Shown here: one piece after another, positions 1-64,000 of the stretch
Layout: each line of letters opens with the position of its first letter
Numbering within the stretch: the first letter of the stretch is position 1
DNA from: Sipunculus nudus
Lineage: Eukaryota; Annelida; Sipuncula; Golfingiida; Sipunculidae
Assembly: GCA_026874595.1 (NCBI GenBank)
Contig: CM049310.1
Coordinates: 28,443,058 to 28,507,057, forward strand
Length of the DNA stretch: 64,000 bases
Direction of reading: 5' to 3'
Notes under the pieces: model-generated
Seen by the model: the letters and a program-made list of their open reading frames with translations, nothing else
Databases searched by the model: none
Told to the model about the DNA's origin: nothing
Position numbers and translations under genes: made by a program

Positions 1-1392
1 ATAATCTTTCAAGTATATGTTACAAAAAAACTACACGCCATACACACAATCTATTGCTGGCCTACTTTATGACAACTAACCCTAAATTGTAATGTTTATG
101 TGCAGGATCATGATAAACTGGGTATCTTGACTATATTGGTAGGGCTACCCACATGCTCTGTTAACCAGACATGATAAACCTGTCTAAAATCTATTTCACA
201 TGCCGTATTCATAAATGAATTGATGTTTATCAGGCATGTGTCAGGCCCAAGAATGGAAAGCTGTTCCTCTTTGTTTTTTAATTTATTAAGAACTGAAGTA
301 TCATATTGCTATTTGAAAATTAATCAGGAATACTTGCAATTTCAGCACATTCCAGCAAATGGCTGTCACCATCATTGAAACACTATGATTTCATCAATGT
401 TTGTCAGTTGTCTGTTAGCATACTTGGTCAAAATCGGGCACTCATTCAAAGTGTAATGATAAGCTTTTGATGTCTTATTAGTCCTGCAACACACAAGAAA
501 ATGTGGCACTGAAAGATATATAAACTAAATGTGTAAATGTCATTACCAGCAGGTACACTGGAGGTAGCTACAATATGGGCTTATCACTGTTATCATGAAC
601 ACTATGTTACTTGTAAGGTCCTCCTATCTGACATGGAAACTACCTCTCTGCTAGGTATCTGGATTTTACATCAGGACACCATGACGCTGGCTGACTGCAG
701 CCCAAACACATCATTATTCATGTCTAACCAGTTACCACTGACACCATCAGCCTGTAGATATGTAACTAATATTAATATGATGCAGACACCTACCTGCCAC
801 GCTGGCCTTCAGTGCTTCTGCTTGTCTGAAACAAAAAATATCACTGATAAGACTTGTAGATATGAGATAAGTTGTATCATGTATTGTATCGTCAGATATT
901 CACTGATTCACCAATCAAAACAAGAGCAGCTGGGCCACCTGGCTAGCCAAGTGGTGACTATTTTGATTAATATCCCAAACGAACACAGTTAACAGCACAT
1001 TTTCTATTCTGGATTACCAACTGGAATGCAGCAGCTTTAATCATTGTGACTGACACAGCTCTGTGTAGTTCACACAATTGTGACTGACACAGCTCTGTGT
1101 AGTTTAACACAATTGCAACAGTAAGCAGATTATTTGTCAGTGATATAGGCAAATTTTTCTTCCTTAATTATGTTATTCAAGACATTAATGTCCTGGTACT
1201 GTTAAAACCAACAATATTCCACAGCTTTGTATATTACAGCATTTAATAATTGAATGTTTTCTCCTTTATTTTCAAATAAAATCAATGCAGTGTAGAACTA
1301 TTATTATTTAAACTCTAACTAATCTCACCATAAATGTTTTGTCCACCACAGCAAACAAATTAAAACAGACCATGTGCTAATTCATGAATGTC
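1..1392. other. Intergenic, no gene recognised
   Basis: AT-rich sequence with stop codons in all frames apart from one 151-codon plus-strand run (537..992) that has no recognisable domain and no splice or codon signature, so it is not called. A 36-bp unit containing GTGACTGACACAGCTCTG is present twice in tandem at about 1045..1115. Nothing else was identified. Confidence 0.6.
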
Positions 1393-1711
1393 TAACAGGA
1401 GTCCTATTTTATAAAACGAGTCCAACTACAGAATGCTTATTTATATATCTAACCTTTTTAGTATTTACAGTGTTCAACTACAGGAGTCCTTATTACATAA
1501 TGACCTTTGTACAGAGTCCAACTAAAGGAGTCCTTATGTATATATGACTTATGTACAGAGTCCAACTACAATAGTCCTTATTTATATATATATAAGATAT
1601 GTACAGAGTTCAACTACAGGAGTCCTTATTAACATAATGACCAATGTACAGTCCAACTACAGGAGTCCTTATTTATATAATGACCTATGTACAAAGTCCA
1701 ACTACAGGATT

Positions 1712-1801
<90 letters not shown>

Positions 1802-2064
1802 TATGTACAGAGTTCAACTACAGGAGTCCTTATTAACATAATGACCAATGTACAGTCCAACTACAGGAGTCCTTACTTATATAATGACCAATGTACAGAG
1901 TCCAACTACAGGAGTCCTTACTTACATAATGACCAATGTACAGAGTCCAACTACAGGAGTCCTTATTTATATAATGACCAATGTACAGTCCAACTACATG
2001 TTTCCTTATTTATATAATGACCTATGTACAGAGCCCAACTCATGATTCCTTATTTATATAATGA
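1393..2064. repeat. ~45-bp minisatellite interrupted by an AT microsatellite
   Basis: The unit reads approximately TCCAACTACAGGAGTCCTTA, then TTTATATAATGACC, then ATGTACAGAG, and is repeated about 14 times with variable spacing. A pure (AT)n run occupies about 1715..1797 in the middle of the array. The open frames through this region (Tyr-Ile repeats) are by-products of the repeat and are not genes. Confidence 0.9.
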
Positions 2065-2430
2065 TAATATAAAATCAAATTCCTATCTACCCAAGTACTC
2101 TAAAGCCTTGTAACTGTAAATAAATTTATATTTGGCCTAATGCTGTTTCTAATATTATATATATGATATAATATATAAATCTGCCACCATCTTTGCAGTT
2201 AAATATTTGTCTAAAAAAACCCTGAGAGAAAAATTGCATCCATATTACATTTATCCCACCCGGATGTATCTAAATTAACAATACAGAAAGTATCAATGTC
2301 CATTCAACAGAACAATTGTAGCACATTTATCTTCCTGGACGGAATGGGAGGATATAAGCAAAACCAGCCAAAACTCTTGTGGGATGTGACCATATCTATA
2401 CACATGTATTTACAAATTACCTGTATGTAT
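2065..2430. other. Intergenic, nothing recognised
   Basis: Short AT-rich spacer between two minisatellites, with no ORF, RNA gene or repeat that I recognise. Confidence 0.5.
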
Positions 2431-2608
2431 GGCAACTGTCTGTGAATAACAGCAATAGAAAGAGAAGGCAACTGTCTGTCATCTCACAGACAGAGGCAAC
2501 TGTCTGTAACCTCACCTTCACAGAGGCAACCGTCTGTCTTCTCACTGACACAGAAGCAACTGTCTGTCACCTCACTGACACAGAGAAAACTGTCTGTCAT
2601 CTCACTGA
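2431..2608. repeat. ~33-bp minisatellite (GGCAACTGTCTGT units)
   Basis: About five copies of a unit built on GGCAACTGTCTGTCATCTCA followed by CTGACACAGA. The copies differ by a few substitutions and short indels. The open frames on both strands (Thr/Val/Cys-rich repeats) are a consequence of the repetition. Confidence 0.85.
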
Positions 2609-2856
2609 TTTTTAGGTACGCTAGATTACCATAGTGTTTTGGTCGAAAGGATGTGCATATTTCATCATTTGTATGATTTTTTAAGGGACTGATACCAAGT
2701 GCCCGTAATAACAAGTTACTCACATTCAACAGGTGTTTGCAGAGACAAGTTGAACTGTAATTGTCTTGGTTATTTGTGAACTGTCTTTCCCAAAATATAA
2801 TCAACTACCATGGATAATCCACACATAAATTAAGAGCCACAATTTTGGTGGAAAAA

Positions 2857-5431
2857 ACAAGGGACCTATGGGTCACGACGCTCAGCTGTTATATATGATA
2901 AAAAAATATTATTTAGAAATGAGGTACATGCTGGTTTTGTGTGGTAATAAATATAAGCTGTATTATGAGTTGTTGTTGTTTAGCTTATGTATGATTTTGA
3001 CAGTTCCTTTGGAGACAGGGAAGAGGATTGATTTCATTTATTTTATTAACAAATGGAGTACTATTGTCACACAGATTTTGACTTGGCCATATAACTTATA
3101 AGCAGAACATATAATATAAGTGTTTAACTATTTATTAACAAAAATTACAAATATTGTCCCAAATATAATTTTTATTTAAAATAATAAGAGAATCATATGA
3201 TTTTTTAAAATGAAATATAACTGAAATGATTATTAAAATAATATTAAAGAATATATTCATGAATGCATTCATGAATACATTTTGAAAGTATTTGCACGGG
3301 TATTCATATACTTTCATTTTTACCTGAATTCCCATTCTTTATGCAAGAAATTTTATAATGGAGTACATAATCATATTCGTATTTAAATACAATTACAAAG
3401 TATTCGCACCATGTCTGGTATTTATTCAGTTTTCACCAAACAATGATGTTGAGAATCCAGAATATACAAAATTCACACATTTAAATAATGATCATAAGTA
3501 CCTGGTTTTATGGCTTTTATTTATAATGAAAAATAACTGTAAAAAATTCATTTTGGACTAATTTCACATCAATGTACACACTAGACACAGTAGGAATCTA
3601 GATTAATATTATCAACTGCATCTTTGTCTATCATTAATTTCCTTCATATGATCCCTTATGATTAGTAATGAATAATATGATTTACTTCTTTATCATTAAA
3701 ATTGAACTGAAAAATGCCATAGGTGACTGCATGGTGTTATTTGGAATACGTGACATTCTACCCATCGATACAAGATTCTTATATCATCAGTAACTGCAAG
3801 TTAATTTCCTGTTATCATAAACTAACAAATTCCTTTTCTATTTTTCTTTAATTTGTTATTAAAAACCAATAAAAATTTATTAATTTATTGTTTATTGTTA
3901 TGTTGTTGGTTAAAACTACTAGATGAGTTGGGTTGGACACCTGGATCAACTGTGGCTGGCCATAAGCTGCCTGGATTCTGTGTATGCCTCGCCTCAAGCA
4001 TGCATAATTCATGTGATTCAAGAGGGGCTGGAGAGAGCCAAAGTCTGACAGGGTCTCATAAAAAAACATTAATAAAAGCTACAATTTTTGGCCAATTTCT
4101 TTCAGCTTACTAAACTAAAAAGCTGAAATCCTTATGTGTGCATGATATGAAAATTATATCAACAGTGCTCACGGGAAACAAATGTGCCATGGTCACAGTT
4201 GGGCAAAATTTAAGGTACTAATTTTATTTTTATACTAATATCTTATAAAATTTGAAAAATTCAGAACTAATTTTGGGTATTCAATTGAATCTTGATTAAA
4301 TAATGTTACATCCCTGACAAAAAAATCTCTAGCTTCAGCAATGCCCTTGTTAAGGGAGTAAATATATTACTTGATTTTTTACAAAGTGCATTATGTTTGG
4401 GCCCATAACAATTATGCAATACTGACATCATTCTGGCATGTGCATAGAGATCGAAAAATATGTATATTATTTATGATTAAAGTCAGATCAGTGGTTTTGA
4501 TATTTGGCAGTTTTGAAGTGTAACAATGGGTTTTTAATGGAAAAATGAAGTTTTTCATTAATATCTCAAAGGTATTAAGTCCTAGTGACCAAATTCTTGG
4601 CATGGTAGGGGATTTTGGAGACATCTAACTGTATGCAAAATATAAGGAACTTAGAGCTGAAGCGGGGGAGCTGAGCTCTTGCAAACTGCATAACACTAGC
4701 TTGATGTAAACAATATGTTACATGGTGCTTGAAAACTTGAATAAAATCTATAGTTTTTGATCAACTGGTTTCAAATTTTTGGTGTTAACAGTTGAAATGC
4801 TAACAAAAACATGCTGTGAAAATTAAATCCACAGTACTTACAGGAAAAAAACGTGCCATGGTCAAATTTGGGCAAAATTTAAGGTACCAATTTTTTATTT
4901 TTATTAATATTTTAAAAAATTTAAAAGATTTTCATCTAATTTTGGGTATACAATTTAATTTTGATAAATTAAAGTTATATTACTGGAAAAAAGGTCCATA
5001 GCTTTAACATTTTTTGTGTTAAGTGATCAAATATCTTTCCTGAATTTTTACAAAATGCATTATGTTTGGGCCCATAACTTTTTTAAATTAAATAATATAG
5101 ACATATTTTCTGGCATGTACATAGGAACTATATAGAGGAATATTTATGGTAAATATGAGGAAAAACAGATGAGTGGTTTTGATATTAGGCAGTCCTGAAG
5201 TGTGAAAATAGGTTTTTCATAAAAAATTGAGGTTTTTCCTTAATTTCTCAAAGGAACGAAGTTGCAAAGACCCAGTTTTCGGCTTGGTAGGAGATCTTGG
5301 GGACATCTAACATTATGCCGAATTTGGGATTCATAGGTCTTACGGTTTCAAAACGTGCCACATCTACGGCGGACGGACGACAGACAATGGACCCCGACTA
5401 TAGCTCAGATGACTTATAGTCAGCTGAGCTA
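2857..5431. repeat. 2.6-kb interspersed element R1, copy A
   Basis: Begins with ACAAGGGACCTATGGGTCAC and GACGCTCAGCTG, and ends with a 31-nt imperfect palindrome at 5401..5431 (TAGCTCAGATGACT... mirrored to TAGTCAGCTGAGCTA). A near-identical second copy lies at 6610..9223 and the last ~700 bp recur at 9980..10699. Its 3' half contains two diverged ~660-bp modules, each with the core GTGCCATGGTCA and GGGCAAAATTTAAGG (near 4185 and 4853). There is no long ORF, so this is a non-autonomous element or part of one. The end hairpin is Helitron-like, but I could not confirm the canonical termini, so class is left open. Confidence 0.8.
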
Positions 5432-6537
5432 ACAATAACCATGTGTATGATATACACCTTAATTCTGGCCAAAATCCTGGATGATTTATATTGAATTTTT
5501 GACAGTCATTGGAATATTTACTGGTTCTGTGGCAGTGAACTTTTGAAAATGACAGTCTGACTGACACTTGCCAAAGTCTCATCTGGCACAGAAGTAGATC
5601 ATTGACTATTAATTGGTAAGGTAGGTGACTGGTTGACAAGAAAAGTCTCTAAGATGGATGTTCATGCCATATATCAGACCCACATACTGAACAACTCCTT
5701 AGATATGAGCAATTTTCACCTAAAACAAATGAACAGATTGACACCACATGAAAACGAGTGCAGATGGCACCACCAGTCTTGAATGTGAGATGGATCTATA
5801 GACATGCACAATTTCAGGCCAATACAGCAAATTTTTTTTCCTGAAAAAAAGGGCATTAATTTATATTATGCAAATGGTACGGTAGGTGGTGCCACCTGCC
5901 TTGTTGACGAGAAAGCTCTCCAAGGTGGATGAACATGCAAAAGTGCAGACCAACACATTGAACATTTCTTAGATATGAGCAATTTTCCCCTCATGCAATG
6001 TATGGATGGAGGCCACATGAAAACAACTGCAGATGGCATGACCAGTCTTGAACATGAGATGGAGGTATCCAAGGTATATGAACAAGCACAATCTTAGACC
6101 AATAGGGCAAATCATTCCTGAAACAAGGGACCCAGGGGTCACAACGCTCAGCTGAAGTTTGAAATTTTTGCTAATGCAAAATATGCAAAATATTCTATTG
6201 TAATGTTTTTCATTTATATTAGAATATGAGAAGCTAAGAGGAAAGGGGCCCTCCTACTTGGTTAAAGTTCTAAATATATGATTGCAAACTAATACTCTGA
6301 CAAGACTGTCAGGATGAAAAACAGTAAAAGTTTTGAGATACTGTGATGCATATGAAAATTTACAGATGGACAGGCAAATGGACAGAATGGACTTATACCT
6401 TTGTTTCACTTTCAAGGGAATACTTCATTTAAGTTTATATATAAGCCTATTTTTTTAGCATATCCACTTTTTCCATTAAAAGTTTTTATCTGAATCATTT
6501 TTTTTTTATTGGCAAGTTTTATAAATTTTTAATAAAA
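5432..6537. repeat. R2 modules between R1 copies
   Basis: Contains diverged ~250-bp modules (about 5600..5850 and 5850..6125). Each includes GTAGGTGGTGCCACCTG-like text, AGATATGAGCAATTTTC, and a segment about CCACATGAAAAC. A truncated R1-type start motif (ACAAGGGACCCAGGGGTCAC then AACGCTCAGCTG) begins at about 6125. No gene was seen. Confidence 0.6.
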
Positions 6538-6605
6538 AAAAACTGAAAATATAAGTTAAAATATGAGAATTGTTGCAAAAGTTGCAATCATTATATATCC
6601 AGAGT
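6538..6605. repeat. Left flanking direct repeat of R1 copy B
   Basis: A ~68-bp segment (AACTGAAAATATAAGTTAAA ... ATTATATATCCAGAGT) ends just before the start of R1 copy B. It recurs in the same orientation immediately after the end of that copy. Confidence 0.85.
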
Positions 6606-6609
6606 AAAA

Positions 6610-9223
6610 ACAAGGGACCTATGGGTCACGACGCTCAGCTGTTATATATATTAAAAAAATAAAAAAAATATTTTTTAGAAATCAGGCACATGCTGGTTTT
6701 GTGTGGTAATAAATATAAGCTGTATTATGAGTTGTGGGTGTTTAGCTTATGTATGATTTTGATAGTATCTTTGGAGACAGGGAAGAGGATTGATTTCATA
6801 TATTTTATTAACAAATGGAGTGCTACTGTCACACAGATTTTGACTTGGCCATATAACTTATAAGCAGAACATATAATATAAGAGTTTAACTATTTATTTA
6901 AAAAATTACAAATATTGTCCCAAATATAATTTTTATTAAAAATAATAAGAGAATCATATGATTTTTTAAACTGAAATAACTGATATGATTATTAAAATAA
7001 TATTAAAGAATATATTCATGAATGCATTCATGAATACATTTTGAAAGTATTTGCACGAGTATTCATATACTTTCATTTTTACCTGAATTCCCATTCTTTA
7101 TGCAAGAAATTTTATAATGGAGTACATAATCATATTCGTATTTAAATACAATTACAAAGTATTTGCACCATGTCTGGTATTTATTCAGTTTTCACCAAAC
7201 AATGATTTTGAGAATCCAGAATATACAAAATTCACACATTTAAATAATGATCATAAGTACCTGGTTTTATGGCTTTTATTTATATTAAAAAATAACTGTA
7301 AAAAATTCATTTTGGACTAATTTCACATCAATGTACACACTAGACACAGTAGGAATCTAGATTAATATTATCAACTGCATCTTTGTCTATCATTAATTTC
7401 CTTCATATAATCCCTAATGATTAGTAATGAATAATATGATTTACTTCTTTATCATTAAAAATGAACTGAAAAATGCCATAGGTGACTGCATGGTGTTATT
7501 TGGAATATGTGACATTCTACCCATCGATACAAGATTCTTATATCATCAGTAACTGCAAGTTAATTTCCTGTTATTATAAACTAACAAATTCCTTTTCTAT
7601 TTTTCTTAAATTTGTTATTAAAAAACCAAGAAAAATTTATTAATTTATTGTTTATTGTTATGTTGTTGGTTAAAACTACTAGATGAGTTGGGTTGGACAC
7701 CTGGATCAACTGTGGCTGGCCATAAGCTGCCTGGATTCTCGCCTCAAGCGTGCATAATTTGATGAAAGGTCAACAAGGTCAACATACAGGTGACTCAAGA
7801 GGGGCTGGAGAGAGCCAAAGTCTGACAGGGTCTCATAAAAACATTAATAAAAGCTACAATATTTGGCCAATTTCTTTCAGCTTTCTAAACTAAAAAGCTG
7901 AAATCCTTGCATGATATGAAAGTTATATCAACAGTGCTCTCAGGAAACAAACGTGCCATGGTCACAGTTGGGCAAAATTTAAGGTACTAATTTTATATTT
8001 ATACTAATAACTTATAAAATTTGAAAAATTCAGAACTAATTTTGGGTATTCAATTGAATCTTGATTAAATAATGTTACATCCCTGACAATAAAATCTCTA
8101 GCTTCAGCAATGCCCTTGTTAAGGGAGTAAATATATTTCTTGATTTTTTACAAAGTGCATTATGTTTGGGCCCATAACTTAAAAAAAATACACAATACTG
8201 ACATCATTTCTGGCATGTGCATAGCGAATGTATAGAAAAATATGTATATTATATATGATCAAAGTCAGATCAGTGGTTTTGATATTAGGCAGTCTTAAAG
8301 TGTAACAATGGGTTTTAAATGGAAAAATGAAGTTTTTCATTGATATCTCGAAGGAATTAAGTCCTAGTGACCAAATTCTTGGCATGGTAGGGGATTTTGG
8401 AGAAATCTAACTGTATGCCAAATTTAAGGAACTTAGAGCTGAAGCTCGGGAGCTGAGCTCTAGCAAACTGCATAAAACTAGCAATATGTGACATGGTGCT
8501 TGAAAACTTGAATAAAATCTACAGTTTTTGATCAACTGGTTTCAAATTTTTGGTGTTAACAGTTGAAATGCTAACAAAAACATGCTGTGAAAATTAAATC
8601 CACAGCAGTTACAGCAAAAAAACGTGCCATGGTCAAAGTTGGGCAAAATTTAAAGTACCAATTTTTTATTTTTGCTAATATTTTAAAAAATTTAAAAGAT
8701 TTTGATCTAATTTTGGGTATACAATTTAATTTTGATTAATAAAAGTAATATTACTGGAAAAAAAGTGCTTAGCTTTAACAAGTTTTGTGTTAAGTGATAA
8801 AATTTCTTTCCTGATTATTTACAAAATGCATTATGTTTGGGCCCATAACTTTTTTAAATTATATAATACAGACCTAATTTCTGGCATGTACATAGGAATT
8901 ATATAGAGGATTATTTATAGGAAATATGAGGAAAAACAGATGAGTGGTTTTGATATTAGGCAGTCCTGAAGTGTGAAAATAGGTTTTTAATAAAAAATTG
9001 AGGTTTTTCCTTAATTTCTCAAAGGAATGAAGTCGCAAAGACCCAGTTTTCGGCTTGGTAGGAGATCTTGGGGACATGTAACATTATGCTGAATTTTGGA
9101 TTCCTAGGTCTTACGGTTTCAAAACGTGCCACATCTACGGACGGACGGACGGACGGACAGACGGACGGACGACGGACAATGGACCACGACTATAGCTCAG
9201 ATGACTTATAGTCAGCTGAGCTA
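6610..9223. repeat. 2.6-kb interspersed element R1, copy B
   Basis: Same boundaries and internal order as copy A: ACAAGGGACCTATGGGTCAC start, two GTGCCATGGTCA modules, (GGAC)n stretch at about 9139..9175, and the 31-nt terminal palindrome at 9193..9223. It differs from copy A by scattered substitutions and small indels, including a shuffled patch near 7740..7795. Precise flanking by a ~70-bp direct repeat supports these ends as the true element ends. Confidence 0.85.
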
Positions 9224-9293
9224 AAAAACTGAAAATATAAGTTAAAATTTTAGAATTGTTGCAAAAGTTGCAATCATTATATATATCCAGAGT
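9224..9293. repeat. Right flanking direct repeat of R1 copy B
   Basis: Repeats 6538..6605 with about four differences, including one extra AT dinucleotide. It starts at the base after the R1 terminal palindrome and runs to CCAGAGT, where homology stops. Confidence 0.85.
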
Positions 9294-9979
9294 GTAGCTC
9301 ATATTGGGTCATATTATGCATACACATATATTTTATTATTTTTAAATCACAAATGTGTAAACTGAATTTAAAAGAAAATAATGCCACAACTTGGCATCTA
9401 AAAGATTATTCCTTGAATCACTATTAAAAAGTTTTGCACATTGGAGTTTTCAGTACCTGCTTAATTTTATTCACTGAAATAAAATAAAAGATTCAGTAAA
9501 TTTGATAAAATAAAACATCTTTTCAAATAAAGTATACACACTGTTGGTTGAATAAGGGACAAACAATATCATTGTGCTAATTACTATCTCAGCTTTAATT
9601 TAATACTGGAATTAATAGTCAATTTCACACCTGATGAAGTTTTTACTCTTCTGAAGTGAGGAATTACATATCTGATGAACATCCACACTTTCATAGCAAT
9701 ACACCCATTTGTGGACACAATTAACTGTGCACTTTAATCATTGTAACCCTGGTGGTACAATACAAAATCTAAAATGTAGCATAGCCTAGAATAAGAATGA
9801 ATCAAATACAGAAAATAATAACATTCATCTAGTTAATGCATCATCGGGGGGGGGGGGGGGAGTGCAGGGCAGAGGGGAAGCCTGCTGGTAGTGGCCAAGC
9901 TGAGCCTGGGCAGGCTGTCTGGGGTTGGTTACATAATGCAAGTGAAGGCTGTACTACCAGGTGGGCTAGGTGTAAACAA
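9294..9979. other. Intergenic with poly-G run
   Basis: AT-rich sequence with no recognisable gene. A G15 homopolymer lies at about 9846..9860, followed by a short GC-richer patch (about 9861..9960). Confidence 0.5.
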
Positions 9980-10699
9980 CACTTGACATGGTGTATGAAA
10001 ACTTGAATAAAAGCTACTCTTTTCAATCAATTTCTTTGAAATTTAAGAATTTTAAAGATTAAACCCTAATGTGTATATGCTGTGAAAATTAAATCAACAG
10101 TGCTTACAGGTAAAAAACGTGCCATTGCCAAAGTTGGACAAAATTTAAGGTATTGATTTTTATTTATGCTAATAACTTGAAAAATTTGCAAAATTCAGAC
10201 CTAATTTTGGATAAACAATTGAATCTTGATTAAATAAAGTTATTTTCCTGAAAAAAAGTCTCTAGCTTTAGTAATTCTCATGTTAGGTGAGTAAATATAT
10301 TTCCTGATTTTTTTAAAATTGCATTATATTTCGGCCCATAACTTCAAAATAATACCCAACACTGACCTTATTTTTTATATGTTCATAGAAAATGTATGGA
10401 AGAATATGAATACTAAATATGATCAAAAACAGATCAGTGGTTTTGATATTAGGCAGCCTTGAAGTGTAACAAAGGCTTTTTATGGAAAACGGAGGTTTTT
10501 CCTTAATATCTTGAGGGAACGAAGTCCTAATGTCCCAATTTTCGGTATGGTAGGAGATTTTGGGGACATCTAATGGTATGCAAATTTTTTTAATTGTAGG
10601 TGCAACGGTTTCAAAACGTGCCCTGTTTACAGCCGGATGGCCGGATGACGGACAAAGGACCATGACTATAGCTCAGATGACTTATAGTCAGCTGAGCTA
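9980..10699. repeat. R1 element, 3'-end fragment (copy C)
   Basis: Matches the last ~700 bp of R1 copies A and B but is more diverged. It has the AAAAAACGTGCCATTGCC module near 10112, the AAAACGTGCC then GGATGGCCGGATGACGGAC segment, and the 31-nt terminal palindrome at 10669..10699. The 5' portion of the element is missing. Confidence 0.75.
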
Positions 10700-11340
10700 A
10701 AAAGGGCATTAATTTATACTATGAAAATGGTAAGGTAGGTGGGACCAGCTGTCTGCTTTACCAGTTAACTCTCCAAGATGGATGTGCATGCCAATTTTCA
10801 GACCAATACATTGAGATATGAGCAATTTTCACCTAAAGCAAACGTAGGGATGGACGCCACACAAAAACGACTGGCATCACCAGTCTTTAATACAAGATGG
10901 AAGTATCCAAGATCAATGGACATGCACAATTTCAGCCCAATCTGTCATTAGTTTTGACTTATAATGCTCACAATACTGTCAAGTGGCAATGATGGGGTAT
11001 CAGAAGAGGCGAAAACAAGAAAAGGACAGAAGGTGACGCCACCTGTCTTTCGCAAAAGACAAAGCTATAAAAGATCTTCAGTCAATTGTGTTTTTGGACC
11101 AATCCATGCATCCCTTTTTGAGATATTTGTGTGAATATATTGTGATTTTCACCCAAAAGGACATTTTCAAGGTCAAGGTCACTCTCCTATTAAAGGTCAT
11201 GACCCCATTTTATATAGGCTTCGTCTTCTCACCCATATCTATGATCATATTAAGTTTGGTAAAGATCCGTGAGATCTTTCTCTAGTTATCGCGTCCAAAA
11301 GAAATCTCTGGGTCGACGGCGCAACCATGCTAAAACCATA
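10700..11340. repeat. R2-like modules and GGTCAAGGTCA-type repeat end
   Basis: Begins with GGGCATTAATTTATACTATG, matching the R2 modules at 5850. It continues through ATGAGCAATTTTCACC, CAAGGTCAAGGTCAC near 11170, and GGTCGACGGCGCAACC at about 11311. The last resembles the ends of short molluscan interspersed repeats. No gene. Confidence 0.5.
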
Positions 11341-12529
11341 GTATCCTGACTTTTTCTGGGGATACAAACATCACAAATAGTCTATTCTCCTATAGTTGTC
11401 AACTTACAGTGTTAAAAAAGGTGCTACATCAGGCCAAAATGGAATTGTTCTATGCAAGATAGAACTTAAAAGAAGCAGGGGTGCACTGAGAACATCTGAC
11501 AGCCATTCCGCCTGTGAGTGTCACCTATGCCAAAGCACAGCTGTGATTACATGACTGATCAATCTGTCAACGACACTGTCAACAAAAGGGTAATAAAAAC
11601 TAAAGAAGCAATCAAGCAAGTATTCCTCACTTAGGTCAAGTTGTTTTGAAAGTAGTGTCATGAATCAGTTCCCCGTGACAGCAAAACACAAGTTCAAATG
11701 TGTGGTAAATGGGTTCTTTTTGAAAGGGGTGATCACTGCACCCCTGCTGGTCATACAATAAACAACTGTGATTTTGTTTCAATGCACCCATTATATTTCA
11801 CCGTTTCCAATGTTACTCCAGGGCCATGGCTCTAGTTTATGAAGGCAACAAAGAAAGCCCAGGTTTTTCACTGCATTAATTTAATTTGGGTTCATATTAA
11901 TAGTCATTACTGTAATCTTAAAAAAATGAAATTGTGCACAATGAAATATATATTTTTGGAAGTCTCATCGATTATCATATTGGACCATCTGGATTGATTT
12001 ATCGATATTCAGTCAGTCCTGCTTGTTTGTATATTGTATAATTGTATATCCTGTTTAACTGCATAAAATAATAACTAAAACCTTTTCCTATGTCTTCTTA
12101 ATAAAATTCTCAGTTTATCTGAAAATCTGATAAATATATATATCGAGTAATTGTATAGTGAAATCTGTCCATCATGCACAACTATCACAGATATTCATGT
12201 GCGACAGCAGTCTCATGGACTAATCACTGCCCGCTAATTAGCCTATAATATTGCTCACCCATCGACTGAAATGGTTTCCCTCATTGATTATATGCTTAAT
12301 TAGATGTGTGTTTGATGTGTTAATTCTACACTTTGTCCCGGACAAACTGTCACATGGTAGATTGCATTATAAACACAGGATACACTATAAAAATGGTCTT
12401 TTTTTCGAGATCATTACCTGTACAGTCACTGGGTGAATATATTTTATAATTCATTAATAAATCCTTAACGAAAATAGTATAGACTCGTTTTTTTATGGTT
12501 AACTGGAAGTATGAGGCCTTATGTGGCCT
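11341..12529. other. Intergenic, nothing recognised
   Basis: AT-rich, with no ORF of interest on either strand. No tandem structure or transposon ends were recognised. Confidence 0.5.
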
Positions 12530-13075
12530 CTCGTCTTATTGACTTTTGACATATTCACGTGATTGGTATGCAGCCAGCCATGCACACTGCGAAGGATTGT
12601 ACTCACAATGGTTTTGAGAGGAAACGATCTCTGGCGGAAGGATGACGTTTTCCAGAAACGTCATTTTTTTAAGACCAAAAACAAATAGGTAAACGTGCAA
12701 AAAGTATTTTTATAGTAAAAAAAAAAATGTATTTTAAAAATCAAAATACTATAGGAATTGTTGTGACCTTTGACACATTCACGTGATCGTTAAGCTGTCA
12801 GCCATTTTGCAGCATCACTTTTTATAGTTACCATCAAAAATAGGTGAAAGCACAGTTATTCTCTATTTCTCTAGTTGAAACAAAATGTTTTATGAAAAAT
12901 CAATATCTTGAGAAATCTTATTAAACCTTTGACAACAATTGTTATATTCCTGTGATCTGTAAATTGTCAGCCATTGGCAGTGAGATCGTTTTTTATCAAT
13001 AATAAATGCAAACAGGTGAATATACAGTATTTTTTCCATAGAAGGTGAAGAAATAATAAATAAATAAAGTATATA
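12530..13075. repeat. Degenerate ~220-bp tandem repeat
   Basis: Three loosely similar units, each with TTTGACA, TTCACGTGAT and GTCAGCCAT blocks followed by a long A/T-rich tail. They start near 12540, 12765 and 12930. Divergence is high and the exact limits are uncertain. Confidence 0.45.
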
Positions 13076-13998
13076 AACTAATGAATTGAAAAAAACATTA
13101 AAAATATTGCCCTGAAACCGTTGGCTTACTCCTCAACAGGAGTGTTGAAAACAGGGGCTTGGGCACTATCACAGGCATAAACACAGCACGCGGGACTCCA
13201 TGCATCACCCGGGCTACAACACCTGTCAATCAGGAGATGCCCTGACTGACTTGATATTATATGATATAAATGTGCCCACTGGCTGAAACATTGCATGTGG
13301 CAATGACTCAGGCCTGGGACCCGACACAAGGGCTCAAAGAGGGTACCCATGTCATTTCAGCTGAAGCCCCTGGACCTATCCTCAAAACTTGTATGATAAA
13401 ACTCTACAATGAATTTACATTCTGCCCATGGACCCTTTGTCCATCCAGCAGAGATATATTATATCAGAGAACATAAAGGTCCAAGTATGGACTACTCTTT
13501 GTTTGGGATCTGCCGCGCATGCGCAAAATTGGAATTCAACTCACAAAGACATATTATTGTAAACAAACACATGTGGACTGTGTTTACTTACACGTATAAC
13601 CATAACAAGGTCAAAACAGCTCAAGGGGAGGTACTGAGACTGTGTGCTTGGATGGTTCTGCCTGGATACTTTCGTATAAAGAAAGAGTGAGCCGATAGTA
13701 GGAAAGAATAGGCATAATATTGCTCCTGATTATGTCCCTTTAATAATGAATGGAACAGCTACCTTCCCTGAATTAACACTTTAAACTTTGGCTTAATATA
13801 CTTTTCAAGATAATAAAGTTTATATACACAGAATAATTTTTTATTTCCCAGTCACAAGTATTTTTCAGTGTGCTATTTACCAACTGGTAATTCCCAGAAG
13901 GCAATATTTTTGGGGTGAGAATTCCTTGGATGGGAATTCCCAAACATCGCTGATTACAACACTTACTTGTAAACCCATTTATAATGATAAATACACTG
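13076..13998. other. Intergenic, no gene recognised
   Basis: Three overlapping short ORFs lie between 13126 and 13690, but none shows a domain, signal peptide or splice-supported extension. The region has a slightly higher GC content than its flanks. GATTATGTCCCTTTAA near 13726 resembles a short transposon end, but no partner end was found. Confidence 0.4.
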
Positions 13999-14006
13999 TT
14001 GTACTA

Positions 14007-14476
14007 CAGTGGTGTAGGACTCATGTCCCACTTTTTAAGGACTAAGACTTGGACTCCAGTGTCCTGGACTCAGATTTGTACTTGGACTCAGAGGTCAAGA
14101 CCCGTGAAATCAGGCCTGGTCCATTTCAAGTCCATTAGAAGGCTACAAGGCCTGACTCAGATTTGAAAACCTACCACAATGACTTATCAGTGTGAACTAA
14201 TGACAAAATATTGCAAAAACAAGTTTAGACTATATTTCAACTCAAGTCTCTGCATTCAGTGCATTGGGAGTTAAATGCAGTTCAATATTAAAGTAAAAGT
14301 CATGTGTCAATTGCAATAAAAATGCACATGATGATCTATGATTCTTATTCTAAAGTACTTTCACTTAAGACATTTTGGATTTGGACTCGAACCTCAAGTA
14401 CTCCGACTTAGACTCAAGTGGTTTCGACTTGAACATCTACTCACACTCAGGTACTGTGGACTCCACCACATCACTG
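14007..14476. mobile_element. hAT-like MITE with 8-bp target duplication
   Basis: A 470-bp element starts CAGTGGTGTAGGACTC and ends GGACTCCACCACATCACTG, giving imperfect terminal inverted repeats (CAGTGRTGT...GGACTC). It is flanked on both sides by the exact 8-bp direct repeat TTGTACTA (13999..14006 and 14477..14484). An 8-bp target duplication with CAGNG ends is characteristic of the hAT superfamily. The interior is rich in GACTTGGACTC-like words and has no transposase ORF, so it is non-autonomous. Confidence 0.88.
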
Positions 14477-14484
14477 TTGTACTA

Positions 14485-15845
14485 GAATATGGGTAACAAG
14501 GTATTTGACTTTACCAAAAAAATTAACTAAGATAGGAAATTTTCAGAAAACAATCAAACACCGAAATATTTTTTTTCCAGATTTGTACTGCATCAGTGCT
14601 TAAATGAACTGTCTAAATAAATGGGCCAGTTAATAAATTAGGCTTTAAATTTTTTCCATAATCCTCATGAAATGGTCATGGCATATAACAGTGATTACAC
14701 CATAATAGATGTTAAGTACATAAGTGGCACATAAGTGACATAACTACATGACCAAGAGCTGCTGTCTCTTCTTTACACCAATGCTTGCACTTGTTGCATA
14801 CACATGCTTCACTGTAACATGATACATACATGAAACTACTTCCCTGAAGGATAAATAATAGTCACTCACCAGTAATGCCATGAATCACAGATATATTTAA
14901 GACAATTTAGTCCTCCTCCTGCTATAGGTGCAAATTTGTTTTGGCCAGTTTGTCTTCCCAAAATATATATTCCTAAAACACTGGTGGACTAGGTAGTGGA
15001 ACAGACTATACATTTTATTGAATTAAAAGCTTATGTATTAGTTTTTATGTAAAACTGTGATAAACTGAAAAAAATTGGGAGTGTACTTGCATTTGAAACA
15101 TCCGCCTTCCTCCATTTCCAATTATTTTATTTGTAATGATGGTCAATACATTATATTTTTTTACAGTAAATGACTTGTATGAGTCACTGTTGCCTGAGTT
15201 ACTGTTCATGTAACAGATTGGTACAAGTTACAACTGCTGTTGCCAAGTTGGGGAGATCTGGCGCTTCATAAGTTATCATAAGGCGAGTGATACAATCAAG
15301 CATCTATCATAGAAAATGTGCACATTTCGACAATTCTAACTTCACACGACCTTTAGACAAAAGTTCTATTTGTTTGGACAAGTCTGACTAATTTTAACAG
15401 ACGTCAGCTGTCAGTGTCAAATCGAGGTCTGACACTTGCAGCAAAGTGGGACTTTTCAATAAATCGAAAGTGTAAGGCACAAATATACCCTCATCCACTT
15501 AAAGGTGCTCCATATTTTGAAATAATGTGATACTTACTGGAGTACTTGGGGGGCACTGGAGGTCATATCCCAGAATTTTTTAAATACAGGCCCAGTAGAA
15601 CCAGAATACTGGACGCGGCCATGTTGTTAGGTTCTTCGTGAAAGAGCGTCACTTTCCGTGACTCCTCGGTTACCGAAAACAACCCAAGCCGGGCCGTCTG
15701 GTATAAGCTTCCGCTGGTCTCCGCGTGGTGTGAACAATATCCTACGCGATCGACACAACAGGATATACATATATAGACATGTATAGGCTTTTATTTGTTC
15801 CGTCTAGTTGACAAAGCCGTCAAATGTATGCAATATAATGTCAAA

Positions 15846-15849
<4 letters not shown>
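14485..15849. other. Intergenic; CpG-richer patch at 15590-15760
   Basis: Mostly AT-rich with no gene. Around 15590..15760 the sequence is richer in GC and CpG. On the minus strand it offers an ATG in good context (AACATGGCCGCG, about 15623) followed by 18 codons beginning MAASSILVLLGLYL, then a stop. No matching downstream exon was found, so no gene is called. Confidence 0.4.

Positions 15850-15921
<72 letters not shown>
15850..15921. repeat. (AT)n microsatellite
   Basis: Uninterrupted AT dinucleotide run of about 70 bp. Confidence 0.97.
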
Positions 15922-15922
<1 letters not shown>

Positions 15923-16654
15923 TTAAGTTTCCGATCTGAGCCGAGACAAATGTGAAAAAAAATGCTAAAAAAGCTTTCTGTCAATTATCATATAAATTAA
16001 TTTTATTTTCTTATTAAAGTTAAAGAAATGTAATTAAATATATATTTGTGAAAACAATTTAACAATCAGACTTAAAACGGTCAAAGTCATTGCATGGTTA
16101 AAGCAGGTGATTAGTGTTAAGTTTTTGTTTGGCTAACTATATGTCATAAAAATTGTCACAAAATGTAACTATAACAAAATATGGGTTGGAAAACCCAGAC
16201 TTCTTGTCACAGATTCCAGAAAGTTTTAGTTCCTCTCCCACTTTAGTGACGAAATAACTGTATATTGACATTTAAAGTAAGGGAATACTAAACAAAATCA
16301 AAGAAAGTTTTATATTTTTTTTATATGTATACTATCATGCATACTTTATACGTCAAGATAAACTGAGAATAGATGCATTGAGAATATATGCAGGTAATTC
16401 CCGAAATGTTTCGTGTATGAAAATTATGAGTTATTGACTAATATTCTAATGTAAATAAAAATTTTGTGTTTCAGTAACGTTTGTCGAGTACTCTGACCAA
16501 ACCATAACACAAACGGTAGACTATAGCTAATCCTGTTGATGTGACATGATTCTCCCGTTTGTGGAATCAAGCCATTAATCGCACAAAATAAATAATTCAC
16601 GCATTTTTAGGGGTTAAAATCAGAACTGAAGTAAAAATATCATTCTAAGGAATA
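15922..16654. other. Intergenic, nothing recognised
   Basis: AT-rich sequence between a microsatellite and a transposon, with no gene or repeat recognised. Confidence 0.5.
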
Positions 16655-16662
16655 CAAGCCTC

Positions 16663-17653
16663 GGCAGTGTGTAAAACCCGGACCCCACGGACCCCGGACC
16701 CCGGATCCTTGACCCCAAGAAAAAATCTAATTTTCTTAAAACTCTCATATGGTAATTTGTCGAGATATTTTGCAGAGTAGTATCTTAAGACTTTTTTTAC
16801 ATTATGTGTGTTAGAAAAAACATAAAAAGTGGTCTGTTTTGCAACAAAAGTTGATAAATTACCCTACGGACCGTGGCGCACTGACCTCACGGATCCCACG
16901 GACCCCTTTTACTCGTTGTTTTACCATTTCTTTTGTACATATTTTAACATCCCATTTAGGCATAACAACCATATGATCTAGTTATTGTGTTTTTGTATCT
17001 ATATTATTTTCATTTTGTCTTATTTCTTCTTCATGTTCTTATATTTGCTATTTGTTTCATGTTTAGCGAAATAAAAAGTATAATAAGAACATTTATAAAA
17101 TCATTATGTTTTTACCTGTCGTTTCTTGAAATGCAAGTCATTAAAAATTTCTTTGGGTAATTATATTGTTGTTACCAACAGTAAATTGCATTGTTGTTCA
17201 TGAATGGAACACAAAACCTGTGTTATGTGGAAGAGCTCTGATATCGATATATCAGTCTCAGGTCCGCATGCATTGACCGCTGGCGCACTTCAGTGTGCCT
17301 GCACTATAATTTTTTCACTTGAAATATCAAATAATCATATTTAATGTTTGACACGAGTGCTTATTCTTTCTCATGGAGTCATAAATGAAAATATGAGCGG
17401 GGTTTCCAGGGTCCTTTAAAAATGGAATAGTCATCAAAGTCAAGCAGTTTGGGTCCATCTTCAGCAAAATATTTTGTATACTTAAAATGTTCATTGAAAT
17501 GGTTATTTACAAAGCTTTAACACTGAGGGACTTTACTTTGTTCTTATATCAGCATCAGGGGTGTTTTTATCTGTATATATAATCGACAGTGTGGAAATTG
17601 GTTTTTGGGGTCCGGGGTCCGGGATCCGTGGGGTCCGGGTTTTACACACTGCC
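16663..17653. mobile_element. hAT-like non-autonomous transposon, 991 bp
   Basis: Terminal inverted repeats of about 45 bp open GGCAGTGTGTAAAACCCGGA and continue through C-rich words (CCCCACGGACCCCGGACCCC). The right end is the reverse complement with one or two differences. It is flanked by a perfect 8-bp direct repeat CAAGCCTC (16655..16662 and 17654..17661), the target-duplication length of hAT elements. The interior repeats the CACGGACCCC theme near 16890 and has no transposase ORF. The ends are unusual in that the inverted repeats carry internal GGACCCC tandem words. Confidence 0.9.
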
Positions 17654-17661
17654 CAAGCCTC

Positions 17662-19458
17662 CGCCATGAGGTGGGTTTTTATTGTGGGATGCTCCCAAAA
17701 ACGTGTTTGCATTCACTTATTCGGCCCATATTCCAAGCTTCATTCGTGCTTAATTAAGTTATTGTACATTTGTGAATATTCTTTAATGGTGTTCTTTATT
17801 CCAGTTCATGTTCCGGATCCACACCAAATTCTAATTAATTCTTGAATGGCCTGTTCCCGAAATGTCCAGAGTATTTCAGAAGATTCCGTTCATGATTGTT
17901 GAGTTCTGTTGTGAACAAGCACACAAACACACACGAACGTGTGATGAACGCGTACCCTCCAGGCGGAGGCAATTATTATTAGGAAATAACTAGGGCCTAC
18001 TGGCGCGTCCAAGAGATGGACAAGGAAAAAGGTTTCTAATTGTTGATGGTTTCTGAAAAAAAATCCCTTTTTTCTACCCATGAAAATTATGAAAATGTAT
18101 ATAGGCTTAAAAATTAAAATAAAAGGGACTTCTACATTTGAAACATTTTATTGGACCCTATAGGATATGCCTGTCCAGCTCGGCCCCCTCTTGGGCCCAT
18201 CGGGCCCTGGAACAATGTACCGACTGTACAGCAAGGAGCCTTCCTCGGAGCATATTCGAGCATTTTCTGACCGTACAAGTTTACCAGTGGCATCTGACCC
18301 ACGAATGATTTAGGTTTAAGGGTCATGCACATCACAGGACCGCTGGAAGTGATTACTGAATTATTCAAAGCGTGTTATGTTTGCATGCTGAAATAGTATA
18401 CTGATTTTAAGCGGAAGCAAAAAATGTCTCCAAGTACCTTTTATTTGATCTATACCTTTTTCCAACCACTGTTATAAAAAAAGTCATAAATAATAATATA
18501 CTATTGCTGCGTATTAAATTATTCGTGTCTTGTTGACGAGAACGTTTGCGTCACGTGCGTCATGAATACACTTGGACGTCATGTAGGCTATATATGCAGA
18601 ATGACTAATTAATGACCAGCTGATTGATGTTGTGCTGACAGGACAGCAGATAATATATGAAATCAAAATTTAAGGGTACATATTTTGGTCATAATATATG
18701 AAAGAATATTTATAATTAATCTTGAAGGGTCCTATTCTGATATCTGACGTCTACAAACCAAAGATAATTCCTTGAACCTTTTATAAAAATAGACACGAAA
18801 ACTCAAATCTTACCACACACAGGCGGTCCATTTTGTTTATATCCATGTGTTTGTAACTTTTGGCGGGCCCGCCTTATTAAATAATCCATACATATCCAAA
18901 AAGGGCATCTGGCTGCAAGTCAGATGAAACAGAGTTTTGCAGAGGTTTTGCAATAAGACAGCATTCAACCTCGCCCATATGTGACCAGTCACCTTAGGTT
19001 ACATGTTTTTTTTTCTGTTTGTCAACACTGGCGGATGTACCGTGTTGAATATGACAGCTTATAGATAAACAAATTCATAAACCCGTTACAGAGGCGTTAC
19101 AAGATTTTTTTTAGGAATTATACCTATAGTTAATTGATATATACGCAGCGTAAGCAAGAAATCACATAAATTCTACATGAAAGATAAGTGAGTAACTGAT
19201 TTTAAGCTCTGATCGTCCAGGAATTCTCGAAGTGGCGTGCGTGGAGCTCATGCAGGTAAATGCTAAATCTTAGTCTGTGGCGACATCTTTAGCCCATATT
19301 AGAAACAACTGTTCAGGTCGATATTTCGAAAACAAGACATGGTCTCTATATTTGGTGAACTATAACATATATCATGATGCTGAGCTTCAGTTTAATGTAT
19401 GGCATAATGCTCAAATACAAATATAGCACACACACAAACACACCTACACACTCGCTCG
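17662..19458. other. Intergenic; one unassigned minus-strand ORF
   Basis: No confident gene. A 78-codon minus-strand ORF at 18132..18368 lies in a patch of higher GC content and contains a GPMGPRGGRAG stretch, but I recognise no family. A splice acceptor is not obvious, so it could be a fragment of an exon or chance. The rest (18370..19458) is AT-rich and unassigned. Confidence 0.4.
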
Positions 19459-19625
<167 letters not shown>

Positions 19626-19639
19626 TACGGTAAGAAAAT

Positions 19640-20515
19640 AAAGTAGCAGTCGTTAAATGTGATTCATCCGGGAGGCCGAAGAGAGGGGACATCCTTGAAT
19701 CGCAGTCGCAAATAGCAGCTATCTGCTCACCCATAAAAGTGGGGAGCGGGTAGGAAGTAATATTGTAGCGGTAGCAAGATGGATCAAATTTGCCGCCAGG
19801 GGGAGTAGAGATCACATCGACCGGGCAGAGGGGCCCCTTTGATTCACAAGCGCAAATTACAGCTATTTACTACACTGAAAATCGGAAGGGGGTAGGAAGT
19901 AATATGGTAGCGGTAGCAAGATGGATTAAATTTGCCGCCAGGGGGAGGAGAGAACACACCGACCAGGCAGAGGGGCCCCTTTGATTCACAAGCGCAAATT
20001 CAGCTATTTACTACACTGAAAATCGGAAGGGGGTAGGAAGTATGGTATCGGTAGCAAGGTGTGTTAAAACTGCCACCAGGGGGAGTGGAGATTAGAGTTG
20101 CCGTGCAGAGGGGCCACTATGAATCGCAAGCGCAAATAGCAGCTATTTGCTACCAAAAAAAAAAGGAGAAGGGGTAGGAAGCATGATAGCGATAGCAACG
20201 TGTGTTAAATCAGCTCTGCTACCAGGGGGAATGGAGATCACAGAAAGGCCCCCATGAATCGCAATCGCAAATATAAGCTATTCGCAACCCAAAATAGGGA
20301 GGGGATAGGATGTAATATAGCAGTAGCAATGTGAAATATGCCGCCAATGGGAGTAGAGGGCGGCCGGGAAAAGGGCCCTCATGAATCGCAGGCGTAAAAA
20401 CGGCTTTTTGCCACTCAAACATTTCTGGAGAGGGTATATAGGAACATATGGTAGCGGTAGCATGGTGTATTAAATCTCCGACCGAGCGCAAGAGGGCCCC
20501 CTGAGAACCCCAGTC
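19640..20515. repeat. ~140-bp tandem array, six units
   Basis: Each unit contains TTTGCCGCCAGGGGGAG, GGGCAGAGGGGCCCC, GATTCACAAGCGCAAAT, AGCTATTTACTACACTGAAA, and GGGGTAGGAAGTAATATGGT. The marker TGCCGCCAGG occurs at 19791, 19933, 20071 (TGCCACCAGG), about 20217 and about 20339, giving periods of 122-146 bp. Divergence increases toward the right end. Minus-strand ORFs of 61-123 codons across it are repeat by-products. Confidence 0.88.
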
Positions 20516-21631
20516 CCAAATAACACCTATTCTACACCAAAACGTTTACTAATGTTTTTTTTTATTATCTTTTGGAGTGTATATGCGAGTTTCAGCCGGT
20601 TAAGTTCACCGTTTGTAAAATCCGTCAGATAAAGAACGCAAACCACATGCAGGAATAACGGGGGAGCCAGCGTTGAGAAAGTGTCACGAAGCCTACAAAA
20701 TGTTCTTTAGAGTGTCGAGAAACGACGACTAACTCTTCGTCGCCAAATGTGGTGGATCACTAGAGAGATGGCTTAAGATAAAGAATTATAACAAAGACTC
20801 AAGGTTTGATTACGTTCTTGATCATCAGCAGTAGATACAAGTAGCTGATACCATATACCATACAGTATGCTGTAAAATGGTAATTCTAATACCTCCGTTA
20901 GGTGACAGCCAAAGATTAACGGAAACTCTTTTAAAATCTTAGGAAGGATTATATCATCAACATTTTTAACTTTTTATGAGATATGTTGCGGGACCAAAGT
21001 TTGTTATATCTGTCATTAATTTTTTTAGAGAAGGGTGAACATTAATGTAATCCATTTCAACTTAGGGGCTCTTTCTGGGCCCATCATACCTTAGTATATG
21101 GGTATTGTATATGAGAGAGCGTATACCTTGTAACCATAGATTTTCGTGCAGAAAGACTAGGATTAAGTCTGACATTGGTATGTATTTGAAGGGTGCATAT
21201 ATTGGTGTAATCCAACCTAAGGGGTTATTCTGGAGTGATCATACTTTTAGAAATAGCTACGTATTATGACGTATACCTTGATGATAATTAATTTGAAAAA
21301 TATGTATATATATTACCAGGCACTTTTAAAAGCTACCATGACTATCAAGTTCGAAGGTGTGTATAACTCGAGAAACCGATTCCAGTGAGAGAGGTTCTTT
21401 GGCCCATCATAATTGCCTGCAGCAGGAGAGTATGCCTTGATCCCCGTTTTGTGTGTTTGAGGGAGTGTGTTTGTTCACAACATACGTCAAGCAATTATGA
21501 ACGGAACCTAGTGAAATTTTCAGGGCATTTTAGGAAGGGGCTCGGGAGGAATTAAATTTTGGTGTGGATCATGACCCGGATTCAGGAATTATTGCCTAGA
21601 ATGCATTTTTATAGATTTTTTTTTGTATGAT
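20516..21631. other. Intergenic, nothing recognised
   Basis: No gene found. Three diverged stretches near 21040, 21190 and 21370 share words such as GGGTGxATAT...TTCTGG...CATCATA, hinting at an eroded ~150-bp repeat. This is weak. Confidence 0.4.
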
Positions 21632-21679
21632 CAAGGTGCGGATCAGGGATTTAGGAAAAGGGGGGTCTAACCCAGGAGG
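21632..21679 (+). mobile_element. Truncated MITE left end
   Basis: CAAGGTGCGGATCAGGGATT and TCTAACCCAGGAGGA match the first ~50 bp of the MITE at 60025 (CAGGGGCGGATCCAGG...AAACCCAGGAGGA). Homology stops exactly where the left arm of the large inverted repeat begins, so the arm interrupts or replaced the rest of the MITE. Confidence 0.6.
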
Positions 21680-22050
21680 AGCATATAGATTAGCAGCAAC
21701 GTCTTCTGACCTTGAACTTTGACCTTGTTACGTCAAAATCAACACGGTACTCCTCCTATTGTTAGGTGATTTTATGTGAAGATTGAAGGTTTAAACTAAT
21801 TGGTGAACGGATGGCCCCTATGACCTTGACCTTTTGACTTCAAGATCGATCGGGTTCTTCCCTTATTGGCAGTTCAGCTATAGGTGTAAGATGAGAGGTT
21901 TGGGATGAAATGTTTGGCTTAAAATGCATCCACAATCTCTTTTTAAAGTGGGACCTGTGACCTTGACCTTTGATCCCATGATCCCAAAATCGAGAGGGAT
22001 TTTGCTTAATTGGTAGGCCATATACATGTTTATGTTGCGTTATCATCCGG
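21680..22050 (-). repeat. Left arm of 371-bp near-perfect inverted repeat
   Basis: Reverse complement of 23307..23677 with two substitutions over 371 bp and no indels. The arm is made of GGTCAAGGTCA-type modules of the same family as 51131..52430. The two arms encode the same meaningless ~70-residue open frame, which is not a gene. Confidence 0.95.
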
Positions 22051-23306
22051 ACTCGCCTGTTCGCGGGAGGGTTGCGGCACGACAAGTCGTGTTTGGTCAA
22101 TCGTGAGAATTCGTAGCACTTCCTTGGGCGACTCCTACTCAGCCCATCCCCATAAGTGGGTATTCGTACCCCCTCCGCATTCGTCAGTATGTTATCCGAG
22201 TGTAGGAATCCCTCAGATTTCCTGATCTTGTCTCCGTGAAACCGTATTAAGGCCGTGCCGACGCCCTAGGAGACCATCGGAATCCGCCTCAAAGAGCGCA
22301 TTTACAGTACTCAAACCGTGAGAACCTTCGCTGATTGCATGATTGCGGATGAAAATGTGTTTCCCCCAAGGATTGATCCAAGACCTTCCGTCGCTGTCTG
22401 TACCCTCATCCGTGAGAGTGTGACTTAGGCTTAGTGAAACCTATGGTTGAACACTAGGCTACGTCCTACCTCAGAATGACCTTTTTTACAGAAATGGTTT
22501 TTAACATAAATTGAAAATAATTTGGTTTAACCTACAATTTGATTTTGCCATCTCGGTAAGAGGTACAGGTATTGGGACATGTATACTAAGCCGGAGCGTC
22601 TAAACTTTCAAGCAGAAAATGTCCGAGATATTTTCGCTCAGCTCTCTGAATGTCCACCGAGGTATATTAATTGCGCTTTGACGGTCTTCCGTCCGGTCGT
22701 CCGTTAGCAAGGCACACATCTTTACAAGGAACACTTCCACCGAGGTATAGGAATTGCGTTTTGACGGTCTTCCGTCCGGTCGTCTGTTAGCAAGGCACAC
22801 ATCTTTACAGGGAACACGTCCACTGAGGTAAAGCAACTGCGCTTTGACGGTCTTCCGTCCGGTCGTCCGGCCGTCTGTTTGCAAGGCACAAATCTTTACA
22901 AACTTCTAGCTGAAAATTCCTTCGAGTTCAATAACCTGAAGTTAGATACTGCGATTTATATCAAGACATTGAGTTTGTGAGTTCCCCAATTGATAATTGA
23001 AAAATTGATATATAACCCGATGTATCTTGATAGTTAATACGTTGATTGCGAGAAATGTTGCCATGAATTTTGACCGTGACTTGTTTTGTCAGTTCTCGAA
23101 AACTGGTTGCGCTTCTCGAGTTTTTTTTCTAATTTTTAGAATTTTATTTCTATTTTATGACTGTCATATGATGACAGCAATCATGTCAGTTTCTAGGTTG
23201 TGGTTTAAATTTGTCCCGAAACCTGTTTGTTTATTGATCATAAGCAGGTACCTTATAGTAATTACCCTGTCCGTCAGTCTGTTCGTATTTCCGTTCAAAT
23301 TTTATT
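22051..23306. other. Spacer of the inverted repeat
   Basis: 1256 bp between the arms. The first ~400 bp are richer in GC and CpG (for example CGAGTGTAGGAATCCCTCAG near 22196) than surrounding DNA and resemble nothing I know. A three-unit tandem repeat follows at 22653..22905. The last ~100 bp (CCCTGTCCGTCAGTCTGTTC) look like the 5' end of the repeat family that supplies the right arm. Confidence 0.6.
22653..22905. repeat. 83-bp tandem repeat, three units
   Basis: Units start at 22653, 22736 and 22819 (TCCACYGAGGTA...), and each carries TTTGACGGTCTTCCGTCCGG and GCAAGGCACACATCTTTACA. The first two are exactly 83 bp. The third has a CCGGCCGTC insertion and ends at CTTTACAAAC. Confidence 0.93.
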
Positions 23307-23677
23307 CCGGATGATAACGCAACATAAACATGTATATGGCCTACCAATAAAGCAAAATCCCTCTCGATTTTGGGATCATGGGATCAAAGGTCAAGGTCAC
23401 AGGTCCCACTTTAAAAAGAGATTGTGGATGCATTTTAAGCCAAACATTTCATCCCAAACCTCTCATCTTACACCTATAGCTGAACTGCCAATAAGGGAAG
23501 AACCCGATCGATCTTGAGGTCAAAAGGTCAAGGTCATAGGGGCCATCCGTTCACCAATTAGTTTAAACCTTCAATCTTCACATAAAATCACCTAACAATA
23601 GGAGGAGTACCGTGTTGATTTTGACGTAACAAGGTCAAAGTTCAAGGTCAGAAGACGTTGCTGCTAATCTATATGCT
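23307..23677 (+). repeat. Right arm of 371-bp near-perfect inverted repeat
   Basis: Mirror of 21680..22050. Unlike the left arm, this one continues smoothly into a normal-looking 3' end of the same repeat family (23678..23760), so it is probably the original copy and the left arm the inverted duplicate. Confidence 0.95.
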
Positions 23678-23760
23678 GACCAGGCTTACAGTTTAATATA
23701 CCTAGGCTAATTATGCCTCTGTTGCTTGGATTACTCCACTCCGATATTTTTTTTTCACAA
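23678..23760 (+). repeat. 3' end of GGTCA-module element (R6)
   Basis: GCTGACCAGGCTTACAGTTT ... ATTATGCCTCTGTTGCTTGG ... TTACTCCACTCC matches the end of the element at about 52325..52400, where it also follows a CTA(A/G)ATxTATAT junction. Confidence 0.75.
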
Positions 23761-24770
23761 CTTGCACTTATTTAAACCTTAACATTTTTGTTTAGTTGTA
23801 AAAATACTGTTTTGAGTCAGTTCCTTCTGTCTCTGCTTGTAATCAGGTACTATATTATATTTTTCAAGCATTACTCAGCCCACACTGGAAGTCTATGGGT
23901 CTTTTGCGGGACCTTCCTGACATTTCAGTGTTCTAGTTACGTCATGAATGGGTGGATGGATTGTTAAGAAATTCAGATTGGTGTAAGGATCGTAAGTTCT
24001 CAAATTTTTAAGTCAAAAGGTCAAGGGACAAGATAACATAACCCACATTTGGAAATTGAACATGTCCTCATAGACAAATTCAGCTGAGCATCGAGGCGCA
24101 TGGGTCCTAGTTTATTAAAGTAATATTTTGCGCCGTTGTCCTTTTTCAAAATCCTAAAACATTGAATAGAAACACTTGCGATCAGATTCAGAAAAAAAAG
24201 TAATCTACCTTGCATAACCACAAAAAGCATTCAAAGAACCAAAGACATTTCTTATACACTGCGTGTTTTATTTTATAATATTGACCCAAATCCTCTCTTC
24301 CCAAGGACATATCAGGATTCCCTGAAACGAAAAGAAGAAACGTATATTTTACATAACCATGCTGTATAAAGAAAGGAATGAAATATAATAAATGGTTAAA
24401 GATCATTATAGCTCTGTGTCAGACGGCTGTGAAAGTGCGAAACCTCAGTTGTTATTTCTCAATTCTATCTGGACATCCACAGCAATAAAATAATATCCGC
24501 TTCAGGAAATTCTGCTCCTTTTCGATTATTATTTTTACTGGTCTTAAGGAATCCTAGTGATCAACCTGACGTTCGTGCATGGATAAAGCAAAATAAGCTT
24601 TCAATTGTGTATAATTACTGTTATTTGTCATACTGTAAATCAAAGATTCAGGAGATTAGCAATACGTTTTAAAATAAGTATCACGATGGTATAAACAGAC
24701 AACTACCGTAGTTTTAAATAGATTGACTTGAATGTTATGTCTATTATTTACCTCTAATATGGATTTATTA
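23761..24770. other. 3' flank of gene A
   Basis: AT-rich, with no gene on either strand. Candidate minus-strand polyadenylation signals AATAAA lie at 24764..24769, almost abutting the gene A stop codon, and at 24267..24272, about 500 nt downstream. The second is the more usual distance for a 3' UTR. Confidence 0.4.
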
Positions 24771-26892
24771 CTAAGTAGTAACACCAGTGACGAATCCCTT
24801 GTCATCCACGGTGAAGTTATAATCATAAGGAGGAGGTTGAGAATCAGAAGGAACCGTCATCCCGGTGATGTACCCGGCCTCGTTCCGACGTAGAGTTGCG
24901 TTGTAATGGGACATGTCACCACCTGAGGATATGACAAACATGGGGATCTGATTTCCTCCAAGACTGTAATACTCAGCTACCAGCAGGAACCAGTCCAGGT
25001 TTGTTGGGTGACCTCTCTGTGTCCTCTCCACCGCAAAGTCCAGCATCAGTTTGGAGTCAGAGAAGTATTGGTTTGACAGGGTCGCAAACGACTCATGAGG
25101 GGCTCGGATAAAGAATCCCAGGGCGTTACGGATGTGGTTCTCTTCACGCTTTCCCTCACCATTCTTGAAGAAATTATCCATAGCTGCATTCCAGGACCCC
25201 TGGCCATCCCACCAGCCTTTTTTCTTAAACAGTTCCTGTGTCTTCTGTACGTCATATCCGTGGTTTACGGGCGACTTCCAAACCACCGTATCGCCAGTGC
25301 AGCGTGCCAGTATTTCGTACTTTCTCACAAACAATTTTTTTCTGTATGCCTTGGCCAAGGGCTGATCCAACTCATTGTGACCAACCTCATGAGCCAGAGC
25401 TAATAAAAATGACATGGCAGACGGACTTCTATTGGCATCTTTGCAGACCACACAGTCATTAGGAAATGAATTTTCACCTGACTCGGCGCCGTGAAAGATG
25501 TTGACACCGGACTCTCGCATTGTATTATACTTCCACTGTTTTCCGCGTAGGTAACCGGCTTGACTGATCCGAGTTACAGAATAATAAACAGGATTCTTCA
25601 TTTGAAAGAAATCATATATCAACTTTGTTTTGTGTAGTGGGGCACGATTATTGTTGACTATAAAGATACCATGGTCCCTGAACAGTCCGTGGTCGTAACT
25701 TGTCTGATTTGTTAGAGAAGCCAATTGAGCTCGGTTTGCAGCAGTATCCGGGCGGGATTCCAACATAATGATCCAGATATAACCAGCAAACCAAGCACAA
25801 TCATCATTCACCCATTGTTTCCGTACGAAATACTGGGGGAATTCACGGACAAGGTTTGCATAAAAATTGTATACCTGGTTTCTGTCATTTTCGCTACTGG
25901 TGTAAATGTTGTTAACGTATTTCTGGATCTGTCTATTCAGGTCATATATACGGTTATAGAAGTCGTCATCTGTCTTTAAGGTCTCACCAAAATCAGAAGG
26001 ATGTGATCTGATCATGCGCAGTATTTCACTTTTCACCTGAGCTATTTTGTCTACTCCATAGAATATTACAATGTCACCATGTTGACCTGATGTTATTAAG
26101 TCCATAATTCCATCACCGTTAAAATCAGCAATTTCAGGCGCTTGGTGTTCCTTGAATGTACTGCGTACGTTTATTGCTTTCCCTGTTTCCAATGTTAACC
26201 GTGATTCACCAAAATACAGTTTCTCTTGCTGTATGCACATTCCAAAGTATCCCCAGTTGATACTGTACACTAGGTCCATTTGTCCATCTTTGTTTATATC
26301 TAGAATTCGTGGAAACCTATTGTACGCCCTCTCTCCCAAATTCAACGCCCTTTTCTTTCCGTTAAACCTTGGATTTGTTTTACTGCCAGCGTTTGGATAG
26401 TAGTTGAATTCACCGTACAGCTGGCCTGTAATGATGTCTGGAAGTCCATCACGGTTCCAGTCACCCACATCGAACCTGTTTTGATCAATCTTACCAAGTG
26501 AGACTTTGGCGTCGAATTTATCCTGGCCTTGTGCCGGCTTACTTGGATAGTACACTAAGTTTTTGTCAGCTGTAAGAATAATATCTGGCTTGCCATCCCC
26601 AGTTATATCTGTGTAGGCAAACCCTGTTTTTTTGTTTCCTCTGACTCCAGTGTCGATAGGAACCGAGTTAGCAGTTACAGGAACAGGAGGCTCCAGCTGA
26701 CCCGAGTTCTGGCGATAGAAGAAGACTAGTCCGTCCGTGGCCACCAGAAGGTCCTGTGTCCCGTCCTCATCAAAGTCGGTCACTCTGGTCACAGCACTGA
26801 CGGGGAGTTTCAGCTCCGTCATGTCAGTCATCGTGAACTTTTGTTCTGGCTTGAACACTGTCGTTAACGTCCAGGAGTGCCCTGCTGTGACT
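24771..26892 (-). CDS. Gene A exon 3 (VCBS repeats and HEVGH domain, to stop)
   Basis: Acceptor TTTCATTACAG precedes base 26892. The split codon AG|A gives Arg47 and continues VTAGHSWTLT. The open frame runs upstream to a Met at 26942, but that part lies in the intron. The stop is TAG at 24771..24773. The last ~45 residues contain two similar short motifs, GYITGMTV and GFVTGVTT. Confidence 0.92.
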
Positions 26893-28221
26893 CTGTAATG
26901 AAATTGTTCACTTAATAAAATACTAAAGATTTCTATTGACATTTATTTCAATTTTTTTTCTTTAACTTAAGATAAATAAATTTGTATGCTATAGGCGTGT
27001 GGGTCCCAGAAATATTCTCGCACGTTCATGTTTACTTTTGGTTGTAGTTAATTACTAATCCAGCATGATTTCTTTTCAAACATTATTTTGACATACAGGT
27101 ATGATGGATCTGATGATAATTATGTAAAGGATTAATGAATTTATTAATTACATAAATAATCATAGTCTCCTGGCTTTTGTTGTCTAGGTCTATATACTTA
27201 GATTAAGATTCCAATGGAGACGAATAATTCCATTCCCAAAAATTAAATAATGGTGAGTCACCAAAATTCAAATGATATTTCTTTGTCAAAACATTATACA
27301 ATGCGATTTGGGAATTGTAACCCATATGATACTGAAAGAATGAAATACTGGTGAAGATGATTTTCTAATGCTTCTGCTGTAGTTCATCTCGATTTCAAAT
27401 ACAACTCTTTATATGTATCTGCTGACATGGCAAGTATGATTAGACCCACCTGACACTACCCCACCCTTTCGACACCTCTTCAGGATCATATTTACCATGA
27501 CTGGAACAGCCTGTAAAAAGAGGAACCATCAACACATTTCACTTCAATGAAAAGCATTTCTTACAGAAGTTCACCGTCGACCTGGCCACGCCCATCAACT
27601 ATAACTGACAGTTGACTTCGGGCAGGGAACTTTAAACACACTCAGATCTCCATTTTTAAACAACGTGTTATGAAGAGCGGCTTTTATTGACGAGTTCCTA
27701 GGTATGGCTTATTTTTTCAACTGACGATCGACAAATTAACCGTTCACACGAATTTGTAATTTGCCTTTGTAATATTCCAAATAATATATCTTTATCTTTT
27801 CACCTCTCATTTATTCACATAACATCATATACACATATAGTGATTCAGTTATTTGCATATTAGGCAAAGTTATTTGCATATTTGTTAAAGTTCTTATTGG
27901 TATGGACAGTTCCCCATTTTCAATAGGATTTTATAAATTGTAACAATCTATAGCACAGTCTGTAAATTATATAAATCAAGAAAGTACTAAATGCAGTTTC
28001 ATAAATTGGAAAACTGAGCAGGGATTTTATTAAAAACTAAAAATATCATTGAGACAAAGAAAGTTTTATTCACAAAGAAAGTTATTTTCACAATATTCCC
28101 TACTATTTTGCATGTTGCATATACAAATCAAATTGACATCACCTGCGGTGATTTCCTCGGCGGCCGTATCACTCAGTGATGCCAGCATTAAACAGAACCA
28201 AACGTGCCACTTTGGTTTCAT
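24771..28221 (-). CDS. Gene A: secreted VCBS-repeat zincin-like protein, 753 aa, three coding exons
   Basis: Coding exons are 28143..28221, 27450..27510 and 24771..26892 (minus strand), joined by GT-AG introns of 632 and 557 bp in phases 1 and 2. The product starts with a signal peptide (MKPKWHVWFCLMLASLSDTAA, cleavage likely near 21), then a short Cys-containing segment (GCSSHGKYDPEEV). Five DxDxDGxxD calcium loops of VCBS/FG-GAP type follow at residues 86-94, 142-150, 191-199, 245-253 and 303-311. A C-terminal domain carries AHEVGHNELDQP (His548, Glu549, His552), the zinc-binding and catalytic pattern of zincin peptidases. A conserved HESFATLSNQYF (Glu647) is a plausible third zinc ligand of gluzincin type. 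A CVVC pair (527, 530) precedes the active site. The family's function is not known to me; a secreted or extracellular-matrix metallopeptidase is inferred. All catalytic motifs are intact and no frameshift was seen. Gene B is its paralog. Confidence 0.9.
27450..27510 (-). CDS. Gene A exon 2 (61 nt)
   Basis: Found by homology to the gene B exon of identical length. The acceptor is TTTTTACAG before 27510 and the donor is CAG|GTGGGT at 27450/27449. It encodes Gly(split)-CSSHGKYDPEEVSKGWGSV and begins the Arg codon. The phases match exons 1 and 3 exactly, which is strong support. Confidence 0.88.
28143..28221 (-). CDS. Gene A exon 1 (signal peptide)
   Basis: ATG at 28221..28219 opens 26 codons plus one base, ending AAEEITA-G at the donor GCAG|GTGATG. 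Lys residues, a hydrophobic core (VWFCLMLASL) and a small-residue c-region make a typical secretory signal. The same AAEE-x-x-A-G ending closes gene B exon 1. An upstream in-frame Met exists (28299), but a pyrimidine-rich TTATTTTTTCCAG sits at 28232, just 5' of the chosen ATG. The 5' UTR may therefore be spliced. Confidence 0.85.
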
Positions 28222-28260
28222 ATTGATGAGTCTGGAAAAAATAACAGTGAGGGAGCACTG

Positions 28261-28268
28261 TTTATATG
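28261..28268 (-). promoter_or_regulatory. Candidate TATA box of gene A
   Basis: CATATAAA on the minus strand, 40 nt before the gene A ATG, with a TCACT initiator-like word about 15 nt downstream. An alternative reading is that this lies in a 5' UTR intron ending at the CAG near 28232. Confidence 0.3.
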
Positions 28269-28269
28269 T

Positions 28270-28885
28270 CGTGGTCGGGTTTTTTAGTGCGGCTGTCAAA
28301 CACTAAAAACGCTGTCGATTTGACAACCGTAGTTTTCGGTTTAACAAAATTTCGACTATAACGTCTCTCTTCCTTTGACGAGACTGAAATCGATGGGGTT
28401 TTAATAACATGTGAAGTGCTTATGAGAGGGCCTTGAAAATTTAATTATGACCGGCGCCGGGTCATGTAGAAAAACAATTAAGATTTGCCACTTATCTTCT
28501 GCGACAGAATTAATATTGTGGTTTATTCACTTCTTGTGAACCCTCCAGTCGTATTAACACAACAAATCATGTCTTTAGTTGTTATGTACTGTTACTTACG
28601 ACTTCTATATCCCATATATATAAGAAATGTGTAGGTACCATCTGTTATTTTAGGCAAATTCGAAATAATAAAGTCTTACAACCGCCTTTGTCGCCTTTGC
28701 CTCTTTTCTATAAAAAATTGTTGAAACTAATTAATTTTTGCCGGCGACCTGACGTAATTATCACTTTTTCATTTTTATACTCGCTCGTTTTCGACACATT
28801 CAACACCATCAACAACACCATCAGAAAACGATTGAGTCAATTAGTGGACGGTAAGACAGACGACCAGGAAGCCTGGCAATAATGA
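28270..28885. other. 5' flank of gene A
   Basis: No gene recognised. It contains one short plus-strand ORF (28688..28882) without identifiable features. The upstream regulatory region of gene A probably lies here. Confidence 0.4.
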
Positions 28886-30050
28886 GTAACAGATGTCCTC
28901 AAATCTTCAAAGTAGCTTAATGATTAACAAATGTCCTCAACACCGGCTTCTGAGGATCAGGGGTAGAGCATAGGACTCATAGCCGGGTGATCGTGAGTTC
29001 GAATCTCAGCCGAAGCGATGTGATTTTTCATGGTCGGCCCCCACCAAGGGTGAGCGCTCTTCAGGCTTAAAAGGAAGGCCGTGCCCAACAGCCGGGTTTC
29101 ACTCGCAAACGAGTGCGCCTTTCGGGGGTTCCTCAGTGGTATGATCCAGCAATGGGGACGATTACGCACCCAGGGCCCGCTGGTGCAGTAGTCACCGGGC
29201 GTGGTTGACGCCAGGATATAAAATGAAAGGAAGCATGTGACACTGCCCTGTATCGTAGTCCGAAACCGAGATGGAATTCTGCAGATGTACATATACATAA
29301 ACGTAGTTAGGTAAGCAACAAACAATGGAAAAATATAAAAAAAAACCTCCATAAAAAAGACATATTCTCAACTCATCTTAGTGGCGCGATGATTAACAAA
29401 TGTCCTCACGTCAAAGTAGCGTGATGATTAAAAGTAATACTACTGATTCACAAATGTTGTCAATTCGACAAAGTAGCGCAATGATTGAAAGTCATCCTCA
29501 ACAAATGTTCTCACCGGGCGTGGTTGACGCCAGAATATAAAATGAGGAAACATGTGAGACTGCCCTATAACGTAGTCCGAAACCGGAATGGAATTCCGCA
29601 GATGTATATATTTATACATATACTTAGTTACGTTAAAATTAAAATTAGAAGCGGTTACCTCCATAAAAAACAAATGACCTCAACTCATCTTAGTGGAGAG
29701 ATGATTGACAAATGTCCTCAACTCGTCAAAGTAGCGAGATGATTAAAAGTAATACCACTGATAAACAAATGTTCTCAACTCGTAAAAGTAGCCCAATGAT
29801 TTAAAGTCATCCTACTTGATGATAAACATTGATAAACAAATGTCCTCAACTCGTCAAAGTAGCGCGATGATTTAAAGTAATACAACTGATAAACAAATGT
29901 TCTCAACTCGTAAAAGTAGCCAAATGATTAAAACTCATCCTACTGATAAACAAAGTTTAAACTCGTCAAAGTAGCGCGATGATTAAAAATAATACTACCG
30001 ATTAACAAATGCTCTCAACTCGTCTAAGTAGCGCGATTATTAAAAGTAAA
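28886..30050. repeat. 57-bp minisatellite, array A (degenerate, interrupted)
   Basis: The unit is ACTGATTAACAAATGTTCTC, AACTCGTCAAAGTAGCGCG, then ATGATTAAAAGTAATACA. Copies are more degenerate than in array B (32895..33480) and are interrupted by a tRNA-derived SINE at 28948..29270. The body/tail text of that SINE recurs inside the array at about 29513..29620. Confidence 0.9.
28948..29270 (+). mobile_element. tRNA-derived SINE
   Basis: The 5' ~73 bp fold as a tRNA-like head: acceptor halves GCTTCTG and CCGAAGC, A-box-like GGGTAGAGCATAGG, anticodon-loop CTCATAG and a perfect B-box GTTCGAATC. It is followed by a non-tRNA body (CCCACCAAGGGTGAGCGCTC ... GGGTTCCTCAGTGG ... GTTGACGCCAGGATAT). Mismatches in the anticodon and T stems and the attached body argue against a functional tRNA. 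It is inserted in minisatellite array A. The 3' limit is approximate. Confidence 0.75.
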
Positions 30051-30420
30051 GATATGAGAATGTGAAAAAGAAACGCCCAAACCTTGTTTAAGAACATAAT
30101 ACGAACCTGATTAAGTCAGAATGGTAATCTTCACTGTATGAAGGCTCTCCCAATAACTGAAGTTTTGTCAATTTTTTAGACAAATTTATAGCATTAACAG
30201 GTAGAGTGAATAACTTTAATGCCCTTGGTGTATTTGCATAATAAATACTTAACTCAGATTTTCAATGCCATAGGTGTACATAGGGGTATCATTTAATTAG
30301 CATATAAATTACCTTTTGCTGGAAACTGTTTCAGCTACCTTGCGTTCTAGCTTTTCCTTGTCTGCAACAATATTGATACATGTTTGTAGTGACGGGACTG
30401 AATAATTTACCATAGAGTTT
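30051..30420. repeat. Array flank, copy 1
   Basis: AAAAAGAAACGCCCAAAC ... GTAATCTTCACTGTATGAAG ... TTTAATGCCCTTGGTGTAT ... AAATTACCTTTTGC is duplicated at 33481..33745. The adjoining TTTCAGCTACCTTGC ... AGTGACGGGACT segment (30328..30405) recurs separately at about 34643..34709. Confidence 0.88.
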
Positions 30421-30480
30421 TAAAACCAATCGTCTCTATATTTATATTGCTTGCCCCTATAGGTATCTCTTTTTCCTAAC

Positions 30481-30481
<1 letters not shown>

Positions 30482-30549
<68 letters not shown>
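30482..30549. repeat. (AT)n microsatellite
   Basis: Pure AT run next to the 3' end of the LINE remnant. Confidence 0.97.
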
Positions 30550-30550
<1 letters not shown>

Positions 30551-31254
30551 TGATAACTGTTTATCTTTTTTTTAATTAAATCTTTCCAATCATTAGGGAT
30601 TGCCTCCTGCAGGCCCTTTAATGGAATATAACCAAGGAGTTTACAGACTAAACTCCTTGAATATAACATATATTGTGCTTTTTACAACTGGAGGCTATTA
30701 TTTGTGAGATAGGTTAGTTGAAACACAGGTAAGTCCACCGTAGTGCCGCAAATAAAAATTAGGGTTTACTCTACATTTTCCATTCACTATTTGTTTTTAT
30801 CCTTATTATCCACATTATCTTCAAACTTTCTATAATTATATCCAAGTCTGGCAAAACAATGCCACCTTCTTCTCGTTCACGTATCAGTGCTTCATATTTT
30901 ATTTTTGGCTTCCTTCTGTTCTGGATGAAATCAGTCATACAACTCTTTATATTCTTTATAAAACCTGTCGGTGGATCTTTTATATCTAAAGCATAAATCA
31001 ACTTTGAAATACCGAAAGTTTTCGATATCATATTCTTGCCATATATTTTTAGAGCCCTCTGTTTTTATATATTTAGAAGAGTACTTAACTTATCACACTT
31101 CGTGTTCAAAATTGAGATCATGGGAAAGTATTCCATTGTAATTATACCATATCTCCAAGATCTTTATAACTTCCTTTTGTATACCGACCCATTTATTATT
31201 TTGGCTTCGTTTGATTTTTCCCAAGCCATGCTGCTTCACATTTAATATAATTTA

Positions 31255-31365
31255 TCCAGGGGCGTCAATATAGGGGTGGGGGTGGGGCGGGGGGGGGGTA
31301 TATATCCCCCCCCCATTTTTTTGCAAGAGAGGCATGGTCAATTGATATCATCCCCCCACTTTTCA

Positions 31366-31401
<36 letters not shown>

Positions 31402-31513
31402 AAATGAAAAATACGTTTGAATAGAATATAGACATACTCCTTGTATATGTGTGGGTGTGTCGGCGAGTCCCCCCCCCCCCCCCAACACCCTGGAAGAAAA
31501 ATTGACGCCACTG
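31255..31513. mobile_element. MITE inside the LINE, TIR CAGKGGCGTCAAT
   Basis: The left end CAGGGGCGTCAAT (31257) and right end ATTGACGCCACTG (31501..31513) are inverted repeats with one mismatch. They are flanked by the 6-bp direct repeat AATTTA (31249..31254 and 31514..31519). The interior has G-rich and C-rich runs and an AT microsatellite (31372..31399). Removing it rejoins LINE sequence. Confidence 0.75.
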
Positions 31514-32178
31514 AATTTAGCTCCCCAGACGAACCTTTTGCATATCTTTCTGAAATTAATCTGACTTTTTCATTGAGCTTTCGTCCTTAAGAAAAAAAAT
31601 GTATTGTCTGCGTATATGGATTGATTTAATTCTATACCGTTGATTAAAAAACCTTGGATACTGCTAGGTTGACGAACCATAATTCCTAAATTTTCTATTA
31701 CCATTTTATAAAGGTAGGAGCTAATGGATCCCCTTGATGTGTGCCCCTCTCCAGTTGAAAATAACCTGTGGTGAAGCCACTGTTTATGACACAACTCTCT
31801 AAATCTGTATGCATTATACGAATCCTTTTTCGAAATGATTCACCAAAACCAAACATTTTTAACGCAGCAAAAAGAAAGATAATCGACGGAATTAAATGCA
31901 GTAGCAAAACCATTTGCCAAAAAATAGTCTGTTCATTATTTAAGTAACAATATTCCATTAGATCTTTTATTAGCCGGTTTGAATCTGAAATTCTTCTTCC
32001 TTTAAGAAATGCAGGTCTGGTCATTATCAATAATCTTTGGCAGACAAATTCTTAATCGCTCAGTAAGCAGTTTACTTACATTTATCAAACTAATCGGTCT
32101 CCCAGAAGAGAGTACTCTATCATCTTTACTTGGCTTTTCTACGGGTGTTGTAACAGCCTGGCATTGGCTCGAAGTAAG

Positions 32179-32385
32179 TAGTGGCGAATCCCGGCGTGGT
32201 GGGGGTGGGGGGGGGGTCAAGGGGGTTCTGACTCCTCCCCCCCCCCCTTGGAGCCGAAACAACCTTCTTTAGAGTTTCAAACCAGATTTTTGCGACCCTG
32301 ACACCCTCCTTCCCAATTTTTTAAGGTTTTCTTTAAGTCTTCCTGGGCGCGGCCCTCCCCTTTGTAAAATCCTGGATCCGCCCTA
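32179..32385. mobile_element. MITE inside the LINE, GGCGGATCC-type TIR
   Basis: A 207-bp element starts TAGTGGCGAATCCCGG and ends CCTGGATCCGCCCTA, flanked by the direct repeat GTAAG (32174..32178 and 32386..32390). It belongs to the same end-family as 60025..60235 (CAGGGGCGGATCC) and 21632..21679. It splits the LINE just upstream of the RPISL motif. Confidence 0.75.
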
Positions 32386-32894
32386 GTAAGGGAACATTCC
32401 TAGTAACATTTGTTCTTTTGTTTATTTCCGGAAGTTTTGTTGTTTTTATTTTTTTGGGTAATATTTTTAGGATATCTCACTTTGCAATTTCTCTCATGCA
32501 TTCGCCGGCATCATAATAAGATAATACAGGAATATCGAACGTGTCAAATAGGCTCTGACAATCTCTCTCACTTATATTTAATTTTCTAGAATTCTTTTCA
32601 GTATAAAAATCTTTAATTTCCTTCATAATACTTTCCGGATTAATAACTTCCATTTCATCAACTATCAATTTCCTAAGGGTAGATTTTGTTTTATTTCTTT
32701 TTTCAATAAAAATAGTTTGTACTTCTTTCCCCTTATTCAAACCACTGAACCCTTGATCATATAATTAAACCCTCTGCGAATTTTTCGATACTCCTCCAAA
32801 TCTTAACATTTTTCATACGTTGATAAAAAGGCACTATTATATTCTGATAAATCTTTCTCAGCTATTTCCATATTTTCTCCCAACAATGTTCCCA

Positions 32895-33480
32895 ACTTTT
32901 AAAAGTAGCGCGATGATTAAAAGTCATACTACTGATTAATAAATGTTCTCAACTCGTCAGAGTAGCGCGATGATTAAAAGTAATATAACTAATTAACAAA
33001 TGTTCTCAACGCGTCAAAGTAGCACGATTATTGAAGGTAATACAACTGATTAACAAATGTTCTCAACTCGTCAAAGTAGCGCGATGATTAAATGTAATAC
33101 AACTGATTAACAAATGTTCTCAACTCGTCAAAGTAGCGCGATGATTAAAAGTAATACAACTGATTAACAAATGTTCTTAACTCGTCAAAGTAGCGCGATG
33201 ATTAAATGTAATACAACTGATTAACAAATGTTCTCAACTCGTCAAAGTAGCGCGATGATTAAAAGTAATACAACTGATTAACAAATGTTCTCAACTCGTC
33301 AAAGTAGCGCGATGATTAAAAGTAATACAACTGATTAACAAATGTTCTCAACTCGTCAAAGTAGCGCGATGATTAAAAGTAATACAACTGATTAACAAAT
33401 GTTCTCAACTAGTCAAAGTAGCGCGATGATTAAAAGTAACACTACTGATTAACAAATGTTCTCAACTCGTCAAATGTTCT
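32895..33480. repeat. 57-bp minisatellite, array B (homogeneous)
   Basis: About ten units of 57 bp (ACTGATTAACAAATGTTCTC, AACTCGTCAAAGTAGCGCG, ATGATTAAAAGTAATACA). The central units are nearly identical, in contrast to the degenerate array A, indicating recent homogenisation or expansion. Confidence 0.95.
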
Positions 33481-33745
33481 CAAGTCTAAAAAGAAACGCC
33501 CAAACGTGTTAAAGAACTGAAAACGAACCGACTAAGTCAGAGTGGTAATCTTCACTGTATGAAGTTTCTCCCATCAACTGAAGTTTTGTCAATTTTTTTA
33601 CAAATTTATAGCATTTACAGGAAGGGTGAATAACTTTAATGCCCTTGGTGTATTTGTATAATCAATACATAAATCAGATTTCCAATGCCATAGGTGTACA
33701 TTGGGGCATAATTAGATTAGCAAATAAATTACCTTTTGCACTAAA
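33481..33745. repeat. Array flank, copy 2
   Basis: Direct duplicate of 30055..30320, differing by scattered substitutions. In both copies it lies on the same side of the minisatellite, so array plus flank was duplicated as a unit. Confidence 0.88.
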
Positions 33746-34941
33746 GGTTATAATCACGACAAATACAGTCTGATGCATTACATTGTCAAGTACAGCTGGG
33801 GACTTCTATGGTGTTTACATGCAACTGTATAAACAACGCATCACTCAAACCTCGCATAATGGTCGGTGAATATAGGGGTACCATGTGAAACGGACAAATG
33901 GAAGGTTAGCTTATGTCAAACTGTTTTATATACTATTACCTTATTCCAATTTGTGCGGAACGTTTATGTAGTCTTCATTAATGTACAATATATATTATTT
34001 ATTATAAAAATACAATATTTTGGTTTTATCTAGTATATGCTAATTTATGACATCCATTAAAGTTCGGGCATACATATATTTAAGCGTATCCATCATGAAC
34101 ACACCGCTGAAACTTGTTGTCGAGAAAATGAAATCAGGTTATTTTATACACAATTAAATTCTGATCAGATATTCTGTATAGCTCAATAGATAAAAGCTAA
34201 TTAAATGTTTTAAGTAAGGTTCTATTTCATGTTGAAATTATATCAGAGATAGATAATTCCTGATACCCATTAAAGTTCGGACATACATGTATGTCTGCAT
34301 ATCCATTAATAAAACACCGCTGAAATCTCAAATGGAATTTGTTGTAAAAAAAATAAACAGGTTATTTTATACACAATTTATTTTTCTTGTCTTTTTCTTC
34401 CTTTTTCTTCTTTTTATTTGGGATAGTCTCAGAGAGTGAAGCTGTTGTTTTCTTTTCATTTCATTTTGCTTTAATTTCATCATCGACTCCCTCATAAAAA
34501 CCCCAAATTTTTCATAAACTTACAATACAACATTTGATATACACACAAAGAAAATATGCATTATCTATCGTGTGTCATTTTCTATTTTATTCCAGTTATT
34601 TTGCCCCATTTTTCTATATACAGATGAAGATACTTATTTGTTTCAGCTACCTTGCATTCAAGCTTTTCCTGTCTGCAAAAATATTGATATTTGTTGCAGT
34701 GACGGGACTTTACCTGCGTCTCGATATCTAAATACTATAAACAGCAACAGAGCATCCAATAGGTTTTTGCTAGGAGTGTCTTGTGGACACCAAATATAAA
34801 TTTATTCTACCGCTAATGCTGGCATGTGCACTCCAGCACCTTTTGTCCACATAACAATATAAAATACAATTTAATATAATAAAAATTTTGATATAATTTA
34901 CAATGATCTTACCATGTAACATTCACAAACAAGCAGTTTAA
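33746..34941. repeat. AT-rich region with a ~215-bp direct duplication
   Basis: Two similar blocks at about 34048..34158 and 34258..34382 share CCATTAAAGTTCGG, CATACAT, ACACCGCTGAAA and CAGGTTATTTTATACACAAT. A short relative of the array-flank end lies at 34643..34709. No gene was seen. Confidence 0.65.
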
Positions 34942-35955
34942 TTTCCCCCGCTTTGGGATCTTGTTGTTTTAATGCTTGATAAAGGACTGACAGACATAGT
35001 GACAGACAGACAGACAGAGGCCAGACACTACAAAACCAATCCCAACCAGGGTATGCATTAGAACAATCACTGACCAAAATCTGAATGAAATCAAATATTT
35101 AGGAAACTTATCCCAAGGAAACAAAAACCTCACAGAGTGACAGACAGACCGACGGACAAAAGCCAGACAATTCAAAACAAATCCAAACCAAGGTAACCAT
35201 GAGAGCAATCACTGACCAAAATTTGAATGACATCGGATAATATTTAGGAAAGTTCTAGCAGGGAAACGAAAAACTGACAGACGGACAGACAAAGTGACAG
35301 ACAGACAGAGAAAAGCCATCACTCCAAAACTAATCTCAACCAAGGTATGCATAAGAGCAATGTCTGACCAAAATTTGAAAGAAATCAGATAATATTTAGG
35401 AAAGTTATCGCACGGAAATGAAAATCTGACGGACTGTAAAACAGGGTGACATACAGACAGACAGATGCCAGACACTCTAAAACCAATCCCAACCATAGTA
35501 AAGCATGAGATCAATCACTGACCAAAATTTGAATGAATCAGATAATATTTAGGAAAGTAATGGCACAGACACGAAAATCTGACAGACTGACAGACAGAGA
35601 AACAGACAGAAAGACAGAAGCCAGACACCCTAAAACCAATACCAACCAAGGTAAGCATAAGAGCAATGACTGACCAAAAATTTGAATGAAATAGGATAAT
35701 ATATAGGAAAGTTATCGCATGGAAATGAAAACCTGACAGACAGACAAAGTGACAGACATACAGACAGACAGACAGACAGAAGCCAGACACTGCGAAACAA
35801 ATCCCAACCAAGGTAAGCATGAGAGCAATCACTGACTAAAATCTGGATGAAATCGGATAATAATTAGGAAAGTTATCGCACGGAAACAAAACATGACGGA
35901 CGGACAGACAGACCCAAAACAATGTCCCCCGCATCCGCGGAGCGGGGGACAAAAA
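34942..35955. repeat. R5: ~155-bp tandem-monomer element with terminal hairpin
   Basis: Six to seven monomers of about 150-160 bp, each with GACAGACAGAC-rich text, CAAACCAATCCCAACCA, AGAGCAATCACTGACCAAAA and AAATC(A/G)GATAATATTTAGG. The marker TGACCAAAA occurs near 35072, 35213, 35365, 35519, 35672 and 35834. The array is bounded on the left by TTTCCCCCGCTTT and on the right by a perfect hairpin (35923..35951). Tandem monomers of this length held between fixed ends match the architecture known for bivalve pearl-type and BIV160-like elements; membership is inference. Confidence 0.85.
35923..35951. repeat. Terminal hairpin of R5
   Basis: TGTCCCCCGC and GCGGGGGACA form a 10-bp perfect stem around the 9-nt loop ATCCGCGGA, which is itself largely self-complementary. 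Confidence 0.9.
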
Positions 35956-36077
35956 AAAGATGTAATACAGTTTTTAAACAGAACAATTGGAACACCTAAA
36001 ACTATTTATTCTCCATATTTATAGTTTCTTGTAAGTGAATAAAACATGCTGGCCCCTATAGGTATATCCATTGAATC

Positions 36078-36080
<3 letters not shown>

Positions 36081-36138
<58 letters not shown>

Positions 36139-36139
36139 A
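36081..36139. repeat. (AT)n microsatellite
   Basis: AT run with one interruption near 36127. Confidence 0.95.
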
Positions 36140-36614
36140 AGATTGTTGCAAAACCATGGGGTTTTAAAGTGCTCAAATAATACCAGGAGCTATAATACAT
36201 ATATTTCAGGACTTAAACACATTTACTTGTGTTCGACATCTCTGTCTCGTAAGGGCCCTCACTCGTCAGGACACTGAGTGGTCTTGTCACGGCTCCTCAT
36301 AGTTGATCCAGGGGATTAGTAGTTAGTCAGGTGTTTTGATCTGTGCCTGCATGTCGCTGCGATTTCATTTCTTTTGTTACGAGTGCATAACGAGGAGCGG
36401 TGAATTATAAAGTACTTTTCCTCCAAACAAAGGGTACATGATTTAGATGATGTGAAGTACGCTCTGGCTTTGCTGATTATCTTCTATTGTATGGTATATT
36501 GCACATTTAGGTCCTTTATTTTTCCAAATATATTCGCTTAATGTGGTGGAATTTCGTCTCTTTTCGTTTTGAAGTTTGATTTGTGGGCCGTGTAGCGTGT
36601 CTTGAATGTGTTTT
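36140..36614. other. Intergenic, nothing recognised
   Basis: No gene or repeat identified. The minus-strand ORF at 36443..36691 is without features. Confidence 0.45.
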
Positions 36615-37795
36615 CTGTTAGGCCTAATATCGGTCAAAAGGTCAAGGTCATCGAAAAACGTCGAAAGTTTATTTCGCCATAACTTCGTCAATATCAGCCC
36701 TATCTTTACAAACTTTGGCTTAATTTCTTTCTCTAGGTCTTCCCCAGAACTTTATTTTGTCGTCTTGTCTCAAACTTGTATCACTTTGTCAGTATGTCTG
36801 TCTGTTTGTCAGCTGTCCTCTATTTCGCCTGCTTGCTGGTTCTTGCGTCTTACTATAGCATTCTACAGGCCACAGTTTTGCAGGAATCCTTTTGAAACTG
36901 GTACAACTGGTAGTTGTCTTACAGTAATATCTGGAAACAAATTTGTCATTTTCATGATATGGCCACTAGGGGGCGCTGCACAACATCCTCCCCTACATAT
37001 CTTTTGGCCATATCTCCAAAACTATAAGTCTTGTTTGCATAAATTATAGCTTATTTTCTTCCTCTGAGTCTTATCCATAACCTGGTTAAGTCATCTGGTC
37101 TCAATCTTGTGTCATTTTGTCAGTCCGGCTGTCTGTCTGTCAGTTGTCCTCAATTTCGCCTGTTTGCTGGTTCTTGCGTCTTAAAAATAGCATTCTTCAC
37201 GCCATCGTTTTGCAGGAATCCTTTTGAAACTGGTACATATTATGTCTAACAGTAATATCTCGAAACATGTTTTTTTTTCATTTTCATGATATGGCCACTA
37301 GGGGGCTCTGCACTACAACCTCACCGACATAATAATTTTTTGGCCATATCTTTAAAGCTAAAAACCTCAATTACATAAACTTTAGCTTATTTTCTTTCTC
37401 CGAGTCTTCTCCATAACCTGGTTAAGTCATCTGGTCTCATTGTTGTGACACTTTGTCAGTATGTCTGTCTGTTTGTCAGCTGTCTCAATTTCGCCTGCTT
37501 GCTGGTTCATGCGTCTTACATATAACATTCTTCAGTCCTCAGTTTTGATGGAATCACTTTGTAACTTACATATATCGTACGTCTTACAGATTTCTGGAAG
37601 TTCTATGTGTATTGTCTAAATAGGTCAAGGTCATTAAAATTGTTCAATATCTTATTTTCTTCATTACTTTTTAATTATTGATCCTATCTCCACAAATTTT
37701 GGCTTATTTTCTTCCTCATCGATGTTGCTCATTCATTTGGCTATCTTTACGTCATTTCCCGCAAGCGCTCGACCTATGGTCGTCTAGTTTTTTTG
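36615..37795. repeat. R4: element with ~330-bp tandem modules
   Basis: Three modules share TTTCGCCTGCTTGCTGGTTC (about 36825, 37157, 37490), CACTTTGTCAGTATGTCTGT and CATGATATGGCCACTAGGGG. A GGTCAAAAGGTCAAGGTCAT lead opens the element. It ends with CCCGCAAGCGCTCGACCTAT and GGTCGTCTAG followed by a T-run, a typical fixed repeat terminus. ORFs across it are not genes. Confidence 0.8.
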
Positions 37796-37819
37796 TAATA
37801 CTTCTAGAATTTCTGACTT

Positions 37820-38045
37820 TTGTCATTTCTCTCCCGCATACACCGGCATCATACTTAGATAATACTGGAATGTCGAACGTGTCAAATATTCTCTGACAGT
37901 TTCTCTCACATATATTTAATTTTCTAGAATACTTTTCAGTATAAAAATTCTTTTTTTATTTTCCTTCATACTTCCCGGTTTTATAACTTCCTTTTCATCC
38001 ACTATCAATTTCCTAAGGGTAGATTTTGTTTTATTATTTTTTTAT
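37820..38045 (-). mobile_element. L1-like LINE fragment (pre-RT segment)
   Basis: Closely matches 32480..32700 (shared ATCGAACGTGTCAAAT-type word, TTTAATTTTCTAGAAT, ATCAATTTCCTAAGGGTAGA), the segment just before the reverse transcriptase core. It is frame-disrupted and is a second copy of the same LINE family. Confidence 0.8.
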
Positions 38046-38269
38046 TATTGGTATAATACACATATATAAACATAGACAAACATAGGCAACATATACATAC
38101 ATACAATATACATAGACACGGAAAACACAGTACCTGTTGCTAATGTGGTGAAAAAATTCCTTGTATTCAAAATTCATTTCTTATATATATTTCTTATATA
38201 TATATGTATAAACACACACACACATATATATATGTAGTAATATCTACCACTATCAACAAAGTTTTATGT

Positions 38270-38817
38270 GAATAAATGACTTTATGGGTAAATAATTATT
38301 CATAATTTTATATTGAAACTCTTGTTTACCAGTTAGATGAAATCTGATAAATCGATTGAAATCTTAACCTTTGAATAGGTTCCCATTTAATATTTCTGCT
38401 CATTTTCTTTTCAATAAATTTATTATTTGACATTTTTTAATCTAGTGTTTGATATATAAAATTGGTCACTCTTGATAAACAAAGGATCATCATATTCCTG
38501 CATATACAATGTATGCTCATCTTCTAATATGGAACGCTGATGTTTTGATATCGATGACAATACTGATTGTGACTTGAATTTATCTAACTGTGTTAAATTT
38601 CCTTTATCTATAGTGCTCCAAAGATTTTAATAACCCATTAATACTTACTATGTCCTGGATGTAATTTATCCCTGCCGCTGACATTTTTTTTTTGTTAAAG
38701 TAAGATGCTTGGTTACCATTAAATAATTTATTCCAAAAATTATTGCGATAATACTTCAAATTAAGAATTAGGGTAGCAATCGAAAAGTTCAGCCCATGAA
38801 TACAGACATGATTTATA
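38270..38817 (-). mobile_element. L1-like LINE fragment (ORF2 C-terminal region)
   Basis: The minus-strand frame at 38812-38604 reads NNFWNKLFNGNQASYF ... AAGINYIQDIVSINGLL, the typical L1-type ORF2 C-terminal pattern (FWN..., then a G-I-x-x-I-x-D-I motif). It continues with decayed coding text to about 38270 and is cut at 38818 by element R3. Confidence 0.6.
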
Positions 38818-39926
38818 ACAAGTGGCCCACGGGCCATGACGCTCAGCTAAATTCGACTGGGTGCTCATTTTTTTATTTATGTTATATATTGTCTGTGAGA
38901 ATAGCCTATGGTTAATGTTACTATGTTGAAAAATGGACAGAATATAAAAAAATTTAGGATTCTTAGGAGAGCTGCCCAGGACCCCCCACCCTCCATTTCT
39001 CAATAGAGGGTTTCAAGAAAAATGGATACAATTTGTACCCTGTCTGTTTGGGTGCTCAAAATCATGTTTCTGGTCTATAGCTCGCAGATTATAGTCACCA
39101 TGACCACATTTCAGGAGAATTGCCATGGGCTTCCCTGAATGTTATGTTAGAAGAGTCTAGGGCTTATGAATGCAATTTGTGCCCTGTCTGACTGCTCAAA
39201 ATCATGCTTCTAGCCAGTAGAACCTCCCTGGCTTTTGTGTTAGAACATTCTGGACGTAACAGACACGATTTGTACCTATCTGACATTCATGGTGCTCATA
39301 TGACATCTTTTTCCTATATGTTGCAAACTGTAGGTCACCATGATCTAATTTCATGTTTCCAAAAATATTTGCCTAAGACCAACCTGGATGTCATGATAGA
39401 AGATTCTAGGCCTAATAGATACAACATGTGTCCCGTCTGTCTGGGTGCTTATATGACATCATTTCCTATTTCCTGTTTTTGGCCTGTAGGTCGCAAAATG
39501 TAAGTCACCATGACCTAATTTCAGGATTTCAAGGAGATTTGCCTAGAACCTCCCAGGATATTGTGTTAGAAGATTCTATGCCCAACATATCAGATTCGTG
39601 CCCATCTTACATTCAGGTTGTTCATATGACGTCTTTTTCCTATAGGTCACAGAATATAGGTCACAGTGACCTAATTTTAGGTTTCCAAGGACATTTGCCT
39701 TGGCGCTCCCTAAATGTCACGTTGGAGGATTCTTAGCTTTTTGGATACAACTTGTGCCCCATCTGACTGTCTGGGTGTTCAAAAATGTTTTCGGTCACTA
39801 GGTCACAAAATAAGGTCACCATAACCTATTTTTAAGTTTCCAAGGATATTTGCCTAGGAACTCCCTGGATGTACAGTTTCTAGGTCTAACGGTAACGATT
39901 TTGCCTTGTTAACGGAGGGACGGCCG
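38818..39926 (+). repeat. R3 element, copy 1
   Basis: Starts ACAAGTGGCCCACGGGCCAT then GACGCTCAGCTAA, a relative of the R1 start. It is followed by ~155-170-bp tandem modules (marker TAGGTCACCATGACCTAATT-like near 39091, 39331, 39501, 39658, 39812) with TTTCCAAGGAGATTTGCC and GATTCTAGGCCTAACAGAT. It ends at GTTAACGGAGGGACGGCCG. It lies within LINE-derived DNA. Confidence 0.85.
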
Positions 39927-39939
39927 AATTATGGTTCAT

Positions 39940-40516
39940 TCATGCTACAGTCTTTTCCAATATCTTGGAAAAATGGATATAAAATTCCTTACTTAGACCA
40001 TCATTTCCAGGTGATTTGTTGGATTGCATAGACTTAACAGCATTGAATGTCTCATCCAGGGTCACTGGGCCATCACACATGGATGAATGTTTTTCTGTTA
40101 GAGTTGGCACATTAACTTTACTTGAATAATCTTCACATTGTTCTGCTGTGACAGTAGAAACCCTTGTAAAACGATGCATATAAGATTTTCTTCTTTCATT
40201 TAGAATGTCACTTTGGGAGGTTTATATATCATTATTGCTTTTTAGTAATATTCGTACATGGTTTCACTTCTTGATTAACTTGTTGATACTCTTTTACTAC
40301 TGCGTCTCCCGGATGACCACAATTCCTTTCTAATTCATTCAGTTTAGTCTCAAAAGCGATTCTATTTGATCTTCTTTCTTTAGCTTTTGACTTAAAATAT
40401 TCTACTGTAAATTGCCTTATTTTGAATTTCGAAAATTCCCAGCAGTTTGCAGGATTATTATATGAATTTTGTTCTTTCCATGCAAAAATGTTGTTATTTA
40501 ACTCTTTGACATACAC
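39940..40516 (-). mobile_element. L1-like LINE fragment (linker and RT fingers)
   Basis: Minus-strand frames give WEFSKFKIRQFTVEYFKSKA (40440-40370), then TLDETFNAVKSMQSNKSPG and NDGLSKEFYIHF (40060-39965), the hallmark KSPGxDGLxxEFY start of non-LTR reverse transcriptases. It is frame-shifted and truncated by R3 on its 3' side. Confidence 0.85.
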
Positions 40517-40731
40517 TTCATCCTGTAAAAGAGAATTATTAAATTTCCAATACCCTTTCCTCTTTTATTTTCATTTAAGACTTGTTACTATTAATTAATA
40601 GCCGAATGGTCTGTACCAACTGAAGGCAGAATATCAGTAGACTGTACAGATGGCTGAATATTATACAACGGGTGTTCCCGGCAAGAACCCAGGTCATCCG
40701 GCGTTAGTGAATAGTAAAGCGATGATATATG

Positions 40732-40776
<45 letters not shown>

Positions 40777-41712
40777 TCAGTTTAATCAGCAATATAAATA
40801 TATATCCTGAAGTGCTCCAATCCGGAGTTCCTGCCAAGCACAAAATGGACACTCTTGGTTTACAAATGATAAATATTATATATGGTATATACAATTTATA
40901 TAACGTGCACATTACAATTGATTATACACAGGAGTATTGGGCATACTACTCGGTAACAGATACACGAGAAACACATGAATCATTATACAAATGGTCCCAC
41001 CTTTAGAAACCACATTTGAAGATACCGTTGCGTATAACATGCAATTAATACAAATATTCATGCGTATACAACAAATATAAATTACCCAGCAGCGTTACAA
41101 ATGGAATCTGGAATATAAACGCTTTACACGATATACTGAAACTGAAAACTGAAAGTACCGAATTGGATAAATGTTAGGGTTAATTGCAGTTTTAAAAAGT
41201 CCAGTAAAAATAGTCCTTACCTGCAAAGCACAAAATGGAAACTGATCAGTTCTCGGTGTCGTGAGACTGAGGCTTGGCAACGTGCGGGTCGGTCGGTGTC
41301 TTTGCCCGAATGAAAACAATACAAAACAATAGAAATCCGGTTCACGACTTGAAATCAGTATGAGACAAAGCAACCAAGGCAACCAAGGCAATTCATGACT
41401 GTAAGGCAATTCATGAACTGACCTTATACGATAATATTATGAACGTGTAACTCGGAGCGGCGGCCCCCGGGACGCGGGAGCGAGTAGAAAAACTATTTCT
41501 GTCTATTATAATGTCATTTCTCATTAATACAGAAAACGCTCACAATTATGTTTACGTAATAAGATCCCCCATTCCATCCCCGTGAATGGTGGTTTTGTTG
41601 ATAAACTGTTGTCAGTTTTTCTGTATTACAATCAGCCCCCCCCCCCCCCTCCCCCCAGTCCTCTTCCGTGATCCAAAGAAAGAGTGATTACCGGAACGGA
41701 AGTGTGTCCTAG
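40517..41712. other. Intergenic with AT microsatellite
   Basis: An AT run lies at about 40732..40774. Two related words, CAAGCACAAAATGGACACT (40836) and CAAAGCACAAAATGGAAACT (41225), suggest an eroded duplication. A GC-rich patch (about 41453..41485) and a C-run (41637..41650) occur. No gene. Confidence 0.45.
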
Positions 41713-42800
41713 ATGCGCGGGAATGAGGCGGAAAGGGCAATAATAGGCCAAATAAGGGAAAATTTTTGTTGGCTTACTCTGACGTATAAACTATTAACGA
41801 AGAGAACATTCCTGTGGACTCTGATGAAATTATGGAATAATTTACTGATGAATATTCAGACTAGTAACTCATACAGTAATTTTATAAAGTTGGTAAAACT
41901 ACATCTTACGGAAAGTGCACAGAATCATGAAGAGAATGATTACATATATTATTAAATACATGCAGGATATTGATTTCTTAATTTTTTTATCATTTTATAG
42001 ATGTACGTTTTCTCTTAAAATAAAGCACTCATCACCTATAGTGTTTTATAAAATCATTGTAATAATTTCTACCCGTATAGTATGTAAAATTGAATATAGA
42101 CTGTCACCTATACACATGTGATCACATAATTTCTAGTCATATATTGGTTTTGATGTCTGTGATTGCACAAAGTTTTCTCATTTATTGAGGAAAATGAACT
42201 GTAAGCTTCATCTGTGATTACACAATTTACAGTCATATATATATTTTTTAGTAACATGTTTTTTAAATGTATTCTTAGTTCAATCTGTGATATAATAATT
42301 TCTAGTCACATATTATGTTAATAATCTACCAATTTTATCTGTGATTACACAGTTTTTTGTCAAATACTCTGCTGAATGTACCTCTAGCTATTTCTGTGAT
42401 CATTCTGTGATATAATGATTTCTAGTCATATATTATGTTAATAATCTGCCAATTTTATCTGTGCTCACGTTCTGTAAATGTATTCTGAGATCAATCTGTG
42501 ATACAATGAATGATTTCTAGTAATAAATTATGTTAATAATCTGCCAATTTTAACTGGATTGTGTATGGTAATTCTATGTATTTTGTCAACTTTAACTAAG
42601 AAAAACCTATTTATATATCCTGTTATATATATTTTTAATGGTACATAGACTCTGCCTGCTCTATCTTGAACACCAGGACCACTTTGGAAAAAAGTTTTAA
42701 AAACTTTTTAGTCGTATACCTGGTGTATTTCAGGATATCATGCTTTATTGTATATGCATGTAACTGATTGCCAGAATAAAATCAATCGAACAAACGTCTT
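41713..42800 (+). mobile_element. 3' end of a plus-strand LINE (CR1/Jockey-like)
   Basis: The ORF 41713..41955 reads RTFLWTLMKLWNNLLMNI and SNSYSNFIKLVKLHL, matching the common ORF2 tail pattern (x-L-W-N-x-L-P-x-x-I-x-x-S...F-K...L-K-x-H-L). A ~850-bp AT-rich 3' region follows, with repeated TCTGTGATxxAATxATTTCTAGTCATATATTATG words (42125..42560). It ends near GCCAGAATAAAATCAATCGA. It sits between minus-strand L1-like fragments and probably split that element. Confidence 0.5.
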
Positions 42801-42829
42801 ATTTTTGGAGCCGTTACACCGATTTAAAA

Positions 42830-43374
42830 TTTAAAAAAATAATCTGGTCGTCTTTGTGTCAAGGGCAATATCTTTTAACATCGGGATTTCTTATCCTCCA
42901 AATATCTATGAGCTCAAATTCTTCAATGAATTACTGTATTTGCTTAATAGACCTTACTTTCAGTTTTTCCCCATCAGTGTCAATTTTATCCATACAAACA
43001 TTAAAATCTCCCCCAATAATAAGCCTTATGTAAGTATCAAGTACTAGCTTTCTTATTTCATCATGCAGCTTTTGGATATACTCTACCTGTTCTATTTCTG
43101 TGTTTGGTGCATATATATAACATAATAAAGTGTGACACTCTTGAATAATACATTTTAGTAGGATATATCTACCATCAGTATCAACTATTACCTGTTCAAA
43201 TTTAAAATCTGCTTTCTCCGCAATCATATACATAAAACCTCGACTTGCTGATGTACCGTGTATAAAATAAACTTGCCCACGCCATTGTTTAAACCAATTA
43301 TTCACAATTTTTAAATCACTCTTATTCAGTGACACAATATTAATGATATTATCTGAACAATTATATGATACCAC
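42830..43374 (-). mobile_element. L1-like LINE fragment (endonuclease)
   Basis: The minus-strand frame contains WRGQVYFIHGTSASRGFMYM, then LLCYIYAPN and IIGGDFNVCMDKIDTD. These are the SRG, YAPN and GGDFN motifs of AP-type endonucleases of non-LTR retrotransposons. The frame is cut at about 42830 by the plus-strand LINE end. The catalytic core is incomplete on both sides, so it is a pseudogene. Confidence 0.85.
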
Positions 43375-43789
43375 GATCCATTTGTTTCCTCACCACTGTT
43401 ATGCCATAGCATTTGAGGGACCTTCACTTTTTGTGGCATTAATAGAGTTACTTGTTACATGATTAAAACAAGAGTATACAGAGTATTCTTTACATAAATA
43501 AACAAATTGAGATACAACAGACATTCTTGAATAATATTTATCAATTAGCTTTTGAGCCTACTTGATTTATATCCACTCTTTTATTAAACATATAAGATCT
43601 AAATGAAATGTGTTATCCCACAAATTATACAGTTTCTACGAACATTTAGTTCTTAAAGCATAAACTCTGGAGAAATAAATATACTACAGCCACAATAAGT
43701 GATGCAAAAGAAAACAAAAATATAGTCTCTTGCATCCCTTTCTTAAATCAGAATGGTAACAAACAATAAACAAATTTATCTGATACCAA

Positions 43790-44651
43790 TGTATATTCAT
43801 ACATTGTCACTGATTATATTTCTAGTCTTATTAATGATTTGAGAACAGGTTGCAAAGATCATCTCCATAATTCACTTGTACAATGTTATCTATATCTTCC
43901 TTATTCTGAGCAAAAATATTTCCTTCCAAGACCATAATGCTTTAAATAACCCTCTCATCATATCTAACCCTGTTGAATACCTCCAGCATTTCTTTACAAA
44001 GATCAACTACAATAAGAATATCTGTGTGTTTCAGCAACTTTCTCTCTTTAATAACTGCCATTCTATCTTCCGGCTTTGGAACCGAACAATCATAGATCTT
44101 GGTTTACCTGATTTTTCATCAATTGTGTGAACCGGCACATGTATCTACTTTAAGTTTTTCTGTTATTAGTTTATGCACATTGTTTTTACAATTTTCTACA
44201 TCATGTTCAGGCAATCCAATAATCTATAAGTTTGATTTTCTGGAGTACTGCTCATTATTGATGGCATGTTTTCTTGCCTCTTAAGCGTCCCTATTTGTTT
44301 GTACACTTTCCCTTTTTAAATTGGCAAAGTGTTGCTCTAATTGTAACACTTTTGCTGAGAGTGACTCGTTTCGTTTTTTTTAGTTCGAACACATGTCCTT
44401 TCATTTTTTTCTACATTAGCATCTAACTGAGCTTTAAATTCACATGTCAAGTCATTTTTCAGTTTGTCCAACATTTCAGTAAGTCTCTTTTCAATAACTC
44501 CTTTACCCGACATGGTCGCAAATTTTGCCTCAAAAGTACTTAATAGCTCTGACTGAAAATATTTTGTTTTCTTTATAGACAAATTAGAAGAGTCTGAAGA
44601 GCTGCTAGATAGTTTTGATCTTAGACGCTTCCTATCATCAAAGTCCGACAT
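43790..44651 (-). mobile_element. L1-like LINE ORF1 remnant
   Basis: It starts MSDFDDRKRLRSKL with a Ser-rich leader, then a charged coiled-coil-like stretch (EKRLTEMLDKLKNDL). Further pieces in shifted frames include NEQYSRKSNL-x-I-x-GLPE (about 44240-44190), the transposase_22/L1 ORF1 signature, and a later KERKLLKHTDI-like segment. It has several stops and frameshifts. It lies upstream of the endonuclease fragment in the order expected for one element. Confidence 0.75.
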
Positions 44652-45317
44652 ATCAATATGTACAAAGAAACATTAAATTATTTCGGAGAGACTGCGCACT
44701 GTCTCGACGAGGTTATAAGTGTATACGGACGGACGGTATGATGTTTAGCATTCGTGTAATGGAGAAGTAAGAGGCAGGTAAAAATTAATGTCAAAATTAA
44801 GATACAACATAACCGTTTTCTGTTCCCTGAAGTGTTGTGCCTCAGGGAGGTGCGTGAGTTATTCTAAATTCGTGTCAATTATTTCATGACAAGGTGATTA
44901 AGCAGGCCCAAATAAGCTGATAAGTATTGCATTATATGTATAAACATCTCTCAATATTCTAGACAAGCAAACAACATTAAAAAATAACATACCTGATGGG
45001 TCAGCCGGTGTCTTGCCCCGGTTATATTGAGGGCCTCACTATAAATAAAGTTGCTAAAGAAAGTGCACTTGCAGTGAAGACAAATGAATGGAATCAGATT
45101 GCCAAAGAGAGTGCACTTGTACCTAGAACAGGTGTTTTTGGGAGCCAAAATGGTCGGGCTATTTATTATGTTTGAGACCAGTGCTTTTTGTAATTTTATG
45201 AATCCAAATATTTCAAAAGTTTTGACTTTTTGCAACTGAAACTAAAAATTATACAATAACACCATGGTTCATAAGAGGATACAATTATTATTATGGTTAC
45301 TTGCTTGGATTGTAGTA
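44652..45317. other. Intergenic, nothing recognised
   Basis: No gene recognised. It may include the 5' UTR of the adjacent LINE (44652 to about 44740). Confidence 0.4.
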
Positions 45318-46706
45318 ACAAGTGGCCCATGGGCCATGACGCTAAGCTAATTCTGACTGGGTGCTCATGTTTTTTTTATTTATGTTATATATTGTCTGTG
45401 AGAATAGCCTATGGCTAAAGTTACAGTGTTGAAAAAATGGACAGAAAATAAAAAATTCAGGATTCATAGGAGACCTGCCCAGGACCCCCCTGGTTTTCAT
45501 AATAGAGGGTTCCAAGAAAAATAGATACTATTTTTACCCTGTCTATCTTGGTGCTCTAAATCATGATTCTGGGTCATAGCTAGCAGAATATAGGTCACCT
45601 TGATGCAATTTCAGGCTTCCAAGGGGATTTTGCCAAGGATTTCCCTGAATTTCATGTTAGAGGAGTCTAGGGCTAATGGATACAATTTGTGCCTTGTCTG
45701 GCTGGGTGCGCAAAACCATTTTTCAGCCCATAGGTCACACAATATAGGTCACAATGACCTAATTTCAGGTTTCCAAGGACACTTGACTAGGACCTCCCTG
45801 AATTTTATGTTAAAAGAATCTAGGCCTAACAGATACAATTTTTGCCCTGTCTGACTGTCTGGGTGCTTATATGACATCTTTTCTGATAGGTTGCAAAATA
45901 TAGGTCATGGTGACCTACTTTCAGTTTTCCAAGGAAACTGGCCAAGGACGTCTCAGAATGTTACATTAGAAGATCCTAGGCCTAACAGATACAATGTGTG
46001 CCCTGCCTTACTTTCTGGATGTTCACAACCATGTTTTTGACCTGTAGGTCACAATATATAGGTCACCATGACCTAATTTCAAGTTTCCATGGAGATTTGC
46101 CTAGACACGGCCAGGATATTTTGTTCGAAGATTCTAGGGCTCACAGATACGATTTGTCCCTATCTGACATTCAGGGTGCTCATATGATATCTTTTCCCTA
46201 TAGGTAGCAGAATATAGGCCACAGTGACCTAGTTTCAGGTGTCTTAGGACATTTCCCTAGGATCTCCAAAAAGGTCAGGTTAGAGGTTTCCAGGCCTAAT
46301 CGATACAATTTGCGCCCTGTCTGGTCGTCTGGGTGCTCGAAATCATGTTTTCGGCCCGTAGTTCACAAAATATAGGTCACCATGACCCAATTTCAGGTTT
46401 CCTTGACCTTGGCTTCACTTGACTTGGACCTCCTTGAATATTTATGTTAAAAGATTCTAGGCCACAGGATACAATTTGTGCCCCGTCTGACTGTTTGGGT
46501 GCTCACAATCATGTTTTCGGCCCGTTGGTCTTATAATATAGTTATTTACTATATTTTCACCATGACCTAATTTCGGGTTTCCAAGGAGATTTGCCAAGAT
46601 TCCCTTTGATATACAGTTAGAAGTTTCTAGGTCTAATTATTTAGGTTACTATTTGTGCTCTGTTAACGGACGGCCGGCCGGACAGCCGGACGGCCGGACA
46701 ACCGGA
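45318..46706 (+). repeat. R3 element, copy 2
   Basis: Same start (ACAAGTGGCCCATGGGCCAT) and module order as copy 1 but with more modules: AGGTCAC-x-x-TGACCTAATTTCAG occurs repeatedly at ~155-165-bp spacing. It ends with a GGACGGCCGG-rich stretch (46668..46706), the fuller version of the GGACGGCCG end in copy 1. Confidence 0.88.
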
Positions 46707-46712
46707 GCCCTA

Positions 46713-46845
46713 AGATGGTATACTGAAAAGTGACAGAGCCATCAGTTAGTATATTGACACGTGAAAGAGCCGTCAGTTAGTATAATGACATGTAACAGAG
46801 CCGTCAGTAAGTAAACTGACACGTTACAGAGCCGTTGATAATCTT
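46713..46845. repeat. ~35-bp tandem repeat
   Basis: Four units of AGAGCCGTCAGTTAGTAT, then AATGACACGTGAC or similar. The first and last are degenerate. Confidence 0.8.
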
Positions 46846-47516
46846 AATTTTTAGAGCGATGGATAATCGTACCAATCCATTCATTGAAAATCATGTGAAC
46901 CCATAGTAAAGCTACTGATTGTCGATTTATTGAATATTTGACAATTTATTTTGATTTATTGAGTAAATATACAGAATGCAGTTTAAGGGGAGGGAAGGGT
47001 GCCCGCGGAGCTTTCTCTTCAAGTGCTTCCTCTTCAAGGTTGATTCTAATTATTCTTGTAATATTCTAAAAATGTATCAGAATAAGAGGGCTTGCAGGAA
47101 CACAACTAAACACAGACTGCACGAATTGCATCCCGCCAGACCCTTTAAACGTTGAATTCAATAATGCAGAATTTAGAAGACTAGACTGGTGCTTCATTCC
47201 TCGACAACCTTATAAAAAAACTGGATGAAAGATTCACGGGAAGGAACAAAGATGCTGTCAAGTCTGTGTGTGCTCTTAATTCCTGACAATCGGCACAAGC
47301 TTTGCGATGGTTCAGTTGCAGAAAAAGCCATCCTCCGGTACTACCATGATAACCTGCCAGGTCCATCTCTCCGCCACAAACATGAAACCATGGGATCGTC
47401 ACTGTTCAACAAAATAAAGCTTTCAAGAACATTTTCATAAACTTTCACCACGACTAAAAATGCAGTTGAAGAGTCCATTCGTTTGTCCTAGTCCGGGGAC
47501 CGCTCCAATGGAATAG

Positions 47517-47576
<60 letters not shown>

Positions 47577-49074
47577 TCGGGACATTGGACTGGACTATGA
47601 AAAATATTTTTTAGACATTTGGGTGTCCTATATAAAACCCCCCGCTTTTTGACTCGTAATATCCTGGTATTAATTGTATCAATTTCATTGTACTTTCTCA
47701 TGATGTAACATTTGGACATTATCTACGACCATTTTCGAAAGAAAGTAGAATCATATTAAGCTAGCATCCCAAAATTTAAAATATCACACGAAAAAAATTT
47801 GGCATCAGAGAACAACTTCATTTCAACCTATGCCCAATGAGGCCTCCATCTTCCTGTACAAATAAAGGCAGACTTTTTTTTACATCAGAGATGCTTTGTG
47901 AATAAAATGAAATATCGTCCTAAGTCCCACATGTTCTCATGGTGGTTTGACTACTTAATTTACCCTAGTGCGACGGGTTAAATAACAGCAGGTGTTACTT
48001 TCCCAATATATGTCACTCCTAGTATTTGACCTTATTTATTTTTATATAAAATGCTTTCTTCAGCTATTGTAAAGTTCAAGATTTTTGGTTGTAAATCCCT
48101 GTTCACTCATCAAGAGAGAGACGCCCCGGTGATATTCACTGACAGGTACAGGACCAAATGCATATGTGTGTCCATGAGAACGTCATGTACTGATATTCCT
48201 CTCTTGACCAAATCCAACCAGGCGTTCGTAATTCCACACAGCAGATATGAGGATAACTTAAAACACTTCATTAAAAAAATTCTAACAAAATTACCGAAAG
48301 GTAAAGTACCTAAAGTAATCCAAAACGAATACTCGTGTCCTGATTTGGGATTGGCTTACTCGTGCATGCTTGCATTTTGGCACATTTAAGCAGTTATTTT
48401 ATTTATCAATTGGGCTTGTAAATCTAATTGGATTCTTTCTGATAAAAATAAAGTGTTCTTGTACATTAAGTGTCACAGAAGCCCCGCCCATACTCCAACG
48501 TAGTCAATAGAAAACTATACCACTTTCTTGTATGTGAGAAGCACGTGGCCTATATTTTATGACTATTGTCACTTTAAATGACTCTTGTAGATTGATATAA
48601 TGGGACATTATGACATTGCGAGAATCAAAACTTGGGAACCCGTTTCAGGCCAACCTCGTAATAGACTGTTTTGTCAAAGAGCGCGTTACTCTGAATTTGT
48701 TAGTGTATTTAGTCTCTAGGGATCTATTTTTAGACTAGGTAATTCAAATAAGACATGGGCGTGACCTGGCCTGTACGTGTATGCCAATTCCTCTCCTCCG
48801 CCCACTGGCTGTGGCTCTAATGCCATCTTTGTGTCAGGTATTAAGTTGAAAAACAAATTATTATGTAATACAATGTGTATATACAATATAACTAATTAAA
48901 TTCGATTGATTATTCTAGGGAAATACCGGATGAGAATTCAGAAAGGTAGCGTCAAGTCAGTGTATTTTGGGTATTCTGTGACAAGGCAGACTTGAATTGG
49001 TGTCAATTGCTGTAACAAGTGTGATTCTGTTAAGCTTTCAATGTGTTATTTTTAATCCTTTCCTGAAAAATTTG
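46846..49074. other. Intergenic; AT microsatellite at 47519..47573
   Basis: Contains a pure AT run (47519..47573) and two short plus-strand ORFs (47225..47440, 48051..48389; 71 and 112 codons). I recognise no domain or splice support for them. Otherwise nothing was identified. Confidence 0.45.
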
Positions 49075-49980
49075 CACTGAGGGTTTCAGAAATGCTAAAG
49101 ATCACAGAGGGTGTCAGAAATACTTAACATCACTAAGGGTTTCAGGAATACTTAACAACACTGAGGGTGTCAGAAATACTAAACATCACTGAGGATGTCA
49201 GAAATACTTTACATCACTAAGGGTGTCAGAAATACTTAATATCACTGAGGGTATCAGAAATACATAACATCACTGAGAGTGTCAGAAATACTAAACATCA
49301 CTGAGGGTGTTTGAGTTACTCAACATCACTGAGGGTGTCAGAAATGCTAAACATCACTGAGGGTGTCAGAAATACTAAACATCACTGAGGATGTCAGAAA
49401 GACTAAACATCACTGAGGGTGTCAGAAATACTAAACATCACTGCGGGTGTCAGAAATACTAAACATCACTGAGGGTGTCAGAAATACTAAACATCACTGC
49501 GGGTGTCAGAAATACTAAACATCTCTGAGGGTGTCAGAAATACTAAACATCACTGAGGGTGTCAGAAATACTAAACATCACTGAGGGTGTCAGAAATATT
49601 AAACATCACTGAGGGTGTCAGAAATACTAAACATCACTGCGGGTGTCAGAAATACTAAACATCACTGAGGGTGTCAGAAATACTAAACATCACTACGGGT
49701 GTCAGAAATACTAAGCATCACTGGGGATGTCAGAAATACTAAACATCACTGCGGGTGTTAGAAATACTAAGCATCAATGAGGGTGTCAGAAATACTAAGC
49801 ATCACTGCGGATGTCAGAAATACTAAACATCACTGCGGGTGTCAGAAATACTAAACATCACAGAGGGTGTCAGAAATACATAACATCACTGAGGGTGTCA
49901 GAAATACTAAGGAATATTAAACATCACTGAGGGTGTCAAAAACTAAACATCACTGAGGGTGTCAGAAATACTAAAAATCA
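49075..49980. repeat. 28-bp minisatellite, about 32 units
   Basis: The unit is CACTGAGGGTGTCAGAAATA then CTAAACAT. Central units are near-identical (variants GCGGGTGTC, GGGATGTC), while edge units at both ends are degenerate, as expected for a locus homogenised from the middle. The period is not a multiple of three and no ORF runs through. Confidence 0.97.
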
Positions 49981-51130
49981 TCCATGGAGCGTCATATCAC
50001 CGGTCACCGGCGACTGAGTGACAATTGAACGGGGATATGTGAGCTTTCTAGGCATTACTGTGACCAAAGGTCGACTTTAGAATTACAGCTGTATTCGGGC
50101 TCTCACACAAAAAAAAACGTAATTTGAATAAACGCATCAACGTCTATATGCCTCCAATCACGCCGGGGAAGCTTTAAAAAAATACAGATTTTATTCACAG
50201 AGGCTGTATCTACTGATCAGAATGGCCAGGATAAGTGACCACATCAACTCTTGTGCTTTTGTGGGAAAACGAACACAAAAAAATGCTTTTCTTAAAAAAC
50301 TGCTCTCTGATTTTCAAAAATATGTAATTATATAGTTGAATAGGTAATTTTGTTGTATGAAATGGTAATAAACTACCGCCTCTCTTCCTAAATCTAAGGG
50401 TTGTGTGGAGACCTCTGGTGACGATTGAATTAACTAATTATGTATCTGGTCCCCACAGCTCCACTGTGTCAGAACCAGGACGGCGAAGCCTATTATATTT
50501 GTATTCTCAGTTTATCATTTGTTTTCAATTTCGCTTACTCTTCGAAACTACTTAACACGTTGTAAAACCTAAAGTGTTAATCTTTTCCGACATCTCAAAG
50601 AAAGAATAGAAATATCACTTTGGCTAAAGAACACAGTTAAATACAAGTGGCGCCTCTTCCGCCTTGTATTCAGCAGTCACACGATCAGTTACACATCTGT
50701 TAAATTTGGGGATTTCTTGAGATATTTTTCAACGGACGTTACCTCAAAAAGAAAGCAAAACATAAAATAGTGATCAGCTAAATTTTAGTTTCGTAAAGAC
50801 ACCATTCTCAAGACAAGTTGACTCCATTCAAACTCATACTCATATAATTCCCCTACCGTTAAGGAATGTAAATACCATAGGAAAGAAAAAGTGTTTATAT
50901 TTTATTATTTATTTACGGAAAACCGGTAAAGCACATTTACGTCCTCATTAAGTATATCTACATAAGATTAAACTATAATAACTCACAGATAAGTTGCCCT
51001 TGATTTAGGTATGATCTACCAAAAACCGCGGAACGCCGAAAATGCACATTGGATGAATAATTTATTCGCACATTATTGCTTTTGTAAATGTACAAGGGTA
51101 TGGCTTAAATAAGCAGGTGCTAAGTGTAAT
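49981..51130. other. Intergenic, nothing recognised
   Basis: AT-rich, with no gene found on either strand. Confidence 0.5.
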
Positions 51131-52430
51131 CACCGTGTCCATCCACAAATTCTTCACGGATGATAACTTAAGTTTGGATTGAAATATGGATCCACAGTTA
51201 CAATATAATATAAATTTATTTATTTTACATGGATTATACAGAAAGTTATTTAACTCATCAAGGCACTCTCCATGGCTCAGATGATGGCGTTCGAATGTTT
51301 GTAGGGCTGGAGGAAACCAGAGAACTCGGAGAAAATCACCGGCCATGGACGGGCAGCTACAACCCACTCTCATAGCCACAGCGGGGATCGAACCCGGATC
51401 GCCCACCAAAAGAGCAAGAGCAGTATTGATTCTGAGGTCATTGGTTAAGGTTACAGGACTCACTTCTTTAAAAAGAATGTGGAGGCGTTTTAAGCCAAAA
51501 TTTTCATCCAAAACCTTCCATCTTGCACATATAGCTCGCCAATAGGAAGCCTGTTGTTTTTAGGGTCACAAGGTCAAAGGTCACGGGGGACATTTGTCCA
51601 CAATTTTTTTCCCGGATGATATCTTCAGTGTGGATTGACATATTGATTTAAACTTGACTTATATATGGCTCGCCACTTAATAGGGAAGTAGGGAAAGAAC
51701 TCTACTGATTTTGTGGTCACAAGGTCAAAGGTAAAGGTCAAAGGACCCATCCGTTCTTAAATTAATTTATGGATGATAAATCCAGTTTGGATGACATATT
51801 GGTTACAAACTTAATTTATTAATGGCCCAACGCTAAAGTAAGAATTTTGTTTCAGATTTCGGGGTCATTTTGGCAAAGGTGAAGGTCACAGGAGCACATA
51901 TATGGATTGTTGCGGATGCATTGTAAACCAAACCTTTCATCCCAAACCTTCCAACTTTCATATATGTCTAACCTACCCAAAGGGGAAAAATTGTAGATTT
52001 TGTGGTCACCAGTTCTGAAGCCAAGGTACTGGACCAAATTTCTTTAAAATGCTTTTGGACACATTTTAAACTGAACTCTTTTCCAAAACCTTCACTTTAA
52101 CATATGGCTCACTGACCAACAGGGGAAGAATGCTGTCGATTTTGAGGTTCCAAGATCAAAGGTCAGTGCCACAGAACCCACTTCTTAAAAAAGGCATGTG
52201 CCCGCATTTTTATCAAACCTTTTACCTTTTACTTATTGATCACCCAACAATGGGGGAAGAATCACATTGAATTCGACATCACATGGTAAAAGGTCAAGGT
52301 CACAGGACCACCCCTAGATTTATATGCTGACCAGGCTTACATTTTAATACATCAGATGTAATTAAGCCTCTGTTATTGGGGTGCTTCACTCGTATATTTA
52401 TACACGACTATCACTGATTCAGACCGTAAC
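51131..52430 (+). repeat. R6: GGTCACAAGGTCAAAGGTCA-module element
   Basis: Diverged ~140-170-bp modules contain AACCTTCCATCTT, CATATAGCTCxCCAATAGG, GATTTTGxGGTCACAAGGTC, AAAGGTCAAGGTCACAGG and CGGATGATAxxTxxAGTTTGGAT. It ends with TATATGCTGACCAGGCTTAC and TTAAGCCTCTGTTATTGGGG. The inverted-repeat arms at 21680 and 23307 belong to this family. A SINE is inserted at about 51240..51430. Confidence 0.8.
51240..51430 (-). mobile_element. tRNA-derived SINE with conserved central domain
   Basis: On the minus strand, GGTTCGATCCC (B-box; plus-strand GGGATCGAACC near 51384) is followed by a body with TTTTCTCCGAGTTCTCTGG and TTTCCTCCAGC. This closely resembles the conserved central domain (TTTTCTCCGGGT...GGTTTCCTCC) shared by many animal tRNA-SINEs. 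It is inserted within R6; limits are approximate. Confidence 0.65.
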
Positions 52431-53010
52431 ATCCTTGTTCATTTATTCAAATAATTTTTATTAATTGGGAAGGCATATGCGGACACTGTTTCACGGGCCG
52501 GTTTGACAAAGCAGATTTCACTAAAGGAAGAATCATGCCATTTTGACGATGTTTAAACAAATTCATCAATAAAACAGATGGGGAATGTTAAACTGGTTTA
52601 TTTAAAATATTAAGTTTCTTGGTCAGGATTTCGCCTCTTCGTGTAGTCTTGTCAAAATATCTTGAAATAAATAAACAGATATATACTATAGTAATAAACT
52701 GACAAATTATTACACTAGCTGAAAAAAAATATGCTAAAACATATCAGACAAATCGTGCAAGTAATACGTGATTTTCTTACCAGTGCAAAGTATAAAAAAG
52801 TACCTGTATCCTGGTGTATTAGCTTAAATATGTTTATACAACACCATTAAAGGGTTATATGTAATTTGAACATTTACAAAAGAACATGTATAATTTATCA
52901 ATTCTTATCAGTTTTGTACACCACAGATAGCTCAATATTCAATAATCAAAATTGATTATTATTTTTATTTACCATGTATTACATCTATAGGCCTGTCTGT
53001 ATTGACTGTC
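52431..53010. other. Intergenic, nothing recognised
   Basis: AT-rich, no gene. Confidence 0.5.
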
Positions 53011-53013
53011 TTA

Positions 53014-53484
53014 GGAACCGTCTTTTTTGTCAACATTTACGGGGTAGAACAAAGTAACCCCCCCCCCCCCCCAAGCAGATCATTAATATGTCGATAAAAG
53101 CTACATTAGCGGTATCTCGTATTACTACATGAAACCAGTATATGTTGGTCTGATAAAGAAGTACAAGGGTGAAAGAAGACCCACTGGTATTTAGCTGCTG
53201 TTGATACCTAATAGGGCAAAGGTTATACCACGCATGCTGTGTGTAGCAGCTTGGCTCAGGGATAAACACAGGGACCTGTGTACACAGGTAGTACGTTTTT
53301 TAAACTGACCTTTAACATGCAGATGATCAATTGAGAAATAAGATAGACAATATTTCAAAATGTTCAGCTCATCAAAATATCAACAGCTTTGCCCAACCAA
53401 AGTAGAACATAGTCTTCCAACCCACCCCCTCCCTATAGAACTCTTTGTTCTACCCCGTAAATGTTGACAAAAATGAACGGTCCC
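53014..53484. mobile_element. PIF/Harbinger-like MITE
   Basis: A 471-bp element has ~40-bp inverted ends: GGAACCGTC, then TTTTTGTCAACATTTACGGG and GTAGAACAAAG, mirrored at the right end CTTTGTTCTACCCCGTAAAT ... CGGTCCC. The inner 25+ bp are identical. It is flanked by TTA on both sides (53011..53013, 53485..53487), the TWA target duplication of PIF/Harbinger. A C14 run lies near 53060. There is no transposase ORF. It lies 131 bp downstream of the gene B stop codon and may contribute 3' UTR sequence. Confidence 0.82.
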
Positions 53485-53550
53485 TTAGTGCCCTTCTTAT
53501 GTTGTTAACTATAACTGTTGTGAAAATGGATACATACACCAATTACTTTT

Positions 53551-53556
53551 TTTAAT
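53551..53556 (-). terminator. Candidate polyadenylation signal of gene B
   Basis: ATTAAA on the minus strand, about 60 nt after the gene B stop codon, is the nearest plausible poly(A) signal. No canonical AATAAA was seen between the stop and the MITE. Confidence 0.35.
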
Positions 53557-53615
53557 GTGGTTTTTGTTGCATTCGTTACCAGATGATGCTGGTATCTTAC
53601 CTATGTTGACCCTTA

Positions 53616-55743
53616 TTACTGAGTAGTTACACCAGTGACGAATCCCTTGTCATCCACGGTGAAGTTATAAACATAAGGAGGAGGTTGAGAATCAGAAGCA
53701 ACCGTCACCCCGGTGATGTACCCGGCCTCATTCCGACGTAGAGTTGCGGTGTAATGGGACATGTCACCACCTGAGGATATGACAAACATCGGGATCTGAT
53801 TTCCTCCAAGACTGTAATACTCAGCTACCAGCAGGAACCAGTCCAGGTTAGTTGGGTGACCTCTCTGTGTCCTCTCCACCGCAAAGTCCAGCATCAGTTT
53901 GGAGTCGGAGAAATACTGATTGGAGAGTGTTGCAAAAGACTCCTGGGGATTGCGAACGAGATATCCCAGCATATTCCGAATACTGTTTCGCCTGTAGTCT
54001 TTGCCTTGTCTGCTACTAAAGAAATCATCCATTGCCGTTCCCCAGGCACCTTGGCCATCCCACCAACCATTTTCCTTAAACACTTGTTTGGTATTCTGTG
54101 CGTCATATCCGTAAGTTACGGGCGACTTCCAGACGACCGTCTCGCCAGTGCTGCGTGCCAATATTTGGTACTTTCTCACAAATAATTCCTTTCTGTAGGC
54201 TCCAGCTTTTGGTTGGTCCAGCTCGTTGTGTCCAACTTCATGAGCGAGAACCCCGAGAAACTGCATGACTGATGGACTTCTGTTGGCTTCCTCACAAACG
54301 CTACAGTCACCAGGGAACGAGTTCTCCCCGTAGTTGCCTCCTGTAAAAATGTTCACACCGGACTCACGCATAGCATTGTACTTCCAAGGCTTACCGTGTA
54401 GGAAATCTTTCTGTGTTATAAAACACAGGGAGTAGTAAACTGGATTTTTCATTCTGAAGAAATCATAAATCAACTTTGTTCTATGCAGAGGAGCCTTGTC
54501 ATTATTAATTAAGAAGATACCATAGTCCCTAAATAGCCCGTGGTCGTAGCTGGTTTGATTGGTAAGGGAAGCCAAGTCAGCACGGTTGCTTGCATTGTTT
54601 GGACGAGATTCTAGCATTATAATCCATACATACCCAGCAAAATAAGTTAATGTAGACTTTTCCCAAGACTGCCGTGTAAAATATTGAGGGAAGTCCCGAA
54701 CAAGCTTGGCATAATATTGGTATACATTTTCTCTCTCCGCCTCACTACTCTGGTGCACGTTTCTTACAAATTCTTGCAACTTTCTATTCTTTTTATAAAT
54801 AAGGTTGTAGAAACTCTCATCTGAATTCATTGCCCTTCCAAGATCAGATGCCTGGGATTCGATCATATTCCTTATTTCGTTTTGCGCATTTCCTATTACG
54901 TCAACCCCATAGAATATGAGCACGTCCCCTTTTTCACCGGATGTAATAAGGTCTACAATGCCGTCACCGTTGAAATCTGCAACTTCGGGTGCCTGGTGCT
55001 CTTTGTATTCACTGCGCACGTTAATACCTTGGCCAGATTGAAGCTTGAGGCGTGATTCATGGAAGTTGACATTCTTCCCCTGAAAACACATCCCAAAATA
55101 TCCCCAGTTGATGCTGTACAAAATATCCATTTTACCGTCCTTGTTAAGATCCAGAATACGTGGATACCTGTTGTAAGCCATATACCCGAGGTTTAAAGCC
55201 TTTTTCTTGCCGTCAAACCTTGGAACTGTACTACTGCCCACGTTTGGATAGTAGTTAAATTCGCCCTCAGACTGACCAGTTATTACATCTGGAAGACCAT
55301 CACGGTTCCAGTCACCCACATCAAACCTGTTCTCATCAATTTTACCCAGGGAAATTTTGGTGCTGAATTTAATCTTTCCTTCTTCCATTACACTTGGATA
55401 GTATACCAATCGTTTCTTTGCAGTTAGAATGACGTCCGGGTGTCCATCCCCAGTTATATCTGTGTAGGCAAACCCTGTTTTTTTGTTTCCTCTGACTCCA
55501 GTGTCGATGGGAACCGAGTTAGCAGTTACAGGAACAGGAGGCTCCAGCTGACCAGAGTTCTGACGATAGAAGAAGACTTGTCCGTCCGTGGCCACCAGAA
55601 GGTCCTGTGTCCCGTCCTCATCAAAGTCAGTCACTCTGGTCACAGCACTGACGGGGAGTTTCAGCTCCGTCATGTCAGTCATCGTGAACTTTTGTTCTGG
55701 CTTGAAAACTGTCGTTAACTTCCAGAGTTGATTTGAAGTGGCC
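53616..55743 (-). CDS. Gene B exon 3 (VCBS repeats and HEVGH domain, to stop)
   Basis: The acceptor TTTTCATTAAAG precedes base 55743. Split codon CC|G gives Pro48, and the frame continues ATSNQLWKLTT. A TAA lies in frame just upstream in the intron. An ATG-initiated open frame would start only at 55682 (MTDMTELK), which misses the signal peptide and the first ~68 residues. The stop is TAA at 53616..53618. Confidence 0.92.
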
Positions 55744-58232
55744 CTTTAATGAAAATACAGGCTTATATTGTTATTGTTAAATATTATTTGTTAGCAATAT
55801 AATAAAAGCACATTAAAAGAAGAGCTAGAGGTATGCTAACATATTAGTACTGAGGGTATAATAAAGCTAGAGTACAGTGGTACAACCAAGAAGCAAAGAG
55901 AAACAAATACTTTGCAAGGTTAGAAAAATATTGATATTTTGAGCAGTATAATTTGGGATGGGGTAGAAGAAACGAGACATATTATTAAAAAATTCTTTGA
56001 CCAGAAATTTATAAGTTATAAAAATCTACAGGGCTGTATATCTCGAACAGGAAGACGAACACGTAAGTAAGAGACGTTGGAAGCTTTAAGAAATATGGTG
56101 GATGATAAAAAATAGTTATACTGTCCTGTACAAAAATGGTTCCGGTATTTTTTTTAATTATTCCGAATAGAATCGACAAATTGTGTACATGAGAATTCGG
56201 AAGTAGGGGGAATCGACATTTAATCAGAAACAGGCGGTGATGACACGTTTTCATAAATCGTGGAGGCCTGTTATGTTAATTGACGTTGATATATAAAAAT
56301 CCTTAGCAAAATACTGATCGGAAGGTTAAAGCCGTCCCTAAACGCGATTATATAAGAAGATCAATAAACTTTTGTGGTTGATATATTGATATAATTTTTT
56401 AGAAATAACCAAACAATTACATATTCCTGGTAGGGTGTTTTTTACGGATTTTGAGACGGCCTTTGATTCAAAAGATCACACGTTTGTATTTACTTTTCCT
56501 TTACAAAGCGACTTTGTAAACATACCAATTAATGTAGAAAGCTGTGTCTTGAATTATGGATATTCTACTGACTTCTTTCTACCTGAATGATTCACATGAC
56601 AGCGTCATCCAGCGTCATTCAGCATCAAGGCACAATTTTAGTGATTGAAATGTTATTTTGTATGATAAGACAGAATAACAATGTTAAAATTGACGAGCTT
56701 GGAGTTAGCCTTTTGCTGATAATTTTTTTCAACGTCTTTCATCATTTTTTTCAATGTTTTCCTATTGTGTGTCTTTCCTGTTGAAAACTGATATTTTAGT
56801 TGTCTTGTTGAATCAAAATTTAAGTTTCAATTTTAAGAAAGAAATGTTTAATTGAATAAAAGTTTTAGCTTCAGTTTAAGGATGGATAGAAATATATACT
56901 TTATATATAAGGGTTTTCACCGATAATGATACCTTAACATAGAATCAGGAAATCGAGAGCATTTTCCTGAAGTGGGAAAGTAGAAATCTTATCTAAAAGG
57001 CACAATTATGGTGGTAAACAGCCTTGCTATAGGTCCCCCGGTCGATTAATTGTGTAAAGATGTTAAAATTTTTATTATCACTTTCATTTGCTCAGGGTGT
57101 TAACAAATATTCAAATATTTAAGTTTAATAGGTGATTTAAGACAGTCAGGACTAGGGGACATTGAATGTAGATTTAAACTCAAAGATTTATGTATTTAAA
57201 AAAACCCTATCAAATCGAAATGAGAGTAGAAGGTCATATAACAATATTTTTCATTATAACCAAATGGAAGGATTAGAAATGATATTGATATTTGCCGTAT
57301 ACTAGGTAATTTATTCATCATTACTATAGAAAATGATTATGACATTTTCAGAAGATACCCGATATAGCATCAAAGATAACTCACTACGACCCAGTAGGCC
57401 TATATATATAAAAGTGACCGGTAACTGAAAAGTGTACAAAGGTATATCGATGCGATACATTAAATCTGTTCCAGATATTTTTGATGACGAAGGAAATATA
57501 ATCTTCTATTTAGATGAACTCCCGCAAAATAGTTTCCTCAGCTGGTGATAATTGGTCATACATGCTGTATCACTTGGTGGTGAGGAAAACAATGGTATGG
57601 AAAACAGGTTTTTCAGATCAAGATTCGGTCTAAACCCGGTTCGGCTCAGTCAAACCAAAGTACTCTGTTGTGTGCATGCAGCCAATGTGTCAGCAACTGT
57701 CTCAGCGTTACAGGACAAACTTTATAAAGCCATTTATAAAAGTTTGTTAGTGTTATTATCCTGGTTCAGTATAAATATTGAATAATATTCTAGGGTTTAA
57801 TGTAGTTTATATAAGTTAAATATAAAGAAAATAATATTTGCCCGCAATGCTCTGGTTATTATGAATCCATTGTGTATTTATTTTGTGAGTACGATAGGTC
57901 ATTCAAGCTATATCATAACATCATTTGTTGACTTATACCTTTACCCGGTGCGGGGAACATGAGAATCATTTAGCTGTTACAGCCATCACAACATGATTCA
58001 AATCTAGTGAATCTCATTTTGTTATAGTATAAACAATTAGTATTTTAAGCTGGAGACTTAGATAAATATAAAATAGTCTTTCAGTATACAAGGGAAATAG
58101 AATACCTAATAACTAAAAAAAAAATGAATAAAACAATGAAGGGGAAAAATAGAAATAGTTAAAATAATTGCAGGAATCTTAATTGCAGAAACTTACAGGA
58201 ATCTGAAAATAGCTGATGATGATATATGTTTA

Positions 58233-58280
<48 letters not shown>

Positions 58281-60906
58281 ATGTAAATGCCGTGTATGTA
58301 TTTGAAATGCGTGACGAAACTTCGATTTGCCATTCTCTTCAAAGAGGAGTGTGTTGAACGTATCTAAATGCCTCACTGAGCACAGGGTAATTAAGGCCCT
58401 TTGTACACAAGCAATGTTGTCCAATCTTTTATATCGCACCTGCAATTAAAATAGCGGCTAATATTTAGGTTCCAGTTTTAGATAATTCTAAGGATAAGGC
58501 AAATACAATTCACCGAATCAGGTAAGTACTTGCAGTTAATGTGATTTTTCTACTTTTCGGCCCATATTTTCCCTTGCGTAAATCGGAAGTTTGCGATTAT
58601 AAGGCTTTTATTAATAAATATATAGGGAATGGTTTTGGTTTTCAGACTTGCTTGCAAATAAGCAGCATTTTCGGTAAACCGACTTGCAAATAAGCGGTTT
58701 CGTCAGTATATTCATATTTTGGATATGGGCATAAATGTGTGCAGATTGTTCACATTACGTTAATCGTGTGTTTGTAATTATAAATCATTTTGAAAATGTA
58801 TAAAATAAATACTATAGAATTTAATTATTAAAAAAATAATAAAAAGCAGAATTGCAATTCTATAGAGAATGAATCATCAAGTTGATATGTCCTTTGGTTG
58901 GGTCATTCATATTTCAGCATGTAATGTGTAGAATCTCAAACGCCTACCTCAATGGATGAGTGAATGAACTGAAAGGAATCTCAGTCTTAATTCCTTTCCA
59001 TCCATCTGTGTCCAGCTGTATTTTTATGAACAATTTTATTAGTTACACATTGAGAGAGAAAATTATGATATGAGGTAGACTTTCAATGTGCTTAATTTGC
59101 TTAAGAAAAATGAACCACACTCTTACATATTATTTTTGAAATTTTTTAATTATTTTAAATTATGAGAAATGTACGTTTTACAACATATCAGTCCCTCTGA
59201 TGGTGGTCAGATGCAAAAAACGCTTTAGTTGACAGCTGCTGATTTGATATTGTCATGCTAAAACTGAAACACATAACCAGTTGAATCAATGATGGTTATT
59301 CATGCAGGGACACATCTGATTGGTCAGATCATTGGAAAGAGTAACAAAGTTTGTGAAACATAAACTTGAGATTTATAAAAAATATTTATTACCATATTAT
59401 GGCAGTCACTTTTATATGTTGCTTTCTGGGAAATAACTGATTTAAAATAAACTTTAAAATTGAATTATCCCTAGAAAAAGGTGGACAATCCCTTAAAACA
59501 GAGGAACACGAGAACAGAGTATAGAATGGATTAAACATCATTTCTAAAGAATGGGAAGAAAAAAAGGCCATACTCACGGGATATTTCCCCAGCCCTCGGT
59601 CACTTCCTCGGGATCATACTTGCCATGTGAAGCACAGCCTGTGTAAATTAATCTTAGATGTAACAGCAATCCGCCCAACTCTAAAACCTTTAGCTCTAAC
59701 AGCCATCCGTCCAACTCCTAAACCTTTAGCTATAACAACATCTTTATGACTCTAAAACGTTTAGCTGTAACAGCCATCCATCTTTCAACTGTAAAAACCT
59801 CTAGTTGTAACAGAGATCCATCTAACTCTAGAAACTTTGGCTTGAACTGCCACACTTCTTACTCTTAAATCTGTTGCTTTATGAAATACCTTCCCGTTTC
59901 CGTTTTTTAAAATCAAACTAGTTTATTATGTTGGAACTGTTGCCATTGAACATTAAGCTAGTTCCGCTTTTACTTTGTCGTACATCGGCTTTGAACGAAG
60001 ACTTCTAATTCTGATTACAAATTTCAGGGGCGGATCCAGGATTCAGGAACAGGTTGGGTCAAACCCAGGAGGACAAATGGCAACCCAACAAAAAAGGTTA
60101 CCCGGTCTAGGTCCCTAAAAGGGGGTCAAGGCCGCAAAAAAAAAAGAAAATATCTGAAACCCTTAATAAAGGTTGCGGCTGCTGAGTAAAAGGGGAGTCC
60201 GGACCCCCTGGACCCCTCCCCTGGATCCGCTTCTGGCTTTTCATGGACCAGTGGTTGTAACCATTTGAAGCCAGAATAGTGTTTTATTATGTAAAGAGAG
60301 GAGGAGACAGTAATGCTATCATGTCATATATATATATATTTATTTATTTATTTATATAAGTGTGGGAAATGTAACACGAGTAAGTCGTTCTTCAGGTAGA
60401 CATTTAATTGCTTCAGCATGGCTTCAGAATTCAAAATCAAACATCACAAACAAATAGAATATATTTTATAATCTGAGAGAGGTGACTTTGTGACTTAAAT
60501 CATTTTATTGTCCTCTAGTAACCAGCTTGTGTTCCGATATATGCAGACCCTTCCCAAAACATATCCGGAAGCTCTGGGAATATATTTCTTCATGTGCAAT
60601 TTTAACGTAAGCAAATAAATTATCATAAATAATAAATAAAAACATTGTTTGTTTTGCTTATACATCGCTATCTTGATGCCAGCATGTCTACGCCTGAAGC
60701 TGTCGAAGGTTTACATTGTTTTAAAATGTTAGGTTTACGTTGTCTACAGGCAAGTAGAATTCTTTTACGCCTGTAATAGGATGAGATGCGTAGGCAACTG
60801 GTGTAAATACCTGGTGCAACTTACCGGCGTTCATTTCTTCTGCAGCTATTTTACTCATCACAGATAACATAAAAAACATCATCTCCATCATCTTGAAAGA
60901 GCCCAT
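53616..60906 (-). CDS. Gene B: secreted VCBS-repeat zincin-like protein, 756 aa, three coding exons
   Basis: Coding exons are 60825..60906, 59578..59638 and 53616..55743 (minus strand), with GT-AG introns of 1186 and 3834 bp in the same phases (1, 2) as gene A. The product has a signal peptide (FKMMEMMFFMLSVMSKIAA), then G-C-ASHGKYDPEEV. Five DxDxDGxxD calcium loops lie at residues 87-95, 143-151, 192-200, 246-254 and 304-312. The zincin motif AHEVGHNELDQP (His549, Glu550, His553) is intact, with QESFATLSNQYF (Glu649) as candidate third ligand and a CSVC pair (528, 531) before it. It differs from gene A mostly between the last calcium loop and the HEVGH motif. The introns are enlarged by a LINE remnant, microsatellite and MITE. 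Function is unknown; an extracellular peptidase-like role is inferred as for gene A. Confidence 0.9.
55870..57580 (+). mobile_element. Decayed L1-like LINE in intron 2 of gene B
   Basis: Plus-strand frames, antisense to gene B, give scattered LINE text. It includes NKYFARLEKY near 55905, FFTDFETAFDSKDHTFVF (about 56441-56494, the (I/L)DFEKAFD motif of reverse transcriptase), and IEMLFCMIRQNNNVKIDELG (56643-56702, the region before YADD). A later piece reads RYIKSVPDIFDDEGNIIFYL (57450-57510). It is heavily frameshifted and accounts for much of the extra length of this intron over that of gene A. Confidence 0.65.
57581..59577. other. Intron 2 of gene B, 5' part
   Basis: AT-rich intronic sequence with an AT microsatellite at about 58236..58280. 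No further gene or repeat was recognised. Confidence 0.5.
59578..59638 (-). CDS. Gene B exon 2 (61 nt)
   Basis: The acceptor is AATTTACACAG before 59638 and the donor is CCC|GTGAGT after 59578. It encodes Gly(split)-CASHGKYDPEEVTEGWGNI and the first two bases of Pro. It has the same length, phase and near-identical peptide as gene A exon 2. Confidence 0.88.
59650..59880. repeat. ~45-bp tandem repeat in intron 1 of gene B
   Basis: About five degenerate units of CTAAAACCTTTAGCTGTAAC and AGCCATCCATCCAACT. It lies immediately 5' (in gene sense) of exon 2. Confidence 0.8.
60025..60235. mobile_element. MITE, GGCGGATCC-type TIR, in intron 1 of gene B
   Basis: Starts CAGGGGCGGATCCAGG and ends CTGGATCCGCTTCTG, giving imperfect inverted repeats. 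The interior includes AAACCCAGGAGG and GGGGTCAAGGCC. No clear target duplication was found. It is a relative of the copy in the LINE at 32179..32385. Confidence 0.7.
60825..60906 (-). CDS. Gene B exon 1 (signal peptide)
   Basis: ATG at 60906..60904 opens 27 codons plus one base, closing AAEEMNA-G at the donor GCCG|GTAAGT. It shares the AAEE-x-x-A-G ending and phase with gene A exon 1. A Met-rich hydrophobic core (MMEMMFFMLSVM) serves as signal. Met6 is an alternative start, and an upstream in-frame Met at 61026 is not favoured because the intervening text is not signal-like. Confidence 0.83.
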
Positions 60907-63897
60907 CCTCCTTGAAATTAGAACAGATACAACCCATAATTTATTTGTTACTTCATCAATCTTAAGAAATTGGCCTATAGGTAGCTTGTCTAGTGTTTGA
61001 AAAGGAAATGAAAGGTAACTAAACATATAACTGATATATTGTTATTTAGTTTTTGTTTTGTTTCCTATGCTTCAGAAGGAGGAGACAGTCCAACACTATT
61101 TATCTGTGGGATATCTGCCTTTATCTTTTTATTTCCGTTTCAATTTTTTACATGGATGTGTACACAGTTGTTACATTTATGGATATAATTAAGGAACAGG
61201 TTGCGTCTGTTAATAATATTGGACGGTAGCTTTATTTAAAGGTATTCGGATTACGTCCTGGGCCGTTAAACTTAAGTAAACCTATTCCATGTGCCTTTGC
61301 TGTGTGATGGGAGGATTTCATATAGATCTCACAATTTGCCCGGATTTGATCGGCTCGTACACATTTGATATCTTGAACTGAATCTTATCAACAACTCAGA
61401 TCTAGTAATGCATGTTGTTTTTATTCGCTGTTGACAATTTGAGACTAAGAGGCAGAAATACTGTTCTTTTACTGAGATCTAAAATGTTAAGTCACAGGGG
61501 ATTTCCCAGTGTGTGATGTCACTGCCGAGTTGACAGTGCTCATAGATGTGCCAATAGTTTTTAACAAATCACACAACCTCATGTTTTTAGTAGAAAAATA
61601 GATAGAAAAATGTTTTTCGTCAAGGAATTGGGCTCATTTTATGTAAAATCTATATTAATTTTTTTTCATAGGAAATTATGTTTTATGCTCATACGTTTGC
61701 TTGACCTTCAGGAGCTCTGATTAAAAACAATAATTCTTACTTCAAGCTTAATTAATAATCCCTGATGTTGGTTATTTTGAAACCAAGGTGCACGGTTTCA
61801 ATAATCATTAAATGAGCCGTGAATACATGCTCATAAATGCCATTATTCGGTCCTGATGTGATAAACTGTTTATTATTATGAATATTGGTATGATTTATGA
61901 CTGTGTAAAAAAAAGAATCAGTAATTGTACTCTGAAAAGAGGGTTACCGAACCTATCATATATAAATCTTTAATATATCACGATTTAAATCTTCTAAATA
62001 ACAAGGTGGACAATTTTATATACAGGCTTTAGATTTATGGAAGGTTTACGGCAATCAAGCTGTAGGTGTCCATTAGGGTTCTAGGGCATTTGCGCCGAAA
62101 ACAATGTGTCCACTGTAAGGGCCAATAAGGGTCAGCTGTTTTATACTTAATGACCCGTGGTTCTGATAACTTAAAAGTTATTACACAGAGTATGTTTCGG
62201 CCAAAAGATACGAAACTAAACTATATAACCGTACTTGTCCTTTGATTACTAGATTAGAGCACTCTGTCAAGCAAGAATCTGGTATTGTCAGTGGAACAAC
62301 GACAATTCTAAAAGCGGAATTCTCAAAATAACTTTATAAAGTGTTTTAGCATGATATGTATTGTTTATATGAGGTAATAATTTAAATCTCTTGAATTGAT
62401 AAATTCCGTTACTTAACATATACATATATCCAGTTTTGTTTTATGTGTCTTACAAAATAATAAAGCTGCTATATATTTTTCACATTTATTACTAATTTTT
62501 TCCATATTAATTCCAGTAATTTTAAATACGTTTAATTAAGAAAATAATATACCTGTATCATTTTTAAAAAGTGATTTTGAAAAATGTCAGTAATATTCCA
62601 GGGTAAGTGGTCAGGTTATAAGCTCCCATGCTAATTTTAAGAAGTAACTTGTTTTAGCGAAAATACACGTGTATACCGATAACATATATCACTAACTATA
62701 AACCAAAAGTTCCTTCTCTTGAATGAGAATAAAATATGACCTTATAATTACCAAAGAAATGCTTTCACAATATTTAAAGTAAAATCTATAGTTTATGTTA
62801 TTTATAATAATATTTAGTTAAATAAACAAATAGAATCAATCGAATAAAAACTGACCTCATGTTCAACATAAACGGCTAATTCTCCTGGAAATCTCTTCAT
62901 TGGTCTCTGTGGAAACCGATTTTGGACTCCTAGTTATAGGATGGTCAGATAGAATTAGCAATGTTAATTATTTGGATATTAAAATAAAGCTTCAACAACG
63001 GGAGAATAATCAGGAATATGCTGGCAAGCATTAAACTTTAATGTCCGTCACAAATCACTATTTACAGACAGGGGTCAATCGGGCTAATCTGAATAAATCC
63101 ATAAAAAAATTTGATCTTTCTGGCTTTTGTGTCTATGTTTAAGATATTCTGTTTAGATTTCATTAAGATTCATCACACATTTAGCAGATATGTATTATAT
63201 AAAGGAGACATATATGCAGGATAAAGCTTTTCTTTTCTTTTCCTTGAGAGAAACTACATATTTTTTTTAAGTTTTACTTTTTATGTTCGAGATATAAAGG
63301 CAGATAAGATGATTGTTCTAGGGATACAGGGATCCATACCTACCCATGAATCGGAAGTAATATCAATGAAACCGTTTTAAAAAATACAGTTATTCATGCA
63401 CCAGAAAATAGGATTGGATTTTCAACAGTATTTGTGGATGTGTGGAGGTCGATTAAATATAATTGGGTAATGACATATTCCAAATAAAAGAAATGATTTC
63501 AGGTATTTTAATAAAACATATGCTGTTAATTACTGTATTAAAGAGCCATGAGCATATTTCAATGTGCAAGCATCCCAAGTCGTAAGTTGTTAAGATCATA
63601 TGTAAATATTAATCAGATTTGGCATCGAAGTTCTTTCTTAAAGGAGGCGCAAAACACCCATCGATGTAAAATGGGTAATAATATAATCCATGTTCAGACG
63701 AGACATTATTCCAAAAAGAACCAATTTAAAAACCATTAGATCCTCTAAATTGTCAAAGGAAATGAAACACGTTATAGTTTATTCTTGATCTAATTGCTCT
63801 ATACCTGTCTATAGAGATATTTAAAGGCAGCTGAAATAACTTAAATGTTAAATTACTTGACGGCATGTACATTCATGTCAGGCGCGGTCATTTAAAT
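60907..63897. other. Intergenic, 5' flank of gene B
   Basis: About 3 kb of AT-rich DNA with no gene, RNA or repeat that I recognise. The promoter of gene B should lie in its first part. No convincing TATA box was identified. Confidence 0.45.
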
Positions 63898-63985
63898 GAT
63901 GAGTCTTGTTGATATCGATATGTTATTGATATGTTATCGAATGTTATTGATATGTTATCGAATGTTATTGATATGTTAACGATAA
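63898..63985. repeat. Short tandem repeat (TGTTATTGATATGTTATCGA)
   Basis: About four copies of a 19-24-bp unit (ATTGATATGTTATCGAATGTT) near the window edge. Confidence 0.85.
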
Positions 63986-64000
63986 TCACTTGCCGATAAT

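Follow-up and report, generated by a model that had tools for sequence, protein, structure and literature searches.

Two related genes, A and B, lie on the minus strand of the window, the 64,000-nucleotide stretch of the Sipunculus nudus genome analysed here. Each consists of three exons with GT donors and AG acceptors, and the spliced frames run without internal stops to 753 aa (gene A) and 756 aa (gene B), in agreement with the initial annotation of both as complete three-exon genes. Gene A exon 1 (28143..28221, minus strand, like all features below) carries the start codon and a hydrophobic, signal-peptide-like N-terminal segment; exon 2 (27450..27510), bordered by AG and GT, encodes the GCSSHGKYDPEEVSKGWGSV segment; and exon 3 (24771..26892) is open from the FG-GAP repeats through a C-terminal zincin-like domain to the stop at its end. 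Gene B exons 1 and 2 (60825..60906 and 59578..59638) continue into exon 3 (53616..55743), again with FG-GAP repeats and the C-terminal domain in an open frame. The exon-2 segment, described earlier as a short Cys segment, is present, but holds a single Cys per gene. Exon-2-like peptides occur upstream of gene B and of four further copies of the family (L009, L010, L011, and L012), and exons 1 and 2 are predicted from splice signals and these homologous peptides rather than from transcripts. The proteins of the family are probably secreted.

Exon 3 of gene A encodes five FG-GAP-type calcium loops (26100..26777, first to last); loop motifs and Pfam FG-GAP matches place the corresponding region of gene B at 54951..55628. 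Pfam FG-GAP_3 scores 76.6 and 86.0 bits in genes A and B against a cut-off of 26.9 (E 2.2e-21 for gene A exon 3), and at E up to 1 it matches all 14 copies that we could align, with FG-GAP matching 13 of them. Five loops had been reported as DxDxDGxxD; the number stands, but only the first loop has this exact letter pattern. Three further loops read D-x-[D/N]-x-D-G-x-x-D, and the fifth (D-I-T-G-D-G) is a looser fit. Matches to TcdB_toxin_midN and BBS2 are located on the FG-GAP repeats, and we read them as repeat similarity. The calcium-loop repeats, with significant matches in A and B, are shared with FG-GAP/VCBS propeller proteins (PF13517, PF01839), none of which was found with the C-terminal domain of these genes.

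The C-terminal domain (approximately 400 residues; 402 aa at 24774..25979 in gene A) contains AHEVGHNELDQ and, 95 residues on, ESFATLSNQYF. Both motifs and their spacing were found in both genes as first described, and the numbering His548/His552/Glu647 is correct on the spliced frame of gene A. HEVGH is encoded at 25377..25391 in gene A (His548, Glu549, His552) and at 54228..54242 in gene B (His549, His553); ESFAT lies at 25080..25094, with Glu647 as candidate third zinc ligand, and at 53928..53942 (Glu649). A Cys527-x-x-Cys530 pair (25443..25454) is found 18 residues N-terminal of HEVGH in gene A.

No Pfam (newest models of 2025), NCBIfam, or PHROGs family gave a meaningful score to the C-terminal domain, and none of the known peptidases showed significant similarity to it. 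The initial annotation knew of no named family joining VCBS repeats to a zincin, and none covering this combination was found in Pfam, NCBIfam, PHROGs, or PDB sequences; the join of an FG-GAP propeller to a peptidase-like domain matches no catalogued family among those checked. Among the literature titles and abstract openings listed, none described an animal protein combining FG-GAP repeats with a zincin domain. Four sets of database matches were taken for chance: (i) SNRNP200_wHTH in copy L018, under its Pfam cut-off (E 0.0022), which outscored every peptidase family in every copy; (ii) a myxobacterial lectin, the best PDB listing (E 0.0029), with no single stretch passing alone; (iii) weak Peptidase_M78 matches in copies L018-L020, which cover domain residues 86-133 while HExxH lies at about 200; and (iv) a Paenarthrobacter plasmid match (E 0.8) that lacks HExxH. 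The plasmid FG-GAP matches listed all end at query residue 375 or earlier, before HExxH. Scans of prokaryote contigs with two peptide patterns found no relatives of the domain, nor did a scan of viral contigs or tblastn in phages and plasmids. Such searches reach mostly close relatives, so their negative outcome carries little weight; with no relative in these limited collections, we set aside a bacterial or viral origin. The family could already be catalogued in MEROPS, InterPro, or PANTHER, which would be compatible with the reading we favour below. In favour of this, our searches were confined to Pfam, NCBIfam, PHROGs, PDB sequences, and DNA from prokaryotes, viruses, phages, and plasmids; against it, Pfam has no model for the domain even among those of 2025, and we give such an entry little probability.

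Genes A and B were annotated as a paralog pair, which is too small a count. Across six contigs, the genome contains 14 copies that can be aligned and at least three that are broken. L010 is a third tandem copy; its exon 3 lies 17 kb outside the window, approximately 25 kb past exon 3 of gene B. The aligned copies span identities to gene A down to 39%, and HExxH is intact in 13/14, with its Glu kept in every copy. Glu647, Asp556, Cys527, and Cys530 (gene A full-length numbers) are found in 14/14. The C-terminal domain of gene A has 11 His positions, and conservation across the copies is limited to two of them, His548 and His552. Judged from this alignment, the HExxH and Glu motifs are not chance. 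Conservation of the putative catalytic residues, as originally claimed, therefore reaches far beyond the A/B pair. Between A and B, the match in ESFATLSNQYF is poor evidence alone because the two genes have a recently homogenised 3' end in common; only the distant copies carry the argument.

Divergence at 4-fold sites between A and B is 0.18 at the shared 3' end and 0.63 in the middle; both genes are mosaics, in which the two ends of exon 3 look recently homogenised. Between gene B and L010, dN is below dS in 11/11 windows, so the evolution of these two sequences is constrained. In L010 a Tyr replaces the first zinc His (YEVGH) in a frame that is otherwise open and close to gene B, so catalytic activity need not extend to all members. 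One could extend this to the family as a whole, with a zincin fold serving mainly in non-enzymatic recognition or as a scaffold (a pseudo-peptidase lectin or adhesin) and a zinc site that is structural or, in some parts of the family, degenerating. FG-GAP propellers are classically binding modules, and several copies are broken, both of which fit such a role. Against it, HExxH is kept in 13 copies and both its Glu and the third-ligand candidate in all 14, while the other His residues vary, and we regard this alternative as unlikely.

We compared the domain with the known classes of zincins. According to PMC3890501, HExxHxxGxxH defines the metzincins and HExxHxxGxxD the Asp-zincins. The sequence here is HEVGHNELDQP, which departs from the first motif and has no G or D at the positions set by the second, and we ruled out both readings by motif. 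Metzincins (astacins, ADAMs, MMPs) are the usual secreted zincins of animals. The gene A family shares HExxH and, presumably, secretion with them, but lacks the Gly and His of their motif, with NELDQP after HEVGH. The combination that marks the Glu-zincin clan MA(E), HExxH plus a conserved downstream Glu, is present (13/14 and 14/14 copies). A survey (PMC3650047) describes Pfam domains in which a majority of members have HExxH as all predictable to be zincin-like.

Between the glutamate motif and its equivalent in the M90/MtfA gluzincins there is a weak alignment that keeps the register. Most of the M90 members (MtfA/YeeI) that we fetched have HE[VF]AH, then LD, and a downstream P-x-E-x-F-A-x-x-S-x-x-F-F. 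They differ from the gene A family in the offset of LD by one residue relative to HExxH, in the distance from the second His to Glu (59 residues in MtfA versus 95), and in length, as the annotated proteins of 253-284 aa are too short for a propeller besides. The Pfam M90 model (PF06167) matches one of the 14 copies, L016, over the glutamate motif (13.0 bits, E 0.08; cut-off 26.2), and Pfam M48 gives E 0.31 in gene B over a stretch ending just past HExxH. A whole-genome M90 search gave nothing above cut-off, and its sole scored candidate is none of these copies. Profile-profile comparison with eight M90 sequences (hhalign) gave E 0.14 and a probability of 0.4% with the standard tool; when the first sequence defined the columns, the values were E 0.045 and 1.2%, and Glu647 pairs with Glu211 of E. 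coli MtfA. Among 800 column shuffles, the score was reached in 16 and an invariant Glu fell on Glu211 in 12, with both together in none. On its own, the HExxH region gave no alignment to M90 in hhalign, its best match lying elsewhere without significance. The M90 Pfam model also picks another gene in the genome, and an adjoining same-strand frame carries HEFAH; the glutamate signature can therefore mark zincins. Our own M90 profile also matches KCTD5, a BTB/POZ protein (E 0.0013), so its weak matches can be spurious. MtfA is related to M34 (anthrax lethal factor type, Pro-Pro endopeptidases) by the title of a paper cited in PMC9266454, and we name M34 for orientation only; the M90 profile lists an M34 PDB chain weakly (E 0.044), behind the unrelated KCTD5.

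AlphaFold models from two-row alignments of the A and B exon-3 frames had very low confidence (pLDDT 38.3 for residues 299-723 of the gene A frame; 36.8 for residues 420-665), too low to interpret, and the helices drawn in them do not enter into our argument. The domain might have another fold, with HEVGH and the Glu motif kept for a different reason, such as another hydrolase activity or a structural metal site including CxxC. The C-terminal domain has no significant fold or family match, and a zincin accounts neither for the invariant C-x-x-C nor for the majority of the domain's 61 invariant positions; nevertheless, its residues form the pattern that a Glu-zincin should have, with a glutamate motif similar to M90 in register, and we consider another fold quite improbable.

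We favour, as rather likely, a multi-copy secreted family that combines an FG-GAP calcium-loop propeller with a gluzincin-type zinc metallopeptidase domain. The architecture, the copies, the residue conservation, and the mosaic pattern are observed, whereas secretion, fold, zinc, activity, calcium dependence, and target are predictions. The calcium-held propeller would bind extracellularly, to a target surface or to a substrate. One zinc would be held by two residues of the HExxH helix, His548 and His552, together with Glu647 from a second helix, and Glu549 would activate water to cleave peptide bonds. The glutamate stretch, P-x-E-x-F-A-T-L-x-N-x-Y, may be of the kind found in M90/MtfA. Copies would diversify by duplication, mid-protein divergence, homogenised exon 3 ends, and occasional loss of a zinc ligand. 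A more specific version is tentative and, on balance, doubtful: an undescribed animal branch of MtfA-type Glu-zincins on a secreted, calcium-dependent FG-GAP propeller, in more than a dozen copies, with gene conversion keeping the catalytic end and the propeller entry while the middle diverges. If that version were true, the copies would be a diversified set of peptidases acting outside the cell, each with a recognition part that can be swapped, which is what one would expect for defence, feeding, or matrix remodelling. A testable prediction is zinc bound by His548, His552, and Glu647. If right, these genes would enlarge the known extracellular peptidases in animals by one catalytic family and place an MtfA-like Glu-zincin in an animal, and the mosaic copies would offer a test case of how gene conversion shapes a family of secreted enzymes.

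Two long open frames occupy the minus strand of the window, at 24771-26942 and 53616-55745. We placed the first two exons of each gene by their splice signals, guided by homologous peptides that precede exon 3 in further members of the family; the resulting models, built without transcripts, are complete spliced frames of 753 aa (gene A) and 756 aa (gene B) with GT/AG borders and zero internal stops. HEVGH begins at residue 548 in gene A and 549 in gene B, and a later Glu follows at residue 647 and 649, respectively, so the initial annotation had numbered these residues of gene A correctly. Pfam FG-GAP_3 was above cut-off in both genes (E 2.2e-21 and 2.7e-24), as was FG-GAP, and no other Pfam family was. 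The initial annotation had counted five DxDxDGxxD calcium loops; five calcium-type loops are there, but the strict motif occurs just once per gene. The C-terminal ~400 residues drew no meaningful score from any Pfam, NCBIfam or PHROGs family. Against PDB sequences, a single-sequence query gave six weak listings headed by a myxobacterial lectin (E 0.0029, with no single stretch passing), and a profile of 14 copies gave zero matches up to E 10. Two predicted models, each from a two-row alignment, had mean pLDDT of 38.3 and 36.8, too low to interpret. A limited search of the open-access literature did not find this combination of propeller and peptidase-like domain in print.

Several repeats share the window with these genes. 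A 57-bp tandem unit, nearly identical in both places, recurs between genes A and B at 32885-33474 and 29830-30049, and a 28-bp unit is repeated ~30 times at 49075-49910. Short frames at 30771-32764, 39940-40564 and 42931-43389 resemble, by eye, decayed reverse-transcriptase/endonuclease elements. An inverted repeat encodes one ~70-residue translation at 21840-22265 (minus strand) and again at 23209-23517 (plus strand), and segments at 3258 and 7017, 3.8 kb apart, are duplicates with near-identical translations.

What had been described as a paralog pair is really a family. When searched at the protein level, this genome (1.43 Gb in 153 contigs) returned 25 matching places; from the main ones we aligned 14 exon-3 frames, borne on six contigs (C1, C2, C3, C4, C5 and C6), which sets a lower bound on copy number. 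L019 entered the alignment as a shorter frame, its longer match having one internal stop, and L021, L022 and L023, with stops or frame breaks, were excluded. Genes A and B and a third tandem copy, L010, are consecutive on one strand of C5 at ~28.47, 28.50 and 28.52 Mb. L010 (L010:125-2251, minus strand, 28.524 Mb) is an open frame with YEVGH instead of HEVGH. In a tree of the C-terminal domain, A, B, L010 and L009, a copy on another contig, form a group with support of 98/96.

Although identity to gene A falls as low as 39% among the aligned frames, several residues are invariant in all 14: the Glu and second His of HExxH, the Asp four residues further on, and Glu647, Asn654, Tyr656 and Asp659 (full-length numbering of gene A). 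Equally invariant is a C-x-x-C 18 residues ahead of HExxH (window 25443-25454), perhaps a disulfide or a second metal site. The first His of HExxH is kept in 13 of 14 copies; the exception is L010, whose Tyr in an otherwise open frame may mark a natural inactive copy. Of the 11 His positions in the C-terminal domain of gene A, nine vary and the two that persist both belong to HExxH, the pattern that a metal site predicts. Pfam domains with HExxH in most members are all predictable as zincin-like, according to a published survey (PMC3650047).

As for the kind of zincin, the motif fits neither the metzincin nor the Asp-zincin motif as these are defined in PMC3890501. In this family the residues around the glutamate read P-x-E-[SA]-F-[AT]-T-L-[AST]-N-x-Y, a stretch like that of the gluzincin family M90/MtfA; E. 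coli MtfA reads HEVAHKLD and DPAECFAVLSEYFF. Pfam M90 matched one of the 14 copies, L016, across this stretch (E 0.08), and no copy was above any peptidase family cut-off. We compared the 14-copy profile with eight M90 sequences from E. coli and plasmids. The local match was weak both with the standard tool (E 0.14, probability 0.4%) and when the first sequence defined the columns (E 0.045, probability 1.2%), and both times it was confined to the glutamate stretch and the ~35 residues preceding it, pairing Glu647 with Glu211, which we take to be a zinc ligand of MtfA. The HExxH region by itself did not align with M90. Column-shuffled controls reached the match score in 6/300 and 16/800 cases in two series, and 0/800 combined the score with the pairing of an invariant Glu and Glu211. 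When a plain HMM was built from the eight sequences, it scored the copies at 5.2 to -1.9 bits, best for gene B (E 0.0088 with 14 sequences searched); the alignments listed kept the same register, with HExxH correctly ordered in some pairs. Our M90 profile also matches the unrelated KCTD5 (E 0.0013), which, like the lack of a score above cut-off and of an aligned HExxH region, counts against the M90 reading.

Searched over the whole genome, Pfam M90 gave one weak place (E 4.9), on C12, and none of the family copies, a further point against. This separate gene, L033, has two minus-strand frames, L033:1369-1656 and 2725-3063, one with HEFAH and the other with LEYFAEASGVFF. The latter, 95 aa long, is matched by M90 at E 0.0017, under cut-off, and the frame that holds HEFAH, likewise on the minus strand, lies ~1.1 kb upstream of it. 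A weak glutamate signature can thus find a likely zincin in this genome. From these sequence comparisons, the C-terminal domain of the family probably works like a Glu-zincin, perhaps an M90-like one, and we do not conclude that it is a member of M90.

Genes A and B are mosaics at the DNA level, where their similarity is mainly exon 3 and three short pieces (41-227 bp) further downstream. They differ at 8/52 fourfold-degenerate sites in residues 17-122 and 10/56 in residues 614-723, against 77/125 in between (Fisher p 1.5e-12, optimistic because the segment borders were picked after the window values were known). The pattern recurs for A vs L010 (p 3.3e-12) and A vs L009 (p 3.8e-10), so that against all three copies gene A has low synonymous divergence at both ends of exon 3 and high divergence mid-exon. 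It is weak for B vs L009 (p 0.0045), not clear for B vs L010 (p 0.86) or L009 vs L010 (p 0.064), and absent from all nine pairs with the further copies L011 or L012 (p 0.1 or more). The best explanation would be recent exchange of both exon 3 ends by gene conversion. ESFATLSNQYF, cited initially for its conservation, is indeed in a region identical between A and B; with the 3' end of exon 3 probably homogenised, this identity is not independent evidence of function. Between B and L010, dN is below dS in 11/11 windows, and the frames are therefore under constraint.

We consider it rather probable that the family pairs a secreted calcium-loop propeller with a peptidase domain of Glu-zincin type. 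The propeller of the putatively secreted protein would bind a target, and the C-terminal domain, with a putative zincin fold and zinc site, would cut the target so bound.
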